From positions 248,001 through 312,000 of the forward strand of contig NZ_FMAT01000003.1 of NCBI RefSeq assembly GCF_900094805.1: 64,000 nt of DNA, written 5' to 3'. The translations under genes were made by a program, and so were the position numbers. The stretch is from Arthrobacter sp. NIO-1057. GTDB taxonomy: Bacteria; Actinomycetota; Actinomycetes; Actinomycetales; Micrococcaceae. Below the pieces are notes generated by a model, which saw only the letters and a program-made list of their open reading frames with translations, did not search any database and was not told where the DNA came from. Positions 1 to 64,000 of the stretch are shown here, in pieces. Positions within the stretch are counted from its first letter, which is position 1; each line of letters begins with the position of its first letter.

Positions 1-61
1 GTCGCGGCACTACTCTAGGCAGAAGCAAATGCAATACCAAAACTACGCCACGTCAAAAGGG

Positions 62-97
62 AAAGCCTGCGGGCATCTGCACACCCACAGGCTTTTT
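62..97 (+). terminator. Rho-independent terminator of an upstream gene outside the window
   Basis: An 8-bp stem, AAAGCCTG at 62-69 with CAGGCTTT at 88-95, is followed by a T-run on the plus strand. It would end a transcript entering from the left of the window. No coding sequence is visible from 1 to 298; a second hairpin (CCGGTG 142-147 with CACCGG 156-161) has no T-run. Confidence 0.6.
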
Positions 98-298
98 AGC
101 TTTTAATGATTTCCCCAGATCACTAAACCAAACATTTCACCCCGGTGGCTCATCTCACCGGCTACGGAAACTGCTCGAATAACGTCAAACCTTGGTTAGA
201 TCAGCAGCGAAGAAAGCCCATTGTGACCACCTCATACCTACCCAGGCATGGCGTCAGACCAAGCTCAGCTACGACTGCTCGGCGTAACTTCGAAGATG

Positions 299-559
299 TC
301 AATTGACGTAGATAATCGACTGATACTGAGGTCGATACCCGATGTACTGTTCACCTTTGCAATAGCGCTGAACGCTAACCGTATAACCCTTCAAACGGTA
401 ATGCTTTACCCGGTTATCGGTATCCATTCGACAAATCCGCAGGTCATTGTACCATCGAGTTTGCGTGTCCGCCTGCGCGGCAGGCGCTGCCACCAGCATC
501 CCCGCGGTCAGGCCGATCGCTGTTGCTCCAACCGCCAGGGTCTTTTTGAAATTGAACAT
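299..559 (-). CDS. Small secreted cationic protein, unknown function
   Basis: The protein has 86 residues. The N-terminus is a classic Sec signal: KK at residues 5-6, a hydrophobic stretch, then an AQA cleavage site near residue 30. The mature part, about 55 residues, is rich in Arg, Lys and Tyr and has two cysteines (in RICRM and QRYCKG) that could form a disulfide. The ATG at 559 has a good Shine-Dalgarno sequence (AGGAG, 8 nt upstream). No family was recognised. Similar small exported actinobacterial proteins are usually annotated hypothetical; a secreted inhibitor or antimicrobial role is only a guess from charge and size. The gene stands alone, with a non-coding stretch of about 250 bp before the next gene. 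Confidence 0.6.
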   Translation of the reverse strand: MFNFKKTLAVGATAIGLTAGMLVAAPAAQADTQTRWYNDLRICRMDTDNRVKHYRLKGYTVSVQRYCKGEQYIGYRPQYQSIIYVN

Positions 560-783
560 ACTTCAAGCTCCTTTGCGTGTATCGACTTCCACTTTTACAC
601 CCTAATCACGAGCTACTCCTCGTCAATAGCTAGGCAAGAATTTCCAGACTTCCCTACGCGCAAGTATTCGATGAAGAGCGAACTTCCTGAGCGCCATCAC
701 CATCACGCCCCTCATTGACAGATACCTCTAGCCCGGCCTGCCGGGTCCAGTGGCCGTGATACTTATGAAGCTCAACAAGAATT

Positions 784-811
784 TTGTACAAGTTAATTGT
801 ATTCTATAGCT
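784..811 (+). promoter_or_regulatory. Promoter and probable MarR operator upstream of the MarR-MFS operon
   Basis: The palindrome TTGTACAA (784-791) overlaps an inverted repeat ACAA-N5-TTGT (788-800). A possible -35 (TTGTAC, 784-789) and -10 (TATAGC, 805-810) are separated by 15 nt, which is short. The -10 abuts the ATG at 812 and no Shine-Dalgarno sequence is visible, so a leaderless mRNA is possible. Self-repression by the downstream MarR protein is inferred from layout. Confidence 0.35.
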
Positions 812-1246
812 ATGCAATCTAATTCGGAGGACTCTGATTTGCCTCAGCTACTCTTCGACGCGCTTTCTCCCCTACTTGGAATCGTGCACTCAGCGCGAAC
901 TATTTCACCGGGAAAAATTGGTGTCTTGCGGACGCTAGCCAATGAAGAAAACGTCAGCGCCACTCGGCTGAGCCAATCCATCGGAGTGAGTCAACAGGCC
1001 ATCTCGTTGACCACCAAAGAACTAGAATCCCTGGGACTGATCGAACGCCATAAGGATGAAACCGATCGCCGCAAACTCTGGTTCCGCCTCACCGAGGCAG
1101 GTCGCAAGAAGTTGGAAGCCGAAGTCGCTCTTGGTCGTCAGGCGCTCAAAGATGCCATCGGCAATGATCTGAACTGCGAAGAACTACAACTCGTCCGCGA
1201 CGCCATTCCGGCGCTGGCAAAAATCAGGAAGGCGGGTAACGAGTGA
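812..1246 (+). CDS. MarR-family transcriptional regulator
   Basis: This is a winged-helix MarR protein of about 144 residues. The central segment, with serines and glutamines around ATRLSQSIGVSQQAI, is the recognition helix region, and DETDRRKLWF is the typical beta-wing. An in-frame TTG at 797 is an alternative start; ATG 812 is preferred because the wing and HTH then sit at normal family positions. The stop overlaps the GTG start of the downstream MFS gene by 4 bp, so the two are translationally coupled. MarR proteins of this layout usually repress their own operon and release it on binding a small aromatic or toxic compound; the ligand cannot be read from the sequence. Confidence 0.85.
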   Translation: MQSNSEDSDLPQLLFDALSPLLGIVHSARTISPGKIGVLRTLANEENVSATRLSQSIGVSQQAISLTTKELESLGLIERHKDETDRRKLWFRLTEAGRKKLEAEVALGRQALKDAIGNDLNCEELQLVRDAIPALAKIRKAGNE

Positions 1247-2661
1247 AGACAGTAACTCCAAACAAAGCATTGCTTCCGGCCCTCGTTTTTGCCGCGTTGG
1301 CCACGGCCATCGTTTCCTCGTTGGGCATGCTGCTCGTCCCCTCAATTTCTGAACAGTTTAATGTCGACATCGCCACGGCTCAGTGGATGCTCACCGTGAA
1401 TCTCCTCGCTGGCGCGGTTGCAACGCCAATCCTGGGACGACTGAGCGACGGCCCGCATAAGAAGCGACTACTGCTGGTATCACTGAGCATCATGTTCATT
1501 GGATCGGTATTGGCTGCCGCTGCACCGAATTTCTCGTTGTTCCTGACCGGCCGCGCGCTACAGGGCCTGTCCTACGGACTCGTCCCCATCACCATCTCCA
1601 TTGCTCGCCGCTATGTAGAACAAAACAAGGTGCAGCCAGCGATCTCCTCGCTGTCCGTGACAGTTTCCTCCGGAATCGGCATTGGCTACCCGCTGACCGG
1701 AATCATCGCCGGACTCTTTGACTACAGTTTCGCGTTCTGGTTTGGTGCCGCCTTTGTCTTGGCCACCATCATCGTTGTGTGGAAAGTTGTCCCTGCGGGA
1801 CCGGACACCCAAGCAGCCTCCCGCCCCTTTGATTATCTGGGGACAACGCTTTTGACCTTCGGTCTTGGATCCTTGTTGCTCGCCATTTCGGAAGGTCCTA
1901 AATGGGGTTGGGGATCTCTACCGATCTTGGTGCTGCTGGTCTTTGCAGTCGTGATCTTGACGGTATGGGTACTGGTTGAAAATAAGCTGGATCATCCACT
2001 GATCAACCTCCGCACCCTCAAACAGGGAGACGTATTACTGGCCAATATTTCCGCCATTGCCCTCGGTGCAGCCTTGTATATTGGCATGTCTGTTTCTTCT
2101 CTGGTAGCACAGGCCGAGGAATCCACCGGGTACGGTCTGAGTTTGCCCGTTCTCTGGGCCGGATTCGTGATCTTCCCGCTCTCCGTAGGAAGCTTCACTG
2201 CAAACAGAATTGTGCGCATCTTGGCCAAGAAGGTTGGCATTCAAATCATGCTCCCCATCGGCGCCATCATCATGTCTTTGGCCGGAACCTTGCTGTGGCT
2301 CTTACATTCAGCATTGTGGGAGATCTTATTAAGCATGTTGGTCTTCGGCCTTGGCATGGGTGCCAGTTACGCAGCCATGCCGGCACTGATTGCCCGCAGC
2401 GTTGCCACCCAAGAATTGGGTAGCTCGGTGAGTTTCAACCAGGTCTTGCGCACCGTCGGTTCTTCATTCGGTACCGCCATCTCGGCGGCCATCATCGCCA
2501 CCCATGCAGGTCTCAACGGTGAAGCCACAGCCACCGGCATCAACATGACATTCATGCTGGGCGCATTGTTGTGCATCGCGCTCGGGGCTGCACTACTGAT
2601 TCATTCCGCCATGCGTTCTTCACGCAAAACCTATACGGCCCCATTGCGAGTGGAATCCTAG
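1243..2661 (+). CDS. MFS transporter, drug:H+ antiporter (DHA2-like)
   Basis: This is an integral membrane protein of 472 residues with about 14 hydrophobic segments, the size of DHA2 drug exporters. The early motif GRLSDGPHKKR (about residue 65) is the MFS motif A loop between helices 2 and 3, and the following segments carry the usual glycine-rich exporter helices. The GTG start at 1243 overlaps the MarR stop. Co-transcription with a MarR regulator suggests inducible export of a toxic small molecule; the substrate is unknown. A strong hairpin follows the stop. Confidence 0.85.
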   Translation: MKTVTPNKALLPALVFAALATAIVSSLGMLLVPSISEQFNVDIATAQWMLTVNLLAGAVATPILGRLSDGPHKKRLLLVSLSIMFIGSVLAAAAPNFSLFLTGRALQGLSYGLVPITISIARRYVEQNKVQPAISSLSVTVSSGIGIGYPLTGIIAGLFDYSFAFWFGAAFVLATIIVVWKVVPAGPDTQAASRPFDYLGTTLLTFGLGSLLLAISEGPKWGWGSLPILVLLVFAVVILTVWVLVENKLDHPLINLRTLKQGDVLLANISAIALGAALYIGMSVSSLVAQAEESTGYGLSLPVLWAGFVIFPLSVGSFTANRIVRILAKKVGIQIMLPIGAIIMSLAGTLLWLLHSALWEILLSMLVFGLGMGASYAAMPALIARSVATQELGSSVSFNQVLRTVGSSFGTAISAAIIATHAGLNGEATATGINMTFMLGALLCIALGAALLIHSAMRSSRKTYTAPLRVES

Positions 2662-2680
2662 GAAAGCCAGCAAAGCAAAA

Positions 2681-2710
2681 GGCGGGAGAATCCACCTGGA
2701 TTCTCCCGCC
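2681..2710. terminator. Bidirectional terminator between the MFS and mhuD-like genes
   Basis: A perfect 13-bp stem (GGCGGGAGAATCC with GGATTCTCCCGCC), loop ACCT, is flanked by AAAA on the left and TT on the right. It lies between two convergent genes and could serve both, with the better U-run for the minus-strand gene. Confidence 0.75.
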
Positions 2711-2733
2711 TTGGCACGAAGCATTTGCTCACA

Positions 2734-3030
2734 TTAGAGCTCAACGATTTCGAATTCCATCAAGTCCGCACCCTGAGCAACAGGCTTCTGTGCGTCACCG
2801 CCAGCGTGGTCAACGCCAGCGCGCTGATCTCGCCAGTTCTCAAAATCCTCGCGGGTAGCCCACTGGGTGTAAACGAAGTAGCGGTCTCCACCATTCACCG
2901 GGCGGAGCAGCTTGAATCCTTCAAAGCCGGGCGAGGAATCTACCGAGTGCTTACGGGCCGCAAAGCGCTTTTCCAGCTCTTCGCCTGCTTCCGCGGGAAC
3001 CGATAGGGCATTGATGACGACAATCGACAT
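2734..3030 (-). CDS. mhuD: MhuD-type haem-degrading monooxygenase
   Basis: This is a 98-residue ABM-fold protein. Counting from the ATG at 3030, the residues that define the mycobacterial haem oxygenase MhuD fall at the same positions: Asn7, Trp66 and the haem-ligating His75. The flanking motifs also match what I recall of MhuD (a PGF segment near residue 34, LLRPV near 41, ERYF/DRYF near 50). Family members bind haem as a dimer and open the porphyrin ring to release iron without releasing CO. The ATG at 3030 has a Shine-Dalgarno sequence (AGGAAAGG), making it preferable to the TTG at 3036. No IdeR box was found upstream. It could instead be a haem-binding ABM protein without catalytic activity. 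Confidence 0.8.
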   Translation of the reverse strand: MSIVVINALSVPAEAGEELEKRFAARKHSVDSSPGFEGFKLLRPVNGGDRYFVYTQWATREDFENWRDQRAGVDHAGGDAQKPVAQGADLMEFEIVEL

Positions 3031-3146
3031 GATCAACCTTTCCTGATTTTGTTTCTCGGTGATCGAAGCTTCTGCGCCCAGCCTACGCCGGAATTTCTAT
3101 CCCTCGCAGTTCATGGCGAAGTGCAACAAGCACAGCGATGCCGCCT

Positions 3147-3677
3147 TCAGTCAGAGAATTCCTCCGGCCAACAGATCTCAAATCTTTCCAAGATCAATTC
3201 CCCACCGGGTTGACGGGTATCCTCGGGCGACCATTCGCGGCCAATTGATTTTTGGGTTCTGCGCCAAAACTTTTCATGTTCGCGGCGCCAGTAGGCCAAG
3301 CTCAAATCGCCTTCACCCTCGGCGGCAGCAAATTCCTCATCGACCTCAAAGAAGTTGGCGCGCTCTACGCTAATGATCCGCAGGATTGCTTGAGGCTGCC
3401 CTGCTCCGTCGCAAATGATGCAGCGGTCTTCGGGCTGGGGAACGCGCTCGTCATAGTAGTCGTATTCGCAGGCTAGTGATGAGGTGGCTCTTTTGGTTCC
3501 GTGCAGAATTTCATTCAAGAGCTCATCGGCCAAGGCAGGATGATCTCCGAAAGACTCAACCACATGATGCGGCGCATCCTGCTCACGTATGCCTCGATGG
3601 GCTAGATAGTCAGTCCACATCTTCGCAGCCACTTCATCATTGACCGGTGGCAAAGGTTGAACGATATTTTCCGTCAT
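3147..3677 (-). CDS. ASCH domain protein
   Basis: The protein has 176 residues with the ASCH fold of the YqfB/PUA-like superfamily. Visible marks are a GTKRATSSL segment near residue 60, the loop RCIICDGAGQPQAILRI near 85-100, and a C-terminal EGEGDLSLAYWRREHEKFW stretch typical of the longer actinobacterial ASCH proteins. These are thought to bind RNA or modified nucleosides, and some relatives hydrolyse N4-acetylcytidine; no activity can be assigned here. It is a single gene with ATG at 3677. Neighbours do not suggest a pathway. Confidence 0.8.
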   Translation of the reverse strand: MTENIVQPLPPVNDEVAAKMWTDYLAHRGIREQDAPHHVVESFGDHPALADELLNEILHGTKRATSSLACEYDYYDERVPQPEDRCIICDGAGQPQAILRIISVERANFFEVDEEFAAAEGEGDLSLAYWRREHEKFWRRTQKSIGREWSPEDTRQPGGELILERFEICWPEEFSD

Positions 3678-3760
3678 GCGTTGATCCTAATCCGGCAACG
3701 GCCAAGTCCTGCATTCTTACTGACTCTGGCTGTGGAAGTTAGGGTGAAGGAAAAAATCCG

Positions 3761-4084
3761 TCAGTTACCGTTTTCAAACTTACTCATGGCTGGCGCAGAA
3801 TTGCGTAACCCCCCAGGCATCGCCGCCCGTCTGGAATGCTGGCCCCCTGTGAATGAGGTAGCGGGTGCACTTATCGCGCTCAATTGCTTAGGTGCATCTA
3901 CTGTGACTTCGTCTTCAATCTCGGCTTTAGCGGTCTTTCGCAGATGAAGATAGGTCTTCACACCAAAGCTCAGCACAACCGCCAATACGATGCCTGCGAT
4001 GACTAACGAAACGAGTAGCACGTCGTTCAGAGACAGGTCGCTGAGCTCTTTGGTTAGCAAAGATGGAGCAGAATTCGTATCCAT
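3761..4084 (-). CDS. Small single-span membrane protein, unknown
   Basis: This predicted protein of about 107 residues has one clear transmembrane helix (about residues 20-40, rich in Val, Leu and Ile) followed by a basic stop-transfer stretch (HLRKTAK) and an acidic then disordered cytoplasmic tail. The ATG at 4084 is preferred over in-frame starts at 4096 and 4126 because AGGATCAGG lies just upstream. No family was recognised and the gene stands alone, so it could also be a spurious ORF; the clean helix with positive-inside flank argues for a real protein. Confidence 0.45.
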   Translation of the reverse strand: MDTNSAPSLLTKELSDLSLNDVLLVSLVIAGIVLAVVLSFGVKTYLHLRKTAKAEIEDEVTVDAPKQLSAISAPATSFTGGQHSRRAAMPGGLRNSAPAMSKFENGN

Positions 4085-4230
4085 ACCTGATCCTGACATC
4101 GAAAGTATCCGCTGCATTGTCCCCATAGGACTCCACCCTAAATCGTGAACGACCGGTTCATCACGGTTCTCAGCTAATTGATATGGGTTCGTTACGCGAT
4201 GCCCATGTCTTCGGTGTTAGATATGGCGAT

Positions 4231-4271
4231 GCTCCCTGCAACCGTGAATTTTCCTCGCGGACGCAGGGAGC
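4231..4271 (-). terminator. Hairpin downstream of allB
   Basis: A 9-bp stem, GCTCCCTGC (4231-4239) with GCAGGGAGC (4263-4271), lies just past the allB stop on the minus strand. It lacks a strong U-run, so it may be a weak terminator or an mRNA 3'-end stabiliser. Confidence 0.4.
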
Positions 4272-4288
4272 AGATCTAAGCCAGTCTA

Positions 4289-5674
4289 TTAGTTCTCTCG
4301 ACGGATCAGTTCACCGTGCGGAGTCTGGAAATCGACGTCAGTCCCCGCAATGATCGAGCGGCGTACCACCCCGTGCAACTTCTTACCCTGATAAGGAGAG
4401 ATGGGGTTCTTGTGGTGCAGGTTCTTAACATCGACTTCGAAAGATTCTTCCGGCGCGAAGATCGCAAAGTCAGCATCTCGGCCGGTTTCGATTTCAGCCT
4501 TCTGCGCCAATCCAGCCAGCTTGGAAGGGTTCACGCTCATCCAGGTGATGACCTGTTCAAGGCTCAGTCCGCGCCTTTTTGCTTCGCTCCAAATCAGCGG
4601 TAGTCCCAGCTGCAGCGAGGCGACCCCACCCCAGGCGACACCAAAGTCGCCATTCTCAACATCCTTGAGGTCAATGGTTGAAGGGGAATGATCCGACACG
4701 ATGCAGTCGATGACGCCCTCTTCCAGCCCCTTCCACAACAAATCACGGTTGGCGTCCTCACGGATAGGTGGGCAGCACTTATACGCTGTGGCGCCATCTG
4801 GGATTTCTTCGGCTAGCAAGGTCAGGTAATGAGGGCAGGTCTCAACGGTGAGCTTCACGCCTTCGGCCTTGGCGGCGCGAATCATTTCCAGCGCGTCAGA
4901 GCTGGATAGGTGAAGTACGTGGGCGCGTACCCCGGTTTTACGGGCACGCTCGATCACCTGTTCAATGGCGGTATTTTCGGCGGCACGAGGACGAGAGTTC
5001 AGGAATCCTGCATACTCTGGGCCGGAAGCTTGCTCAGCATTTTCAATGATGTGTGAGTCCTCTGCGTGCACGATCATCAGTGAATCAAAGGACTGCAACT
5101 CAGTCATGTCCTCTTCCATCTCATCAACAGTCAGTGACGGAAATTCGTCGACACCTGAGTGAAGGAGGAAACATTTAAAACCGAAGACACCAGCTTCATG
5201 CAGTTCTCGCAGGTCTTTCTTATTCCCCGGGACTGCCCCACCCCAGAAGCCAACGTTCACGAAAGCGTTCTTACTGGCCGCTTCACGCTTGATGTTCAGC
5301 GCTTCAAGATTCACGGTAGGTGGAATGGAGTTCAGTGGCATGTCCACGATGGTGGTTACTCCACCGGCTGCGGCAGCCTTCGTGGCCGATTCGAAACCTT
5401 CCCATTCGGTGCGGCCTGGCTCGTTAACGTGAACGTGCGTATCCACCAGCCCCGGTAGGAGCACCTCATCTTCAGCGACCTCAATCACGCGCTGTCCTTC
5501 GAGTCCGGCCCCGAATTCTTCCACGGCCACAATCTTGCCGTCACGGACTCCAACTTCACGCGCTGCAATTCCCTGAGCGGTGAGTACTCGTGCACCACGC
5601 AGTACGAGGTCAAAGAGTGTTGCTTCGGAGGTGGCGTCGGCGTCATTGCGGCCAAGGGTTTCGTTCAGGCTCAT
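4289..5674 (-). CDS. allB: Allantoinase
   Basis: This is a cyclic amidohydrolase of 461 residues, the usual length for AllB. Metal-site features are visible: DTHVHVNEPGR (first two histidines), a lysine in GFKCFLLHSG expected to be carbamylated, then HAED, HLSS and the late aspartate in IVSDHSPS. The enzyme opens the hydantoin ring of allantoin to give allantoate in the cytoplasm. Its neighbours gcl, glxR and hyi handle the glyoxylate that allantoin yields, which supports allantoinase over dihydropyrimidinase. ATG 5674 has a GTAGGAA Shine-Dalgarno sequence. Allantoate amidohydrolase and ureidoglycolate-processing enzymes are not in the window. Confidence 0.92.
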   Translation of the reverse strand: MSLNETLGRNDADATSEATLFDLVLRGARVLTAQGIAAREVGVRDGKIVAVEEFGAGLEGQRVIEVAEDEVLLPGLVDTHVHVNEPGRTEWEGFESATKAAAAGGVTTIVDMPLNSIPPTVNLEALNIKREAASKNAFVNVGFWGGAVPGNKKDLRELHEAGVFGFKCFLLHSGVDEFPSLTVDEMEEDMTELQSFDSLMIVHAEDSHIIENAEQASGPEYAGFLNSRPRAAENTAIEQVIERARKTGVRAHVLHLSSSDALEMIRAAKAEGVKLTVETCPHYLTLLAEEIPDGATAYKCCPPIREDANRDLLWKGLEEGVIDCIVSDHSPSTIDLKDVENGDFGVAWGGVASLQLGLPLIWSEAKRRGLSLEQVITWMSVNPSKLAGLAQKAEIETGRDADFAIFAPEESFEVDVKNLHHKNPISPYQGKKLHGVVRRSIIAGTDVDFQTPHGELIRREN

Positions 5675-5737
5675 GAGGTGTTCCTACTCGTTGTAGTTCT
5701 TCTGTATCTGGCAGCTCTATGCCAGTTTAAGGGTTAG

Positions 5738-5780
5738 TGGCGCGGAGCACACCCGAAAGGTGAACCGGTGCTCCGCGCCA
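5738..5780 (-). terminator. Hairpin between gcl and allB
   Basis: A perfect 13-bp stem, TGGCGCGGAGCAC (5738-5750) with GTGCTCCGCGCCA (5768-5780), has a 17-nt loop and lies downstream of gcl. There is no good U-run on the minus strand, so partial read-through into allB or a role in mRNA processing is possible. A smaller stem (CTGGCA/TGCCAG) lies at 5708-5725. Confidence 0.5.
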
Positions 5781-5818
5781 AGATTTCTGTGGGTCTACAG
5801 GTCAGCGACGACTGCCTT

Positions 5819-7612
5819 TCAGGCTCCCACAGTGGCCGCCACACCCAATGGCACCAACGCGGTTGGTGCATCTTCGGGGCCAACAGCCAGGTCTTCAAAC
5901 TCATTGACGGCATCAAGCTGTGCACCCATGGCGATGTTAGTAACCTTCTCCAAGATCACTTCAACCACCACCGGCACTTGATGCTCAGCTGCCAGTTCAC
6001 TGGCCTGGGCGAACCCTGCGGCGAGCTGGCTTGGGTCCTCGATGCGTACCGCCTTGCAGCCCAAACCTTCGGCCACCTTGACGTGGTCAACACCGTACCC
6101 GTTGGTTTCTGGGGAGTTGATGTTATCGAAGCCCAAGGAGACGTGATAATCCATCTCGAAGGGACGCTGGGACTGGCGGATCAATCCGAGATAGGAGTTG
6201 TTCACCACCACGTGAATGTATGGCAGCTTGAACTGTGCACCGACCGCCAATTCTTCGATCATGAACTGGAAGTCGTAGTCCCCCGAGAGTGCCACGACTT
6301 TCTGTCCCGGCTTGCCTCGAACCACACCCAATGCTGCCGGTCCGGTCCAGCCCAGCGGGCCGGCCTGTCCGGCGTTGATCCAGTTGCGTGGCTGGTAAAC
6401 GTGCAGCATCTGTGCGCCGGCGATCTGCGAAAGACCAATAGTGGAGACATAGGTGGTGTCCTGACCGAAAGCCGCGTTCATTTCTTGGTACACGCGCTGT
6501 GGCTTAATCGGAATGTTCTCAAAGTTGGTCTTCCGGTGCCCGGTGGATTTACGTGCGGTGCACTCATCAGCCCAGGCCGAGTAATCAGGCACGGTACCGG
6601 CAGCTTTACGCTCACGCACCACGTCCAAGATGGCGTTAATGGCTGCCTTGGCGTCAGAAACAATGCCAAGATCTGGAGAGAACACTCGGCCAATCTGGGT
6701 GGCTTCGATATCCACGTGGATGAACTTGCGCCCGGCACGGTAGGTATCCAGTGCACCGGTGTGCCGGTTAGCCCAGCGGTTGCCTAAGCCCAGAACAACA
6801 TCGGATTCCAAGAAGCTCGCGTTGCCGTACTTCGTATGGGTTTGAATACCCACCATGCCTGACTGCAACCGGTGGTCATCGGGAATAACTCCCCAGCCCA
6901 TCAGGGTGGGTGAGACTGGGATGTTCAGCTCTTCGGCCAGCTGCACTAATTGTTCGCTGGCGTTCGCGTTGATCACGCCGCCGCCGGCGATGATCATTGG
7001 CTTCTTGCCGCTGAACAACAAGTCGACGATTTTTTCTGCCTGGCCACGGGTAGCCTGTGGGCTCAGTACCGGCAGGGGTTCATAGGCGTCGATATCAAAA
7101 TCAATTTCCGCCATCTGCACGTTGATTGGCAGGTCAATCAAGGCTGGGCCGGGACGGCCAGAGCGCATGATCTGGAAGGCCTTGGCGAAGGTGCCTGGGA
7201 CCAGTCCCGGTTCGAGCACGGTGGAGGCGTATTTAGTTACTGGCTTGGCGATGGATTCGATGTCTACCGCTTGGAAGTCTTCCTTGTGCAGTACGTTGGT
7301 CGGTGCCTGCCCGGTGATGCACAGCATGGGAATCGAATCGGCGATCGCTGCGTACAGGCCAGTGATCATGTCCGTTCCAGCGGGCCCCGAGGTGCCTAGG
7401 CACAGACCGATTTTTCCGGTGGCTCGTGAGTAGCCGTCGGCGGCATGGCTGGCGCCTTCAACGTGGCGGTGTAGCGTATGGCGGATTCCGCCGTGCGCCT
7501 TCATCGCTGAATACAGTGGATTGATGGCGGCTCCTGGCAGGCCAAAGGCCTCGGTGGCGCCCTCCTTTTCCAGGATCTGAACGATGGCATCTACTGCGCG
7601 CATCTTGGTCAT
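5819..7612 (-). CDS. gcl: Glyoxylate carboligase (tartronate-semialdehyde synthase)
   Basis: This is a thiamin-diphosphate enzyme of 597 residues that aligns from its first residues with E. coli Gcl as I remember it ([29 protein letters not shown]). Valine 51 occupies the position of the catalytic glutamate found in other ThDP enzymes, a hallmark of glyoxylate carboligases. The ThDP/Mg motif GDYDFQF lies near residue 450. It condenses two glyoxylates to tartronate semialdehyde plus CO2. The ATG at 7612 gives the family N-terminus and has AAGGA upstream; the open frame further upstream is not coding. A leader of about 290 nt separates it from glxR, so it may have its own promoter. Confidence 0.95.
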
Positions 7613-7904
7613 GGCAAACACGTCCTTTAAGAAGAACAAGCAAACTGTTCGTGGGTAACTGAGAAGAAAGAATGAAATAAAGAACCTACGGCGAGCGGCA
7701 CGGCACATGAGTCACCACAACGCCCGCTCCTTGAGCACCAGATGTCGGTCACGAGCCGGAACGAAGCCCTCACACTCCACCGGCCATCTCGCCGGCGACT
7801 AACCGTGTACAAAAGTCGCCAACGAGACCAGCGTCGATGGTGCATGCCGTAATCTGAGGTGCGGGCGCTACCGACGCCGCCCGCCGTAGGTAGATGTGTG
7901 GGTT

Positions 7905-8804
7905 TTAGGCTGGAAGCGGAGCTTCAACCTTGCCGGACAGGCGCTGCACTCCACGGAAGAGACCCGAGTGGTCCAATGCTCCGTCTCCGGAGGCCACAGT
8001 GGAGGTGACCAACTGGGCGACTAAGGCACCCAGTGGCAAGACGACTCCGGCTTCGCGGGCGGCCGAGGTAACGATACCCATGTCCTTGTTGTGTAGGGCT
8101 AGGCGGAAGCCGGGAGCGAATTCACGGTCAAGGATCTTCTGGGCTTTTTGGTCCAGCACCTTGGAACCGGCCAACCCGCCGCCTAGCACCTTGATCGCTG
8201 CGTCGGTGTCCACGCCATAGGCTTCGAGGAAGACGACCGCTTCGCTCAGCGCCTGGATGTTGGCGGCGACGATCAGCTGGTTGGCTGCCTTCACCGTTTG
8301 GCCGGACCCCGAAGGACCTACCAGCACGATGGTCTTGCCGACGGCGTCGAGTACCGGCTTGGCGGCCTCGAAGTCTGCGGTGTCACCACCGACCATAATC
8401 GAGAGCACGCCTTCGATGGCTCCAGCTTCGCCGCCGGATACTGGTGCATCCAGGGGACGAAGACCGGCTTCGCGGGCCTCGGTAGCGAGAGCTACTGCCA
8501 CGTCCGGGCGAATCGACGAGTTATCAATCCACAGTGCGCCGGATTTAGCGTTGGCAAATACGCCGTCTTCGCCAGTGACAACACCCTGCACATCGGGTGA
8601 GTCCGGAACCATGGTGATGACAATGTCGGCGTCTTTGACGGCGTCGGCGATGGACGTTGCACCCTTGCCACCGGCGACCACAAGGTCATCGATGGCCTTG
8701 GAACTGCGGTTGAATCCGGTGACAGTGAAGCCGGCGTTGACGAGGTTTTTGGCCATTGGTAGGCCCATGATTCCGAGGCCGATAAAGGCTACATTCTGTG
8801 ACAT
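7905..8804 (-). CDS. glxR: Tartronate semialdehyde reductase (2-hydroxy-3-oxopropionate reductase)
   Basis: This beta-hydroxyacid dehydrogenase has 299 residues. The N-terminal Rossmann motif FIGLGIMGLPMA binds NAD(P), the substrate motif DAPVSGGEAGA lies near residue 120, and the catalytic lysine is in KAANQLIVA near residue 170. It reduces tartronate semialdehyde, made by Gcl next door, to D-glycerate. The ATG at 8804 has GGAGGA four bases upstream. It lies 32 nt after hyi in the same operon. Confidence 0.93.
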   Translation of the reverse strand: MSQNVAFIGLGIMGLPMAKNLVNAGFTVTGFNRSSKAIDDLVVAGGKGATSIADAVKDADIVITMVPDSPDVQGVVTGEDGVFANAKSGALWIDNSSIRPDVAVALATEAREAGLRPLDAPVSGGEAGAIEGVLSIMVGGDTADFEAAKPVLDAVGKTIVLVGPSGSGQTVKAANQLIVAANIQALSEAVVFLEAYGVDTDAAIKVLGGGLAGSKVLDQKAQKILDREFAPGFRLALHNKDMGIVTSAAREAGVVLPLGALVAQLVTSTVASGDGALDHSGLFRGVQRLSGKVEAPLPA

Positions 8805-8836
8805 GTTGTCCTCCAAAGTCTTAGGTGTTTTGATCT

Positions 8837-9634
8837 TTAGGCGTTGGCCGTGGCGGTGGTCAGCCAGTCGAAAGCGGTGGCGCGATCCTGCTTGTATTCC
8901 AGGGCGACCTTGCCGGTGTAACCAAGTTCGACGCTGCGGTTGATCCAGTCCAGCAGAGGCAGGTTCCCGGTTCCCGGAGCGCCTCGTCCTGGTGCGTCAG
9001 CGATTTGGATGTGGCCGAAGTCCTTGGCATGCGCTTCGATCAGCGCAGGGACATCGTCTCCGTTGACCGATAGATGGTAGAAGTCGGCGAGTAGGGCGAT
9101 GTTGTTATTGCCTTCAGCCTTGATTGCCTCGACAACTTTTAGGGCGTCGGCGGAGGTCTTCAGCGGGTAGGCTTCGGTCCCTGAGACTGGTTCGATCAGC
9201 ACGGTGCCACCAATTTTCGCAACGCCCTCGGTAGCGGCCAGAAGGTTCTTGATGGCCAGTTCGTCTTGCTCTTCAGGGGTGTAATCCGGCAGGCGGTTTC
9301 CGTAGAGGGCGTTGAAGGAGGTGCAGCCGGTGGCTTCAGCGATGGCTGCGACGACATCTACGTTGTCTTTGAATTCGCTGCAGCGTCCCTTCCAGGAAAC
9401 CAGGCCGCGATCTCCGGCTGGCATGTCACCGGCGAAGAAGTTCAGGCCATCCAGCTGGACGCCTGCGTTGGACAGTGAGGCGATGAATTCATCAACCTGC
9501 TTGTCGCCGGGTACTGCTTCAGCAAAAGGCCACCAGAATTCGACACTGTCGAATCCTGCTTGGCGTGCTGCCTCAGCGCGCTCTAGTAGTGGCAATTCCG
9601 TCAGAAGAATCGAGCAATTCAGAGTGTAAGACAC
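8837..9634 (-). CDS. hyi: Hydroxypyruvate isomerase
   Basis: This TIM-barrel isomerase of the AP-endonuclease-2/xylose-isomerase-like superfamily has 265 residues. The start LNCSILLTELPLLER and the FDSVEFWWPF strand are typical of Hyi, with metal-site residues in LIEPVSG, LADFYHLS and HIQIADAPGR. It interconverts hydroxypyruvate and tartronate semialdehyde beside Gcl and GlxR. The GTG at 9634 is chosen because GGAGGG lies just upstream; an upstream TTG would overlap that ribosome site. It is the first gene of the minus-strand allantoin operon, facing the NCS1 permease across a regulatory gap. Confidence 0.92.
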   Translation of the reverse strand: MSYTLNCSILLTELPLLERAEAARQAGFDSVEFWWPFAEAVPGDKQVDEFIASLSNAGVQLDGLNFFAGDMPAGDRGLVSWKGRCSEFKDNVDVVAAIAEATGCTSFNALYGNRLPDYTPEEQDELAIKNLLAATEGVAKIGGTVLIEPVSGTEAYPLKTSADALKVVEAIKAEGNNNIALLADFYHLSVNGDDVPALIEAHAKDFGHIQIADAPGRGAPGTGNLPLLDWINRSVELGYTGKVALEYKQDRATAFDWLTTATANA

Positions 9635-9666
9635 CGGATTTCCCTCCAAGACCGTCGTTCCTAAGT

Positions 9667-9702
9667 TTCCGCTTTATGGAATTTAGGTTTTGCTTTATGA
9701 AA
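9667..9702. promoter_or_regulatory. Tandem operators in the hyi / NCS1 permease gap
   Basis: GCTTTATG occurs twice, at 9671-9678 and 9692-9699, exactly 21 bp apart. Each lies inside an imperfect palindrome of the same layout: TTCC-N7-GGAA at 9667-9681 and TTTT-N7-GAAA at 9688-9702. The pair lies just upstream of the hyi start. The architecture suits a dimeric regulator of the IclR or GntR type binding two adjacent helical faces; no such regulator gene lies nearby. Confidence 0.5.
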
Positions 9703-9898
9703 ACAGTAAGTCGCCGCGCAATGGACTGTCAACCCTTAATTGCCGACTTCTCTCATACTCTCCCGACGCTCATCTATAGCCAGCGTTGCCAGTCGAGGGG
9801 CGCGTCACCATTGCTTAATATGCGAAACCCACCCGTAAGAAACACTGAAAATCCCACGCCTTGAGTCCAGCTAGAGGTCAACCGAGTTTCTTGCTTAT

Positions 9899-9913
9899 TT
9901 CCAAGATATGAAA
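9899..9913. promoter_or_regulatory. Third site of the same operator type
   Basis: TTCC-N7-GAAA at 9899-9913 has the same arm spacing as the two sites near hyi. It sits about 14 bp upstream of the -35 proposed for the permease promoter. Shared control of both arms of the allantoin locus is inferred. Confidence 0.35.
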
Positions 9914-9926
9914 TCTCGATTCTCTA

Positions 9927-9955
9927 TTGCGGTAGCGTCTGCGCCGACTTACAGT
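9927..9955 (+). promoter_or_regulatory. Probable promoter of the permease-racemase operon
   Basis: TTGCGG (9927-9932) and TACAGT (9950-9955) are separated by 17 bp, a good fit to a housekeeping sigma promoter. Transcription would begin near 9962, giving a leader of about 340 nt before the permease that carries a 41-codon reading frame. Confidence 0.45.
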
Positions 9956-10014
9956 TTAGAGGCAGGTGATGTGGCACACATCTCGGAGTGAATATTTTGA
10001 ACTCAGGAGCAGCC

Positions 10015-10140
10015 ATGAGCGCACGACTCATAGGGAGTCCTACAGGACATTCAGATTGGCACCAGGCCTTCGTTGCCCAGCCAGTTGTTGGCACCCCCGC
10101 GGAGTTCTATCGGAACTTCGGCCAGCCGATCTATCCGTAA
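10015..10140 (+). CDS. Candidate 41-residue small protein or leader peptide
   Basis: An ATG at 10015 preceded by AGGAG (5 nt gap) opens a 41-codon frame ending in TAA at 10138-10140. The predicted peptide has an ordinary amino-acid mix (starts MSARLIGSPTGHSDWHQ, ends FYRNFGQPIYP) and no signal or membrane segment. It lies between the proposed promoter and the NCS1 permease. It may be a short partner protein, a regulatory leader, or the stub of a decayed enzyme. No family was recognised. The ribosome site is better than that of many annotated genes here. Confidence 0.4.
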   Translation: MSARLIGSPTGHSDWHQAFVAQPVVGTPAEFYRNFGQPIYP

Positions 10141-10301
10141 CGCGTGTTCCGACCCCCTTTGTGGATCCACGTAACCGACCAATCACGAATAGACCAGCTT
10201 TTTTGCGCATGCACGTTGGCGGCCCCGCGATTTTTTGCACCCAAAAACCTTTGGTGGCTTTGCCCTGCCTTCAGCGTGCTTTTTGAGAAAAGGACCTCGC
10301 C

Positions 10302-11831
10302 ATGAGGCAAGAACTCTCGGAGACCGTTTCCTCCGAACCAATCATCGCACCGACAACCAGCCAAGGCATTGATCCCGCGAACCCCCACGAACTCTCCCCC
10401 AGCCTTTACAACCAGGATCTGGCACCCACCACCCGTCAGGGACGCTCATGGAATGCGTACAGCATCTTCACCCTCTGGGCCAACGACGTACACTCACTGG
10501 GCAATTACGCTTTCGCCATCGGGCTCTTTGCCCTCGGCATGAGCGCAGGTCAGATCCTCGGAGCCCTGGGCATCGGGGCGATCTTGCTCTTCGCACTGCT
10601 GAACTTCTCCGGATTCATGGGCGAAAAAACCGGCGTCCCTTTCCCGGTGATGAGCCGCATCGCCTTTGGCATTAACGGCGCACAAATCCCCGCACTCATT
10701 CGTGGAGCCGTGGCCATCGCGTGGTTTGGCATTCAAACCTATTTGGCTTCTCAGGTGCTTTCGGTGATGGTCATTGCCGTAGCTCCGGGCGCTGCGGGCC
10801 TACAGAATTCCAGTTTCTTAGGACTGAACACCTTAGGCTGGATTTGCTTTGTGACCTTGTGGGTACTGCAGCTGATCATCGTGTCCTATGGCATGGAAAT
10901 GATCCGCAAATACGAGGCTTTCGCTGGGCCAGTCATCTTGGTGACCTTCTTGGCTCTGGCCATTTGGATGCTCATTGAATCCGGGTTTAATATCTCGCTA
11001 AGTACCGGCGAAACCAAAACCGGTGGAGCCATGTGGGCCTCGATGTTCGGTGCGGCCGCCCTCTGGGTCTCCATCTACGGCACCTTCGTCCTTAATTTCT
11101 GCGACTTCACCCGAGGCGCCCAATCGAAAAAGTCCATCGTCAAAGGAAACTTCTTCGGCATCCCACTGAACATGCTGTTCTTCGGAGCCATCGTGGTGGT
11201 ACTGACCGGGACCCAGTTCTCCATCAACGGCACCATCATCACCTCACCTTCGGATGTAGTCTCGGCGATTCCCAATACCTTCCTGCTGCTCCTGGCTTCC
11301 GCGGCTTTGCTGGTACTGACCATCGCCGTAAACCTGATGGCGAACTTCGTGGCACCTACCTACGCGCTAACCAATCTCTTCCCCAAGAAGCTAAACTTCC
11401 GTAGCGCCGCCATGATTTCAGGGGTGATTGGGCTGGTGATTCTGCCATGGAATCTTTATAACTCCCCAGAAATCATCAACTACTTCCTCGGTGGCTTAGG
11501 TGCTTTACTCGGTCCACTCTTCGGCATCATCATGGCCGACTACTGGCTGATTCGTAAGGCCCGGATCAATGTCATGGACCTGTACCGCACGAATCCTGAA
11601 GGCACGTATTTCTTCACCCGGGGTGTGAATTATCGGGCGGTGGGCGCCCTAGTGATCAGTTCTGTCATTGCATTGGTGTTGGCCTTCGTGCCGGCCCTGC
11701 ACGTGGTGGGTTCCTTCGCCTGGTTCCTCGGTTCCGGCGCGGGTGCGATCGCCTACCTAGCGTTGGCCAAGCGCCACCACGACCTTGCAGACATCGATGG
11801 CGAGCCTATCGCTGTGGCGCCAACACATTAG
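10302..11831 (+). CDS. NCS1-family allantoin/hydantoin permease
   Basis: This is a membrane transporter of 509 residues with about 12 hydrophobic segments. The segment SIFTLWANDVHSLGNYAFAIG after a 45-residue cytoplasmic start is the NCS1 signature seen in Mhp1, PucI and PurP proteins, and FMGEKTGVPFPVMSR is the conserved loop after helix 2. NCS1 proteins carry purines, pyrimidines, hydantoins or allantoin with Na+ or H+. Location next to a hydantoin/allantoin racemase and opposite allB points to allantoin import; a hydantoin substrate is the main alternative. ATG 10302 has AAGGA upstream. Confidence 0.88.
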   Translation: MRQELSETVSSEPIIAPTTSQGIDPANPHELSPSLYNQDLAPTTRQGRSWNAYSIFTLWANDVHSLGNYAFAIGLFALGMSAGQILGALGIGAILLFALLNFSGFMGEKTGVPFPVMSRIAFGINGAQIPALIRGAVAIAWFGIQTYLASQVLSVMVIAVAPGAAGLQNSSFLGLNTLGWICFVTLWVLQLIIVSYGMEMIRKYEAFAGPVILVTFLALAIWMLIESGFNISLSTGETKTGGAMWASMFGAAALWVSIYGTFVLNFCDFTRGAQSKKSIVKGNFFGIPLNMLFFGAIVVVLTGTQFSINGTIITSPSDVVSAIPNTFLLLLASAALLVLTIAVNLMANFVAPTYALTNLFPKKLNFRSAAMISGVIGLVILPWNLYNSPEIINYFLGGLGALLGPLFGIIMADYWLIRKARINVMDLYRTNPEGTYFFTRGVNYRAVGALVISSVIALVLAFVPALHVVGSFAWFLGSGAGAIAYLALAKRHHDLADIDGEPIAVAPTH

Positions 11832-11838
11832 GAGTCTC

Positions 11839-12576
11839 ATGCGTATCCTCATCGTGAACGTGAATACCACTGCCTCCATGACCCGTGCCATCGGCGACTC
11901 AGCACGAGCCGTCGCTTCGCCTGGCACCGAGATTATCGAGCTCACCCCGGATTTCGGGGCGGACTCCTGCGAAGGGAATTTTGAAAGCTACCTGGCCGCA
12001 CTGGCCGTGATGGACAAGGTCATGAGCTACCCAGAACCTTTTGATGCCGTCATCCAAGCCGGTTACGGAGAGCACGGCCGCGAAGGCCTGCAGGAATTGC
12101 TTGAGGTTCCGGTGGTGGATATTACCGAAGCTGCTGCTTCCACCGCACAATTCTTGGGCCATAAGTACTCCGTGCTCACTACCTTGGACCGGACGGTTCC
12201 ACTGATTGAAGACCGATTAAAGTTAGCTGGCCTGACCGACCGACTGGCTTCGGTCCGGGCCAGTGGGCTCGGGGTATTGGAACTGGAATCTGACCCGGCG
12301 CGTGCGGTCACTGCTATTGCCCAGCAGTCCAAAATCGCGGTGGAGCAAGACAAAACGGAGGTGATCTGCCTTGGCTGTGGTGGCATGGCCGAACTCGAAG
12401 AACAGGTCCGGGCAGCCACTGGGGTACCGATCGTTGACGGGGTGCGTGCCGCGGTGACCATCGCTGAATCGTTGGTTCGGTTGGGGCTCAGTACTTCCAA
12501 GGTGCGCACCTACGCTCCCCCACGTCCGAAGGTACTCTCCGGATGGCCGCTGAGTACCACTCTTATTACCAAGTGA
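11839..12576 (+). CDS. Hydantoin/allantoin racemase-like protein (Asp/Glu racemase superfamily)
   Basis: The protein has 245 residues. MRILIVNVNTTASMT is the family N-terminus, and LGCGGMAELE near residue 178-187 carries the second active-site cysteine (Cys180). The first catalytic cysteine, expected near residue 75 in a motif like ACFGDPG, is replaced by glycine (AGYGEHG). The protein may therefore use a different mechanism, act on one stereoisomer only, or be a non-racemising relative. ATG 11839 has TAGGAG upstream, and the permease stop codon lies inside that ribosome site, so the two are tightly coupled. In the pathway it would convert R-allantoin to the S form used by downstream enzymes. 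Confidence 0.8.
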   Translation: MRILIVNVNTTASMTRAIGDSARAVASPGTEIIELTPDFGADSCEGNFESYLAALAVMDKVMSYPEPFDAVIQAGYGEHGREGLQELLEVPVVDITEAAASTAQFLGHKYSVLTTLDRTVPLIEDRLKLAGLTDRLASVRASGLGVLELESDPARAVTAIAQQSKIAVEQDKTEVICLGCGGMAELEEQVRAATGVPIVDGVRAAVTIAESLVRLGLSTSKVRTYAPPRPKVLSGWPLSTTLITK

Positions 12577-12629
12577 ATGCGCAGGCCTATCCCAGTTAGT
12601 GCACAGCCTGCGCGTTTAGAGTTATAAGT

Positions 12630-12699
12630 ACCTCATGAAGGTGCGAGTGATGACAAAAGTTTTGGTCCCGATGCTTCGGCATCGGGACCAAACTTTTTT
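12630..12699 (+). ncRNA. Repeat-terminator element, copy A (candidate small RNA)
   Basis: The conserved block ACCTCATGAAGGT then GCGAGTGATGA occupies 12630-12653. A TAGAGT box lies at 12617-12622, exactly 7 nt before it, and ACAG at 12603-12606. Only about two bases later a strong hairpin begins (TTTGGTCCCGATGC, TTCG loop, complementary arm) and ends in six T's near 12698. The block itself can fold (GTACCT with AGGTGC, loop CATGA). The element lies between the racemase and the convergent DUF1275 gene. The reading as a ~70-nt RNA started by its own promoter is inference; it could also be a terminator preceded by a conserved motif. Confidence 0.55.
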
Positions 12700-12739
12700 G
12701 TACAGAATCTAGGCGTGCGGCATCTATGAAAGTCAGGTC

Positions 12740-13459
12740 CTAGTTTGCTTGAGCCATTTCATGAGCATCAGCGTTCTGCTCCTGTTGGCGCGAGCGTTCC
12801 CCAAAGAGCGCTACGCCAATGGCCAAGACACCTGTGAACAGGACGCCTAGGCCAATGTGTACCTGCAAGAACCCAGCGCCTGCGGCCGCACCGATAAGAA
12901 TGAGTGCCACTGCCAGCAAGCGTCGTTCCCAATGCTTGCCACTACCGCCACCCAATGGGGAATCCGCGGCGAGGCCGGTCAACGTGGAGGTAACCACCAC
13001 CGTGGTGACATCTTTAACCGCAAGGTGACGCGCGGTGGCGGCCTGTAGCCCCATGGCTGCTGCGATAAAACCAGTAACAGACAAGGCCGCTGACTCGGAG
13101 ACATTCTGTACGCCAGCGAATAATGCGAGCGAGGTCAGCGTCAGGCAAACACCCACCGCTGCGATTAGCGCGGTAGTGCGTCGGCTCCAGCCTGCAGCTT
13201 CACTTTTTAGTACGCGTCCAGCAATGGCTGCGCCGAGCACAAAACCCACCAAGGCAATGAGTGGCCCGAGAACTGGCAGACCGTCGGCGCCCATGAGTGC
13301 CATTCCAAGAATCACGACATTGCCGGTCATGTTTCCGGTGAAGACCCTGTCCAGACCTAGGTAACCGACGGCGTCGATAATTCCTGTTGAAAAGGTCAGA
13401 ACAAGCATCAAAATCAGATGTGTTCTCGCTGGGTCTCGGGGTTTGAGGGCATTAGGCAT
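12740..13459 (-). CDS. DUF1275 (YoaK-like) membrane protein
   Basis: This is an integral membrane protein of 239 residues with about six helices. The first helix region FSTGIIDAVGYLGLDRVFTGNMTGNVV is the DUF1275 signature, and a later AAAMGLQAATARHLAV with VTSTLTGL is the second conserved block. Family members are widespread in bacteria and uncharacterised. It is monocistronic, with ATG at 13459 and a weak ribosome site. The C-terminal tail after residue 220 is polar. Confidence 0.85.
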   Translation of the reverse strand: MPNALKPRDPARTHLILMLVLTFSTGIIDAVGYLGLDRVFTGNMTGNVVILGMALMGADGLPVLGPLIALVGFVLGAAIAGRVLKSEAAGWSRRTTALIAAVGVCLTLTSLALFAGVQNVSESAALSVTGFIAAAMGLQAATARHLAVKDVTTVVVTSTLTGLAADSPLGGGSGKHWERRLLAVALILIGAAAGAGFLQVHIGLGVLFTGVLAIGVALFGERSRQQEQNADAHEMAQAN

Positions 13460-13585
13460 AGTGGTTTTCTTTCGCTGCGGTCGGATCTGTGCCTAGCGTA
13501 GGGCACCACCATCTGATCCCCCACGCATGTTGCGAGCACACTTCACATGAACAGTTTCGTTACGACGCCCCCTTTTCCCGAGCGC

Positions 13586-13627
13586 ACAAAGAATCCCTGC
13601 AACCACGCGGATGCAGGGATTCTTTGT
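13586..13627 (-). terminator. Terminator of the NmrA-like gene
   Basis: A perfect 15-bp stem, ACAAAGAATCCCTGC (13586-13600) with GCAGGGATTCTTTGT (13613-13627), lies 12 bp beyond the stop of the minus-strand oxidoreductase gene and includes its own A/T-rich base. Confidence 0.75.
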
Positions 13628-13638
13628 CTACGAATTGT

Positions 13639-14325
13639 TTAGCTGATCGCTTCGGTGATCGGGGTGGAACCGTCGTAGAAGTTCACCGTAGCGCGCACTG
13701 CTGCTTCGGTATCTACAACGTGGGTGATCACCTCGGCCACGTTCTCACGCGACACCTTGCCATTCTCTGGCGCAGGGGCCTGTCCATCAACATTGCCCTG
13801 TTCATCGGCCAGCTGGATCTGCTTGCTGGCAGGATCCAGGGTCAGGGCACCGGGGCCAAGAATGGTGTAGTTCAAGTCGCTCTCACGCAGAACTGCATCG
13901 GCGTCATGCTTTGCCTTGGCATAGGTGTAGAAAGAGTTTTCTGGGTCAAGCTGGTCAACATCCACCAAAGCCCGCGAGTAGGAGACCATCACGAAACGAG
14001 CCACACCAGCTTGCTTGGCTGCTTCAATGGAGCGAACGGCCGCATCAAAGTCCACGGCGCGGGTGCGCTCTTTATTTCCACCGCCGGCACCGGCCGAGAA
14101 GACGATCGCAGAGGCACCAGCGAATGCATTGGCGAGCTGATCAACATCAGCGTTTTCAATATCAAGTACCACCGGGTTGGCACCCGTTGCGGTGATCTCT
14201 GCGGAGTGGTCAGGATTGCGAATCAACGAATCAACGGCAAAGCCACGGGCAACCAACTTGGGCGCAGCCAGCAAAGCCACCTTGCCATGGCCACCAATAA
14301 GGACTACTCGACGTTCTTCAGACAT
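13639..14325 (-). CDS. NAD(P)-binding oxidoreductase, atypical SDR (NmrA/YwnB-like)
   Basis: The protein has 228 residues with one Rossmann domain. The cofactor loop VVLIGGHGKVA at residues 7-17 and the strand ending RFVMVSYSRA near 120 mark the atypical SDR5/NmrA group, which binds NAD(P) but often lacks the Tyr-Lys catalytic pair of classical SDRs. Possible roles are flavin or quinone reduction or redox sensing; none can be chosen from sequence. It is a single gene with ATG at 14325. Confidence 0.75.
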   Translation of the reverse strand: MSEERRVVLIGGHGKVALLAAPKLVARGFAVDSLIRNPDHSAEITATGANPVVLDIENADVDQLANAFAGASAIVFSAGAGGGNKERTRAVDFDAAVRSIEAAKQAGVARFVMVSYSRALVDVDQLDPENSFYTYAKAKHDADAVLRESDLNYTILGPGALTLDPASKQIQLADEQGNVDGQAPAPENGKVSRENVAEVITHVVDTEAAVRATVNFYDGSTPITEAIS

Positions 14326-14508
14326 GTACTACTCCTTCTGATCACTGTTCTTACTTCCCTACTCTGGGCATAACCCCGATGAGTCAACGACTATTCCCGA
14401 AACGTCTGGGGCACCAATCTGGCAATAGACTCAATGCCAGTTTCAAACCAGTTTCATCGGGCGTAGCCTCGAAATATAGTTTGAACAATCAACCCTGGAT
14501 GAACGCTG

Positions 14509-14724
14509 ATGAAGCATAAAACCCTGAATCTAGAACTGAGCAATGATCAGTTCGCCGACCTCACCAACGCCTTGGAAGACCATCGGGACTATTTCAAAAA
14601 GCGGGCCGATGAAGCGCTGATGGGCTTCGGTCTAGATACCGGTTATTGGAAGTCGCGCGCCGAGGAAGTCCAAGAATTACTCGGCTTGGTCCTGTATTCC
14701 GCACGGCAAGAACAACAGCGCTAG
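14509..14724 (+). CDS. Small conserved-looking hypothetical protein
   Basis: This is a soluble, mostly helical and acidic 71-residue protein. The first third (LNLELSNDQFADLTNALEDHR) and the end (RAEEVQELLGLVLYSARQEQQR) would form amphipathic helices. No domain was recognised. ATG 14509 has no clear Shine-Dalgarno sequence. The gene lies 6 bp from the convergent GNAT stop. It is probably real because composition and length are typical of small actinobacterial proteins. Confidence 0.5.
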   Translation: MKHKTLNLELSNDQFADLTNALEDHRDYFKKRADEALMGFGLDTGYWKSRAEEVQELLGLVLYSARQEQQR

Positions 14725-14730
14725 CTGAGC

Positions 14731-15324
14731 CTATGGCCGGCGTCTTTGTGCCCATTCGTCTTTGAGTATGGCATAGGAATACCCATCCAACCATTGGCCA
14801 CTGCGGTGCAGGCCGCTGGCTTTTTGATGGGATTCTCGGCGCATCCCCACGCGTTCCATGAGATTGAAAGATGGCACGTTGGCGGTGAAGCATTCGGCCA
14901 CGACCCGGCGTAATTTCAGATCTTCAAAACAAATCCGCAGCACTTCGCTCACCGCTTCGGTGGCGTAACCCTGACCGGTAAATTGCGGGTTAAAACTCCA
15001 GCCGAGCTCGGCTTCTACCGATTTCGCCTGCTCGACCACTTCGCGTTGGCCCCACGCATCCTTGACGTACAGCATCACCGTCCCGATCAGTCGCGGGCCC
15101 TGTGCGGTTTCGATCTCAACAGCAATATCTCGGTCAATTTTTCCTGACTCAAGAAATTGTGTTTTATAGGTTTCGAAGTCTTCGGGTGCGGCGGTGATCC
15201 ATTCAGAGACCTCAGGGAGTCTGCGATAGCTCCAGGTGGCTTCCAAATCCTGTTCAACTAATCTGCGCAAGGTCAGTCGTGCGGTGGTGATCGGCCAGCG
15301 AACTTCGGCCAAGGAAGCAGTCAT
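14731..15324 (-). CDS. GNAT acetyltransferase, RimJ/RimL type
   Basis: The protein has 197 residues with the GNAT fold of the ribosomal-protein N-acetyltransferase branch: RLTLRRLVEQDLEATWSY at the start, the acetyl-CoA loop FTGQGYATEAV near residue 118 and ANVPSFNLMERVGMRRE near 150. The acceptor could be a protein N-terminus or a small amine such as an antibiotic. It is monocistronic and its start faces the siderophore operon across a 300-bp intergenic region that holds the IdeR box. Confidence 0.8.
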   Translation of the reverse strand: MTASLAEVRWPITTARLTLRRLVEQDLEATWSYRRLPEVSEWITAAPEDFETYKTQFLESGKIDRDIAVEIETAQGPRLIGTVMLYVKDAWGQREVVEQAKSVEAELGWSFNPQFTGQGYATEAVSEVLRICFEDLKLRRVVAECFTANVPSFNLMERVGMRRESHQKASGLHRSGQWLDGYSYAILKDEWAQRRRP

Positions 15325-15553
15325 GATCGCATCCTATCGAAACTTCGGCGCGATTATGACGGCTCAAGGCTAGCAATTTTCCGCTTACTTGACAGCTAAA
15401 TAAAGAATATTTTTAGTGGTTATTTTCTGCCTGATGTACCAGTCAACAGCTAGCTGACGCGCAATCGCAGGCTAATTCACAAACAATTGCGTTCAAAATT
15501 TCCCACAAAGTGACACAGCTGACAGTAATTGGATTTGCTTTCATTAGATCAGA

Positions 15554-15572
15554 TAAGGCTAAGCTAATTAAC
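15554..15572 (+). promoter_or_regulatory. IdeR/DtxR-type iron box upstream of siderophore importer 1
   Basis: The 19-bp stretch beginning TAAGGCTAAGCTAA matches about 12 of 19 positions of the IdeR consensus. It overlaps a possible -10 (GATAAG 15552-15557) set 17 bp from TTGGAT (15529-15534), so bound iron-loaded regulator would block transcription. Iron repression of the downstream operon is inferred from this site and the gene functions. Confidence 0.6.
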
Positions 15573-15623
15573 AGATCATTCGCTCGCGCAACCAACGAAG
15601 GTTGCCATAATACGAAGGAAACC

Positions 15624-16610
15624 ATGGCCTCCATGAAGCTTCGCGCTGCAGCTCTTCTTAGCATTGCCGCCCTGTCCCTGACCGCTTGCGGTTCCAACAC
15701 CGATACCGCGGCAGATGCCAACGCGCAGGACACCAAGACCGTCAACTTCACCGACAATGACGGCGAAAAGAGCGTCCAGGTCCCAGCCAAGTCAGTGGTT
15801 GCTACCGATAACCGCACCTTTGAGACCTTGGACGAATGGGGCATCAAGCTCTCGGCAGCTGCAGTATCGCTCATGCCAGACACCATTTCCTACACCCAGG
15901 ACAAGGGCATCCTTGACCTGGGCAGCCACAAGGAACCAAACCTTGAGTCCGTGGTCACCGTAGATCCAGACCTGATCATCAACGGTCAGCGCTACACCCA
16001 GTACGCCGACAAGTTCAAGGAACTGGCTCCTAACGCCACCGTTGTTTCCCTGGACCCACGCGACGGCGAACCATTCAACACCGAGCTGGAACGCCAGATC
16101 ACCACCCTGGGCGAAATCTTCGAAAAGCAGGACGAAGCCAAGAAGCTGGTTGACGACTTCGAAGCAGCCCAGAAGCGCGTCACCGATGCCTACAACACCG
16201 AGGACACCGTCATGGGTCTGATCGCATCCGGCGGCGAGCTGGGTTACTCGGCACCAGGCACCGGCCGCACCGTTGGCCCAATGTTCGACTTCCTGAACCT
16301 GACCCCAGCACTGGAAATCGAAGATTCCTCCACAGACCACGAGGGTGACGACGTCTCGGTTGAGGCCATCGCCAAGTCCAACCCAGACTGGATCATCGTC
16401 ATGGACCGCGACGCAGCCGTGGCTGCCGATGGCGCAGACTACAAGCCAGCCAAGGATCTGCTGGAAAACTCCGAAGCACTGCAGAACGTGACCGCTTCGA
16501 AGGAAGGCCACGTTGTGGTCATGCCAGCTGATACCTACACCAACGAAGGTATCCAGACCTACACCGAATTCCTCAACGAATTCGCTGATGCTCTGGAAGC
16601 AGCCAAGTAG
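15624..16610 (+). CDS. Siderophore ABC transporter, substrate-binding lipoprotein (YclQ/CeuE-like)
   Basis: The protein has 328 residues. The N-terminus is a lipoprotein signal (KLR, hydrophobic core, lipobox LTAC at about residues 18-21), so it is anchored outside the membrane. The body is a class III periplasmic-binding fold: VATDNRTFETLDEWGIKL, then DPDLIINGQRYTQY, resembling YclQ/CeuE proteins that bind petrobactin or other catecholate siderophores. ATG 15624 has GAAGGA upstream and gives the signal peptide; the frame before it is not coding. It is the first gene of a four-gene importer with an IdeR box in its promoter. Confidence 0.88.
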   Translation: MASMKLRAAALLSIAALSLTACGSNTDTAADANAQDTKTVNFTDNDGEKSVQVPAKSVVATDNRTFETLDEWGIKLSAAAVSLMPDTISYTQDKGILDLGSHKEPNLESVVTVDPDLIINGQRYTQYADKFKELAPNATVVSLDPRDGEPFNTELERQITTLGEIFEKQDEAKKLVDDFEAAQKRVTDAYNTEDTVMGLIASGGELGYSAPGTGRTVGPMFDFLNLTPALEIEDSSTDHEGDDVSVEAIAKSNPDWIIVMDRDAAVAADGADYKPAKDLLENSEALQNVTASKEGHVVVMPADTYTNEGIQTYTEFLNEFADALEAAK

Positions 16611-16633
16611 TAAATATGCATTGCCCTCAGTTT

Positions 16634-16666
16634 TAGTGGCGACGCCGGATTCCGGCGTCGCCACTA
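16634..16666 (+). terminator. Strong hairpin between binding protein and permease genes
   Basis: A 15-bp perfect stem, TAGTGGCGACGCCGG with CCGGCGTCGCCACTA, has a 3-nt loop and is extended by CAGTT/AACTG. It has no long U-run. It is likely a partial terminator or 3'-end stabiliser, so the binding protein is made in excess over the permeases. Confidence 0.6.
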
Positions 16667-16703
16667 GAACTGTTTTCCCACCACACTTTTCCACGGCGGC
16701 ACC

Positions 16704-17684
16704 ATGACAACCACGACCACACCGGTCAGGGCCAATTCCAAGGTCTTCACCGGCAAACTCGCCCTAGGCATTCTCGGAGTCCTCATACTCCTGGCCTTCT
16801 CGCTCTTCACCGGCGTTTACGACATCTTTGGCAATGACGACGGCGCACAAATGTTCGCCATCACCCGCATTCCACGCACCATTGCTTTGGTACTCGCAGG
16901 AGCGGCCATGGCCATGAGCGGGCTGGTCATGCAATTGCTCACCCAAAACCGTTTCGTGGAGCCCACCACCACCGGCACCACAGAATGGGCCGGACTGGGG
17001 CTGCTGACCATGCTGGTCGTATTCCCCAGCGCCAGCCTGCTGGCCAAAATGGGGGTTGCGATCACCTTTGCCTTTATCGGCACCATGGTCTTCTTCCTCT
17101 TCTTACAACGCGTTTCGCTCAAGGCCTCGCTAACCGTGCCCATTGTTGGCATCATGCTTGGCTCGGTGGTGGGCGCGTTCTCCACATTCTTCGCGTTGAG
17201 CACCGACAAGCTGCAGTCCTTGGGCATCTGGCTGGCCGGTTCCTTCACCTCGGTGATCCGCGGCCAGTACGAAGTGTTGTGGATTGTCGCCTTGGTTGCC
17301 GTGGCAATCTACATCGTCGCCGACCGATTCACCGTGGCAGGGCTTGGCGAAGAAATCGCCACCAACGTGGGCCTGAACTACCGCCGTGTGATGCTCTTGG
17401 GCACTGCGCTGATCGCCATCGCCACCGGCGTGGTCACCGTTGTCATTGGCAACCTGCCGTTCTTGGGTCTGATCGTTCCAAACATCGTCTCGTTGGTTCG
17501 CGGTGATGACCTGCGCAGCAACCTGCCGTGGGTGTGCCTGTTGGGTATCGCCATCACCACGGTCTGCGATCTTGTAGGCCGAACGATCATCATGCCCTTC
17601 GAGGTTCCGGTCTCCTTGATCCTCGGCGTCCTTGGCGCGATCGTCTTCATTTTCCTTCTGTTGAGGCAGCGTAAAGTTGGCTAA
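16704..17684 (+). CDS. Siderophore ABC transporter permease (FecCD family, YclN-like)
   Basis: This is a membrane protein of 326 residues with about 9-10 helices. The segment ITRIPRTIALVLAGAAMAMSG near residue 55 is the family signature (RLPR-ALLAG-ALA-SG type), and GNLPFLGLIVPNIVSLVRGDDLR near residue 255 is the conserved loop that contacts the ATPase. It pairs with the next permease to form the import channel. Closest in style to YclN/CeuB rather than FepD. Confidence 0.87.
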   Translation: MTTTTTPVRANSKVFTGKLALGILGVLILLAFSLFTGVYDIFGNDDGAQMFAITRIPRTIALVLAGAAMAMSGLVMQLLTQNRFVEPTTTGTTEWAGLGLLTMLVVFPSASLLAKMGVAITFAFIGTMVFFLFLQRVSLKASLTVPIVGIMLGSVVGAFSTFFALSTDKLQSLGIWLAGSFTSVIRGQYEVLWIVALVAVAIYIVADRFTVAGLGEEIATNVGLNYRRVMLLGTALIAIATGVVTVVIGNLPFLGLIVPNIVSLVRGDDLRSNLPWVCLLGIAITTVCDLVGRTIIMPFEVPVSLILGVLGAIVFIFLLLRQRKVG

Positions 17685-17688
17685 TCTC

Positions 17689-18723
17689 ATGACTACTCCC
17701 GTGACCTCAACGCACCATCTTGGGCGCTCTGCCGGTCCTCTCCCCACCGCCAAAAACCGCAAACGCTACTGGCTGACCCTCGGGATTCTGATTGCGCTGG
17801 CAGTGCTCTTCGCCTTTGGTTTGCTGGCTTGGGATAACCCCATGCCTGCGGGTTCCACCGGCTTCTGGGTGATCGCTAAGCTGCGCGCCAGCAACATCTT
17901 GACCATGGTGATCGTGGCCCTGTGCCAATCTATTGCCACCGTTGCTTTCCAAACGGTCACCAATAACCGCATCATCACCCCGTCCATCATGGGCTTCGAA
18001 TCCCTCTACCGGGTGGTGCAGACCGGGGCGGTCTTCTTCCTGGGCGTCGCTGGCATTACCTTCTTCACCGGGGTCGGCCAGTTCGTCTTGCAGGTGGCCC
18101 TCATGGTGGGTCTGTCCGTGGCTTTGTACGGATGGCTGTTGTCGGGAAAGCTCGGCAATATTCAGATCATGTTGCTGGTGGGCATCATCATCGGTACCGG
18201 TCTGGGCTCGGTATCAACCTTCATGCAGCGCCTGCTGACTCCCAGCGAATTTGACGTGCTCACCGCACGCCTCTTCGGTTCGATGGCCAATGCAGATATG
18301 AGCTATATGCCGGTAGCCATTCCGCTGGTAATCATTGCCGGCGGCTATTTGGTGCTCTCTTCAAAGAAGATGAATATCCTCGCCCTAGGCAAGGAAACCA
18401 CCATCAACCTAGGCATCAACCATCGCCGCGAGGTCATGAAGACCCTCTTCTTCGTGTCCATTTTGATGGCGGTGACTACCGCGCTGATTGGCCCGTTGAC
18501 CTTCTTAGGCTTCCTCGTTGCGACACTGGCCTACCAGCTCGCTGACACCTACGACCACCGTTACATCTATCCGATGTCATTCCTTGTCGGATTTGTTGTG
18601 CTGGCCGGGGCCTACTTCATCATGAAAAACCTGTTCTACGCCCAGGGCGTGGTAGGCATCATCATCGAAGCCGTGGGCGGCATTACCTTCTTGATCTTCA
18701 TCCTGCGAAAGGGCCGACTGTGA
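17689..18723 (+). CDS. Siderophore ABC transporter permease 2 (FecCD family, YclO-like)
   Basis: The protein has 344 residues with about nine helices and a short N-terminal cytoplasmic tail. ILTMVIVALCQSIATVAFQTVTNNRIITPSIMG is the YclO/CeuC-type variant of the family signature, and GPLTFLGFLVATLAYQLADTYDHR is the ATPase-contact loop. ATG 17689 is preferred over an upstream TTG because the TTG lies inside the previous gene. It ends 4 bp inside the ATPase gene (GTGA overlap). Confidence 0.87.
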   Translation: MTTPVTSTHHLGRSAGPLPTAKNRKRYWLTLGILIALAVLFAFGLLAWDNPMPAGSTGFWVIAKLRASNILTMVIVALCQSIATVAFQTVTNNRIITPSIMGFESLYRVVQTGAVFFLGVAGITFFTGVGQFVLQVALMVGLSVALYGWLLSGKLGNIQIMLLVGIIIGTGLGSVSTFMQRLLTPSEFDVLTARLFGSMANADMSYMPVAIPLVIIAGGYLVLSSKKMNILALGKETTINLGINHRREVMKTLFFVSILMAVTTALIGPLTFLGFLVATLAYQLADTYDHRYIYPMSFLVGFVVLAGAYFIMKNLFYAQGVVGIIIEAVGGITFLIFILRKGRL

Positions 18724-19475
18724 TTACCCTGAACGCTGTCAGCAAAAAGTACAATTCTACCGTGGCCATCGGCCCGGTGACCCTAGAAATCCCCACCGGT
18801 GGGTTGACCGCCCTGGTAGGCCCCAACGGCGCCGGCAAATCCACCATGCTCACCATGGTGGGACGCCTGTTAGGCATTGACGAGGGAAGCATCGAAGTCT
18901 CGGGCTACGACGTCACCAAAACTAATTCCAAAGATCTGGCCAAGATCGTCTCGATCCTGCGCCAGGAAAACCACTTCGTCACCCGACTGACCGTGCGCCA
19001 GCTGGTGGGCTTTGGACGTTTCCCTCACTCCAAGGGACGACTGAACCAGCAGGATGAGGAAATCATCTCGCGGTCCATCGACTTCCTGGATCTGGGAGAG
19101 TTGGAAGGCCGCTACCTCGACGAGCTTTCTGGTGGGCAGCGTCAGCGTGCCTATGTGGCCATGGTGTTGGCACAGGACACCGATACCGTTCTCTTAGATG
19201 AACCGCTGAACAATCTGGACATGAAGCACTCGGTCATCATGATGCAGCACCTGAAGCGTGCAGCCCAGGAACTGAATCGCACCATCGTGATCGTGCTGCA
19301 CGACATCAACTTCGCCGGGCACTATGCCGACTACATTTGCGCCATGAAGCATGGCAAGGTCGTGCAGTTTGGTAGCCCGGAACAGATCATGCAGGATGAG
19401 ATCCTTACCGAAGTATTTGAGACGCCGGTAAATGTGGTCCCAGGTCCCAATGGTCCCTTGGCGGTGTACTACTAA
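18720..19475 (+). CDS. Siderophore ABC transporter ATPase (YclP/FecE-like)
   Basis: This 251-residue ABC protein has Walker A GPNGAGKST (about 34-42), signature LSGGQRQRAYVA (about 136), Walker B VLLDEPLNNLD (about 157) and switch histidine in VLHDINFA (about 190). GTG 18720 overlaps the permease stop. It powers iron-siderophore import with the two permeases and the lipoprotein upstream. Because the second siderophore importer at 33-36 kb has no ATPase, this subunit might serve both; that is a guess. Confidence 0.92.
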   Translation: MITLNAVSKKYNSTVAIGPVTLEIPTGGLTALVGPNGAGKSTMLTMVGRLLGIDEGSIEVSGYDVTKTNSKDLAKIVSILRQENHFVTRLTVRQLVGFGRFPHSKGRLNQQDEEIISRSIDFLDLGELEGRYLDELSGGQRQRAYVAMVLAQDTDTVLLDEPLNNLDMKHSVIMMQHLKRAAQELNRTIVIVLHDINFAGHYADYICAMKHGKVVQFGSPEQIMQDEILTEVFETPVNVVPGPNGPLAVYY

Positions 19476-19525
19476 GGCTCAAAAGGCTGGTGCTCTAAGC
19501 TAGACCCGAAAGTAGAAGGACACTA

Positions 19526-19558
19526 GTGAACAGCACACTCTTAAACACCGGATGACCC
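19526..19558 (+). other. Nine-codon frame ending in TGA just ahead of fetB, in the same frame
   Basis: AGAAGGA followed by GTG at 19526 starts nine codons (MNSTLLNTG) and stops at TGA 19553-19555. Two codons later, in the same frame, comes ATG 19559 of the FetB-like gene, which has no ribosome site of its own. This is either a nonsense mutation near the true start with reinitiation, or a short upstream frame that couples translation. Confidence 0.5.
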
Positions 19559-20266
19559 ATGTGGGTCATGCTGGCAATAGTGGTCGGCATCACGGGGATT
19601 ATTACCAGTCGCTTCTTGAACCTGTCGGCCAAAAAGATCTTCTCGGCAGCTGGTCGTGCCCTGATTCAGCTGATTCTCATTGCTTTGATTATCAGTCAAG
19701 TCTCCACCTCCTGGATACTGACCATCGCACTGTTGCTGTTGATGCTGGGGGTCGCAGTATTCACTTCCACCCAGCGCATTGAAACGGTGCGCTGGTGGGT
19801 CCCGGCGAGTGTCATGCTTGGTGGCGTCGTACCGGTGGTGGCGCTCATGTTCGGTTTCGGGGTGCTTCCGGTGACTCCGCTGGCCGTCATTGCCGTCATC
19901 GGTCAGCTCATTGGTGGCACAATGAGTGCGACAAACTTGGCTGGTCGACGGATCGAACAGGAGCTGAGCCAGCGCGCTGGTGAAGTTGAAGCGGCCCTGG
20001 CCTTGGGCTTCCCCGAGAACGCAGCCCGCAATTTAGTCGGCCGTCCCATGGCTGCCGAAGCGCTTCTGCCCGGTCTGGACCAAACCAGAACTGTCGGCAC
20101 AGTAACGCTCCCCGGAGCCTTTGTCGGTTTGGTTCTTGGTGGCGCCAGCCCTTTAGAAGCGGGCCTAGTGCAGTTAGTTGTGCTCATCAATCTGCTCGCC
20201 GTTCAGGCGATTACGGTGAGCCTTCTCGCGATGATGCTTGAACGGAAAATTGGCGTGCGCGCCTAG
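19559..20266 (+). CDS. fetB: FetB/YbbM-family (UPF0014) ABC permease, orphan
   Basis: This is a membrane protein of 235 residues with about seven helices. AAGRALIQLILIALII near residue 30 and the block LIGGTMSATNLAGRRIEQEL, then ENAARNLVGRPMAAEALLPGLDQTRTVGTVTLPGAF, are the FetB family core. E. coli FetAB has been described as an iron exporter protecting against oxidative stress. No FetA-type ATPase lies nearby. The ribosome site and GTG in front lead to an in-frame TGA, so the true N-terminus may be longer with a nonsense codon. It is placed after the siderophore importer, consistent with iron balance, but regulation is unknown. Confidence 0.8.
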   Translation: MWVMLAIVVGITGIITSRFLNLSAKKIFSAAGRALIQLILIALIISQVSTSWILTIALLLLMLGVAVFTSTQRIETVRWWVPASVMLGGVVPVVALMFGFGVLPVTPLAVIAVIGQLIGGTMSATNLAGRRIEQELSQRAGEVEAALALGFPENAARNLVGRPMAAEALLPGLDQTRTVGTVTLPGAFVGLVLGGASPLEAGLVQLVVLINLLAVQAITVSLLAMMLERKIGVRA

Positions 20267-20678
20267 CTTTACTTTCGAAGGGTGGTTTCTATCGATCATT
20301 GCCACACCATGAACGATCAGGAGTTGCAACCACCGTTAGAGCTCGCCCACCAGATCAGGAGGATCACGGGCGTCAATCTCGAAGCTACGACCGGCCAACA
20401 CGTTTGGTGTCATACCCGGCCCCAGATGATAAGGATTGGGTCTAGGCACAAGGACCCTGCCTCGCTCTAGCAATATATGCATGTATAAGTTCTTGTTATA
20501 CGCCACTATACTTTCACATACATGTGCAAAGCGTCGCCCGACTTGGGCTCACGCACACCCCAGAGACCGTGCCAACTTCCAAAGTAAATTCGAAGCTGTG
20601 CACTAGCAGGTTTCGAGAAAATATAGTCGCGTAAAGCCATCGCCACACGCGACCACATTTTCCGTACGGTTTGTTTTT
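20267..20678. other. 412-bp gap with only weak candidate small ORFs
   Basis: The region is locally AT-rich. On the plus strand there is a frame at about 20309-20470 without a ribosome site. On the minus strand a 50-codon frame is listed separately. No hairpin with a U-run, operator or recognised element was found. It may hold the terminators of fetB and of the minus-strand operon in a form not visible by eye. Confidence 0.4.
20506..20658 (-). CDS. Candidate 50-residue small protein after the SDR gene
   Basis: ATG 20658 opens 50 codons ending in TAG 20506-20508, starting 20 nt past the SDR stop. The peptide is basic and aromatic-rich (contains LRDYIF, YFGSWHGLWG) without a membrane helix. The only ribosome site is a weak GGA next to the ATG. 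It might be a tenth gene of the catabolic operon or chance. No family was recognised. Confidence 0.25.
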   Translation of the reverse strand: MWSRVAMALRDYIFSKPASAQLRIYFGSWHGLWGVREPKSGDALHMYVKV

Positions 20679-21359
20679 CTAGCCCTTAAGCGAAACACCA
20701 CCACAAATGGTCATCACTTGGCCGGTGATCGATTTGCCATGCGCCCCAGCCAAAAACAGCACCAGCGCGGCCACGTCGGCAGGATCCACCAACGCGCCCA
20801 ACGGCGGGGTAACCGGTGGAACTCCGGCACGTCGTGGATCAACCATCATCGGGGTGTCCGTCGGGCCCGGGGCTACCACATTGCAGGTGATCCCCCGTGG
20901 CGCCAGCTCCATGGCCCAACTACGCGATAGCCCAACAAGGGCCGACTTGGTCGCAGCATATTGGCTCTTTCCGGCAACACCACTCATGGTGCGACTACCA
21001 ATCAGCACGATGCGCGAACCATCGCCCATCGTTGGTGCCAGCGCATTAACCAACACCATGGGAGCCTGCACGTGAACCGCGTGCATACCTGCCAAATCCT
21101 CGGCCTTGAGCTCCCCCAAAGATCCTGTAGCCATGAAGCCCGCGGCATGAACCAATAGATCTGGAGTCGCCACTTGCTTGGCAACATCTTGAACTTGATT
21201 CAAATCGCCTAAGTCAACGTTTCGCCAACTAAACCGGGCATTGTCGATTCCGGGTTCTCGACGGCTCAGACCCGTAACCTCATAGCCAGCATCAAGCAAG
21301 ACAAGAGCGATCGCTTCTCCAATGCCTGAACTGACACCGGTCACCAGTGCGCTAGGCAT
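20679..21359 (-). CDS. Short-chain dehydrogenase/reductase
   Basis: This classical SDR has 226 residues. TGVSSGIGEA (7-16) binds the dinucleotide, the active-site tyrosine and lysine are in YAATKSAL near residue 130, preceded by the serine in IGSRTMSG, and VVAPGPTDTPMM follows. It would oxidise or reduce a hydroxyl in the substrate of this operon, perhaps a sugar acid. The start overlaps the upstream sialidase-like gene by 8 bp, showing tight coupling. Last confident gene of the nine-gene operon. The exact reaction is unknown. Confidence 0.85.
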   Translation of the reverse strand: MPSALVTGVSSGIGEAIALVLLDAGYEVTGLSRREPGIDNARFSWRNVDLGDLNQVQDVAKQVATPDLLVHAAGFMATGSLGELKAEDLAGMHAVHVQAPMVLVNALAPTMGDGSRIVLIGSRTMSGVAGKSQYAATKSALVGLSRSWAMELAPRGITCNVVAPGPTDTPMMVDPRRAGVPPVTPPLGALVDPADVAALVLFLAGAHGKSITGQVMTICGGVSLKG

Positions 21360-22587
21360 CAGCGTCTACCTCCTGGGCACTAACCCATGAAGGATCAATG
21401 CGGACGTACTTAATCGCCTGACGGAAATAGGTGTAAGCCAGGTGCAATGCCCCATCGGCACCTTCATGGATGGAAGGGTAGGAGAACTCTCGATTCAGGC
21501 CTTCACGAGAGTTATTGGACAGGCAATAACCATCGCCTACTTCAAGGTTCCGTCGTTGTGGCCAACTGTGGCCATTGTCCGTTGAGATCGCCACCGTCAG
21601 CGGTGCACGTGGGGTGCCCCAGAAGGCTTTGCGTACGCCAGCATCTGCAGTAGCTACCGGTTCAAAGACCACCGGGCCATCAACGTTGGAGTCCAGTCCC
21701 TCATCATCAATCTCGTCATAAAGCGATAGACGTCGTTCGGTCTGTTCATCGGCCTGAGAGTGGTTATAGATCAACGCCAGGCGTCCATCTTGCATGGAAA
21801 TGAACTGAATCGATGAATTGTTATTCGGCAATTCGGTCGGCTCCGGCACGCTCCAACTCACCCCACCGTCTTCAGAACGCGAGGCGTAAATCCAGTCAGC
21901 CCAACGGCTGCGATAGAGCGCCAGCAGGCTCCCGTCGGCGAGCGCCGCAAGGTTCATGTGCACACAACCGGTGGACCCCTCAATAATTTGTTCGTCCCAG
22001 GTTGCTCCGCCGTCGGTGGAGACCATCAGCGCGGAGTCGTCAAAGTCTCCCACCCATTTTTGTCCCGGAACGGTGGCACAACGGAAGACCGGTACAAACA
22101 GCCGACCATCAACTTCTACCGGCGGCTGACGGACAAAAACGCCGCCATGCGCGGTAGCGGCAAACAAAGTCTGCGGTTCTGACCAGGTGTTGCCATCGTC
22201 CATTGAAATACGACGGCGAACTTCTGAGGTGTCTTGGTTTCCGGCATGCTGAGCCGTGTAAAGCAGCCACAGTTCTTCACCGTGACGGTAAAGAATCGGG
22301 TTCTGCTCGGAACGAGTGCTGTCGAAGGACAACTGCTGTGCCGCTGACCAGTTTTCTGCCCAACCTCCCTCAGGCAAACGCTGCAAGGTGGAGAAGTAGA
22401 TACTGATATCCGCTACTCCTTCTTGGGTTCCGCCAAACCAGACACAACCCAGGTTCCCGTTACCCAGGGTCATCAAGTTGGCTGCGTGCGATTGCACGGT
22501 AGGTGCCGGCAGGTAGGCGTAGGCCAGCGGCCCGTCCTGATGGACCTGTCCGTCGGGAGTGATGGTGGAGAATTCGGTCAACGACAT
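21352..22587 (-). CDS. Sialidase-fold (BNR repeat) protein, COG4692-like
   Basis: The protein has 411 residues with no signal peptide, so it is probably cytoplasmic. Asp-box repeats of the SxDxGxTW type are clear: SMDDGNTWSE, STDGGATWDE, SEDGGVSWS and STDNGHSWP, which places it in the six-bladed propeller superfamily. A LNREFSYPSI segment near the C-terminus resembles the COG4692 'predicted neuraminidase' group. True sialic-acid hydrolysis is unlikely without NanA/NanE/NanK genes here. In this operon it may cleave or isomerise an imported oligosaccharide or uronate. Expression is coupled to the SDR gene by overlap. Confidence 0.75.
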   Translation of the reverse strand: MSLTEFSTITPDGQVHQDGPLAYAYLPAPTVQSHAANLMTLGNGNLGCVWFGGTQEGVADISIYFSTLQRLPEGGWAENWSAAQQLSFDSTRSEQNPILYRHGEELWLLYTAQHAGNQDTSEVRRRISMDDGNTWSEPQTLFAATAHGGVFVRQPPVEVDGRLFVPVFRCATVPGQKWVGDFDDSALMVSTDGGATWDEQIIEGSTGCVHMNLAALADGSLLALYRSRWADWIYASRSEDGGVSWSVPEPTELPNNNSSIQFISMQDGRLALIYNHSQADEQTERRLSLYDEIDDEGLDSNVDGPVVFEPVATADAGVRKAFWGTPRAPLTVAISTDNGHSWPQRRNLEVGDGYCLSNNSREGLNREFSYPSIHEGADGALHLAYTYFRQAIKYVRIDPSWVSAQEVDADA

Positions 22588-22617
22588 TGTCTGTTTCCTT
22601 GCTGTCTCGAGGGGTGG

Positions 22618-23388
22618 CTAGGAGCGAGCCTGCTGCAGGTGGGCTGCTGCCGTTGCTTCCAAATGGGTTAGGTCCGAAGCCACCGTGGCAAAGGTGTAGC
22701 CCTCGCCCAAGCGTTGATGGGCCAAGTCACCGTTGGCATTGTGGATACCGGCGGCGATGCCAGCTTGTGCTGCTGCCGCGCTGACCCGCTTCAGAGCTGC
22801 TTCAAATTCATCCTTGATGGCAGGATCGCCGGGGAATGCGGCACCGATGGCTAGGGCAAGGTCGCTGGGCCCGACATACAGTCCGTCTAGCCCTTCAACG
22901 GCAGCGATTTCTTCGACGTTCTCCAGGCCGCCCGGGGTCTCGATCATGGCGAAGACCATCGTGGTGGCATCTGATTCTGCTGGAACGGGACCCACGCGTA
23001 GCGCCGAGCGCATTGGTCCGTAGGAGCGGATTCCGTGAGGTGGGTACTTGGCGTATTTCACCGCATCGGCAGCGTCTTGGGCGTCATTGACCAGTGGCAC
23101 AATCACTGCGACAGCGCCAGCATCCAATGCCTTGCCAATGGCGGTGGCATTGTTGGCTTCTACGCGCACCACACCGGCGGCCTGGCCTGAAGCGTCAATG
23201 GCCATCAGCCCGGTGAGCATACCGTTATAACCAATCAGGCCGTGCTGTGCGTCGAGGGCAACATAGTCGTAGCCCAGTCGGGCGATGCGTTCGGTGGATA
23301 CGGGTGAATCTAGCACTACCCAGTAGCCTACGGCCGGTTCACGGTCACGGATCTTACGGGCGAATTCGGTGGCAACTGCTGAAGTCAT
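22618..23388 (-). CDS. HpcH/HpaI-type aldolase (class II pyruvate aldolase)
   Basis: The protein has 256 residues with a TIM barrel. Catalytic features of HpaI/GarL aldolases are present: DAQHG near residue 46 (histidine base), FAMIETPGGLENV near residue 148 (metal-binding glutamate) and YVGPSDLALAIG near 173 (metal-binding aspartate). Such enzymes split 2-keto-3-deoxy or 2-keto-4-hydroxy acids into pyruvate and an aldehyde. Within the operon it would take the acid produced by the SDR or AKR. The aldehyde product cannot be named from sequence. Confidence 0.87.
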   Translation of the reverse strand: MTSAVATEFARKIRDREPAVGYWVVLDSPVSTERIARLGYDYVALDAQHGLIGYNGMLTGLMAIDASGQAAGVVRVEANNATAIGKALDAGAVAVIVPLVNDAQDAADAVKYAKYPPHGIRSYGPMRSALRVGPVPAESDATTMVFAMIETPGGLENVEEIAAVEGLDGLYVGPSDLALAIGAAFPGDPAIKDEFEAALKRVSAAAAQAGIAAGIHNANGDLAHQRLGEGYTFATVASDLTHLEATAAAHLQQARS

Positions 23389-23408
23389 GGGGTTGGTTCT
23401 CTTTCTAT

Positions 23409-24365
23409 TTAGCGGTTGTAGGCAGGCATTGGACCGTGCAGCGAGGCGGTGGCCGCGGCGGCGTGATCAGCGAGGGATTGTTCCAATGGCCCCTTGGCGA
23501 TGGCGGCAATATTGGATTCCAGCTGGCTGGCTTTGGAGCCACCAAGCAGGAGGGAGTCAACACCCTGGTGGTAGGCCAGCCAGCGCAGGGATAACTCGAT
23601 CAGGGTGATGCCGGCATTCTTAGCCAGGGCTGTCAGCTCTTCGATGCCTTTGAAGAGGTCTTCATCCCAGTAGCGTTCGGTGTACATGCTGGCCAGTCGA
23701 GAGCTGCCGAAGCGTCCCTCTTGTGGTTGTTGCGCGAAACTGTGGCGTCCGGTGAGCAATCCGCCACCGAGTGGGTTGTAGACCATGGTCTGCACCCCAG
23801 TAGCTTTCGCGAAGGGCAAGTACTCGGTTTCGATACGTCGCGCCACCAAGTTGTACAACTGCTGCGCGACCACAGGCTGGGGTGCGCCCACGGATTCGGC
23901 GACGTGGCTGGCTTGGGCAATCTGCCAGGCTGCAAAGTTAGAAACGCCCAGGGAGAGAATCTTGCCTTCTTGGTACAGCTTGGCAACTTCGCTCAGGGTG
24001 TCTTCCAACGAAGCAACGTAATCAGGCTGGTGGAGGTAGAACAGGTCCAAACGGTCGGTGTTCAACCGGCGCAGGGAGGATTCAACGCTGCGGCGCAGAG
24101 CCGCCGGAGATAGTGGGGAATCCTCCCCGGCATCGGCGTGTGGCATCCCTGCCTTGGAGGCAAGGAACACTGAGTCGCGTTTGCCCTGAAGCAAGGTGGC
24201 CAGCAGTTCTTCGGTAGCACCGCCAACGTAGGCATTGGCGGTGTCGATGTGGGTAATGCCCGCGTCCAGAGCAACGTTGAGCATGGCTTCGCTGGCTGCC
24301 GCGTCGGCGGTATCCCCGAAGGTCATCGTTCCTAAGACCAGCTGGGCCGGATTTTTCTCTTGCAT
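23409..24365 (-). CDS. Aldo/keto reductase
   Basis: This (beta/alpha)8 NADP-dependent oxidoreductase has 318 residues. Catalytic tetrad candidates are Asp in HIDTANAY, the Tyr of that same segment, Lys in FLASKAGM and His in LFYLHQPDY. SLGVSNFAAWQI and the late LLLGGSKASQLESNI (cofactor loop) are typical. It acts on an aldehyde or keto group, perhaps a hemiacetal sugar in this operon, where it lies 21 nt before the aldolase gene. ATG 24365 is the start. Confidence 0.87.
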   Translation of the reverse strand: MQEKNPAQLVLGTMTFGDTADAAASEAMLNVALDAGITHIDTANAYVGGATEELLATLLQGKRDSVFLASKAGMPHADAGEDSPLSPAALRRSVESSLRRLNTDRLDLFYLHQPDYVASLEDTLSEVAKLYQEGKILSLGVSNFAAWQIAQASHVAESVGAPQPVVAQQLYNLVARRIETEYLPFAKATGVQTMVYNPLGGGLLTGRHSFAQQPQEGRFGSSRLASMYTERYWDEDLFKGIEELTALAKNAGITLIELSLRWLAYHQGVDSLLLGGSKASQLESNIAAIAKGPLEQSLADHAAAATASLHGPMPAYNR

Positions 24366-24397
24366 CGTCTTTGTTTCCTCGTTCGTCAGTTGCTAAT

Positions 24398-25222
24398 TCA
24401 GCTAGTCAGTCCGGCCAAGATGTGGCGTGGTTTCACGCCTTCCATCACGCTGGGGTCAAGGGCGGCCCGGCGAAGCCTACGCGTGTACTCTTCGGCAGGC
24501 GTGGTGAGCACTTGCTCGGTGGTGCCAAGCTCAACGAGCTTTCCACGTTGCATCACCATGACCCGCTGGCTAATTTCTTGCACCACTCCCAGGTTGTGGG
24601 TGATGAAGACATAGGAGATCCCGGTGTCTGCCTGAATCTCGGAGAGTAGTTTGAGCACCTGTGCCTGGACCGAGACATCCAGTGCGCTGGTAGCTTCGTC
24701 GCAGACGAGCAGTTCTGGCTTCGAGGCCAGTGCTCGGGCGATGCCAATACGTTGGCGTTGTCCACCGGAGAATTCATTGGCACGCTTATGCAATGCAGTT
24801 TCTGGCAGGCCTACCCGGTCCAAGAGTCGAAGCGCTTCCTTGGTGCGCTCACTTGGTGTTCCTTCTTTATGGATCCGAAGAGGTTCGGTGATGATCTGTT
24901 CAGCGCTGTGGCTGGGATCCAATGAACCATAGGGATCTTGGAAGACCATTTGGAACTTCCGTCGCAAGGGACGTAGCTGCTTGTCATTGAGCGCTACCAG
25001 GTCGGTGCCATCGAGCAGGATCTGTCCGTGAGCCGGCTTGATCAAACGCATGATGGATTTCGCGATGGTGGATTTACCACAACCGGATTCGCCAACTACG
25101 GCTAGTGTTTCTCCACGCTGCACGTCGAAGGAAACATCATCGACGGCACGGAACACGCCATCACGTGTTGCATATTCAACGGTCAGGTTCTTAACCGACA
25201 AGAACGGTGCTTGCTGATTCAT
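24398..25222 (-). CDS. Oligopeptide-type ABC transporter ATPase (DppF/OppF-like)
   Basis: This 274-residue ABC ATPase has Walker A GESGCGKST, signature FSGGQRQRIGIARAL, Walker B LLVCDEATSALDV and switch VFITHNLG. QMVFQDPYGSLDPSHS is typical of the DppF/OppF branch. The C-terminal tail is short for the family. Together with the neighbouring DppD-like ATPase it drives import by the two permeases upstream in the operon. Substrate is unlikely to be a peptide given the catabolic genes; family 5 importers also take oligosaccharides. Confidence 0.9.
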   Translation of the reverse strand: MNQQAPFLSVKNLTVEYATRDGVFRAVDDVSFDVQRGETLAVVGESGCGKSTIAKSIMRLIKPAHGQILLDGTDLVALNDKQLRPLRRKFQMVFQDPYGSLDPSHSAEQIITEPLRIHKEGTPSERTKEALRLLDRVGLPETALHKRANEFSGGQRQRIGIARALASKPELLVCDEATSALDVSVQAQVLKLLSEIQADTGISYVFITHNLGVVQEISQRVMVMQRGKLVELGTTEQVLTTPAEEYTRRLRRAALDPSVMEGVKPRHILAGLTS

Positions 25223-26058
25223 GATGCTCCTTTGGCAACCATCGAAGTTTCATCCCACTCACCGAGCCGAGGTACAGCCGAGAGCAGTGCGCGGGTATAT
25301 TCTTCTGCCGGTGCATCGACAATCTGTGCTGCCGGACCGGACTCAATGAATTTGCCAGACTTCATCACATGAATAGTGTCTGAAACTAGCCTTGCCACGC
25401 CAATATCGTGCGTAATCATCAAGACCGAAATCCCACGAGTCTGCTGTAGTTCCAACAACAAATCCAAGATTCCTGCCTGAACTGTGACGTCCAGGGCACT
25501 GGTTGGCTCATCGGCCACCAGTAGCTCTGGTTCGCTGGCTAGAGCAATCGCAATCAGCACGCGCTGCAACATTCCGCCGGATAGTTGATGCGGGAACTTC
25601 TTCAGTTGCTCTTCAACGCGTGGAATGCGCACCTGTTCAAGTAGCTCCACGGCTTTGCTTTGCATCTGTTGCTTAACGGTAATACGTCCAGCAACCTTGA
25701 TCGCTTCACGCAGTTGGGAGCCAATGGTCGCCACCGGGTTCAGCGCAGTCATCGGGTCCTGCGGGATCAAAGCTAGGCCACGACCACGGAACTTGGCGAT
25801 GGCTTTAGGGTTAGACAAGACGTCTTCACCTTTGATCTTCACCTGACCAGATAACGCGGCCAGTCCCTGAGGCAATAATTGAAGCAGTCCCATGGCGGTG
25901 GTGGACTTACCCGACCCGGATTCGCCAATGATGGTGACCGTTTCGCCATGGCCAATTCGGAAGCTGACGTTATTGACGGCTTTGAAGATGCCGTTGTCGG
26001 TCATGAGTTCCACGGTGAAGTTTGAGACTTCGAGAACTGCGGTGTCTTGATACTTCAT
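25219..26058 (-). CDS. Oligopeptide-type ABC transporter ATPase (DppD/OppD-like)
   Basis: The protein has 279 residues. Walker A GESGSGKST, signature LSGGMLQRVLIAIAL, Walker B LLVADEPTSALDVT and switch LMITHDIGVARL are all intact, with LIPQDPMTALNP of the DppD branch. The C-terminal iron-sulfur or substrate domain common in longer DppD proteins is much shortened. ATG 26058 is chosen over an adjacent GTG because GGAGGG is better spaced. It overlaps both neighbouring genes by a few bases. Confidence 0.9.
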   Translation of the reverse strand: MKYQDTAVLEVSNFTVELMTDNGIFKAVNNVSFRIGHGETVTIIGESGSGKSTTAMGLLQLLPQGLAALSGQVKIKGEDVLSNPKAIAKFRGRGLALIPQDPMTALNPVATIGSQLREAIKVAGRITVKQQMQSKAVELLEQVRIPRVEEQLKKFPHQLSGGMLQRVLIAIALASEPELLVADEPTSALDVTVQAGILDLLLELQQTRGISVLMITHDIGVARLVSDTIHVMKSGKFIESGPAAQIVDAPAEEYTRALLSAVPRLGEWDETSMVAKGAS

Positions 26059-26984
26059 CACTTACCCTCCTTCTTTGAAGAGCGGCGCAGGTTACCGTCA
26101 CGCAAGGCATCACCCAGCAGGTTAACCCCGACCACCAGTACCACGATGAACAGACCTGGCAACGTGACCATCCACCACGAAGTGGTGATGTAGTCCTGAC
26201 CATCAGAAATCAGGCGACCCCAGGTGGAGAACGGGCGCTGAGGTCCAGCTCCCAGGAAGGACAGGGCACTTTCCAGGAGCACTGCCTGTGCCAGCAAAAG
26301 TAGGATCACCAGGCTGGCCTGCTTGAAAACATTAGGGATCACGTGCTGAGCCAAGATGCGCAGTTTTGGTAGGCCCAAGGTCTTGGCTGCATCCACATAT
26401 GGCTTTTCTCGTTCCACCAACACCAATGATCTGGTCAGTCGTGCGACTTCAGGCCATTGGGCGATGGCGATGACACCGGTAATCACTGGGATGGAAGGGC
26501 CGAACAGTGCCACCACGAGAAGCAACATCATCAGCAGTGGCAGTGACATTTGTGCTTCAAGCACACGGGAAATGATGACGTCGGCCCACTTGCCGTAGAA
26601 CCCGGCAATGGATCCGAGGATCACTCCAATGGCGCCGGAGACAACAACTGCCAGCACGCCGATCATCAGCGAGGTTTGACCACCGAAGAGTACGCGGGAG
26701 AGCAAGTCGCGTCCCAGCTGGTCGGTTCCAAATAGGTGCCCGTCAACGAGCGGTGCTAAACGGCGGGCACCGAGATCCTGCATATTGGGGTCGGCAATCG
26801 GTAGCAGATTCGCCAGAGCGATCGGTACGACCACCACTAGGGTCAAGATGGTGCCCAGCCAGAGTTTGATCCGGGTTGAACGAGCCCGTCGAGCAGCCGA
26901 AGATTTCTTAAGCATCTGTTTGGTGACCGCTGAACTACGTGGGGATTGCGGTGCTTGTGTGGGGTTAGAAATTGTGGTGCTCAT
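26058..26984 (-). CDS. Oligopeptide-type ABC transporter permease (DppC-like)
   Basis: The protein has 308 residues with a basic N-terminal tail, a first helix around residue 45, and the binding-protein-dependent transport domain. The block LFGTDQLGRDLLSRVLFGGQTSLMIG near residue 90 is the DppC/OppC mark, and ESALSFLGAGPQRPFSTWGRLISDGQ near 240 is the EAA-adjacent loop that meets the ATPases. Overlaps its neighbours (ATGA-type junctions). Confidence 0.9.
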   Translation of the reverse strand: MSTTISNPTQAPQSPRSSAVTKQMLKKSSAARRARSTRIKLWLGTILTLVVVVPIALANLLPIADPNMQDLGARRLAPLVDGHLFGTDQLGRDLLSRVLFGGQTSLMIGVLAVVVSGAIGVILGSIAGFYGKWADVIISRVLEAQMSLPLLMMLLLVVALFGPSIPVITGVIAIAQWPEVARLTRSLVLVEREKPYVDAAKTLGLPKLRILAQHVIPNVFKQASLVILLLLAQAVLLESALSFLGAGPQRPFSTWGRLISDGQDYITTSWWMVTLPGLFIVVLVVGVNLLGDALRDGNLRRSSKKEGK

Positions 26985-27916
26985 GCCGAAGCTGCCTTTC
27001 CGAGGCGGACGCGTGGGTCCAGCAGTGGGTAGGCCAGGTCGATCAATAGCTGAACCACAACGGCCAGCAGGGCGGTGATCAGCACGGTGGCCTGAATCAG
27101 GGGGTAATCGCGGGTCTCTAGGGCGCGGACGATCAGCGAACCCACGCCGGGCCAGCCGAAGACTACTTCAACGACCACCACACCGTTGAGCATGGCAGCA
27201 AAGCGGGTACCTAGTGCGGTGAATACCGGAATTCCGGCATTGCCTAGAGCGTACTTCCAGGTCAGTACTCGTTCGCTGACGCCACGGGAGCGTGCGATAT
27301 TCAGGTAGGGTGCGTTGAAGTTGGTGACCATTTCACGTTTGACCATGCGTGAGACCAAAGCGATCTGCAGGATCGCAACGGTGATAGTCGGCAAGACGAG
27401 ACCGCCCCAGGTGGTGAAGCCTGAAGCTGGGAACAGTGGGATGAGCACCGAGAAACCGGTGAGCAGCATGATGCCTGTCCAGAAGTCAGGCATGGACTGT
27501 CCGGCGATGGTCAGTACGTTCACGCCAAGTTCGGCGTCCGTGTCTGAACGGCGTGCCATCCACATTCCTAGGGGAATGGCCACCAGGGCAGCCAACAAAA
27601 TGGAGCTGGTAGCCAGCGTCAATGTGTAGGGCAGGCGGTCCATCACTACCTGCACTGCAGGGGCCTGGAATGAATACGACTGGCCTAGGTGACCGGTGAA
27701 CAGCTGTCCGATGAAGATCACGTACTGCTGCAACAATGGCTTATCCAAGCCAAATTGTTCTCGCACCGCGGCGAGCTGTTCATTGGTGGCCAGCGGGCCG
27801 GCGAAAGATGCAGCCGGGTCACCCGGTGCCATACGGATCAGGAGGAAGACTACTGACACGGTGAGGAACACCGTCAGAAGTCCCTGCCCGATGCGTTTTG
27901 GAAGATAGGTCAACAC
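26981..27916 (-). CDS. Oligopeptide-type ABC transporter permease (DppB-like)
   Basis: This 311-residue permease has about six helices. It begins with the typical YLPKRIGQGLLTVFLTVSVVFLLIRMAPGDPA of DppB proteins, and the inner loop ARSRGVSERVLTWKYALGNAGIPV is the EAA motif. VVVEVVFGWPGVGSLIVRALETRDYPLIQ near the C-terminus is also characteristic. It forms the channel with the DppC-like subunit and starts 4 nt after the binding-protein stop. Confidence 0.9.
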   Translation of the reverse strand: MLTYLPKRIGQGLLTVFLTVSVVFLLIRMAPGDPAASFAGPLATNEQLAAVREQFGLDKPLLQQYVIFIGQLFTGHLGQSYSFQAPAVQVVMDRLPYTLTLATSSILLAALVAIPLGMWMARRSDTDAELGVNVLTIAGQSMPDFWTGIMLLTGFSVLIPLFPASGFTTWGGLVLPTITVAILQIALVSRMVKREMVTNFNAPYLNIARSRGVSERVLTWKYALGNAGIPVFTALGTRFAAMLNGVVVVEVVFGWPGVGSLIVRALETRDYPLIQATVLITALLAVVVQLLIDLAYPLLDPRVRLGKAASA

Positions 27917-27919
27917 AGC

Positions 27920-29497
27920 TCAGCTCTCCAATCCCACGCGGGCCAGCGGGTAGGCGTTGGCGGCGGATAGTTCCAGGTTTTGCACGCGGTTACGGCGGGC
28001 AAGAATTGATTTAGGGGTGAATGCCCACGCGCAGGGCCAGGTATCCCACACTGCCTGTTGGGCGACCTTAAGGTAGTTGGCACGTTTGGTTGGATCTACC
28101 TCCGAGGCTGCGCGAGCGATCTTGCGTTCCACGTCATTGTTGACGTACCCCTGGTAGGTGTCTCGGGTCTTTTCCTTTTCAACGGTGCCGGCGTACATAC
28201 CCTGCAACATCGTGATGGCTAGACCGGTGGGGCTGGAGAAACCATTGCCGAGCAAATCCCAGTCACCTTCCTTACCTTGGCGCCATTGCAGGATGTTTCC
28301 GCCAGGTTCAAATTGCTGGAGTTCGGTTTTTACTCCGATATCCCCAAACATCTGCACCAGGGCTTCCATGATGGCGGTGTCTGAAGGGAACTCGCCGGTC
28401 TCCCAAATGATCTTGAGTTTCAGGTCATCAACACCGAGCTCCGAAAGCATCGACTTGGCCTTGGTCGGGTCGTAAACGTAATCTCCAGTCTTGGCGTAGC
28501 CAAACAAACTGGTCGGGGTCACTCCCTGTGCCTGTTCCACCGTGTCAATGAGGACATCGTGGACCAGTGCATTGCCATCGATGGCGAACGATAGTGCTTC
28601 ACGGACTTTCGCATCCGAGAGTGGGTGGGATTTTGGCTTGCGGAAGTTGTAGAAAATCTGGTTCAGGCGCAGAGACGAGGCGGTTTCGATGCTGACGCCC
28701 GGCAGCCCTTGCAACTGCTCCATGGAGTTCGGTGAAATCGAGTCGATCACGTCGACCTCCCCACTTCGAAGGGCAATGACACGAGAAGACTCTTCAGGAA
28801 GGAAACGAACATTAACCTGCTTGATTGAGGCCGCTTCGCCCCAATACTTCTCGTTACGGATCAGGGTGTAGGTACCCGCGCCACGGTCAAAGGCTTGGAC
28901 AACGTAGGGCCCGGTGCCCACCCCGGTTTGTAGTTCTTCTGCCTTGTTATCTTCAGCAGGAGAAATCAGGATCAATGCCATAAGCGCATCCAGGATGGGG
29001 ATGGGACCCTTGGAATCTAGGTAGAAGGTCCGCTGGTCGACTTCGGTGACGGTAGGAAATTCCGGGAAGAAGCTGGCAACGAACGACCCCTGCACTTTCG
29101 CATACATTTCTAGTGCAGTGGCCACGTCTTTGGGCTTGACCGGGCGTCCGTCGGAATAGGTGATACCGTCACGCAGTTTGACGGTCCAGCGCGTATCTGA
29201 AGTCATTTCCATTGACTCGGCAAGCACAGGAATCGGAGAGATGTCTGGGCCGATGGCGGTGAGCCCTTCGCGGACCGCGCGCTGTACGGTGACCGCCGCG
29301 TCGAACTGGTTCAACTTATTATCCAACGACACCAAAGAACGGTTGAGGGCTAGGGTCAGCGTATCTTTGCCCGGCAAACCAGTAGGACCTGCACACGCGG
29401 TGGCACTGACACCCACCGCCGCAAAGAGCCCCGCGGCCCCGGCCAGCTTTAACAGCTGACGTCTGGACATCCCAGGAGCTGAGAATCGTCCGGTCAT
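27920..29497 (-). CDS. Family 5 ABC substrate-binding lipoprotein
   Basis: The protein has 525 residues. It starts at ATG 29497, which has GGGAGGTC upstream; upstream frame is dismissed. The N-terminus carries a twin-arginine motif (MSRRQLLKLAG) followed by a lipobox near ATAC, so it is likely exported folded by Tat and then lipidated. The body is a cluster C binding protein: VQRAVREGLTAIGPD, WTVKLRDGITYSDGRPVKPKDVATALE and later LSFAIDG. These proteins bind oligopeptides, nickel chelates or oligosaccharides. The operon's sialidase-fold protein, aldolase and reductases suggest a saccharide or sugar acid. First gene of the nine-gene operon, divergent from the kinase-PdxA2 fusion. Confidence 0.88.
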   Translation of the reverse strand: MTGRFSAPGMSRRQLLKLAGAAGLFAAVGVSATACAGPTGLPGKDTLTLALNRSLVSLDNKLNQFDAAVTVQRAVREGLTAIGPDISPIPVLAESMEMTSDTRWTVKLRDGITYSDGRPVKPKDVATALEMYAKVQGSFVASFFPEFPTVTEVDQRTFYLDSKGPIPILDALMALILISPAEDNKAEELQTGVGTGPYVVQAFDRGAGTYTLIRNEKYWGEAASIKQVNVRFLPEESSRVIALRSGEVDVIDSISPNSMEQLQGLPGVSIETASSLRLNQIFYNFRKPKSHPLSDAKVREALSFAIDGNALVHDVLIDTVEQAQGVTPTSLFGYAKTGDYVYDPTKAKSMLSELGVDDLKLKIIWETGEFPSDTAIMEALVQMFGDIGVKTELQQFEPGGNILQWRQGKEGDWDLLGNGFSSPTGLAITMLQGMYAGTVEKEKTRDTYQGYVNNDVERKIARAASEVDPTKRANYLKVAQQAVWDTWPCAWAFTPKSILARRNRVQNLELSAANAYPLARVGLES

Positions 29498-29593
29498 CTT
29501 CGACCTCCCAATCGACTTTCTGGAGCGCGTTGCCCCATTTGGATGCAGGGCCATTCACTCACCGTGATTTGTAACTCATGTCACTTTGTCACG

Positions 29594-29635
29594 GTTGCGC
29601 GAAATGCGCAATAGGCATAGCGCATTTCGCGCAAC
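29594..29635. promoter_or_regulatory. Large palindromic operator between the two arms of the catabolic locus
   Basis: A perfect 16-bp inverted repeat (GTTGCGCGAAATGCGC at 29594-29609 with GCGCATTTCGCGCAAC at 29620-29635) has a 10-bp spacer. Each arm itself holds a smaller palindrome: TTGCGC-N5-GCGCAA at 29595-29611 and TAGCGC-N5-GCGCAA at 29618-29634. It sits in the divergent promoter region, so a regulator bound here could silence both operons. The DeoR protein at 32.0 kb is the natural candidate. Confidence 0.7.
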
Positions 29636-29713
29636 TGTGTCATGATGATTTCAAAAGCACACCGGCCCCCGGAAGATTCCGGGAGTAAATTCAAGGAGGT
29701 GACAAGCACCAAG

Positions 29714-31942
29714 ATGACCAAGGATCACCAGAACTTCCTGATTCTCGCAGACGACTTTTCCGGAGCCTGCGAAGTCTCTTCACCATGGAACGAGTACGGA
29801 TTCTCAACAAAGATTTCACTGGATTACACAGCGATCCCATCGAAGACAACGCATCAAAGCCTCGTTGTAGATACCGACAGTCGCTATCTAGAACCAACCG
29901 CGGCCTACCAGCGCATTCAGTCACTAAGCCATATGGAATCAGTCGACACCATCATCTTCAAAAAGATCGATTCATTATGGCGCGGCAATCTCAATGCAGA
30001 ACTCACCGCCCTGGCTAACAACGGGTACAAACTGATCATCGCCGGCGCACTGCCACACATGAACCGGGTCGTTGAGAACGGCAAACCTCTCGTGGACGGA
30101 CTTCCGCTTTCCGCGACCGACGCTTGGCAAGTTGAGCCACGTGAAGCACCGGAATCTATCGCGGAATTACTCGGCGATTTGGAGAGCACCCTTGTTTCTG
30201 ACCCGAGGGATGAGGACTTAGCACCGCGCCTTCTTGCCGCCGTGAGCTCAACTTCAACAGCCATTCTCGACTGCGCGACGGAAGAAGATCTATCCTCCAT
30301 CGCCAAGGCCTGGCTTGAGCTACGGGAAACTCACCCCGAGATATTTGAACGCAGCGTCCTGGTCGGTACGGGAGCTCTTAACGCGGCTTTGGCCAGTAGC
30401 TTAGCCTCGGCCACGACAGCTTCACCGCAAAATTCTGCACAGGAATCTGCCAACTCAAGCACCGCGGTTCGCCCAATTCTTGGGGTCGTGGGTTCAGCCT
30501 CCGGCCCATCAGGTAAACAACTTGATATTGCTGAGAACGCAGGGATTCCCTGCGAAGAGTCAGTAAATCAGTTGCCGTCACCCAAACCAGGCGAAGCAGT
30601 TATTTTGCGCGCAACGCGCAATGCTTCTGAGCCAGCACTTGTTCTTCAAGAACTACGCCAGCAGGCTGCCGGCTTTCTTGCCGAACACCCCGAGTCAGAC
30701 CTCTTCCTCACCGGTGGAGAAACGGCCCGCGCGATCCTTGATGACCTCAACGTCACGTCGCTAACACCACTTGAGCAGCTAGAACCCGGAGTAGTCATCT
30801 CTCAAGCGTCCGATGGCCGCCTCGTTGGATCAAAACCCGGCTCCTTCGGAAGCCCAAACATACTCCCCCAAGCATTAACCGCCCTGCGCAACCTCCGCGC
30901 CCCTCTTTCACAGGAGTCAACATCCATGAGCACCACCACCCTAGATACACGACCATTTATCGCAGTCACCATGGGCGATGGATCCGGCGTCGGCCCCGAG
31001 GTCACCGTCGGAGCCCTCATTGATGAGAACGCCTACAAGATCAGTCGCCCGATTGTTATCGGCGACTGCCACCGCTTGAACCTTGGCGCCCAAGCTTTGG
31101 GTCTGGCAGTAGACATCGTGGAAATCACCGAAGTCTCTCAAGCTCAGTTCACCCCTAGTCGTATTAACGTCATCGACCCACACCTGCTCTCTGAAGACCT
31201 CGAATGGGGCAAGGTTTCTGCCGAAGCAGGTAACGCCGCCTATCACTACATCCGAATCGCTTGTGAGTTGGGCATGCGCGGTGAAATTCAAGGCATCTGC
31301 ACCGCACCACTGAACAAAGCCGCATTGCACGAAGCCGGACACATCTACCCAGGGCACACCGAGCTACTCGCCCATTTCATGGGCGTTGATGAGGTATCCA
31401 TGATGCTTTCAACGCCTAAGGTCAAGGTCATTCACGTCACCACCCACATCGGCTTGATCGACGCAATCAAGAAAATCGAACCGGGACTGGTTGAACGCAC
31501 CGTCCGCCGTGGTCATGAAGCACTGGTTCGGGCGGGCAACCCCAACCCCAAAATCGGTGTCTGCGCCATCAACCCGCACGCCGGCGAGAATGGCCTCTTC
31601 GGCTATGGCGAAGAGGAAGAAAAGATCATCCCAGCACTTGAAAAGCTTCAAGCAGACGGGATTAACGCGATCGGTCCCCTACCTGCCGATACCGCATTCT
31701 TCCTAGCCGGCCGCGGCGACTACGACCTCATTGTCGCCATGTACCATGATCAGGGCCATGGCCCGGTCAAGGTTCTTGGCATTGAAGCTGGCGTGAACAT
31801 CACCGTGGGCTTGCCCGTGATCCGTACTTCGGTGGACCATGGCACTGCTTTTGATATTGCCGGCAAGGGCATTGTTGAAGTGGGCAGCATGATTGAGGCC
31901 CTACAGCAGTCAGTGAATTTGGCATCGGTTCCGGTCAAGTAA
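29714..31942 (+). CDS. Fused four-carbon acid sugar kinase and 4-phosphate dehydrogenase (DUF1537-PdxA2)
   Basis: The protein is about 742 residues from ATG 29714, which follows AAGGAGGTG (an in-frame ATG 29642 lacks a ribosome site). Residues 1 to about 404 are a DUF1537 kinase: LILADDFSGACEV at the start, LTGGETARAIL and VGSKPGSFGSPNI near its end. Residues 405 to 742 are a full PdxA2-type dehydrogenase: VTMGDGSGVGPEV, metal histidines in YPGHTELLAHF and YHDQGHGPVK. Known relatives phosphorylate D-threonate or D-erythronate and then oxidise and decarboxylate them to dihydroxyacetone phosphate. An AGGAG at 30912-30916 and ATG 30926 at the junction could also produce PdxA2 alone. Confidence 0.85.
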   Translation: MTKDHQNFLILADDFSGACEVSSPWNEYGFSTKISLDYTAIPSKTTHQSLVVDTDSRYLEPTAAYQRIQSLSHMESVDTIIFKKIDSLWRGNLNAELTALANNGYKLIIAGALPHMNRVVENGKPLVDGLPLSATDAWQVEPREAPESIAELLGDLESTLVSDPRDEDLAPRLLAAVSSTSTAILDCATEEDLSSIAKAWLELRETHPEIFERSVLVGTGALNAALASSLASATTASPQNSAQESANSSTAVRPILGVVGSASGPSGKQLDIAENAGIPCEESVNQLPSPKPGEAVILRATRNASEPALVLQELRQQAAGFLAEHPESDLFLTGGETARAILDDLNVTSLTPLEQLEPGVVISQASDGRLVGSKPGSFGSPNILPQALTALRNLRAPLSQESTSMSTTTLDTRPFIAVTMGDGSGVGPEVTVGALIDENAYKISRPIVIGDCHRLNLGAQALGLAVDIVEITEVSQAQFTPSRINVIDPHLLSEDLEWGKVSAEAGNAAYHYIRIACELGMRGEIQGICTAPLNKAALHEAGHIYPGHTELLAHFMGVDEVSMMLSTPKVKVIHVTTHIGLIDAIKKIEPGLVERTVRRGHEALVRAGNPNPKIGVCAINPHAGENGLFGYGEEEEKIIPALEKLQADGINAIGPLPADTAFFLAGRGDYDLIVAMYHDQGHGPVKVLGIEAGVNITVGLPVIRTSVDHGTAFDIAGKGIVEVGSMIEALQQSVNLASVPVK
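30605..30621. promoter_or_regulatory. Intragenic copy of the operator inside the kinase domain
   Basis: TTGCGC-N5-GCGCAA recurs at 30605-30621, with the same arms and spacing as the upstream site at 29595-29611, about 1.0 kb away within the kinase coding region. It would allow repression by DNA looping. It may also be a coincidence of coding sequence. Confidence 0.4.
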
Positions 31943-32008
31943 AGGAACGACAGCAATGCCGATACACTCGGCGTAGCAGATTCACCGTACCGGGAGGGAA
32001 AGGGACTC

Positions 32009-32776
32009 ATGTCAACCAGCGCAAAGGTACGCCAAGGGCAGATCCTTGAACTAGCCAATACCAGTGGTTTGGCCAGTGTTGAGGAACTCTCCGAGCGCTT
32101 CGGCGTGACCGCTTCAACGATCCGTCGTGACCTTTCTCGACTAACCGTCGAGGGCAAGATTGCTCGGACCTATGGTGGAGCCATGCCGCTGACGGCTCCT
32201 GTCATCGAGTCCACCTTCCGGCAACGGAACATGGAGAACTCTGCTGTCAAAAGCGCCATTGGACGCAAGGCACGCACGTTGGTGTCCGGGGGGCAAACCA
32301 TCCTGCTTGATTCAGGTTCCACAGTTGCTGCACTGGCCCACGAACTTCGTGATGCCAACGAACTCACCGTAGCCACCACCTCCCTTGTGGTGGTGGAGGA
32401 ACTAGCCGAGGCGGAATCGGTTCATGTTGAATGCCTCGGTGGAACCCTGCGACATCGCAGTGCAGCATTCGTGGGACCCTTGGCCGAATATTCTCTGGAG
32501 CGAATGAGCTTTGATTCCGTATTCCTCGGAGCTGACGCGGTTACCCCTGAAGCCATCTGCGAAGCAGACCTGGTTCAGACGCGTCTCAAAGAAAAAATGG
32601 CTTCCCGAGCGCAGCGCATTTTTGTGTTGGCCGACAGTTCCAAACTCAACCAGCACCCGTTCCACGCTTGGGCCATGTTGCCCGAAGGCTGGACTCTGAT
32701 CACCGACGCGCAGGCTGATATAACTCAACTCGCCCCCTTCAAAAAAGCCAACGTTGAGGTGATCATCGCGGGTTAG
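32009..32776 (+). CDS. DeoR-family transcriptional regulator
   Basis: The protein has 255 residues. The N-terminal HTH (RQGQILELANTSGLASVEELSERFGVTASTIRRDL) and GKIARTYGGAMP are the DeoR hallmark; the C-terminal half is the DeoRC sensor domain related to ribose-5-phosphate isomerase (LLDSGSTVAALAHEL, VFLGADAVTPEA, FVLADSSKL). Such repressors respond to phosphorylated sugars. ATG 32009 has GGGAGGG and AAAGGG upstream. It lies 66 nt after the kinase-PdxA2 gene and so probably senses an intermediate of that pathway. Confidence 0.9.
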   Translation: MSTSAKVRQGQILELANTSGLASVEELSERFGVTASTIRRDLSRLTVEGKIARTYGGAMPLTAPVIESTFRQRNMENSAVKSAIGRKARTLVSGGQTILLDSGSTVAALAHELRDANELTVATTSLVVVEELAEAESVHVECLGGTLRHRSAAFVGPLAEYSLERMSFDSVFLGADAVTPEAICEADLVQTRLKEKMASRAQRIFVLADSSKLNQHPFHAWAMLPEGWTLITDAQADITQLAPFKKANVEVIIAG

Positions 32777-32812
32777 TCCCCCGCGGTTCACAACGTCGCG
32801 GCCGTGAAGAAC

Positions 32813-33808
32813 CTACACCTTCGTGGTTCGTCGGTTCAGCAAATAGATCAGGTACAGCCCACCGAAGCAGACGGTGACCACGCCCACCGGTAGCTGCACT
32901 GGGGCGAACAAGCGCTGGGCCAAAAGGTCACTAGACGCAAGCAATAGTGCTCCAACAAGTGCCGTAGGAACTAGTTGCAGTCCGGCACTTCCGGCGAGGC
33001 GACGGGCAATTTGTGGGGCCACCAAGGCGACGAAGGCGATCGGTCCAGCCAGAGAGGTCACCGCGGCAACAAGGAATACCGCCAGCACGACCAACAATAA
33101 TTTGGTACGTTCTACCCTCATGCCCAGCGCCCGGCACAGGTCATCACCCAACTGCAGCATTCGAAGCTGTGAAGAGCTAGCTAAGAGTAGCGCTGACACC
33201 AGCACCACAAGTATTCCGACTGGGGTCACCGACTGCCAGGTCAACCCGTTCAGGGTTCCGGCTCCCCACACGGCGGCGGCCATGGCCACATCAAGTTCTG
33301 CGCGGAGCACCAAGAAATGGTTGAACGAGGCCAGCACCGAAGATATACCGATGCCCACAAGAATCAATCTGAACCCTGCGGTACCGTTACGCCAAGCCAA
33401 CAGGTACACCAAGAGCGCGGTAAGTAAACCGCCGGTCAGAGCGCCCAAGCTGGTGGCAACGAATCCACCACCGAGCACCGTGAGGGTGATCAGCGCGCCG
33501 GTGTAGGCGCCGGTGGAAAAACCAATGATGTCCGGTGATCCCAAGGGGTTCCGTGTCAGTGATTGGAAGACCGCGCCGGAAAGAGCCAAGGCCGCCCCAA
33601 AAAGTAATGCAGCCACGGCCCGAGGCATGCGCCACTGCCAGATGACCATGTTCTCAATGCCTTCGCCCTGGCCAAACAACACTTTTAGCACCTGCCATGG
33701 CGTCATCTGATACTCGCCACCAGAGATCGCAAACACCGAAACCAACAGGCACAACGCCAGCAAAACTAGGACGGTGCTCGGTGCACGCAGTTTGGTTTTT
33801 ACACTCAC
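32813..33808 (-). CDS. Iron-siderophore ABC transporter permease (FepG/FecD-like)
   Basis: This 331-residue FecCD permease has about nine to ten helices. WRMPRAVAALLFGAALALSGAVFQSLTRNPLGSPDIIGFSTGAYTGAL near residue 60 is the full family signature, and GPIAFVALVAPQIARRLAG near 265 is the ATPase-contact loop. It overlaps the upstream permease gene by 4 bp. No ATPase gene follows; the next gene is the convergent DeoR. Confidence 0.9.
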   Translation of the reverse strand: MSVKTKLRAPSTVLVLLALCLLVSVFAISGGEYQMTPWQVLKVLFGQGEGIENMVIWQWRMPRAVAALLFGAALALSGAVFQSLTRNPLGSPDIIGFSTGAYTGALITLTVLGGGFVATSLGALTGGLLTALLVYLLAWRNGTAGFRLILVGIGISSVLASFNHFLVLRAELDVAMAAAVWGAGTLNGLTWQSVTPVGILVVLVSALLLASSSQLRMLQLGDDLCRALGMRVERTKLLLVVLAVFLVAAVTSLAGPIAFVALVAPQIARRLAGSAGLQLVPTALVGALLLASSDLLAQRLFAPVQLPVGVVTVCFGGLYLIYLLNRRTTKV

Positions 33809-34764
33809 AGGGCCACCGCCTTACGTCCACGAGCAATCATGATCAGCAACGGTGCCCCGAGGAACGCCGCGACAACACCTGCTTGCAGTTCTCCGGGAAG
33901 CATCACTCGTCCGAGCATGTCGGCGCAGAGCAAAAGCATCGGCGCGATCAGCGCGGTAAAGGCCATGATCCATCCGGTATGTGCCCCGGCCAGTCGCCGG
34001 GCCGCATGCGGCGCCATCAACCCGATAAATCCAATGGCACCCACCGCTGCAGTGGACGCCCCGGCGAGTATTGTGATGGCCAGCAGTACCAGTATTCGGG
34101 TTCGCCCCACATTAGTCCCCAGGGAACGGGCGCTATCTTCGCCCAGCGCCAAGGTATCTAGCGAACGAGCACAACTGGCTGCGACTAGAACACCGACTAA
34201 AAGACATCCGGCCAGAGGCAGCACAATTGAGGAATCGCGGCCTTGTAAGGAGCCAATGGTCCACGCCCGCAACTGATCAAAGGCCTGTGGTTTAACCAGG
34301 GATAACGCGGTGCCTACACCGGTGAGCACCGCTCCGATGGCAACACCAGAGAGCACTAGCCGTACCGGATCACTGGATCCGGGCCTAGGCATTCCCACCA
34401 GATAAACCACGGCAGTGGTCAGCAGCGCACCGAGGAAGGCAAAGAGCACGTAACCGTTAAAGCCCTGCACGCCGAGGAATCCTACGGAAACGACAATGGC
34501 CAGAGAAGCTCCGGCGTTAACTCCGAGAATTCCGGGTTCAGCCAACGGGTTGCGGGTCAGGCTTTGCGCCAGTACCCCAGAAATTCCCAAGCCCAGTCCT
34601 GCAAGTACCGCCAGCATGGCCCGCGGCAAGCGCGACTCAACAACGATGCTGCGCTCCACGGTGGCTTCCGTATCAGTCAGCGCCTGTATCACCACATCAA
34701 TGGGCAAGGCTCGTGATCCGATAGCCAGGGATACCAGGACTAACAAGAGCAAAATCACTGCCAA
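33805..34764 (-). CDS. Iron-siderophore ABC transporter permease (FepD/FecC-like)
   Basis: The protein has 319 residues from TTG 34764, with the FecCD signature SRLPRAMLAVLAGLGLGISGVLAQSLTRNPLAEPGILG near residue 45 and GAIGFIGLMAPHAARRLAG near 235. The TTG start cuts into the first helix and removes its basic flank. The frame stays open upstream to a stop at 34906-34908 but contains no ATG, GTG or TTG there. An ATT at 34845, preceded by GAAGGG 8 nt upstream, would give a 346-residue protein with a normal cytoplasmic tail (MSANLKRPTTP). The true start is therefore uncertain. Faces the binding-protein gene across an IdeR box. Confidence 0.88.
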   Translation of the reverse strand: MAVILLLLVLVSLAIGSRALPIDVVIQALTDTEATVERSIVVESRLPRAMLAVLAGLGLGISGVLAQSLTRNPLAEPGILGVNAGASLAIVVSVGFLGVQGFNGYVLFAFLGALLTTAVVYLVGMPRPGSSDPVRLVLSGVAIGAVLTGVGTALSLVKPQAFDQLRAWTIGSLQGRDSSIVLPLAGCLLVGVLVAASCARSLDTLALGEDSARSLGTNVGRTRILVLLAITILAGASTAAVGAIGFIGLMAPHAARRLAGAHTGWIMAFTALIAPMLLLCADMLGRVMLPGELQAGVVAAFLGAPLLIMIARGRKAVAL

Positions 34765-34924
34765 CCCGCCAAGAAGAGCCAGCTGTCGACCGACGCCGAC
34801 GGTGTGGGGCGCAGGGGTTGTGGGCCGTTTGAGGTTAGCGCTAATGACCGGCGCCCTTCGTTTCAGCTGATGCGGGGAACGTGAATACTTTACCGTGTTT
34901 CTGTTTCAATGAGCGACAAAATGC

Positions 34925-34955
34925 TTTGGTTAGCCTTAGCAAAATAAGGTATATT
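34925..34955 (+). promoter_or_regulatory. IdeR/DtxR box and promoter of the second siderophore system
   Basis: The 19-bp site at 34925-34943 (TTTGGTTAGCCTTAGCAAA) matches about 15 of 19 positions of the IdeR consensus. A -10 TATATT follows at 34950-34955 with TTGGTT (34926-34931) as -35. The site lies between the divergent permease and binding-protein genes, so both directions are probably iron-repressed. Transcription would start near 34962. Confidence 0.7.
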
Positions 34956-34985
34956 TGCGATGTGAATTTTCTGAAGATCGGCTCC

Positions 34986-35990
34986 ATGTGGCGCCGCACC
35001 ATGATTTCGGCTACCGCCCTTGCGCTAGTCGGCCTGACCGCCGGTTGCGGCGCGTCCACCACCGATACCAGCTCCGGCAATAAGGACGTTGCCATCGGCG
35101 GCGAACACTTCACCACCGCTGATGAAGAGACCGCCAAGTTCGGTTCCGATGCCGAGGCCGGCCAGTTCCCCCGCACCATCACCCACGCCAATGGAACCAC
35201 CACCCTAGAATCCAAGCCTCAGCGCGTCGTGGTTCTAGATACCGGTGAATTAGATGCCGTGGTCTCTTTGGGTATCACTCCGGTGGGCATTCCTTCCACC
35301 GAGGGTTCCAGCCCGATCCCTAGCTACCTGGCCGATAAGGTCAAGGATGCCAAGACCGTGGGCACCATTCAGGAATTGAATCTGGAATCCATCGCTGCAC
35401 TCAAGCCGGATCTGATCATCGGTTCCCAGCTGCGTGCCGATAAGCTCTACTCCCAGCTCAACGACATTGCACCAACCGTGTTCTCGATTCGCCCAGGCTT
35501 CCCATGGAAGGAAAACTTCCTGCTTGCCGGTGAGGCACTCGGTGAAGAAAGCAAGGCAGTAGAAACCCTGAACGCTTATCAGGACAAGGCCACCGCCTTG
35601 GGCAATGATGTGCAGGGAGATCCTGAGATTTCACTGCTGCGCTTCATGCCAGAGAAGATTCGCCTCTACGCCAATAAGTCACTGATTGGTGTCATCTTGA
35701 ACGATGCCGGGCTGAAGCGTCCAGATAACCAGAACATTGTTGATCTGGCCGCGGAAATCTCCGCAGAGAACCTGATCGATGCGGACTCGGACTGGATCTT
35801 CTACACCTCCTACGGAACCCCTGAGGCGACCGGCGAAAAGGCCGCGATCGAGGGCCCGCTGTGGAAGCAGCTCAAGGCTGTGCAGAATGATCAGGCCATT
35901 CGCGTGAACGACGACGTCTGGTTCCTGGGCCTTGGCCCAACCGGTGCCTCACAGATCCTCGATGATCTGCGTAGCTACCTCGTCAAATAA
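34986..35990 (+). CDS. Iron-siderophore ABC transporter substrate-binding lipoprotein
   Basis: The protein has about 334 residues from ATG 34986: WRRT, a hydrophobic core and a lipobox LTAGC give a lipoprotein signal. The fold is a FepB/FhuD-type class III binding protein: RVVVLDTGELDAVVSLGITPVGIP near residue 80 and LKPDLIIGSQ near 140. A GTG at 34962 coincides with the predicted transcription start, so a leaderless product eight residues longer is possible. It is divergent from the two FecCD permeases and preceded by the best IdeR box in the window. Ligand type (hydroxamate or other) cannot be told. Confidence 0.87.
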   Translation: MWRRTMISATALALVGLTAGCGASTTDTSSGNKDVAIGGEHFTTADEETAKFGSDAEAGQFPRTITHANGTTTLESKPQRVVVLDTGELDAVVSLGITPVGIPSTEGSSPIPSYLADKVKDAKTVGTIQELNLESIAALKPDLIIGSQLRADKLYSQLNDIAPTVFSIRPGFPWKENFLLAGEALGEESKAVETLNAYQDKATALGNDVQGDPEISLLRFMPEKIRLYANKSLIGVILNDAGLKRPDNQNIVDLAAEISAENLIDADSDWIFYTSYGTPEATGEKAAIEGPLWKQLKAVQNDQAIRVNDDVWFLGLGPTGASQILDDLRSYLVK

Positions 35991-36074
35991 TTTCTCGCTT
36001 TCGCACCGAGATACATTGCCACTGCGAAGCCTGTGCTCAGCCCGAGCATAGAAAGCTTGAGTAACGTAGTAACT

Positions 36075-36143
36075 ACCTCATTGAAGGTGCGAGTGATGAT
36101 CGTTGAAATCCCCGCCGGTATAACCGGCGGGGATTTCGCTTTA
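36075..36143 (+). ncRNA. Repeat-terminator element, copy B (candidate small RNA)
   Basis: The conserved block is at 36075-36099 with one extra T in the loop (ACCTCATTGAAGGT). TAACGT lies at 36062-36067, again 7 nt upstream, and ATAG at 36048. The hairpin GAAATCCCCGCCGGT (36105-36119) with ACCGGCGGGGATTTC (36123-36137) follows within five bases. The inserted T lengthens only the loop of the small stem and keeps both arms, which fits a structural role. Lies between the binding-protein gene and the convergent carbonic anhydrase gene. Confidence 0.55.
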
Positions 36144-36163
36144 ACTTCGAGCTCGGTGCAGGA

Positions 36164-36928
36164 CTATGCTTCCAGCCAGCTCACTTCCCCGGATTCCAGG
36201 TCATAGAGAGCCGGAACGATACGGGTTCGCTTCTCCCCCACAGCTTTGCTGATGATCGCCGAGCGTTCCACGAGTTGCCTGGCAACGGCGAGCGCATTGG
36301 CTTTCACCACTTGGTCCACCGCCTCGCTGCCGGATCCCGAAACCTTCTGGCGACGGGCTACCGGAGCGATCTGTTCTGCGAAATCATCCATTTCGCCGGG
36401 CAACGCGGGATCCTCCGGGTTGGCTTCCATGGCCTTGAGGGTTCCGGTCACCGCGCCGCAGGCGGTGTGACCGAGGATGACCAGAAGGGGCACCGAGTAG
36501 GGCGCGGAAACGGCGAACTCCATGCTGCCCACCAGGGTGTCATCCAGGACCGCACCCGCGGTCCTGGTGACAAAGAGGTCTCCGATCCCCTGGTCGAAAA
36601 GCATCTCCGGGGTGACTCGCGAGTCCACGCACCCGTGGACCAAGGCGAAGGGGCTCTGGTGTTCGGCCTGCTCATCACGCCGATACGAATCCTGGTTGGG
36701 GCGCTGCACCTGCCCTGCAACGAATCTCTTATTGCCTTCGGTGAGTTCTATGAGCACATCGTCTGAGGTCTTGGGAGCGGGGCCGTGTTTGGCGGTGGCG
36801 GCTTGTACGGTTTTCTCGTTCGCGCAGGCGCTGAGTCCTGCGAGCGCTAGCAGGCCGGTCGCACCAGCAATCAGCTTTCTGCGGCTGGTTGCGCTGGTGT
36901 TGACGACGCTGTCAATGGGTTGTGGCAT
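36164..36928 (-). CDS. Exported beta-class carbonic anhydrase (Tat lipoprotein)
   Basis: The protein has 254 residues. The N-terminus has a twin-arginine signal (TSRRKLIAG near residue 14) and a lipobox (GLSAC, Cys35), so the enzyme should sit on the outer face of the membrane. The catalytic domain holds zinc ligands Cys100, His154 and Cys157 and the Asp102-Arg104 dyad (HGCVDSR, LGHTACGA). It interconverts CO2 and bicarbonate. Most bacterial beta-carbonic anhydrases are cytoplasmic, so the signal is the notable point. It is monocistronic. Confidence 0.88.
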   Translation of the reverse strand: MPQPIDSVVNTSATSRRKLIAGATGLLALAGLSACANEKTVQAATAKHGPAPKTSDDVLIELTEGNKRFVAGQVQRPNQDSYRRDEQAEHQSPFALVHGCVDSRVTPEMLFDQGIGDLFVTRTAGAVLDDTLVGSMEFAVSAPYSVPLLVILGHTACGAVTGTLKAMEANPEDPALPGEMDDFAEQIAPVARRQKVSGSGSEAVDQVVKANALAVARQLVERSAIISKAVGEKRTRIVPALYDLESGEVSWLEA

Positions 36929-37090
36929 AGTGCTCTCCGGTCGTAATTCGTAGGCACCTGAATGTCATTAACTCAGATTTTTTGGTAAATACCATCATGA
37001 AGTCTATTGTTCTGCATTTGATTCATAAACGGATTCCGGAATATTTCGCACCCTTGGACCGAGCATGACTTCACAACCCATCACAAAAGT

Positions 37091-37135
37091 GATTGACACC
37101 ACAGTTTTTCTCAGTTTGGATAGACACTGTCAATC
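37091..37135 (+). promoter_or_regulatory. Promoter and likely TetR operator of the acyl-CoA carboxylase operon
   Basis: GATTGACA (37091-37098) and TGTCAATC (37128-37135) form an 8-bp inverted repeat. TTGACA (37093-37098) is a perfect -35, with TGGATA (37117-37122) as a possible -10 at 18 bp. Repressor bound across the repeat would cover the promoter. It lies just upstream of the TetR gene. Confidence 0.55.
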
Positions 37136-37164
37136 GATTGATTGGGAACACAGGGTGGTGTCCA

Positions 37165-37800
37165 TTGGAACTGGGTAAAGTCCAGCAAGCAGCGGTGTCC
37201 TGCTTTGCGCAACGCGGATTTGCGGCCACCGGCATCCGCGAGCTGGGCACCGCGGTGGGACTGAACTCGGCAACGCTCTACCACTACGTTGGCGGCAAGG
37301 AAGAACTGCTGGTTGGCATCATCAAGAATTGCCTGGACTCCATGATCACCGGCGCCCGCCAGGTCCTGGCCGCCAGCACCGACCCCATCCGGCAACTGGC
37401 CTTGCTCGTGGCCTTCCACGTCGGGTTCACCGCCACCAACCCCAAGACCTCCCGCGTGGCCGAACACGAAATGCGCGCCCTGTCTCCGGTAAATGCACAG
37501 CAGATGCAGGTGCTACGCGATGACTACGAGCAGCTCTTCGCCCGGGTGCTTCACGACGGAGCCGAGCAAGGCATCTTCAACACCGTAGACCTTGGCATCG
37601 CCCGTCTGGCCATCATGGAAATGGGCACCGGCGCCAACCACTGGTACCGCCGCGACGGACGGCTGTCACTAGCCGAAGTGCAACTGAATTTTGTTTCCCT
37701 GGCCATGCGCATGCTCGCCGTCGCCACCGAATCGCCGCTGACCGACAAGGAACTGCCCACACCCCTGGTCATCGCCAGCGAACCCGAACCGAAGGACTGA
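37165..37800 (+). CDS. TetR-family transcriptional regulator
   Basis: The protein is about 211 residues from TTG 37165, preceded by GGTGG. A longer frame from TTG 37093 is rejected because that codon is the -35 box. The HTH (AAVSCFAQRGFAATGIRELGTAVGLNSATLYHYVGGKEELL) is clear and the C-terminal ligand domain resembles KstR2-type regulators of acyl-CoA metabolism. It is the first gene of the operon and likely senses an acyl-CoA. TTG 37138 is a second option for the start. Confidence 0.85.
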   Translation: MELGKVQQAAVSCFAQRGFAATGIRELGTAVGLNSATLYHYVGGKEELLVGIIKNCLDSMITGARQVLAASTDPIRQLALLVAFHVGFTATNPKTSRVAEHEMRALSPVNAQQMQVLRDDYEQLFARVLHDGAEQGIFNTVDLGIARLAIMEMGTGANHWYRRDGRLSLAEVQLNFVSLAMRMLAVATESPLTDKELPTPLVIASEPEPKD

Positions 37801-37803
37801 AAA

Positions 37804-39408
37804 GTGAAGACGCTTTCTTCCCGCACGGATCCCGCAGAATTCGAGATCAACGCAAAAGCCAACGCCCCGCTGTTGGCCGAACTGCACCAACGTCTGGAAC
37901 GTGCAGCCCTTGGCGGTTCAGAAAAATCCCGCACCCGCCATGTGGAGCGTGGCAAACTGCTACCCCGCGAGCGCGTTGACCAACTCCTCGATGAAGGTTC
38001 CCCCTTCTTGGAGATCGCCTCGCTGGCCGCCGAGGACATGTACGACGGCGCCAGCCCCGGCGCCGGAGTAATTGCCGGCATCGGCCTGGTGCACGGGCGG
38101 CACGTGCTGGTCATCGCCAACGACGCCACCGTCAAGGGCGGAACGTACTTCCCCATGACGGTCAAGAAGCACCTGCGCGCCCAGGAAATCGCGCTGGAGA
38201 ACAACCTGCCGTGCATCTACCTGGTGGACTCCGGCGGAGCCTTCCTGCCGATGCAGGACGAGGTGTTCCCCGACCGCGAGCACTTCGGGCGCATCTTCTA
38301 CAACCAGGCCCAGCTCTCCGCCAAGAAGATCCCCCAGCTAGCAGCCGTTATGGGATCCTGCACCGCTGGCGGTGCCTACGTGCCGGCGATGAGCGACGAG
38401 ACGGTGATCGTGCGCAACCAGGGCACCATCTTCCTTGGCGGTCCGCCCTTGGTAAAGGCGGCCATCGGTGAAATTGTCACGGCTGAAGAGCTGGGCGGTG
38501 GCGACCTGCACGCCAAGTCCTCCGGAGTAGTTGATCATCTCGCCGAGAATGACGAACATGCGCTGATGATCATTCGCGACATCGTCTCCACCCTGCCTGC
38601 CAATCCCGCCCCCGCTTGGCAGATCGAGCAGCAGGTGGCCGAGCCGCTGTATCCCGCCAGCGACTTAGCCGGCATTGTGCCGGTAGATGTGAACGCCCCC
38701 TACGATGTGCACGAGGTCATCGCCCGACTTGTCGATGGCAGCAAGTTCCACGAATTCAAAGCCGAGTACGGCACCACCCTGGTCACCGGCTTCGCGCACA
38801 TCCATGGACACCAGGTGGGCATCATCGCCAACAACGGGGTGCTCTTCTCCGAGTCAGCAATGAAGGGAGCCCACTTCATCGAGCTGTGCGACCAGCGCGG
38901 CATCCCACTGCTGTTCTTGCAGAACCTTGCCGGGTTCATGGTGGGTCGCGACTATGAGGCCGACGGCATCGCCAAGCACGGGGCGAAAATGGTCACCGCG
39001 GTGGCCACCGCCCGCGTCCCCAAACTAACAGTGATCATCGGCGGCTCCTTCGGCGCAGGCAACTACTCCATGTGCGGCCGGGCCTATAGCCCGCGTTTCT
39101 TATGGATGTGGCCAAATGCGCGCATTTCGGTCATGGGCGGCAATCAGGCCTCCTCGGTCCTGGCGACCGTCAAACGTGACGGGCTTGAAGCAGCCGGCGA
39201 GAACTGGAGTTCCGAGGACGAGGAACGCTTCAAAGCCCCCATCCGCGAACAGTACGAAAGCCAAGGAAACCCCTACTACTCCACCGCGCGCTTGTGGGAT
39301 GACGGAGTCATCGACCCAGCAGATACTCGCCGGGTGTTGGGCTTGGCTCTGGATGTCTGCGCCCGAACACCATTGCCAGAGACCAGCTTCGGTCTCTTCC
39401 GGATGTAG
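37804..39408 (+). CDS. accD1: Acyl-CoA carboxylase beta subunit (carboxyltransferase, AccD1/MccB-like)
   Basis: This 534-residue carboxyltransferase has the paired crotonase-like N and C domains. [18 protein letters not shown] and [31 protein letters not shown] are typical of methylcrotonyl-CoA carboxylase beta chains, and [11 protein letters not shown] and [17 protein letters not shown] line the C-domain acyl site. It transfers carboxyl from carboxybiotin to a branched acyl-CoA, probably 3-methylcrotonyl-CoA from leucine. GTG 37804 has AAGGA upstream. The alpha subunit follows after 15 nt. Confidence 0.9.
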
Positions 39409-39423
39409 CCCGAGGAGATCACC

Positions 39424-41460
39424 ATGAAGAGACAACTTTTCGACACCGTCCTTGTCGCCAACCGCGGCGAAATCGCGGTGCGCATCATCCGCACCCTGCG
39501 CGCGCTGGGCATCAAATCAGTGACGGTCTATTCCGACGCCGACGCCAATGCACTGCACGTAGCGCAGGCCGATACCGCCATCCGACTGGGCGGGGCCACC
39601 GCCCAAGAGAGCTACCTGAACATCGACGCGGTCATCAATGCCTGCAAGGCCAGTGGTGCCCAGGCGGTGCACCCGGGGTACGGGTTCCTCTCCGAAAACG
39701 TCGATTTTGCCCGCGCTCTGGAGTCTGCCGGAATCACCTTCATCGGCCCGCCGGTGAACTCCATCAATCTCATGGGCGACAAGATCCGCTCCAAAAATCA
39801 TGTGCAGTCCCACCAAGTTCCGGTGGTTCCCGGCATTGCAGAACCATCCTTGAGCGATGAGCAGCTTGTTGTCGCTGCCGCTCAGGTGGGCTTCCCGCTG
39901 CTGATCAAGCCCTCGGCAGGCGGTGGAGGCAAGGGCATGTTCGCCGTGGAGACACCGGAGCAGCTGCCCGAAGCCCTGGCGAGCGCCCGACGCACCGCAC
40001 GCAACGCCTTTGGCGATGACGCCCTGTTCCTTGAACGCCTGGTGCGCAATCCCAGGCATATCGAGGTGCAGATCCTGGCCGACGCGCACGGGACGACGGT
40101 GCACTTAGGCGAGCGTGAATGTTCGCTGCAACGCCGCCACCAGAAGGTCATCGAGGAAGCCCCTGCCCCCCTGTTTGAAAATCTGGACCGCGGAGCGCAG
40201 ATCCGCGAACGAATCGGGGCCGCCGCGATAGCTGCCGCCCAATCGGTGGGATACGTGGGCGCTGGCACCGTGGAGTTTCTGGTCAGTGATGAGAACCCGG
40301 ACGAGTTCTTCTTCATGGAAATGAATACCCGCTTGCAGGTGGAGCACCCTGTCACCGAAGAAGTCGTGAGGGTCAAAGGGCAGAAGCTGGATTTGGTGGA
40401 CTGGCAGGTGCGCATCGCCGCCGGGCAACCCTTGGACTTCGCCCAAGATGATGTTTCGCTGCTCGGCCATGCCATCGAGGCCCGCCTCTACGCCGAAGAC
40501 CCATCGGCCAACTTCCTCCCCTCGGTGGGGACCATCCTGCAAGTGCACGAACCGCAGAGCGTACGGGTGGATAGTTCATTGCGCGAGGGTTTGGAAATCA
40601 GCGCCCACTATGACCCGATGCTGGCCAAGTTGATCGCATGGGGACCTGACCGCGTCTCGGCTCTAAACCGCTTGGACCATGCACTGGCGCAGAGCGCAGT
40701 GCTCGGCGTGCTGACCAACAGCGAGTATCTGCGTTTGCTTTTGGCCGATGAAGAAGTGGCCGCAGGCAGGCTGGACACGAACCTGATCGAGCGAAAGATG
40801 AAGCAGTTCTCCTTCCGCGCTTGTGGCCCACGTGAACTGGCGGTGGCCGCGCACCTCGAATCGCTGCGGCTTCCCGCCACCACCACCCCGTGGGGAGTCC
40901 GCGACGGGTGGCGGTCCAGACAACACCGCCCGCTCACCACGCACTTTGAATCCGGTGAGGCCCAGATCGAGACGTCGCTGTTGCCCACCGCCCAGGGCAG
41001 CAACGTCACGGTGTCCGGCGAGCAGTTCCACGTGCAAACCCTCGACTCCGGATTTGAGATTAACGGTGTACGCGCCAGCATTCAGCACGCCTTTGCTGCC
41101 GATGGCACTCTGTGGCTCAACGATCAGGGGTGGAACGCGGCCGTACGCAAGCTGACCCGCGAGGAAGTCCTTGAACGACAGTTGGCCAGCATCGCCAAGG
41201 AATCGGGCAGCTATAGTCCCGATGTGCTTTCCCCAATGCCCGGTACCGTCATTTCTGTTCAGGTCAGCGATGGACAACAGGTGATGACGGGACAGGTGCT
41301 GGCCATTGTGGAAGCGATGAAAATGGAACACCAGTCGCTGGCCCCGGCCGATGGCATCGTGCGCATCCAAGGATTAACGGCCGGGGATCTGGTCAAAGCC
41401 AAGCAGGTCATCGCCACCGTAGAACCATTAGAGGTCGAAGCAGAGGAGCAACCGACATGA
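39424..41460 (+). CDS. accA1: Acyl-CoA carboxylase alpha subunit (biotin carboxylase plus biotin carrier, AccA1/MccA-like)
   Basis: The protein has 678 residues. The N-terminal biotin carboxylase spans about 1-450 (VLVANRGEIAVRIIRTLR, ATP-grasp GGGGKGMF, MEMNTRLQVEHPVTE). A BT-like middle follows, and a C-terminal biotinyl domain has the lysine in EAMKMEH near residue 640. It carboxylates its own biotin with ATP and bicarbonate and hands it to AccD1. ATG 39424 has GAGGAG upstream; the stop overlaps the MaoC gene (ATGA). Confidence 0.93.
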   Translation: MKRQLFDTVLVANRGEIAVRIIRTLRALGIKSVTVYSDADANALHVAQADTAIRLGGATAQESYLNIDAVINACKASGAQAVHPGYGFLSENVDFARALESAGITFIGPPVNSINLMGDKIRSKNHVQSHQVPVVPGIAEPSLSDEQLVVAAAQVGFPLLIKPSAGGGGKGMFAVETPEQLPEALASARRTARNAFGDDALFLERLVRNPRHIEVQILADAHGTTVHLGERECSLQRRHQKVIEEAPAPLFENLDRGAQIRERIGAAAIAAAQSVGYVGAGTVEFLVSDENPDEFFFMEMNTRLQVEHPVTEEVVRVKGQKLDLVDWQVRIAAGQPLDFAQDDVSLLGHAIEARLYAEDPSANFLPSVGTILQVHEPQSVRVDSSLREGLEISAHYDPMLAKLIAWGPDRVSALNRLDHALAQSAVLGVLTNSEYLRLLLADEEVAAGRLDTNLIERKMKQFSFRACGPRELAVAAHLESLRLPATTTPWGVRDGWRSRQHRPLTTHFESGEAQIETSLLPTAQGSNVTVSGEQFHVQTLDSGFEINGVRASIQHAFAADGTLWLNDQGWNAAVRKLTREEVLERQLASIAKESGSYSPDVLSPMPGTVISVQVSDGQQVMTGQVLAIVEAMKMEHQSLAPADGIVRIQGLTAGDLVKAKQVIATVEPLEVEAEEQPT

Positions 41461-41963
41461 GCGGGCAGCGGATCGAACAGCGAGGACTGTATTTCGACGA
41501 GTTGGTCCTGGGCGCCATCTACGCACACAGGCCCGGGCGCACCCTGAGTGAAGCGGATAATATCGCGTTTACCACGATGACCATGAACAACCAGGGACTG
41601 CATCTTGATGCCGCCTGGGCTGCCACCCAGCCTTTCGGCAAGCCACTGGTCAATTCGTTGCTGACCTTGAGCACCATGATCGGACAGTCCGTCGCGCAAC
41701 TGACCGAGGGCACCATCATCGGCCAGCTGGGAATCAATGATGTGCGTTTCCCGCATCCGATGTTCCACGGGGACACCCTCTACACCGAAACCGAAATCAC
41801 CGTGCTGCGCCCCTCAAAATCGCGGCCCGGCCAGGGCCTGGCCTCGATGACGCACACCGGGCGCAACCAGCACGGCGAGATTGTCGCTACCGCCACGCGC
41901 ACCTGCCTGATGTGGACCCAACAAGCCCATGAAGAGGCGAAAAAGGCGGCCGGCGATGAGTGA
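41457..41963 (+). CDS. MaoC-family dehydratase/hydratase
   Basis: The protein has 168 residues with one hot-dog fold. It begins ERGLYFDELVLGAIYAHRPGRTLSEADNIAF and has NQGLHLDAAWAATQPFGKPLVNS near residue 45, where the hydratase Asp/His pair is expected (here HLD). TIIGQLGINDVRFPHPMFHGDTL is the second conserved block. It likely hydrates an enoyl-CoA, for example 3-methylglutaconyl-CoA made by the carboxylase. It overlaps both neighbours and matches the mycobacterial gene order accA1-maoC-citE. Confidence 0.85.
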   Translation: MSGQRIEQRGLYFDELVLGAIYAHRPGRTLSEADNIAFTTMTMNNQGLHLDAAWAATQPFGKPLVNSLLTLSTMIGQSVAQLTEGTIIGQLGINDVRFPHPMFHGDTLYTETEITVLRPSKSRPGQGLASMTHTGRNQHGEIVATATRTCLMWTQQAHEEAKKAAGDE

Positions 41964-42771
41964 GTTCATCATGGGCCCGGCCATCCTCTTCTGCCCGGCG
42001 AACCGGCCCGAACGCTATGCCAAAGCAGCCGGCCACGCCGATGCGGTGATCATTGATTTGGAAGACGCCGTAGCACACGAGAATAAAGAGGCCGCCAGGC
42101 TCGCTCTGCGCGGGAGCGATCTGGACCCGGCCCGCACCATCGTGCGAGTGAACCCGGTTGATACCGAACACTTCGCCAAAGACCTCGAAGCATTGCGGCA
42201 CACCGACTACACCACGCTGATGCTGCCCAAGGCCCAATCCGGCGCAGAACCGGAACAACTCGCCGACTATGAAGTCATAGCCCTGTGCGAAACGGCAGCC
42301 GGCATCGCCAACGTGGCACAGATTGCGGCGGCACCAAATGTGGTGGCGCTGATGTGGGGTGCCGAGGATCTGATTGCCTCGCTGGGAGGTACTTCATCGC
42401 GCCACGATGATGGCAGCTACCGCCAGGTGGCCAGTTTTGCCCGTTCCCAGGCGCTGATCCATGCGGTCGCTCAGGGCAAGGCAGCTATTGATTCGGTCTA
42501 CCTGGACATCCCGGACACCCAAGGACTGTTCCTCGAAGCCCAGGATGCCAAAGCCTCCGGATTCGCGGCCAAGGCGTCGATCCATCCCAGCCAGATGCAG
42601 ATTATTCGCCAGGCCTACGCGCCAACGCCGGCCGAAGTAGCATTGGCCGAACGGATTCTCACCGAGGCCAAAACCCATCCGGGCGTTTTCTCCCTGGACG
42701 GGAAAATGGTGGATGAGCCCCTGCTCCGCCAAGCTCGGGCGACCCTTGCCAGCGCCGCGAGGCTGGGCTGA
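41956..42771 (+). CDS. citE: CitE-like beta-hydroxyacyl-CoA lyase (HpcH/HpaI family)
   Basis: The protein has 271 residues with a TIM barrel. LFCPANRPERYAKA, the Mg-binding IIDLEDAVAHENKEAAR and the arginine in IVRVNPVDT are the CitE/MCL signature; IALCETAAGIANV follows. Stand-alone CitE proteins cleave malyl-, citramalyl- or HMG-CoA-like thioesters; the mycobacterial counterpart at the same locus position (Rv2498c) is described as a beta-hydroxyacyl-CoA lyase. ATG 41956 overlaps the MaoC stop by 8 bp; a longer frame from 41929 is rejected. Confidence 0.87.
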   Translation: MSEFIMGPAILFCPANRPERYAKAAGHADAVIIDLEDAVAHENKEAARLALRGSDLDPARTIVRVNPVDTEHFAKDLEALRHTDYTTLMLPKAQSGAEPEQLADYEVIALCETAAGIANVAQIAAAPNVVALMWGAEDLIASLGGTSSRHDDGSYRQVASFARSQALIHAVAQGKAAIDSVYLDIPDTQGLFLEAQDAKASGFAAKASIHPSQMQIIRQAYAPTPAEVALAERILTEAKTHPGVFSLDGKMVDEPLLRQARATLASAARLG

Positions 42772-42828
42772 GCGTCGCAGGCTGTCATCAACTAGGCTCC
42801 CGACCTGCACCCGGGTGATGCTTAGTTC

Positions 42829-44148
42829 ATGAGCGACCTGCCACCCTCCACAGCATCTGAAGCGTCGAGCCGTCCACCTCGACTGCATCGCGCGTGGCTT
42901 GTCGCGCTCGTCACCACCCTGGCATTGGTGGCTGCCGCTGCGTTCCGTTCCACCACCGGCGCGTTTTTCGAGCCCCTGGAGTCGGAATTCGGCTGGCAAC
43001 GTTCACAGCTATCCACCGCGGTGACCATCAATCTGGTGGTCTACGGATTAGCGGCCCCATTTGCAGCAACTCTGCTTGAACGGTATTCGATGCGCAAGGT
43101 CGCCATGGCCGCGCTGGCCCTGGTAGCCGCCGGCGCCGGGCTCTCGGTATTCATTAACCACTACTGGCAATTGTGGCTGCTCTGGGGACTGCTGGTCGGA
43201 TTAGGCACCGGAGCCATGGCCTTGGTTTTCGGCTCCGTGGTGGCCAACCGCTGGTTCAGCCAACGCCGAGGACTGGTGATGGGGTTGTTCTCCGGAGCCA
43301 ACGCGGCCGGCCAGCTGATTTTCCTGCCGTCCATCGTGGCCATTATCGAGAACGCTTCATGGCGTATTGCTGCCCTGGTAGTCACGGCCTTCGCACTCTT
43401 GATCATTCCGCTGTTGCGGTGGCCCTTCGCCAATACGCCTGCCGAGGTGGGCCTGCTCCCCTATGGCGCAACCGAGCCGGCGGCTGAGGTGCCCAAGCCC
43501 GAGGGCTCCATGGCGGCGACAACCCTGCGCGTGCTGTTCTCCTCGGCTCGTTACCCGGCGTTTTGGGTGCTTGCCATGACTTTTTGGATCTGCGGCTGGT
43601 CCACCAACGGGTTGGTCCAAACCCACTTCATCCCGGCAGCGCACGATCACGGCATGCCCGCCACCACGGCTTCGGGCCTGCTGGCACTGATCGGCATTTT
43701 CGATATTCTCGGCACGGTGTTCTCTGGCTGGCTCACCGACCGTGTGCGACCTTGGCTGCTGCTGGCCGTCTACTACTTCCTGCGTGGGCTCTCCTTGATG
43801 TTCCTGCACACCTTGATGGGCCCAACTGTCCAGCCGATGCTCTGGATTTTCATCATCTTCTACGGCCTGGATTGGGTGGCCACAGTTCCACCCACCGTGG
43901 CACTGTGTCGCCAGTACTTTGGACCGGTCAAGGCGACCGTGGTCTTCGGCTGGGTCTTCGCCTTCCACATGGTTGGCGCCGGCGCGGGGTCCCTCACTGC
44001 GGGCTTGTCCCGCGAAAGCACCGGAAGCTATTTAACTGCGTGGATCACCGCTGCGGTGTTGTGCTTCGCCGCGGCGGCCAGCTTGTTGCTGTTGCCGCGC
44101 ATGCGCCAGGCAGTCCAGCCACCGGTAATCGAGCCGATCCCTTCTTAG
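42829..44148 (+). CDS. MFS transporter, monocarboxylate/OFA-like
   Basis: The protein has 439 residues with 12 predicted helices and a polar start. FRSTTGAFFEPLESEFGWQRSQLSTAVTIN after helix 1 and GLVMGLFSGANAAGQLIFLP near residue 145 are typical of the oxalate/monocarboxylate branch of MFS. Motif A is shortened (ERYSMRK). Position after the acyl-CoA genes suggests import of a branched carboxylic acid such as isovalerate or a related acid. Substrate is inferred from context only. Confidence 0.82.
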   Translation: MSDLPPSTASEASSRPPRLHRAWLVALVTTLALVAAAAFRSTTGAFFEPLESEFGWQRSQLSTAVTINLVVYGLAAPFAATLLERYSMRKVAMAALALVAAGAGLSVFINHYWQLWLLWGLLVGLGTGAMALVFGSVVANRWFSQRRGLVMGLFSGANAAGQLIFLPSIVAIIENASWRIAALVVTAFALLIIPLLRWPFANTPAEVGLLPYGATEPAAEVPKPEGSMAATTLRVLFSSARYPAFWVLAMTFWICGWSTNGLVQTHFIPAAHDHGMPATTASGLLALIGIFDILGTVFSGWLTDRVRPWLLLAVYYFLRGLSLMFLHTLMGPTVQPMLWIFIIFYGLDWVATVPPTVALCRQYFGPVKATVVFGWVFAFHMVGAGAGSLTAGLSRESTGSYLTAWITAAVLCFAAAASLLLLPRMRQAVQPPVIEPIPS

Positions 44149-44204
44149 GGCAAATTCCAAAGGCATCTCGGTGCCTGGTCGTGCATAACTTATGGGAGTA
44201 AAAC

Positions 44205-44462
44205 ATGTCAGGAAGAACCAAGCCAGGATTCGATACGTTGGTATGCTTTTGGTGCTCGATAATCCTGTGGCTTGCAGGGATTCTGACCCTCACTATGGGG
44301 ACCTTGTTCAACATCAATGGAGCCATGGGCGTCAATATCCTGGGATTGACGATTGTCCAGATGATCGGGATCGGGTGCTTTGCTGGAGCCGCAATTTTTG
44401 GCGTGGTCGTAGTCCACAAGGTCATCGCCATGCTGATCTATCTGGTCCATCACCAGCGCTAA
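44205..44462 (+). CDS. Small two-helix membrane protein, unknown
   Basis: The protein has 85 residues with two to three hydrophobic segments: about 12-35 and 44-75. ATG 44205 has GGGAG upstream. No family was recognised. It lies between the MFS gene and the convergent ROK regulator. A role cannot be assigned. Confidence 0.6.
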   Translation: MSGRTKPGFDTLVCFWCSIILWLAGILTLTMGTLFNINGAMGVNILGLTIVQMIGIGCFAGAAIFGVVVVHKVIAMLIYLVHHQR

Positions 44463-44493
44463 TCGCTCATCCGGCAGCGCATTCTTCGGCCTT

Positions 44494-45693
44494 CTAGAAT
44501 GGCGCTGCACTTCGTACGAGCTGCACTGCAAGATCCACAGCTCCGCGCATCGCGACTTCAGCGCCCAGAGTCGAAGCCGTCAGTTGGACGCAGGTCAGTT
44601 CAGGCTCCTGAGCGAGTTCGCGTTGGGCGATCACAACCACCGGTTCCAGTATTTCTGCCATCGCGCCTGAAAGCACTACACGTTCCAAGCCGAGAAAACC
44701 CGAAATGACTGCACTGATCCTGGCTAGCCGGTCACCCAGCGACTCCAGGATTTCCTGAGCTAATTGATCATGCCCAACCGCTGCTTGGAAGACGTCTTCC
44801 GCGCGCAACGCATCCGCCGCCAATTCCGCCAAGCTGCTTTTGGCCCCTTGCGACAAAGCGGTTTTAGCCTGCTCGCGTGCGAGATATCCAAGGCCATGAG
44901 CGTTTCCCACACCGGCGACATGCGAAAGGAATCGCATTTCTCCAGCCAAGCCCTTGTCGCCGCGCAGCAAGTGGTTATCTACCACTACGCCCGCGCCGAT
45001 ACGCTCACCAACCATCAGCGAGGCGAACGAACCAACGGTGCCATCTTCCATTTCGGCAATGGCCGCCAGGTTCGCGTCATTTTCAACCCTCAGCAGGTAG
45101 GTGTATTCGCCGAGGACGGCTTTCCAGTCTGGGTTCATATTGACCCAAAAGCCATTGTCATCATCTGGCGACATTCCATCGGCATCGACGGGCGCGGGAA
45201 CACCAATCACGATGGCTGCAAGCTTTCGGATTTTGAATTCCTCCAACACGTCCGTCAGCAGTTTTTCGGTGACGCGCACTCGATGTTCGCCTGTCGCAAG
45301 CGGGTCTACCTTGGCTTCGCAATGTGATTTTTGTGTCCCTCGTACATCGCTGAGTGTCAAGCTGATGCGGTGTTGCCCTGCGTCAATTCCCACAATGAAT
45401 CGATGAGCCAGGTTCAGTTCATAGCGCAGCGCCGGACGCCCCTTGGAGTAGGCTCCGGCAGCTCTGGTGTCCTTTGCCTCGACAAGCCAGCCGGATTCCA
45501 CCAGTTCTTTCGCCTGGTTGAGCACCGTCGCGCGAGTCAGTCCAGTTAGGGAAATGAGTTCGCTAGCAGTCACCGCTTCGCGCCCCCACGCGGCATCCAG
45601 CACACGTTGGGTATTCAGCCTCCGCAGTGCTGTAGCACTGTCCAAGGACCCGGGTTCCGGCGCTTCAATATTTTTCACTGAACTCACGTTCAA
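44494..45693 (-). CDS. ROK-family transcriptional repressor
   Basis: The protein has 399 residues. The N-terminal winged helix (LRRLNTQRVLDAAWGREAVTASELISLTGLTRATVLNQAKELVESGWLV) is joined to a ROK sugar-kinase-like domain: IVGIDAGQHRISLTLSD (phosphate-1 motif) and a degenerate middle that lacks the usual CGxxGC zinc cysteines. It is therefore a sensor, not a kinase. Starts at TTG 45693 or GTG 45687, facing the sugar ABC operon; it very likely represses that operon until a sugar binds. Confidence 0.85.
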   Translation of the reverse strand: MNVSSVKNIEAPEPGSLDSATALRRLNTQRVLDAAWGREAVTASELISLTGLTRATVLNQAKELVESGWLVEAKDTRAAGAYSKGRPALRYELNLAHRFIVGIDAGQHRISLTLSDVRGTQKSHCEAKVDPLATGEHRVRVTEKLLTDVLEEFKIRKLAAIVIGVPAPVDADGMSPDDDNGFWVNMNPDWKAVLGEYTYLLRVENDANLAAIAEMEDGTVGSFASLMVGERIGAGVVVDNHLLRGDKGLAGEMRFLSHVAGVGNAHGLGYLAREQAKTALSQGAKSSLAELAADALRAEDVFQAAVGHDQLAQEILESLGDRLARISAVISGFLGLERVVLSGAMAEILEPVVVIAQRELAQEPELTCVQLTASTLGAEVAMRGAVDLAVQLVRSAAPF

Positions 45694-45705
45694 AGTATAG
45701 ACGCG

Positions 45706-45743
45706 ACTTTATTAAGGTGCTAAATTTACTTCGGATATAAAGT
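45706..45743. promoter_or_regulatory. Inverted repeat between the ROK gene and the sugar operon
   Basis: ACTTTAT (45706-45712) and ATAAAGT (45737-45743) are perfect inverted arms 24 bp apart in an AT-rich divergent promoter. ROK repressors bind AT-rich interrupted palindromes, so this is the likely site. Confidence 0.4.
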
Positions 45744-45774
45744 GACCCACTTCACTTCATCACTGGAGATGCAC

Positions 45775-47049
45775 ATGAATTTTGGATCAGAAGCCTTGTC
45801 GAGGCCCTTGAAACGGCGGTCTTTCATCGCCTCGATGCTGGCAACCGGAACTTTGACTTTGACCAGCTGCGGCACGGATGATCCCCGAGCCAGCATTCGG
45901 TTCAACCAGTCCAAGCCAGAAGTGGTCCCCTACTTTCGAGACTTGCTGAGTCAGTTCAATTCCTCTCAGAGAACAGTGAACGCGACTCATGAAGTGACTG
46001 CGGGATTGTCGGCAGCCTTTGCACGCAACGATCCACCAGATTTGGGATGCCTGAATTACAACTTCGAAATGGCGCGATTCCAAGAGCGCGGAGCGCTTTC
46101 AGATCTGTCAGACCTACCTCAGCAGAAGATGAACGCGCCCTTTATCAAGCAGTTGCTGGATCTCTACCCGGATTACCCCGGCAGAACATCGGTGCTACCG
46201 TACTCCATGATGGGTGCATCTGTCCTTTATAACAAAGACATTTTCGAAAAGCACAGTCTCTCCATCCCGACTCGATATTCAGAATTGCTGGATCTGTGCG
46301 GTGAGCTGTCCGACTTGGGCATCACGCCGATCTACTCCACATTCAAAGATGCTTGGACAGTTTCGCAGGGCTTGGCTGACTACTGCGTGGGCGGGGCCAT
46401 TGAAACCAACCAGCACTTTGCCGACCTGCGCGAACTCGGCTCCGACTTCACACCTGACTCCGCCGTCACTTTCTCGAAAGCATTCACTGATCCACTACTC
46501 AGAATGCAGGAACTGGCAAAATTCTCCAACAAGGACGCAGCCAATCGCGGCTACGGAGATGGCAACCTTGCCTTCGCCAATGGTCAGGCAGCCATGTACC
46601 TCCAAGGTCCCTGGGCCCTGCCCGAAATCGCCAAAACGAACCCTGATGCGAACATCGGCACTTTTCCACTTCCGATGACCGAAGACCCTGAAGACCTGAA
46701 AATCAGGGTCAATCTAGATCTGGCGCTATGGATCCCCGAACAATCCGACCACAAGGCTGAAGCACGTGAACTGCTCGCCTTCCTCTGCCAACCCGAACTT
46801 CAAGACGCCTACAACGAATCAGCCCTCGGTTTTGGGGTTCGTTCAGATTCGCCACCGACCAAGGACCCGCGCCTGAAACAGATGCAGCCATACATCGATA
46901 ACGGACGCATCTATCAAGGAGTTTCGACAGCGATCCCTCGAACCATCCCCTTCGAGAACTACATGCAAGGGCTGGTAACAGGTGGCAGCGTAGAGCAAAC
47001 CCTAGCAACCCTAGACGCGGACTGGGCCCGGCTAGCCCAACGCAGTTAG
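45775..47049 (+). CDS. Sugar ABC transporter substrate-binding lipoprotein
   Basis: The protein has 424 residues. LKRRSFIASMLATGTLTLTSC gives a lipoprotein signal with an RR pair that may be Tat-recognised. The body is a family 1 (MalE-like) binding protein: IRFNQSKPEVVPYFRDLLSQFN, NYNFEMARFQERGALSDLSDLP, FANGQAAMYLQGPWALPEI. ATG 45775 has GGAG 7 nt upstream; earlier in-frame codons lack a site. It starts the operon that ends with an alpha-glucosidase, so an alpha-linked oligosaccharide is expected. Confidence 0.87.
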   Translation: MNFGSEALSRPLKRRSFIASMLATGTLTLTSCGTDDPRASIRFNQSKPEVVPYFRDLLSQFNSSQRTVNATHEVTAGLSAAFARNDPPDLGCLNYNFEMARFQERGALSDLSDLPQQKMNAPFIKQLLDLYPDYPGRTSVLPYSMMGASVLYNKDIFEKHSLSIPTRYSELLDLCGELSDLGITPIYSTFKDAWTVSQGLADYCVGGAIETNQHFADLRELGSDFTPDSAVTFSKAFTDPLLRMQELAKFSNKDAANRGYGDGNLAFANGQAAMYLQGPWALPEIAKTNPDANIGTFPLPMTEDPEDLKIRVNLDLALWIPEQSDHKAEARELLAFLCQPELQDAYNESALGFGVRSDSPPTKDPRLKQMQPYIDNGRIYQGVSTAIPRTIPFENYMQGLVTGGSVEQTLATLDADWARLAQRS

Positions 47050-47067
47050 CCAGCCCAGGAGATCATC

Positions 47068-47994
47068 ATGACATTAACCTCACCAGCAAAACCTCGTAGC
47101 GATAGCAAGCGTCCACTGCCGACCCCACCTGCAAAACGACGCAGATTCGAGGCTACCTACCTTGGCTTCCTCGTCCCGGCTTTGATTTGCTTCACGATCG
47201 CCATTACAGTTCCCGCGGCCATGGGCATTTTCTTCAGCTTCACAGACTCCGTTGGGTTTGGAGATTACAACCTCATCGGTTTAGCCAATTACGCGGCTTT
47301 GTTCACCGACCCTGCGATTATTGGCGCCTACAGCTTCACGATCGGTTTCGCGTTAGTCACTGTGCTTCTGACGAATGCCCTGGCATTCTTGCTGGCAGTT
47401 GGACTTACCGCCCAAATCCGTGCCAGGGTCGCTTTGCGAACCATTTTTGTGATGCCAATGGTGATTTCAGGAATCGTGATCGCGTATGTTTTCAACTTCC
47501 TGTTTTCGAACACCTTGCCCACTGTAGGCGAGTATTTCGGCATCGAATTCCTGAAAACATCGCTGCTGTCCAACCCGGATCTCGCATGGCTTTCGATCGT
47601 CATCGTCAGTGCCTGGCAGGCGATCCCCTCGGCAATGCTCATCTATATTGCAGGGCTCATGGCGATCCCCTACGACTTGTACGAAGCCTCATCCCTCGAC
47701 GGAGCCAGCGCCCTTGGACAACTCGTCCACGTCACCCTGCCGCTGATGATTGGCTACATCGGGATCAATATAATCATCGGTTTCAAGAACTTCTTGGGCG
47801 CCTACGATGTCATTGTCGGCTTGACCAACGGCGGCCCCGGAGTGCAAACCCGTTCAATAGCCATGACGATCTTCACCGGCTTTGAACGTGGCGACTATGC
47901 GTATCAGATGGCCAATGCGACAGTCTTCTTCATTATTTCGCTGATCATCGCGCTCTTGCAGCTGCGCCTAACGAACAGGGGACAAGTAAAATGA
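47068..47994 (+). CDS. Sugar ABC transporter permease (MalF-like)
   Basis: This 308-residue permease has about six helices after a basic tail. ARVALRTIFVMPMVISGIVIAYVF near residue 115 and the EAA loop YEASSLDGASALGQLVHVTLPLM near residue 205 define the class. It pairs with the next gene, overlapping it by 4 bp. No ATPase is encoded; actinobacteria often share one MsiK-type ATPase among such importers. Confidence 0.9.
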   Translation: MTLTSPAKPRSDSKRPLPTPPAKRRRFEATYLGFLVPALICFTIAITVPAAMGIFFSFTDSVGFGDYNLIGLANYAALFTDPAIIGAYSFTIGFALVTVLLTNALAFLLAVGLTAQIRARVALRTIFVMPMVISGIVIAYVFNFLFSNTLPTVGEYFGIEFLKTSLLSNPDLAWLSIVIVSAWQAIPSAMLIYIAGLMAIPYDLYEASSLDGASALGQLVHVTLPLMIGYIGINIIIGFKNFLGAYDVIVGLTNGGPGVQTRSIAMTIFTGFERGDYAYQMANATVFFIISLIIALLQLRLTNRGQVK

Positions 47995-48866
47995 GCCTCA
48001 CTTTACAACAACGACTCAACAAACGATCCCGCTCACGCGTCGGACGTGAACGTACCAATTGGTGGGCCACTGGCCTATTGGGCATATGTGCGCTGGCAGT
48101 TTTGGTTCCCCTGTTCGTTACCGTTTCGATGGCATTCAAATCCGCCAAGCAGGCTGTGGACGGCAAAGCGTTCTCGCTTCCAAAGCCCCTCTCGATCGAA
48201 GGGTTCACCGAAGCCTGGGAACTGGTCAATTTTCCGAGGGCATTCACCATCTCGTTCTTGATCACTCTCGTAGCAGTCGTCGGAGCGGTGCTCGTTGCGT
48301 CGATGGCTTCCTATGCAATCCACCGGAACTGGGGCAAGCGGTTCTACCGCTTTAGCTTCTACTACCTCTTGGGAGCCATGTTCCTACCGTTCCCGGTCCT
48401 GGCACTGTCCCAGGTCAAACTCACCGGACTCTTCGGCCTGGATAATCCGGCAGGCGTCGCCATCCTCCATGTCATGTTCGGCTTGTCGTTCAATGTCCTG
48501 CTATTCACTTCTTTCCTACGAGGCCTACCCGGCGAATTGGAAGAAAGCGCTCGCATCGATGGGGCAAGCAACTGGACCACATATTGGAGAATCATTTTCC
48601 CGCTCTTGGCACCAATGAGCGCCACTGTGGCGATCTTCGCGTTCCTCGGGTCATGGAACGACTTCATGATGCCATCACTGATTATCGCGGAGCAGGCAGA
48701 TCAGACTCTCCCTGTGGTACAGCAGCTGTTCCAAACCCAATTTTCGAATAACTACCATGTCTCCTTCGCCTCCTATCTGATGGCGATGGCGCCCAGCGTC
48801 GTGGCCTATCTCTTCACCCAACGCTGGGTGATGTCGGGATTGACTCAAGGTGCCGTCAAATCCTGA
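47991..48866 (+). CDS. Sugar ABC transporter permease (MalG-like)
   Basis: This 291-residue permease has about six helices. SMASYAIHRNWGKRFYRF and the EAA loop LEESARIDGASNWTTYWRIIFPLLAPMSAT near residue 185 are MalG marks. ATG 47991 overlaps the MalF-like stop. The alpha-glucosidase gene follows after 57 nt. Confidence 0.9.
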   Translation: MSLTLQQRLNKRSRSRVGRERTNWWATGLLGICALAVLVPLFVTVSMAFKSAKQAVDGKAFSLPKPLSIEGFTEAWELVNFPRAFTISFLITLVAVVGAVLVASMASYAIHRNWGKRFYRFSFYYLLGAMFLPFPVLALSQVKLTGLFGLDNPAGVAILHVMFGLSFNVLLFTSFLRGLPGELEESARIDGASNWTTYWRIIFPLLAPMSATVAIFAFLGSWNDFMMPSLIIAEQADQTLPVVQQLFQTQFSNNYHVSFASYLMAMAPSVVAYLFTQRWVMSGLTQGAVKS

Positions 48867-48923
48867 TCCCATCACTCCGCTCGACTTGCCCACCCTCAAA
48901 AACACACCGTTGAAAGGAACACC

Positions 48924-50585
48924 ATGACTCTTCAAGACACTACCCCCAACACCCTGAAATCCGAGGATGCGTCCTGGTGGCGCCAGGCCGCGGTCTACCA
49001 GATCTACCCGCGCAGCTTTGCCGACTCCAATGCCGACGGGCTAGGCGATTTGCAAGGTATCGCTTCACGAGTCGAATACCTCAAGGCTCTGGGTGTCGAT
49101 GCGGTCTGGTTGTCGCCGTTCTACCCATCGGCCCTAGCCGACGGTGGATACGATGTTGATGACTACCGCAATGTAGACCCGCGATTAGGCACTCTAGAAG
49201 ACTTCGACAAGATGACTACAAAGCTGCATCAGGCAGGTATCAAAGTCATCGTTGACATCGTCCCCAACCACTCTTCAAATCTCCATGAATGGTTCCAAGC
49301 CGCGCTGGCAGCACCCAAGGGCTCAGCGGAACGCGAGCGCTATATCTTCCGGGACGGATCAGGCGCCAACGGAGAACTGCCTCCCTCAGACTGGGAGTCG
49401 ATCTTCGGCGGACCGGCATGGGAAGCAGTCGGTGACGGCCAGTGGTACCTTCATCTCTTCGCCAAGGAACAGCCCGATTTCAATTGGGCCAACAGCGAGG
49501 TCCGCGAGGATTTCCTCAAGACGTTGCGATTCTGGTCCGACCGAGGAGTCGATGGCTTCCGTGTGGACGTGGCCCATGCCTTGGCTAAGGACATTCCACT
49601 GACCGGCCTGCCTACCAAAGCGGAACTGGATGCCCACCCATGGGACGGCTCACACCCAATCTGGGACCGCGATGAAGTGCATGAAATTTATGCTCAATGG
49701 CGTGAAGTCTTTAACGAATACGATCCACCACGCATCGCGGTAGCCGAAGCATGGACCAATTCAGATCGTCGGCCTGCCTACGCTCGTTCCACTGGACTGG
49801 GCCAGGCATTCAACTTCGACTTGTTGCAAGCAGATTTTGACGCAGCAGCCTTCAGGAAGATCATCTCTTTCAACCTCGAGCAGGCGAAGATCGCGGGCTC
49901 GTCAACCACCTGGGTCTACTCCAATCACGATGTTGTACGCCACGCCACCCGCTATGCACTCCCCTTGGCGGGAGATCCCGATGCGGCGAAGAAGTGGCTG
50001 CTGCACGGCGCAGATCCGTCGGTGCTGAATGAGGAACTTGGCCTTCAGCGTGCGCGGGCCGCGACACTGTTGGAGTTGGCATTGCCAGGATGCGCGTACC
50101 TGTATCAGGGCGAAGAACTAGGGTTGCCAGAAGTCAGCGAGATCGCCGACGACCAGCGACAAGACCCTGCCTTCTTCAAGAACAAGGGCGTCGAGGTGGG
50201 CCGCGACGGTTGCCGCGTTCCGATCCCGTGGACGACAGACGGGCCGTCTTTTGGCTTCGGCGAAGCAGAACCCCACCTGCCGCAGCCAGAGGATTTTGGA
50301 TCCCTGAGTGTTGCAGCACAGAAAGGGAACGAGGAGTCGACGTTGGAGCTCTATCGCCAGGCACTGGCTCTTCGCAAGGAACTGCAAAGCGAAGAATCAC
50401 TCGAATGGCTGGATTCTGCCGAGGGCATGCTTGCCTTTTCCCGACCAAATGGCTGGATCAGCGTCACCAACTTCAGCGCTGAACCACAGCTACTTCCCGA
50501 AGGCACATTGCTGCTGTCCAGCGCGCCATTGGATGATGCCGGTCGGCTGCCGGCAGCCACAACGGCATGGTTGCGCGGCAATTAG
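48924..50585 (+). CDS. GH13 alpha-glucosidase
   Basis: The protein has 553 residues, cytoplasmic (no signal). GH13 regions are visible: QIYPRSFADSNADGLGDLQGI, DIVPNHSS (region I), GFRVDVAHAL with the nucleophile Asp (region II), VAVAEAWT with the acid Glu (region III) and SNHDVVRH (region IV). The order matches oligo-1,6-glucosidase/alpha-glucosidase of the actinobacterial AglA type. It would hydrolyse the oligosaccharide brought in by the upstream transporter. Start ATG 48924 has GAAAGGA upstream. Confidence 0.9.
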   Translation: MTLQDTTPNTLKSEDASWWRQAAVYQIYPRSFADSNADGLGDLQGIASRVEYLKALGVDAVWLSPFYPSALADGGYDVDDYRNVDPRLGTLEDFDKMTTKLHQAGIKVIVDIVPNHSSNLHEWFQAALAAPKGSAERERYIFRDGSGANGELPPSDWESIFGGPAWEAVGDGQWYLHLFAKEQPDFNWANSEVREDFLKTLRFWSDRGVDGFRVDVAHALAKDIPLTGLPTKAELDAHPWDGSHPIWDRDEVHEIYAQWREVFNEYDPPRIAVAEAWTNSDRRPAYARSTGLGQAFNFDLLQADFDAAAFRKIISFNLEQAKIAGSSTTWVYSNHDVVRHATRYALPLAGDPDAAKKWLLHGADPSVLNEELGLQRARAATLLELALPGCAYLYQGEELGLPEVSEIADDQRQDPAFFKNKGVEVGRDGCRVPIPWTTDGPSFGFGEAEPHLPQPEDFGSLSVAAQKGNEESTLELYRQALALRKELQSEESLEWLDSAEGMLAFSRPNGWISVTNFSAEPQLLPEGTLLLSSAPLDDAGRLPAATTAWLRGN

Positions 50586-50598
50586 TCTGAGATAGCAA

Positions 50599-50648
50599 AA
50601 AAGCTTCGTCACCGCTGATCTTTCGCGATCCGCGGTGACGAAGCTTTT
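50599..50648. terminator. Bidirectional terminator after the alpha-glucosidase
   Basis: A perfect 17-bp stem, AAAAGCTTCGTCACCGC (50599-50615) with GCGGTGACGAAGCTTTT (50632-50648), lies between convergent genes with A and T runs on the two sides. Confidence 0.8.
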
Positions 50649-50662
50649 CTTTGCCCGCCGCT

Positions 50663-51100
50663 CTAGGCGACAACAACATCCTTGGAAGGAACGTGCAGCT
50701 TCTTGTTGCCGTAGTGAACGGCGAAGAACCAGGCCACACCGGTGACAACGTGGATAACGCTCAGGGTCACGCCGGTTGCCACATCGGATGCGGTCATGAT
50801 TGGGGAAATCATCGATACAACAGCGATGATCAGGCCGATCCACTGGGCAACCTTCACAATGCCCTTCTTGGCGCGTCCGATCAGGAAGACAACCAAGCCC
50901 AGCACCAGCAGTGGCAGCCAGGTGAACTGAAGGATGTTGTCGAAGCCGACAACCTTCTCAGGGTTGGTGCCAACCTTCATCGAAGCGCCCGAGGCGATGC
51001 CGATGAAGAAGATGATGACGTTGAGGTAGCCGGCGCCCAGTGCGGCGATGACGACCTGAATGAAATTGAACGGGCTATTTGGTTGTCCCTGAGCAGTCAT
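50663..51100 (-). CDS. DUF6069-like membrane protein
   Basis: The protein has 145 residues with four predicted helices. The order ALGAGYLNVIIFFIG, LQFTWLPLLVLGLVVFLIG, VAQWIGLIIAVVSMISPI and VTLSVIHVVTGVAWFF fits the DUF6069 family seen in actinobacteria. ATG 51100 has GAGGAA upstream, better than an upstream alternative at 51112. Function unknown. Confidence 0.7.
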   Translation of the reverse strand: MTAQGQPNSPFNFIQVVIAALGAGYLNVIIFFIGIASGASMKVGTNPEKVVGFDNILQFTWLPLLVLGLVVFLIGRAKKGIVKVAQWIGLIIAVVSMISPIMTASDVATGVTLSVIHVVTGVAWFFAVHYGNKKLHVPSKDVVVA

Positions 51101-51215
51101 GGTGTTCCTCAAAATTGTTGAAAGTCCTCAACAATTATAATTTCGCACCCCAGTGCCTTGGCTCTCATCATCGCGTGAGATCCGCGACACTTAGCCACGC
51201 TATCCATTTAGGTGT

Positions 51216-51548
51216 TCAGACATCTTCAATCACCATGATGATGGCACACACGCCCATCGCCACGATCATCAAAGAGGTAAGTACAACGGCAACAACATCT
51301 GCACGAAGGCGCTCAGCGTGCACGCCCTGAAGCATTTTTCGGTACCGAGCCCGCTGCGAAAAGAGAATTCCGAAGGCTACAGCCGAGGAGAGTGAAAGCA
51401 ACAAAATCATGCCCAGCCCATAGTGTGGCAACCACCTCAGGAACACCGCGCTGGCCACCAAAAAGGAGATCATGGTCCGGCTCCAAGCGATCACTGTTCG
51501 CTCAGGTTGCAATCCGGGATCACTGACCTCAGGGGCTTCTTCACTCAA
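51216..51548 (-). CDS. DUF202 membrane protein
   Basis: The protein has 110 residues with three helices. DPGLQPERTVIAWSRTMISFLVASAVFLRW is the DUF202 signature (ERT-x-AW-R). Its ATG overlaps the stop of the YidH-like gene upstream by 4 bp, so the two are made together and may form a hetero-oligomer. Function unknown. Confidence 0.8.
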   Translation of the reverse strand: MSEEAPEVSDPGLQPERTVIAWSRTMISFLVASAVFLRWLPHYGLGMILLLSLSSAVAFGILFSQRARYRKMLQGVHAERLRADVVAVVLTSLMIVAMGVCAIIMVIEDV

Positions 51549-51925
51549 CTGCCCAACCCCAGAATAATGACCACAGCAGTCAGAGAGGCCAGGACCGCGC
51601 CGAAGGCTAATAAGGGCACGATGCCTGGAATCGGCAAAGGACGTCCCGAACGCATACTGCGCTCAACTCGAACCCAGCGAATCGCAGCCCCACCGGCAAT
51701 CAGGATGCCGGTGCCAATGATCAGTACAGCCAGCCAGGTGCGCAATGGTGTTGGAAACGCATCGGTCGCAAAAGCTTCGAGGGCCGTACCACCAGCAAGA
51801 AACGCTAAGGAGGTTCGGATCCACGCTAAAAAGGTACGCTCATTGGCAAGGGTAAAACGTGGGTCAGGCTCTTTGCCCTGCGGCAATAACCAGCGTTCCA
51901 ACCGGCTGCGTTCGTGCTCAGACAT
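51545..51925 (-). CDS. YidH-like DUF202 membrane protein
   Basis: The protein has 126 residues. DPRFTLANERTFLAWIRTSLAFLAGGTALEAF is the YidH/DUF202 signature and two more helices follow. ATG 51925 has AGGAGGG upstream; the longer frame from 51970 is rejected. The pairing of a YidH-like and a shorter DUF202 protein is common in actinobacteria. No function is established. Confidence 0.82.
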   Translation of the reverse strand: MSEHERSRLERWLLPQGKEPDPRFTLANERTFLAWIRTSLAFLAGGTALEAFATDAFPTPLRTWLAVLIIGTGILIAGGAAIRWVRVERSMRSGRPLPIPGIVPLLAFGAVLASLTAVVIILGLGS

Positions 51926-52042
51926 GACCCTCCTGAGTTTATGCCAACTCGGCAAGCTTATCTGACCCAAAAGAATTCACGGTTTAAGACAGATTGCCTT
52001 TCAACGCAGTCTCCACACAGGTTCTGCGATCCGTTAAACACT

Positions 52043-52077
52043 GCGGGCCCAGCATCGGCAAAGAATGCTGGGCCCGC
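52043..52077 (-). terminator. Terminator of the SfnB-like operon
   Basis: A 13-bp perfect stem (GCGGGCCCAGCAT with ATGCTGGGCCCGC) lies 15 bp beyond the stop of the minus-strand flavoprotein gene. It is GC-rich and has no obvious U-run. Confidence 0.6.
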
Positions 52078-52091
52078 AAGATCAGTCGAGG

Positions 52092-53321
52092 CTACTTGGA
52101 AGCTCCGATAGCCCACACGCGTGGCAGCTCGGTACCGTTGACCGCAAGATCTCCAATCAAGCGCGCCTTGAACACCCACGGATTGTGGTTGCCCGCGGTG
52201 CGCGCATTGCGCCAATGGCGGTCCAGGTTCTTCGAGACACTGGTCGCCGAAGCGGCCAACGCATCAAAAGCATGGGTGATGGCGTTGAGCACCAACGGGG
52301 TGAGCACTACCTGCGCCTGCGCGCTAGCCAGCTCTGCAGCGTCATTGGCCGCTTCGTCATCTTCCAATGAAATCTGACCGGCCTGGAGCGCCAACGCCGA
52401 TTCATAGGCGCCCTGCAAGGACTGCGAAACACGCTCCACGGTTCCCGCCGCAGCAAAGGCAGCCGCCGACACCTCACCAATCACCTGCAAGAGCTGTGGA
52501 TCCTCGGCCGCCACATTGGCTGCAGCATGGCTGAAGGTCCGCTTGCGTGCCTTCAGCTCAGCGGCGAAGTCACGCTCGGCGGCCTTAGCCGATCCGGCGA
52601 GCACTGCCAACAACACCTGCTGATAGAAAGCGGTCTGGTACTTGAAGCGCGTGTCAAAGTCGATCAGATCTTCTTCGGCCACAATCGCGTCGGTGAACGT
52701 GGAAGTTCCAGTACCGGTGGTGCGCTGTCCAAAGCCATCCCAGTCATCAGCCAATTCCACGCCTGGCTGGTGACGATTCACCGCAGCGATGACTCGCTTG
52801 CCGGTATCCGTGCGCTCTGCATAGGTGTCGAGCCAATCAGCAAAGATGGAACCGGTGGAGTAGTACTTGGTGCCATTGATCTTAAAGCCACCCTCACCAT
52901 CCGGGGTGACCTTGGTGATCACATCCCCGACCTTCACCGTCCCAACTTCGGTCCACGAGTTGCCCACCAATTCGCCATCAACAAAGCGTGCCAACCACTT
53001 ATCGCGTCCCGGGCCCGGGGCGGCAATGAGTCTGTCTTCCACAAAAGCGAAGTGCGCACGCAGTGCTTGGGCAATATTTGAATCGGCGGCAGCCAGATCA
53101 ACAAAAAGTTCAAAGAGCTCGGGAAGCGTGGCTCCTGCCCCACCATGAGATTCAGGGACACGGATCGCGCCGAACCCTGCGGCAGCAAGCTGGGCAACCT
53201 GTTCATAGGGCAGTTCACCGCTACGGTCACGTTCGGCCGCGCCGTCCGCAATCTGTTCAAAGAGTGGGGCGAAACGGGCTTTGAGCTGGTTCAACCGATT
53301 ACCGGTGGCTAGTACAGTCAT
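52092..53321 (-). CDS. Acyl-CoA dehydrogenase-fold flavoprotein, SfnB/DszC-like (second of pair)
   Basis: The protein has 409 residues with the three-domain acyl-CoA dehydrogenase fold: a helical N domain (EQVAQLAAAGFGAIRVPESHGGAGATLPEL), a middle sheet (FKINGTKYYSTGSIFADW, DDWDGFGQRTTGTGTS) and a helical C domain. The usual catalytic glutamate of acyl-CoA dehydrogenases is not evident, as in FMNH2-dependent monooxygenases of the SfnB/DszC group that help release sulfur from organosulfur compounds. It follows its paralogue by 27 nt behind the same riboswitch, so a sulfur role is supported. Confidence 0.8.
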   Translation of the reverse strand: MTVLATGNRLNQLKARFAPLFEQIADGAAERDRSGELPYEQVAQLAAAGFGAIRVPESHGGAGATLPELFELFVDLAAADSNIAQALRAHFAFVEDRLIAAPGPGRDKWLARFVDGELVGNSWTEVGTVKVGDVITKVTPDGEGGFKINGTKYYSTGSIFADWLDTYAERTDTGKRVIAAVNRHQPGVELADDWDGFGQRTTGTGTSTFTDAIVAEEDLIDFDTRFKYQTAFYQQVLLAVLAGSAKAAERDFAAELKARKRTFSHAAANVAAEDPQLLQVIGEVSAAAFAAAGTVERVSQSLQGAYESALALQAGQISLEDDEAANDAAELASAQAQVVLTPLVLNAITHAFDALAASATSVSKNLDRHWRNARTAGNHNPWVFKARLIGDLAVNGTELPRVWAIGASK

Positions 53322-53348
53322 CTCAGTTTCCTATCTGTAGAAAAGTTT

Positions 53349-54575
53349 TTAGGTGTACAGCGACAGTGGCTGAGATTCTCCGCGGAGGAAGTACGCGCCG
53401 ACCTCAATCTTCTTGTAGTCCACCGGGTCGTGCAGTGAGTGCGTGCGCACATTGCGCCAGAACAAGTCCAGACCAACACTGTTCGCAGTCGACGAGGATC
53501 CCGTGACTTCAAAGATCCGGTTGGCCACCTCAACGCCCACCTCGGTGGACACCACCTTCGCTTCAGCAATCTCAACAGCCAACGCCGCACGCTCGGGCTG
53601 CGTCACGTCCCCTGCCTTGGAGAGCAGAGCATCAAATTTGCGTCCTAGCTTTTCGGTCAACGCTGCCACGGCAGCAGTTCGTGCCTTGAGCTCACCCACG
53701 GTGCGCTGGAAAATCGGATCCTGGGAATAGGTCTCAGCCTGCGAGAACAGCCACGCGTTCTTGCGCCCCAACAAGATCTGCTTGCCACGGGCCAAGGCGC
53801 CCTCAGCAATACCCAGGTAGAAATTCGCGAAGGCCAGCTGGATGCCAGGGGTCAGTAGGGTCGAGACCGGCTCATCGGTGACCTCACCAAGAAGATCCGT
53901 AGGCTCGATGCGTACATTGTGGTACTTCAGCGAGTTCGACGCGCTCAGTCGCTGACCTAGGTAGTCCCAGTCATCAACGATTTCTAGGCCCTCACGGTCA
54001 CGGTCGATGATGAAGGCCAGCACCTGGCCCTTGCGTTCGCCCTCGGTGACTTCCGCGTTGATGACGATAACCTCGCCTACCCCGGAACCGGTGGAGAACC
54101 GCTTGGCACCATTGAGGCGGAAGCCATCACCCTCAGGCACGAGGGTCAACGTGGGATCAACCGGGTTGACCGAATCGCCCCACAGCCAGCCGCCCTCAAC
54201 GGTGCGCTGCCACCACTGGGCTTGGGTTTCAGGCGCCGCGTAGAAGGCAATGCCCGACTGGTTCACGTAGTGGTAGGCCAGCAGCTGAGAAATTGAGCCA
54301 TCGGCCGTTGCCAAGATGCGGACCGCTTCAAAGGCGGTCTCCCAGTGTGCCCCGGCGCCACCAAATTCGGTCGGCACCAGCAGGTTCAACAAGCCAGCTT
54401 CACGCAGTAACTGCACCTCAGCGAAGGGCTGAGCATTCTTGCGGTCGCGTTCTAGGGCGTCGGTAGCCAGCTGGTCGGCGACCTTTTGTGCGATCTCGCG
54501 CCAGTGATTAAGCTCGGCTTCATCGGCGGTGCCGGTGTAAGGCACGCGCGGTAGCTGGGTACTGATAACCGTCAT
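53349..54575 (-). CDS. Acyl-CoA dehydrogenase-fold flavoprotein, SfnB/DszC-like (first of pair)
   Basis: The protein has 408 residues. ATG 54575 has AAGGAG upstream; the frame extending to 54650 runs into the riboswitch and is rejected. N domain FAEVQLLREAGLLNLLVPTEFGGAGAHWETAFE, middle sheet GFRLNGAKRFSTGSGVGE and WDYLGQRLSASNSLKYHNV, then a long C-terminal helix bundle. Group members oxidise sulfones or thiophenes, or serve as sulfur-acquisition oxidoreductases, with FMNH2 from a separate reductase that is not in the window. Control by S-adenosylmethionine is inferred from the leader. Confidence 0.82.
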   Translation of the reverse strand: MTVISTQLPRVPYTGTADEAELNHWREIAQKVADQLATDALERDRKNAQPFAEVQLLREAGLLNLLVPTEFGGAGAHWETAFEAVRILATADGSISQLLAYHYVNQSGIAFYAAPETQAQWWQRTVEGGWLWGDSVNPVDPTLTLVPEGDGFRLNGAKRFSTGSGVGEVIVINAEVTEGERKGQVLAFIIDRDREGLEIVDDWDYLGQRLSASNSLKYHNVRIEPTDLLGEVTDEPVSTLLTPGIQLAFANFYLGIAEGALARGKQILLGRKNAWLFSQAETYSQDPIFQRTVGELKARTAAVAALTEKLGRKFDALLSKAGDVTQPERAALAVEIAEAKVVSTEVGVEVANRIFEVTGSSSTANSVGLDLFWRNVRTHSLHDPVDYKKIEVGAYFLRGESQPLSLYT

Positions 54576-54628
54576 CTTCGTTCTCCTTAGGACTGTGGAT
54601 TCCGAAGGACGCAGAATTTTCTGCAGAT

Positions 54629-54713
54629 CCATCGAACCTGGCGTTAGCACTTACTGCGGGATGCAGGTTTGCTGCGACGTCTCGGAGCCAGGTCTCTCAG
54701 CCGCTCTGGATGG
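54629..54713 (-). ncRNA. SAM-I (S-box) riboswitch
   Basis: Read on the minus strand, the leader contains CATCCAGAGCGGCTGAGAG, then CCTGGCTCC, GCAGCAA and the 3' motif AAGTGCTAACGCCAGG, in the order of the SAM-I consensus. The closing stem P1 pairs CCATC (plus-strand 54709-54713) with GATGG (54629-54633). Downstream, GCAGAA/TTCTGC forms a small stem, and TCCTT may pair with the AAGGA of the ribosome site at 54583-54587, suggesting control of translation. It precedes the SfnB-like pair. The identification is by eye; a covariance-model search would settle it. Confidence 0.8.
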
Positions 54714-54963
54714 CGTGTTCTCTCAGTGAATCACCGTGCGATGGCTGACGGAAGTCACGAGGTCACAGGACGGAATATCGTCATTTTTCGACACGTTCAC
54801 CACCCTGAAACGGCAATAAATTCCCGTCATATTTCCCCTTATTAAGTCAGGCAGGCGAGTTGCTTGCTTTCGAAGAAAAAACGAAGATCCTCAAGAGAAC
54901 CATGTTGAGAAATATGGCCACTGTATAGACTGAATATAAATACACCAGCAAGGGGAAGCTTCA

Positions 54964-55329
54964 ATGGACCCAATGAACACCATCAGCCTGATGTTTGGGT
55001 TGGTCATACTGACCGTGACCGCCAGCATCTTGGCGCCGATGACTGCCTCAGGCCGACTCAAGCGCAACACCACAGTGGGCATTAAAACCCGTCACACCTT
55101 ATCCAGTGATGAAGCGTGGTTGGCCGCTCACCACCATGCGGCACCCACGCTCAAAATGACAGCGTGGATTGGATGGATCTTGTTGGCCATCGCCGCAGTA
55201 CTTTGCTTTATGCAGAAGTTCCCGTGGGCGCTGACGGTAACGGCCGCCGGCTTCTGCCTCAGTCTTTTGCTTTTGCTCGTGGCAGGATTCCGCTCCAATA
55301 AGATTGCCAAGCAGTACCCGAGTAGTTAG
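54964..55329 (+). CDS. SdpI-family membrane protein
   Basis: The protein has 121 residues with three helices. GRLKRNTTVGIKTRHTLSSDEAWLAAHHHAAPTLK between helices 1 and 2 is the SdpI signature (R-N-x-x-x-G-x-R-T, S-D-x-x-W-x-x-x-H). B. subtilis SdpI gives immunity to the SdpC toxin; most actinobacterial members are of unknown role. ATG 54964 has GGGGAAG upstream. No toxin gene is adjacent. Confidence 0.85.
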   Translation: MDPMNTISLMFGLVILTVTASILAPMTASGRLKRNTTVGIKTRHTLSSDEAWLAAHHHAAPTLKMTAWIGWILLAIAAVLCFMQKFPWALTVTAAGFCLSLLLLLVAGFRSNKIAKQYPSS

Positions 55330-55402
55330 TCGCTAGTGTCTCTCGTGGCGAAGATTCGACCGCGAAGGATCAAAAATATCCGTCTGCCAACAGGCTAGTT
55401 CT

Positions 55403-56476
55403 TTAGAAGATCTGCAACTGCCCCAAGGCAACTCGCGCATAAATCGCGTGCTGTAGGCGTAACGATTCACTGGTCAGGCGCGTATCCACACCGGTGACCT
55501 GCCCGATGCGCTCCAGCCTCTGAATCAGCGTATTGCGGTGAATGTGTAAAACCTCGGCAGCTTGCGACATCGACGCAACGCTTGCCACCACCAAGAGGGT
55601 TTTTGCTTGTTCTTGATTCAATTCCTGCGCAGGAATCGCAAGATATTTGAGGTTGGATGCTGGTGTGCGCGCGATAGCCACCGCGATCTCTTCGGTCCAC
55701 AGATCACGATGCGCCTGACCTGCAATCAATTCAGGACGCGCCACCAGGGTGCGCAATACTTCGGCCCGGGCCAAGAGCTCACCGGCATCTGCCATCCCCG
55801 GACCACCAAGATAGCGATCATTGGGTCCAACAACGTTTTGGCCATGATCTTCACTAGCCTTGCGAAGTCGCCACCTCGCTCCAAACAACGTCACCCAAGA
55901 GGTACTTACCCCTTGGGTTCCTGGCTGTTCAAAGGCTGACTCTTGCCCTGCCCCTTGTCCTTTGCCCACCAGGCACACTTCCAAGTGCAGGTGCCCGCTG
56001 AGCCCATGTGCCTGAAGCATCCGGTCAATGATTTCCGGTGCGACATTCCCGGCGAGCAAGGCGGACAAAATATCCCTGGCCTCGGCCGCCCGACGAGCGC
56101 TACGCGAATGCTCACGTTCCTGCGCGACCAGCAGTTGCACGGTCAGCGCAATCAGGTCAGCTAGTGGTTCCACCTCATGGGGTGCACCGGTAAGACCAAT
56201 GACCCCACACACGCGGTCATTAATCTTCAGCGGAAGATTCACCCCGGGCTGGGTTCCGGCGGTTTCATCGCCGTGAGTGACTCGGATGACCCGCTGGTCT
56301 CGAAGTACTTCAATGCTTCCTGCGTGCAGCGTTCCGATGCGCGAGCTATCGCTAGAAGCAATGATTATTCCATGCTCATTCATAATGTTCACATGGCGAT
56401 TAATCGTTGGTGAAATGGTGTCGACAACCTTTTGCGCTAGTGCGCTGGCTAGTCGTGGTTGCTCCATTTCGCTCAT
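55403..56476 (-). CDS. cdaR: CdaR-like sugar diacid/glycerate regulator
   Basis: The protein has 357 residues. The N-terminal sugar-diacid-recognition domain (INRHVNIMNEHGIIIASSDSSRIGTLHAG, GVNLPLKINDRVCGVIGLTG) is followed by a C-terminal PucR-type HTH (LLVVASVASMSQAAEVLHIHRNTLIQRLERI). E. coli CdaR activates glucarate, galactarate and glycerate genes. A glycerate kinase gene lies 2 kb away, so glycerate is the most likely signal here; the kinase is not in the same operon. Confidence 0.87.
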   Translation of the reverse strand: MSEMEQPRLASALAQKVVDTISPTINRHVNIMNEHGIIIASSDSSRIGTLHAGSIEVLRDQRVIRVTHGDETAGTQPGVNLPLKINDRVCGVIGLTGAPHEVEPLADLIALTVQLLVAQEREHSRSARRAAEARDILSALLAGNVAPEIIDRMLQAHGLSGHLHLEVCLVGKGQGAGQESAFEQPGTQGVSTSWVTLFGARWRLRKASEDHGQNVVGPNDRYLGGPGMADAGELLARAEVLRTLVARPELIAGQAHRDLWTEEIAVAIARTPASNLKYLAIPAQELNQEQAKTLLVVASVASMSQAAEVLHIHRNTLIQRLERIGQVTGVDTRLTSESLRLQHAIYARVALGQLQIF

Positions 56477-56615
56477 GAAGTCATCCTAGCTTCCTGCCCC
56501 AAAAACATGGAGGACTCACCGCGACGCGCATCAAGGTTTCGCACTTTCGTCCTTCACCTTGCCACCGGAGGATGCTAGGCTCACCCCAGTCAAGTATCTC
56601 AAGGAAAGGTTCACC

Positions 56616-56810
56616 ATGAGTTCGGCGATCAGTTACTTAACCGGGGGTTTCCTTGTCTCCTTGCTCGTATCGCTCAACATGACCTGGCACCAGCGCTTAC
56701 CTGGACTACTTGGCCCTGTACTGATCGCGGTGTGCCTGGCGGGGTTAGTTGCCTGCCGTGTCTATACCGCGAAGAATCAACCCCACTGGCAAGATCCACG
56801 CGAAGTTTAG
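56616..56810 (+). CDS. Small two-helix membrane protein
   Basis: The protein has 64 residues with two hydrophobic segments (about 4-22 and 31-50) and a polar tail. ATG 56616 has AAGGAAAGG upstream; an in-frame start at 56559 lacks one. It overlaps the convergent lipoprotein gene by 4 bp. No family was recognised. Confidence 0.6.
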   Translation: MSSAISYLTGGFLVSLLVSLNMTWHQRLPGLLGPVLIAVCLAGLVACRVYTAKNQPHWQDPREV

Positions 56811-57343
56811 GCTGCGTCGCGCTCGCGCTGCACTGCTTGAACCGTGTTGGTGGTGTCCGGGGCAAAGGCGTATAACTTTCCGTCTGCCACGTGCACCCAG
56901 AAACGACCGCAGAGGTCGGTTGTTTGGTTCTCAGCGTTTTCTGGCCACCAGTCAGCTTCGAGGGTTCTGGTTGACGAGATTTCTTTTGCCGCAAAATCTT
57001 TGGTTCGCGAATCCGAGGCGTAGGCCTTCTTCAGTTCTGCTTCCGATGGTTTGCCCACGGTGTTCAGTGCTAGACATTTATCGCTTGGCACGTCTGCGCT
57101 GTAGTCCATCACAAAGATTCTTTCCATCCCCGTATTGCGCTGCATCAGCTTGATGTTGCTTCCGCCTTCAGGCACCCAATTGGGCAGTAGTCCGGAGGAA
57201 ACAGCCTCTTGGGAGGACTTGGCAGTCTTTTCGGTGGATTCATCATATTTATCCGTCATGAGGTCCGAAACGGAACAACCGGATAGCAACAGGGCCATGG
57301 GTGCGGCGAACAATGCGGTGGCGACATACTTTTTCTTGATCAT
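56807..57343 (-). CDS. Hypothetical lipoprotein
   Basis: The protein has about 178 residues. IKKKYVATALFAAPMALLLSGC is a clear lipoprotein signal with the cysteine at about residue 23. The mature part has two more cysteines (DKCLAL, DLCGRFW) and no recognised domain. ATG 57343 places the signal correctly; the longer frame from 57415 would bury it. Isolated gene, unknown role. Confidence 0.65.
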   Translation of the reverse strand: MIKKKYVATALFAAPMALLLSGCSVSDLMTDKYDESTEKTAKSSQEAVSSGLLPNWVPEGGSNIKLMQRNTGMERIFVMDYSADVPSDKCLALNTVGKPSEAELKKAYASDSRTKDFAAKEISSTRTLEADWWPENAENQTTDLCGRFWVHVADGKLYAFAPDTTNTVQAVQRERDAA

Positions 57344-57501
57344 GATTCCATCGTAGAAATCGACCACCACTAGGCACATCGTCTTCCTGATGGAAAAGAT
57401 CGCGCTACGCTTCATCCCCTCGGTGGAGCAGTGCTCAACATTTCTCCTACTTCACCGCCTAAACTGACAGCAACGACCTCTCGTCCCAGGAGTGATCAGC
57501 C

Positions 57502-58344
57502 ATGGTGCCCACCGAAAAGATTGCCGTCACCGGATCCACCGGGGCGCTCGGCACCCTCGTTGCCCGCGAGCTGGCCGAACGGCACATCCCGCAGCGGCTA
57601 TTGGTCCGCGACACATCCCGGGCGCCGAAACTCCCAGAAGCTACAGCCCACAAGTTCGACTATGCAGATGCCTCCACCAGTACCAAAGCTTTAGAAGGTA
57701 TTGAGGTGCTCTTTATGGTTTCCGCCCCGGAGAGTGATCACCGCATCCAGCTTCACACCAGCTTCATCGATGCAGCACGTGCCGCCGGGGTGAAGCACAT
57801 TGTTTACACCTCTTTCACCGGCGCAGCACCAGATGCTGAATTCACGCTGGCCCGCGAGCACTTCGCCACCGAAGAGTACTTGCGAACTTCCGGGATGCAC
57901 TTCACGTTCTTGCGCGATAGCTTCTATCAGGATTTTTTGCCGGCCTTGGCAGGAGACGACGGAGTCATCCGCGGGCCTGCCGGCGACGGACATTTCGCGC
58001 CGGTGGCCCGAGCAGACGTGGCACGGGCTGCCGCCACCATTCTGGCTTCGCCTTCCGAACATGCCAGCGCCACCTATGAGCTGACGGGACCGCAATCCCT
58101 GAGCATGCATGATGTGGCACAGATCCTCAGTGCCGCACGGGCGCAAAGCATTACCTTCCACAACGAAACCATCGAAGAGGCCTATGCTTCGCGCGCCAGT
58201 TATGGTGCACCGCAGTGGCAGCTTGATGCGTGGGTGAGCACCTATACCGCGATTGCCAGTAATTCCATGGCCAAGGTCAGTGACCACATTGAGATCATCA
58301 CCGGGTCCGCTCCCCGTTCCTTCGCTGACTACCTGCGCAAATAG
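57502..58344 (+). CDS. NmrA-like NAD(P)H:quinone oxidoreductase (QorB-like)
   Basis: The protein has 280 residues with an atypical SDR fold: IAVTGSTGALGTLVARELAER at the start, HIVYTSFTGAAPDAEFTLAREH near residue 95 and LRDSFYQDFLPAL near 140, as in QorB/YtfG and NmrA-like proteins. It probably reduces quinones with NADPH. Its 3' end overlaps the convergent glxK by 16 bp, an unusual tail-to-tail overlap. Confidence 0.83.
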   Translation: MVPTEKIAVTGSTGALGTLVARELAERHIPQRLLVRDTSRAPKLPEATAHKFDYADASTSTKALEGIEVLFMVSAPESDHRIQLHTSFIDAARAAGVKHIVYTSFTGAAPDAEFTLAREHFATEEYLRTSGMHFTFLRDSFYQDFLPALAGDDGVIRGPAGDGHFAPVARADVARAAATILASPSEHASATYELTGPQSLSMHDVAQILSAARAQSITFHNETIEEAYASRASYGAPQWQLDAWVSTYTAIASNSMAKVSDHIEIITGSAPRSFADYLRK

Positions 58345-59510
58345 GTGCGCATCACGCTAAAGGCGGTGCGTTCGATCAGTTCTGGGGCCTGATCCGACAG
58401 TTGCTCTAGGCTCGCTGGCCCGAAAGCGATGGAGTAGGCCGCCAGGATCCCCGCCTGATCAAGCTCCTCATCGCTCAGCGCTACCGATCCGGCCACCACG
58501 ATCACCTCGGTTGCTTCACCTGCGGCCTGAAGTACCCCACACACCACCTTGCCGTTGAGGGATTGGCTGTCCAAGCGTCCCTCACCGGTGAGGACCAGAT
58601 CCGCGGCACCTAAGATGCGGTGCGCATCGAGCACCTGCGCCACCAACTCCCATCCGGGGGTCAGGTCCACTTGGAAGTACGAGGCCAGGCAGATCGCCAA
58701 ACCACCAGCGGCACCCATCCCCGGTTGTTCCTTGAGTGTCCTTCCGGTATCTGCTTCAAGTACCTGGGCCAACGTGGCTAACCCACGATCCAGCACCTGT
58801 ACCTGCTGGGCCGAAGCGCCCTTCTGCGGACCAAACACCGCCGCCGCTCCCTGGTCCCCGAGCAAAGGGTTGGTGACGTCGCAGGCGATCTGCCACTGCA
58901 CTTGTGTTGCCCGCGGATCCAGCTGGGAAACATCGACTTTGGCCAGTTTTTCCAGCGCCCCACCACCGGGTGGCAGTTCTTCTCCGTGTTCATCCAGGAA
59001 CGTGGCGCCCAGTGCACCGAGCAATCCGGTACCGCCATCGGTGGTGGCTGAGCCGCCGAGGCACAGGACGATCTGTTGCACCCCGAGGTCCAGGGCGCGT
59101 ATTACCAGTGGGCCGAGTCCCGAAGTACTAGCGTCCAAGGGTTTGCGTGGCACATCGCTGACCTGTGGCAGGCCGGCTGCTTCGGCGGCTTCCACAACAG
59201 CGATCTTCTGGTCCTTGGACAGTCCCAGCCGTGAGGTAACCGGGCGGCCGAGCGCGTCGGTGGTTTCCACGGTGATCGCTTCGGTGCCCCACGCATCGAT
59301 TAGTGCTTCTAAGGTTCCTTCGCCGCCATCGGCAAAGGACAGCGCGGTGATTTCAACCTGCTGGTTGCGGCTCTTCGCCGCCTTGGATACTCCCTGCGCT
59401 AGAGCTTGTGCCACTTCGCTGGCTCGGGCGCTGCCTTTAAAGGAGTCAGGAACGATCGCTACGCGCAGCGGGTCGTGATCTGCTCGGATCATTTTCTGTT
59501 CAGAAGTCAT
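58329..59510 (-). CDS. glxK: Glycerate kinase (GlxK family)
   Basis: The protein has 393 residues of the glycerate kinase type II family. VAIVPDSFKGSARASEVAQALAQG at the start, SFADGGEGTLEALI near 60, CLGGSATTDGGTGLLGALGATFLD near residue 140 and LTGEGRLDSQSLNGKV near 300 are the family blocks. It phosphorylates D-glycerate, the product of Gcl and GlxR, and so links allantoin carbon to glycolysis from a separate locus. ATG 59510 is preferred over 59528. Confidence 0.92.
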   Translation of the reverse strand: MTSEQKMIRADHDPLRVAIVPDSFKGSARASEVAQALAQGVSKAAKSRNQQVEITALSFADGGEGTLEALIDAWGTEAITVETTDALGRPVTSRLGLSKDQKIAVVEAAEAAGLPQVSDVPRKPLDASTSGLGPLVIRALDLGVQQIVLCLGGSATTDGGTGLLGALGATFLDEHGEELPPGGGALEKLAKVDVSQLDPRATQVQWQIACDVTNPLLGDQGAAAVFGPQKGASAQQVQVLDRGLATLAQVLEADTGRTLKEQPGMGAAGGLAICLASYFQVDLTPGWELVAQVLDAHRILGAADLVLTGEGRLDSQSLNGKVVCGVLQAAGEATEVIVVAGSVALSDEELDQAGILAAYSIAFGPASLEQLSDQAPELIERTAFSVMRTYLRR

Positions 59511-59702
59511 GTTTCCCAGCTTAGGCAACGGTACTCGTGGCTCCTATGGTCAATTACCCGGAGTTCGCGAGGGAAAAGTGGCAAGACTATGTGCATCTGA
59601 CCTTGGCAGGTACGAGCAGATCTTTGAAGCAATTTTTGAAGCATGCGAAACGTGAAGCTGAGCCAAAGGGATGGCACATAAAGCGTGGGTAGTGTTTAAA
59701 AC

Positions 59703-59771
59703 ACCTCATGAAGGTGCGAGTGATGATCGTAAGAATTCCCGTTGGATATTGCCCAACGGGAATTCTTCGTT
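59703..59771 (+). ncRNA. Repeat-terminator element, copy C (candidate small RNA)
   Basis: The conserved block is at 59703-59726 with TAGTGT at 59690-59695, 7 nt upstream, and ACAT at 59676. The hairpin AAGAATTCCCGTTGG (59731-59745) with CCAACGGGAATTCTT (59753-59767) follows four bases later. Both flanking genes are on the minus strand, so there is no plus-strand gene for it to terminate. It could however terminate the minus-strand MarR gene that ends at 59786. Confidence 0.55.
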
Positions 59772-59785
59772 AATCAGCTTCTGCA

Positions 59786-60256
59786 TCACTCAGCCTTGAG
59801 ACCTCGTCGCATCTGGCTATAGTCCTCAATATCGTTATTAAAGCGGTGAAGAAGATGCGCGAACTGGTCAATGTCCTTGGCGCTCCAGTCCTCCATAATC
59901 TGCTCAAGCGCGTCGATAGAGGTACCCCGCGCGTCAGCTAACTGTTCGTTTCCATAGCGGGTCAGGGCGATCTTGCGCGCGACATGCCCCTCTGGGTCGG
60001 GGATGCGTTCTAGGTACCCGTCCTTGATGGCCACCGTCACCTGACGTTGCAGGGTTGAACTATCAAGGCGCAGGGCGTGGCTCAACTCGGCAATAGACAT
60101 CGGGCCGGAGCCATCTATGCGGCTCATGATCAGGTATACGCTGCGATCCATGCCGCTGGAGTGGCGGTGTTGGGCGATGGTGTAGCGGCTAAGCAGCATT
60201 TGCTCGTACTCAATATCCGCGATGCGGCTCTTTGATCCGATTTTTCCTTCTGGCAT
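59786..60256 (-). CDS. MarR-family transcriptional regulator
   Basis: The protein has 156 residues. The winged helix (MSIAELSHALRLDSSTLQRQVTVAIKDGYLERIPDPEGHVARKIALTRYG) is clear. It is divergent from a decayed MFS gene, with two palindromes in the gap that look like its operators. It probably once controlled the exporter; whether it has other targets is unknown. Confidence 0.85.
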   Translation of the reverse strand: MPEGKIGSKSRIADIEYEQMLLSRYTIAQHRHSSGMDRSVYLIMSRIDGSGPMSIAELSHALRLDSSTLQRQVTVAIKDGYLERIPDPEGHVARKIALTRYGNEQLADARGTSIDALEQIMEDWSAKDIDQFAHLLHRFNNDIEDYSQMRRGLKAE

Positions 60257-60274
60257 TTTTCCACCTTAACCAAG

Positions 60275-60307
60275 ATATGTATGATACATATTGCATGTAA
60301 CTTACAT
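60275..60307. promoter_or_regulatory. Two adjacent MarR-type operators
   Basis: ATATGTATGATACATAT (60275-60291) and ATGTAACTTACAT (60295-60307) are both perfect palindromes around one central base, centres 18 bp apart. They lie between the MarR start and the MFS remnant. Confidence 0.6.
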
Positions 60308-60326
60308 ATTCACTCGAAGCGTTCCC

Positions 60327-61051
60327 CGTGCCCTCGCTACCGTGTCGGCAACGCTGGGTGTGGGTGGAGCGATCGGCCTGCCACTATCGGCAGCCATCAC
60401 TCAGTTCTCCTTCTGGCGTGTGCTCCCCTACCTCTGTGCGGCCATCACCCTGATCGTCGCCCTGCTGATTTTCAAATTCGTTCCGGTCGCTGGCGCCACC
60501 ACCACCAAATCCAACTTCGACTGGGCCGGGGCCATTGGACTGGGCGTAGGACTGATCCCCCTCATGCTCGGCATCTCTAAGGGCTCACCGGGGCCAAGGG
60601 ACCAAAATTCACCCTAGTCTTGGGCATCCTCATCATGGCTGCCGGTTACGGCGTCGGGCAGTTGGGCATGGGGTCAACCTGGGGTCTGCTCATTACCAGC
60701 TTGGTCATTAACAGTGGCGCGGCACTGGCGTATGGCACCATGCCCACCATCATCATGGGCGCCGTACCGCGGAGTGAAACCGGGGCAGCCAAGGGCCCGA
60801 ACACCTTCATGCGTTCCTTGGGTACTGCCTGCGGTGCGGCCATCATTGGGTTGGTGCTCGACGATATGACCATCGACTTCCATGGCACGGTCCTTCCTTC
60901 CGAAACCGGCTTCCATACGGCCCTCTGGCTCGGCGCTGGGATCACCCTCGCCGCAGCGGTGATCGCCGCCTGCATTCCCGCCGCCAAAAAGCCACCGAGG
61001 TTCGACTTGAAGAGGCAATCCAGAATGCCTAAGCCAAGGAATACATGGTGA
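60327..61051 (+). pseudogene. MFS transporter pseudogene (DHA2-like), internally deleted
   Basis: Two fragments of one transporter remain. The first, to the stop at 60617, covers what is normally about residues 130-230 (RALATVSATLGVGGAIGLP, then FWRVLPYLCAAITLIVALL). The second, from about 60600 to 61051 in another frame, is the C-terminal third (FTLVLGILIMAAG, ALAYGTMPTIIMGAVP, GPNTFMRSLGTACGAAIIG). The N-terminus and roughly the middle third are missing and the join near 60590-60610 shifts frame. The remnant cannot make a working transporter. Confidence 0.75.
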
Positions 61052-61104
61052 GCGTGCAGTGCATGCTTATTGCATCCACAGAGAGCACCCCTAGAGTTAT
61101 AAGT

Positions 61105-61171
61105 ACCTCATGAAGGTGCGAGTGATGACGAAAAACTGGCCCTGTCGGTCTTGCGACAGGGCCAGTTTTTT
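61105..61171 (+). ncRNA. Repeat-terminator element, copy D (candidate small RNA)
   Basis: The conserved block is at 61105-61128 with TAGAGT at 61092-61097 and ACAG at 61078-61081, at the same distances as copy A. TTGCAT (61070-61075) could be a -35 at 16 bp. The hairpin AAAAACTGGCCCTGTCG (61131-61147) with CGACAGGGCCAGTTTTT (61154-61170) follows two bases later. It lies after the MFS pseudogene and 163 bp ahead of copy E. Confidence 0.58.
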
Positions 61172-61267
61172 GCCATTTTTGCGTTCAGCACGCCCGCTGT
61201 CGCATCCATATCCAATGCGCAGTCCCTACTTATTTCGCACACAGGCGGCGCCCCTAGAGTAGTAAGT

Positions 61268-61345
61268 ACCTCATGAAGGTGCGAGTGATGATCGAGAAGC
61301 CCCAGCCTCACCGGAAATTTCCGGCCCGGCTGGGGCTTCGAATTT
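61268..61345 (+). ncRNA. Repeat-terminator element, copy E (candidate small RNA)
   Basis: The conserved block is at 61268-61291 with TAGAGT at 61255-61260 and ACAG at 61241-61244. The hairpin GAAGCCCCAGCC (61296-61307) with GGCTGGGGCTTC (61328-61339) has an inner stem (CCGGAAATTTCCGG, 61311-61324) in its loop. It lies in tandem with copy D and upstream of the SulP gene. No gene lies between D and E, so this copy cannot serve merely to end a gene. Confidence 0.58.
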
Positions 61346-61427
61346 AATCACCATCACCCTCGGTGCGATAACGTTATTTGGTCCCTGAGCTTTTAACACC
61401 CGGGACACCAGATTGAATGGAGCCCCG

Positions 61428-62918
61428 GTGAGTACCCCGACTGCACAGCTAACCCCGTTACAACGCCAGTCGGTTTGGCGCACCCTCAAGTCTCCTCGAC
61501 TGCTCAAGACCGAATTGCTCGCCGGTCTGGTGGTTTCTTTGGCGCTGATTCCAGAGGTGATCGCCTTTACCGTGATCGCCGGGGTGGATCCACGCGTGGG
61601 GATCTTCGCCTCTTTCACCATGTCCGTCGTCATCGCTTTCACCGGCGGACGCCCGGCCATGATTTCGGCCGCAGCCGGCGCGGTAGCCTTGGTGGTCGCA
61701 CCACTGGTGCGCACCTATGGGGTGGAATACCTCTTCGCCACGGTGATCCTTGCCGGAGTCATTCAGGTGGTTCTTGCCGCGTTGGGGGTCGCCAAATTAC
61801 TGCGCTTCATTCCCCGGCAGGTCATGATCGGCTTTGTTAATGGCCTGGCCATCTCGATTTTCTGGGCACAGATGCCCGAGCTGCGCAATGTTCCCTGGCA
61901 GGTGTACCCGCTGGTGGTATTGGGCGTGGCGATCGTCTGCTTCTTCCCGAAGATCACCAAGGCGGTGCCGGCGCCATTGATCGCCATCGTGGCGCTCACC
62001 GCGATCACGATCTTCGCAAAAATCGTGGTGCCCACCGTGGGTGATAAGGGCGAACTACCCGAATCCTTGCCCTTGCTGCACCTGCCCGGGGTGCCGCTGA
62101 ACCTTGAAACCCTGAAGATCATCGCGCCCTACGCCATCGCGGTGGCTTTTGTGGGGTTGCTCGAATCCTTGCTCACAGCGAAATTGGTGGACGACATCAC
62201 CGATACGCCCTCGAGCAAGACCCGCGAGTCCTGGGCCCAGGGCACCGCAAATATTGTCACTGGATTCTTTGGCGGGATCTGCGGTTGTGCGATGATCGGG
62301 CAAACCATGGTGGGCGTGAAAGTTTCCGGGGGCCGCACACGCATTTCCACGGCCTTCGCCGGTATTTTCATGTTGCTACTGGCGGTATTGCTCGGCGATG
62401 TGGTGGCGCAAATTCCGATGGCCGCTCTGGTCGCGGTGATGATCGTCGTCTCGGCGACCACCTTTGATTGGCATTCGATTCGCCCGAGCACGCTGAAGAT
62501 GATGCCCAAGAGCGAAACCTTCGTCATGGCCATCACCGTGGTGCTCACCGTGCTCACCCACAATCTGGCCATCGGTGTGGGCGTGGGCATCCTGGCGGCG
62601 ATGGTGCTCTTCGCCAACCGGGTGGCCCACATGGTCACCGTCACCCGCACGGTGGATGGCGAACAAGCGCTGTATGCGGTCAATGGCGAGCTGTTCTTCG
62701 CCTCCTCCAATGACCTGTACACGCAGTTCCGCTACGCCGAGGATCCGCAGCGGATCGTGATTGATCTCAGCGCCTCGCACCTGTGGGATGCTTCGACTAT
62801 CGCGTCGGTGGATTCGATCCGGACCAAGTACCAGAATTACGGAAAGACCGTGGAAATCCGCGGGCTGAACGAGGCCAGCCAGAAGATGCAGGAGCGGCTG
62901 GGCGGGAAGCTGAACTAG
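61428..62918 (+). CDS. SulP-family anion transporter with STAS domain
   Basis: The protein has 496 residues. The membrane part has about 11-14 helices with LLAGLVVSLALIPEVIAFTVIAGVDP near the start and TGFFGGICGCAMIGQTMVGVKVSGGRTRISTAFAG near residue 285, as in SulP transporters. The last 90 residues form a STAS domain (VNGELFFASSNDLYTQF, VIDLSASHLWDASTIASVD). Substrates in the family include sulfate, bicarbonate and chloride; none can be chosen. GTG 61428 is the start, with GGAG upstream. It is preceded by small-RNA copies D and E. Confidence 0.88.
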   Translation: MSTPTAQLTPLQRQSVWRTLKSPRLLKTELLAGLVVSLALIPEVIAFTVIAGVDPRVGIFASFTMSVVIAFTGGRPAMISAAAGAVALVVAPLVRTYGVEYLFATVILAGVIQVVLAALGVAKLLRFIPRQVMIGFVNGLAISIFWAQMPELRNVPWQVYPLVVLGVAIVCFFPKITKAVPAPLIAIVALTAITIFAKIVVPTVGDKGELPESLPLLHLPGVPLNLETLKIIAPYAIAVAFVGLLESLLTAKLVDDITDTPSSKTRESWAQGTANIVTGFFGGICGCAMIGQTMVGVKVSGGRTRISTAFAGIFMLLLAVLLGDVVAQIPMAALVAVMIVVSATTFDWHSIRPSTLKMMPKSETFVMAITVVLTVLTHNLAIGVGVGILAAMVLFANRVAHMVTVTRTVDGEQALYAVNGELFFASSNDLYTQFRYAEDPQRIVIDLSASHLWDASTIASVDSIRTKYQNYGKTVEIRGLNEASQKMQERLGGKLN

Positions 62919-62925
62919 CTGGCCG

Positions 62926-63390
62926 CTAGCCGATAGCCCGCCGGTAGTACACGCTGTTTTCATCCAACTGGTAATCACCGAAGGGTGGGCACAGCGTGAA
63001 ACCGGCAGACTGGTACATGCGCCGGGCGGCGGTGAAGTACTCGTGCGTCCCGGTCTCCAGGCAGAGCTGGGTGAAACCGCGCAGCGCAGCGCAGCCGATC
63101 AGCTCGTCCAGCAGCCGTCGGCCGATGCCCTGTCCGCGGAACTCGGGGGACACGCGCATGCTTTTCAACTCCGCCACCTGCCCGCCCAGGTCCTTGAATG
63201 CGCCCATGCCGATTACCGTGTCGCCGGAGCAGACCTGGAACAGCGTGACGCCTTCCCCGGCCAGCGCACTGGCGTCCATGGCGTGCCGGCTCTCCTGTGG
63301 CGCAGTGGGCGCCATATCGGTCAAATGCTCCCGCACCATGAGCTGCATCGATTCGGCGAGCGGATCGGCCTCGATCATCCTGATATCCAT
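62926..63390 (-). CDS. GNAT N-acetyltransferase
   Basis: The protein is about 154 residues from ATG 63390; the frame before it is not coding. It is a GNAT of the yhbS/PhnO-like type: GMGAFKDLGGQVAELKSMRVSPEFRGQGIGRRLLDELI holds the acetyl-CoA loop, and CLETGTHEYFTAARRMYQSAGFTLC follows. The substrate is unknown. It ends 8 bp from the convergent SulP stop. Confidence 0.8.
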   Translation of the reverse strand: MDIRMIEADPLAESMQLMVREHLTDMAPTAPQESRHAMDASALAGEGVTLFQVCSGDTVIGMGAFKDLGGQVAELKSMRVSPEFRGQGIGRRLLDELIGCAALRGFTQLCLETGTHEYFTAARRMYQSAGFTLCPPFGDYQLDENSVYYRRAIG

Positions 63391-63437
63391 GGCTCCAGCG
63401 TGCCACGGTTTTATTTCACTCCGATGTCGCCCGGGTT

Positions 63438-64000
63438 TCAGCCTTCGCGCGCGGCCCGATCGCGTTTCGAGGCATACATGTCCCGATCCGCACGCAGGAT
63501 CATCGTGCTCAGGTTGTCTTCCGTGCGCGCCTGCGCAACACCGAAGCTCCATGCCTGCGACGACGAGCCCTGCACGCGAGCCATCAGTAGCTGCGCCTGG
63601 GTGCTCGTGGTGCCCGGAAACAGAATCACGAACTCATCGCCGCCCAATCGAGCCACCACATCTTTGTTGCGAGTGCTCGCTTCAAGATGCCTCACCAGGT
63701 CCTTCAGGGCCCGGTCGCCCGCCTCATGGCCGCCTTCATCATTGATCGCCTTGAACTTGTCCATGTCCAGCAGGGCCGCCGCGAGCGGCCGCCGAGAGCG
63801 CTGGGACGAAGCGAGCATGAGCTCACCACGCTGCTGCAGCCCGCGGCGGTTGACCGCCCCGGTGAGTTCGTCGACCTCGGACTGGTAGCGAAAGCGGGCT
63901 TTCACATAGCTGCCGATCACGGAGGCGCCGATGGTCAGCAACACCAGGCTAAGCACATTGAGCTTTCCGCTGTGTACCGCCATGCCTGACTGCGGCCCGT
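63438..64000 (-). CDS. GGDEF diguanylate cyclase, N-terminus cut by window edge
   Basis: At least 187 residues lie in the window and the frame is open to base 64000. One hydrophobic helix (LNVLSLVLLTIGASVIGSYV) is followed by the GGDEF domain: DELTGAVNRRGL, LLDMDKFKAINDEGGHEAGD, then RLGGDEFVILFPG with the intact active motif, so c-di-GMP synthesis is expected. The ATG at 63983 is probably internal and more membrane segments may lie outside the window. Confidence 0.85.
   Translation of the reverse strand, partial: GPQSGMAVHSGKLNVLSLVLLTIGASVIGSYVKARFRYQSEVDELTGAVNRRGLQQRGELMLASSQRSRRPLAAALLDMDKFKAINDEGGHEAGDRALKDLVRHLEASTRNKDVVARLGGDEFVILFPGTTSTQAQLLMARVQGSSSQAWSFGVAQARTEDNLSTMILRADRDMYASKRDRAAREG

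Follow-up and report, generated by a model that had tools for sequence, protein, structure and literature searches.

The window, by which we mean the whole 64,000-nucleotide stretch of Arthrobacter sp. NIO-1057 DNA analysed here, contains five copies of a putative small RNA gene, each on the plus strand. The sequence ACCTCATGAAGGT was found without a mismatch at positions 12630, 59703, 61105, and 61268, and the copy at 36075 reads ACCTCATTGAAGGT, which has a single-base insertion in the loop. Because of this insertion, the original prediction of one block at five plus-strand sites was off by one base at 36075, and it was correct at the other four. The stretch AAGGTGCGAGTGATGA was perfect in all five copies, compared with 0.69 matches expected by chance at up to three mismatches. 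In a whole-genome search, the exact 16-mer occurred in the 3.54-Mb genome at the five window sites and at no others. Allowing two mismatches gave four more sites, one of which was a sixth, divergent copy on a separate contig (C13:147477–147566, E 1.7e-12; runner-up match, E 0.25). The five copies are real and, together with the sixth, are the sole copies found in the 3.5-Mb genome. The putative promoters and predicted RNAs in the window are as follows.

12569..12622, plus strand: putative promoter of copy 1; four CNCAG-type half-site positions at 12569, 12580, 12591, and 12602; −10 box TAGAGT at 12617–12622; R1 match at 12565–12654 (E 2.3e-19), R2 match in its own genome (E 2.9e-10)
12630..12699, plus strand: predicted RNA copy 1; about 70 nt between putative ends; MFE −31.7, z −5.75; 5′ hairpin ACCU/AGGU, unpaired GCGAGUGAUGA, terminator hairpin at about 12655–12697 with a U run
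36014..36067, plus strand: putative promoter of copy 2; phased half-site positions; −10 box TAACGT at 36062–36067; R1 match at 36010–36100 (E 2.5e-16)
36075..36143, plus strand: predicted RNA copy 2 (the ACCTCATTGAAGGT variant); terminator hairpin at about 36104–36138; z −5.42
59642..59695, plus strand: putative promoter of copy 3; degenerate phased half-site positions; −10 box TAGTGT at 59690–59695; R1 match at 59638–59727 (E 3.9e-15), R2 match (E 3.6e-4)
59703..59772, plus strand: predicted RNA copy 3; terminator hairpin at about 59731–59767; z −4.93
61044..61097, plus strand: putative promoter of copy 4; phased half-site positions; −10 box TAGAGT at 61092–61097; R1 match at 61040–61129 (E 2.9e-18)
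61105..61171, plus strand: predicted RNA copy 4; terminator hairpin at about 61130–61171 with a U run, 19-pair stem in the terminator scan; z −6.29
61207..61260, plus strand: putative promoter of copy 5; phased half-site positions; −10 box TAGAGT at 61255–61260; R1 match at 61203–61292 (E 7.4e-19)
61268..61345, plus strand: predicted RNA copy 5; terminator hairpin at about 61296–61339; z −5.04

Each RNA would start at ACCUC and consist of a small 5′ hairpin, an exposed GCGAGUGAU, and a copy-specific terminal hairpin. The ACCU/AGGU hairpin was predicted in each RNA, in agreement with the small stem originally proposed for the block. The strong hairpin said to follow soon after the block was likewise recovered in all five copies (z −4.9 to −6.3), and in each case none of 200 shuffles folded equally well. 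The U runs after the hairpin were weak in copies 2, 3, and 5. The hairpins appear unrelated among the five copies, as had been noted, but orthologs of a given copy mostly retain its hairpin.

A family of predicted RNAs in the Micrococcaceae

Strong matches were found in 34 of the 36 sampled Micrococcaceae genomes, with one to nine model matches per genome, and none outside the family was strong. Many copies retained their synteny within a genus. By this comparison, the copies are members of a Micrococcaceae non-coding RNA family; the original prediction had missed that the element is spread through the family. Among genome contigs, the 16-mer was present in at least 117 stretches, 63 of which had both promoter and block, all from genera that we take to be placed in the Micrococcaceae. 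The other 54 came mostly from unrelated bacteria and archaea and were regarded as chance occurrences, although they include some Micrococcaceae copies that fall outside the pattern (e.g., L073, L121, and L134). The 30 viral stretches, among the matches listed, had another sequence context without the promoter and were also attributed to chance. Weak model matches outside the family occurred in eight genomes, and inspection of each led to none being counted as a copy: G039, G222, G243, and G316 had the promoter only, without the block; G276 and G277 had the boxes with a partial block and no clear TANNNT box; and G454 and G595 had block-like sequences without the boxes. G022 also gave a weak match. 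Within the family, G019 gave a promoter-only match and was not counted. The same promoter layout was present without the RNA in related families, in some cases immediately 5′ of a reading frame.

No match was obtained with Rfam (release 15, 4227 models) in the window or in 20 loci. When eight loci were searched at E values up to 5, the only match was ar14, which scored 20.6 bits (threshold, 58.8) at E 4.7. These Rfam searches thus matched no known RNA family, 6C RNA included, and the element was not found in searches of openly licensed literature.

Several copies per genome (up to nine) with unrelated downstream hairpins could also arise from a repeat, mobile or site-specific, that had inserted next to pre-existing terminators. 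This is most improbable, since many copies are syntenic within a genus, at least two phased promoter boxes are present in 103 of 107 non-redundant promoters, and copy 1, the copy searched, had no match in plasmid or phage collections. The original prediction had itself named as its alternative a mobile repeat that lacks a hairpin at most sites; this is not supported, given the synteny and the structure with z below −2 that followed 104 of 128 copies.

The proximity of copy 5, which starts 145 nt upstream of a sulfate-permease-family ORF on the same strand (61413–62918, mechanical start), would be consistent with an attenuator or antiterminator leader acting in cis on the downstream gene. However, copies 1, 2, and 3 are each followed by a gene on the opposite strand, and over 98 copies the next gene was on the opposite strand in 51, on the same strand in 39, and not found in 8. 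A cis-acting leader was rejected on these strand counts and has hardly any probability left. As a separate observation, 14 of the 98 copies lay inside an ORF longer than 150 aa according to a crude ORF caller.

The possibility that AAGGUG-N6-AUG is a ribosome site of a short gene or leader peptide, with the hairpin lying in the message, was also considered. AAGGUG lies at a distance from GUG or AUG that would suit translation initiation, and the hairpin is followed by an in-frame stop in copies 3 and 5. However, the median open length from GUG was 35 codons against a null of 31 (95% range 24.5–37), and frame 2 was similarly open, with a median of 34 against a null of 29 (range 23.5–35.5); the 126 sequences compared were collected by a loose pattern and include at least one off-family sequence (L077). 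In several relatives the frame ends at codon 3 with a stop, and the AUG is substituted in a minority of copies. No conserved open frame was found in these 126 sequences when open lengths were compared with shuffles. Coding in this frame was discarded because the open length from GUG resembled that of the other frame and of the shuffles, and a translated product is very unlikely. With a putative promoter and terminator of their own, apparently non-coding, and independent of flanking genes, the copies show, at the level of sequence, these features of trans-acting small RNAs.

Phased promoters and PhoP as the candidate activator

The TANNGT box reported to end 7 nt before ACC was read off the sequence in all five copies, and so was the ACAG-like tetramer starting 14 nt before the box. 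This tetramer closes a series of four CNCAG(C) half-sites with an exact 11-bp period, and the series ends 10 nt before the TANNNT box; the earlier promoter picture was incomplete in that it overlooked this response-regulator array. Measured from where the −10 box ends, the boxes at −54, −43, −32, and −21 matched in 69, 68, 78, and 92 of the 107 promoters, respectively; the background was 7.3 (sd 1.7). In the window's genome, a promoter-only model recovered the six RNA genes and then a single weak match (E 0.26). In 18 genomes of the genus, 100 of its 104 matches fell on RNA copies, three lay ahead of one protein gene, and one was within an ORF.

PhoP of Mycobacterium tuberculosis is described as binding this half-site layout, namely TCACAGC repeats with a 4-bp spacer and hence an 11-bp period, and three or four repeats are bound more tightly (part of PMC4832192). 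The CACAGC-type direct repeats with an 11-bp period found here have the organization of M. tuberculosis-type PhoP-activated promoters, as judged from sequence. The window's genome encodes a clear PhoP ortholog by similarity: its regulator scored 280 bits against M. tuberculosis PhoP, and the next named protein, PrrA, scored 176 bits. The recognition helix retains E215, S216, Y217, S219, Y220, R222, and R223 and matches that of M. tuberculosis PhoP apart from two contact positions, where N212 is changed to S and V213 to I. An identical helix core was present in 26 of the 27 Micrococcaceae PhoP loci that were read; the pattern had no match in L323. A PhoP ortholog was present in 38 of 38 genomes, whereas a second PhoP-like regulator, at a cut-off of 200 bits, was lacking in 10 of the 28 family genomes; of these 10, 8 had strong RNA copies. 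Another OmpR-type regulator may act instead of PhoP: the window's genome had 11 domain matches to such regulators, 10 of them above the cut-off, and seven of the proteins were read. The results suggest that PhoP is probably the activator of the RNA copies. Autoregulation of PhoP through this promoter type is not indicated, because the promoter-only model, trained on the genus, gave no match at 28 phoP loci.

Possible function and relation to known small RNAs

We consider it likely that PhoP activates a set of sibling small RNAs here and that these pair with mRNAs and thereby repress them, in the manner of OmrA/B, LhrC, and Mcr7. PhoP, an OmpR-family regulator orthologous to that of M. tuberculosis, would form a head-to-tail oligomer on up to four CNCAGC half-sites phased at 11 bp and activate a promoter whose sole recognisable element is the −10 box. 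Transcription would run from the A of ACCUC to the copy-specific hairpin, yielding an RNA with a fixed 5′ module (the ACCU/AGGU hairpin and then GCGAGUGAU) and a 3′ hairpin that varies, the loop of which is usually C-rich outside the window's genus and, in one class, is an anti-Shine-Dalgarno CCUCCUU. When the PhoP sensor kinase is active, the sibling RNAs would repress mRNA translation via short base pairing. At the level of sequence comparison, the RNA family, its promoter layout, structure, non-coding nature, and distribution are established, in line with the original prediction of a family of short RNAs that share promoter and 5′ segment and differ in their terminators. We infer that the copies are transcribed and that PhoP activates them, and the pairing mechanism and targets are the most tentative part of the proposal.

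When class-B copies were selected on the 5′ part alone, the anti-Shine-Dalgarno CCUCCUU loop was present in 7 of 7. Two-sided changes occurred at 5 of 23 pairs in class-B copies, and the stem was broken at some pairs, with the pair between columns 42 and 69 lost in 3 of 10. A C-rich hairpin loop was found in only 4 of 36 copies in the window's genus compared with 53 of 78 elsewhere, and loop pairing therefore cannot be the shared mechanism. The mRNA partner anticipated for the block did not emerge either: in 18 genomes, complements of the conserved stretch, taken as 12-mers in which a base at one end was ambiguous, were about as frequent as reversed controls. The 5′ region of phoP showed no excess pairing (mean z −0.07 over 27 loci). 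The best target candidate in the window was an acetyltransferase-like gene, named by eye (14731–15324; z −3.7 in this genome), and it was dismissed since the pairing was lost in four relatives.

The same RNA family could instead use its constant 5′ module to bind a protein or the ribosome, as a decoy or sponge, and contact mRNAs by C-rich loops only. The lack of a conserved 12-nt complementary site fits this reading, as does the near-invariance of AGGUGCGAGUGAU across genera next to a variable downstream part, a contrast that the copy-gathering searches themselves favoured. The unit is also doubled in tandem in the Micrococcus copies L084, L134, and L182 and in copies L246 and L247, with one unit sometimes degenerate. 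However, the originally suggested pairing with ribosome sites proved unexceptional: pairing with the 16S tail, presumed to have the canonical sequence, was equalled by 10% of shuffles when the 24-nt block was used and by 64% when its unpaired part was used, and the lowest fraction, 2.6%, applied to the class-B version only. There is no known binding protein. We regard this alternative as unlikely, and pairing-mediated repression by PhoP-activated siblings is preferred.

Post-transcriptional control is poorly mapped in actinobacteria, and to our knowledge few small RNAs are understood in this phylum. The RNA set is apparently uncatalogued and family-wide, with one 5′ domain retained by several RNAs while the terminators diverge. 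Its promoter code is clear and a candidate activator can be named, which make it directly testable. A broader reading, possible but doubtful, is that the Micrococcaceae PhoP system has become a dedicated RNA switchboard, in which a modular family with a constant 5′ domain joined to exchangeable hairpins was captured by an older promoter; the occurrence of the same layout without the RNA in related families would imply this capture. If so, the most recognisable PhoP promoters would drive almost nothing but this family, and the 5′ domain, a module sometimes doubled and binding a protein, the ribosome, or a common target, would be a shared RNA domain of a new kind. The exchangeable terminator hairpins would carry, or have lost, anti-Shine-Dalgarno loops.

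Among known systems, the actinobacterial 6C/B11 RNA represses an mRNA through C-rich hairpin loops (part of PMC10470900), and it differs in that neither the window nor the sampled loci matched it in Rfam. LhrC1–5 of Listeria monocytogenes are described as multi-copy, LisR-dependent RNAs with a CU-rich loop that pairs with the Shine-Dalgarno region (part of PMC5880928). As described, they resemble the present RNAs in being multi-copy and, on the present proposal, under a two-component response regulator, but they belong to another phylum, and here the 5′ block is constant and most copies in the window's genus have no C-rich loop. Enterobacterial OmrA and OmrB are siblings under an OmpR-family response regulator whose conserved terminal regions pair while the central parts diverge, an arrangement to which the window RNAs, as proposed, are likened; they differ in being two siblings of another phylum, Hfq-assisted, with known targets (part of PMC12692685). 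The gene of Mcr7 in M. tuberculosis stands out most among the PhoP-regulated sites of that genome; the RNA is transcribed in a PhoP-dependent manner, is about 350 nt long, is confined to the M. tuberculosis complex, and is predicted to act on tatC via a 33-nt loop, and a sibling set with a common 5′ block is not among the features described (part of PMC4038636). The likeness lies in a small RNA under PhoP, which is here the probable activator, and, if the proposal is right, the PhoP-to-small-RNA wiring of Mcr7 would extend to a second, distant family.

Copies and distribution

The block positions of the original prediction and the distances of the TANNGT (-10-like) box and the ACAG-like tetramer from the block were confirmed in the sequence. 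The 24-nt block was present at all five sites, and its claimed identity failed at copy 2, where the loop is longer by one base. In the whole-genome search that had been proposed, which covered 13 contigs and 3,541,821 bases, exact matches to the 16-mer AAGGTGCGAGTGATGA occurred at the five window sites only. A covariance model (R1) spanning the promoter and the block was built from 64 sequences (alignment A1); the source loci were gathered by the exact 16-mer or a near-24-mer, so the block part is biased toward invariance, and the promoter part was unselected in gathering except for the TANNNT box. R1 detected six loci in the genome, with E values of 1.3e-17 to 1.7e-12, and the next match had an E value of 0.25. 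The six loci were as follows.

12630, plus strand: copy 1
36075, plus strand: copy 2
59703, plus strand: copy 3
61105, plus strand: copy 4
61268, plus strand: copy 5
C13:147477-147566: sixth, divergent copy on another contig

Copy 1 was not found in the plasmid and phage collections searched. The MFS transporter gene at window positions 60281-61051, between the MarR gene and copy 4, seems split in two frames, and the frames at this place are longer in relatives.

R1 matches with E values of 0.01 or lower were obtained in 37 of the 58 genomes of the relatives sample, namely 36 of 36 from the window's family (this genome included) and 1 of 22 others. The matches were strong in 34 of the 36 family genomes (best E 3.9e-9 or lower) and weak in G019 and G022, and the G019 match proved on inspection to be promoter-only. 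In the order sample (297 genomes), 23 of 24 family genomes among those listed had matches, with G019 weak and G159 lacking one, and six non-family genomes matched weakly (E 0.0026-0.0072). In the class sample (394 genomes), five family genomes matched, G019 failed a stricter limit, and three non-family genomes matched weakly (E 0.002-0.004). Inspection of the eight distinct weak outsiders revealed four promoter-only matches, two unclear cases, and two without boxes.

RNA structure and alternative readings

Each of the five window RNAs was predicted to begin with a 5' hairpin of 4 bp; a GCGAGUGAUGA stretch, for the most part unpaired, comes next, and a long terminator hairpin completes the fold (z -4.9 to -6.3). 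In copies 2, 3, and 5, a 3-4-bp stem is possible within the GCGAGUGAUGA stretch, and a strong U run is absent. Against single-base shuffles, the stretch after the block had a median fold z of -4.6 over 128 copies, 104 of which were below -2. Class B, whose hairpin loop carries the anti-Shine-Dalgarno CCUCCUU, had 5 of 23 pairs with compensatory changes in a set of ten sequences for which CCTCCTT was part of the search pattern; when the class was chosen by the 5' part alone, CCTCCTT was found in 7 of 7 non-redundant members. The class-B copy of this genome lies between an alpha/beta hydrolase gene and an aldo/keto reductase gene. Outside the window's genus, 53 of 78 copies had a C-rich loop, versus 4 of 36 inside it, with the genus set by hand. 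Tandem double units of conserved GGTGCGAGTGATGA, one unit sometimes degenerate, were observed at L084, L134, L182, L246, and L247, three of them from Micrococcus records.

A coding role was rejected, as open lengths equaled those of another frame and of shuffles and early stops occurred in several relatives. A leader of the next gene was likewise rejected on mixed orientation: 51 of 98 copies were opposite to that gene and 39 in the same direction, with 8 lacking a call. With a crude ORF caller, 14 of the 98 copies fell within an ORF of more than 150 aa. The copies very probably constitute a real small RNA family, apparently uncatalogued.

Promoter architecture and candidate regulator

Among 107 non-redundant promoters, CNCAG boxes (3 or more of 4 letters) were found at offsets of -54, -43, -32, and -21 from the -10 box end in 69, 68, 78, and 92, respectively, over a background of 7.3 (sd 1.7); the sole further offset above 4 sd was -45 (17 promoters). 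The half-site period is exactly 11 bp. According to PMC4832192, the PhoP protein of Mycobacterium tuberculosis recognizes TCACAGC repeats whose spacer is strictly 4 bp, and its binding is tighter when three or four repeats are present; degenerate repeats of this type are listed in PMC3413638. In the table of DNA fragments of PMC3413638, lipFa1, a PhoP-bound fragment from upstream of lipF in M. tuberculosis, includes one stretch that agrees by eye with the class-B block at 14 of 16 bases, possibly by chance; the spacing of this stretch to the repeats is unlike that of the RNA copies.

The genome has 11 matches to the OmpR-type DNA-binding domain; 10 of these exceed the cut-off, and seven of the proteins were read. 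One regulator (L239/L301), whose recognition helix is SIVESYISYLRRK, scored 280 bits against M. tuberculosis PhoP; PrrA, the named protein with the next-best score, reached 176 bits. Of the 27 family loci read, 26 had an identical PhoP helix (L323 was missed by the pattern). A PhoP-like paralog, L238, scored 218 bits. Counterparts of L238 above 200 bits were absent from 10 of 28 family genomes, eight of which have strong RNA copies, whereas PhoP was found in all 38 genomes tested, 10 of them outside the family. These results favor PhoP as the activator, without proving it, and PhoP probably activates the RNA genes, as judged from sequence. At L338:2993-5704, the gene order is phoP, a histidine kinase gene, and a gene for a WXG100 (ESX-type) protein.

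A promoter-only model (R2) was trained on 28 genus sequences, all RNA promoters, and other kinds of PhoP site could escape it. In this genome, R2 recovered all six RNA genes with E values of 8.5e-4 or lower, followed by a single match at E 0.26. Over 18 genus genomes it gave 104 matches at E up to 0.1: 98 coincided by eye with R1 places, two were RNA copies on inspection (G005:C3 and G009:C1:3155694), three lay upstream of one protein gene, and one lay within an ORF. At L331:2312-2911 (contig C9 of this genome), a 199-aa protein gene has its GTG start 7 nt downstream of a box that reads TAGAGT or TAGACT, with CACAGC-type half-sites ahead of the box at the same spacing as in the RNA promoters. 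Two such half-sites are clear in L331 and in L332, and one in each of L333 and L336. This layout is repeated in four genus genomes, and the protein had no match in Pfam or NCBIfam. The gene is a candidate protein-coding target of PhoP.

Promoters with PhoP-like boxes but no RNA block were observed in other-family genomes and one family genome (L343:1501-1570, L255:313-415, L347, L348, and L351). The L343 promoter, from another family, lies before a protein of 298 aa whose signal is twin-arginine-like, and the L255 promoter precedes a 55-aa frame in a family genome without a strong RNA copy. This layout seems to predate the RNA family, and the block-less arrays in four outsider genomes fit an older type of PhoP promoter.

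Possible mode of action

No conserved 12-nt complement was detected in mRNAs of 18 genomes, no pairing signal was found at phoP, and the pairing of one target candidate in the window was not conserved. This lack of a target signal implies either a short seed or another partner for the constant module, and the doubled units seen in some copies agree with the second option. The combined explanation, comprising the family, PhoP as activator, and the mechanism read loosely, is fairly likely. Repression of mRNAs by short pairing is a more tentative suggestion, which we raise by analogy with OmrA/B, LhrC, Mcr7, and 6C/B11.
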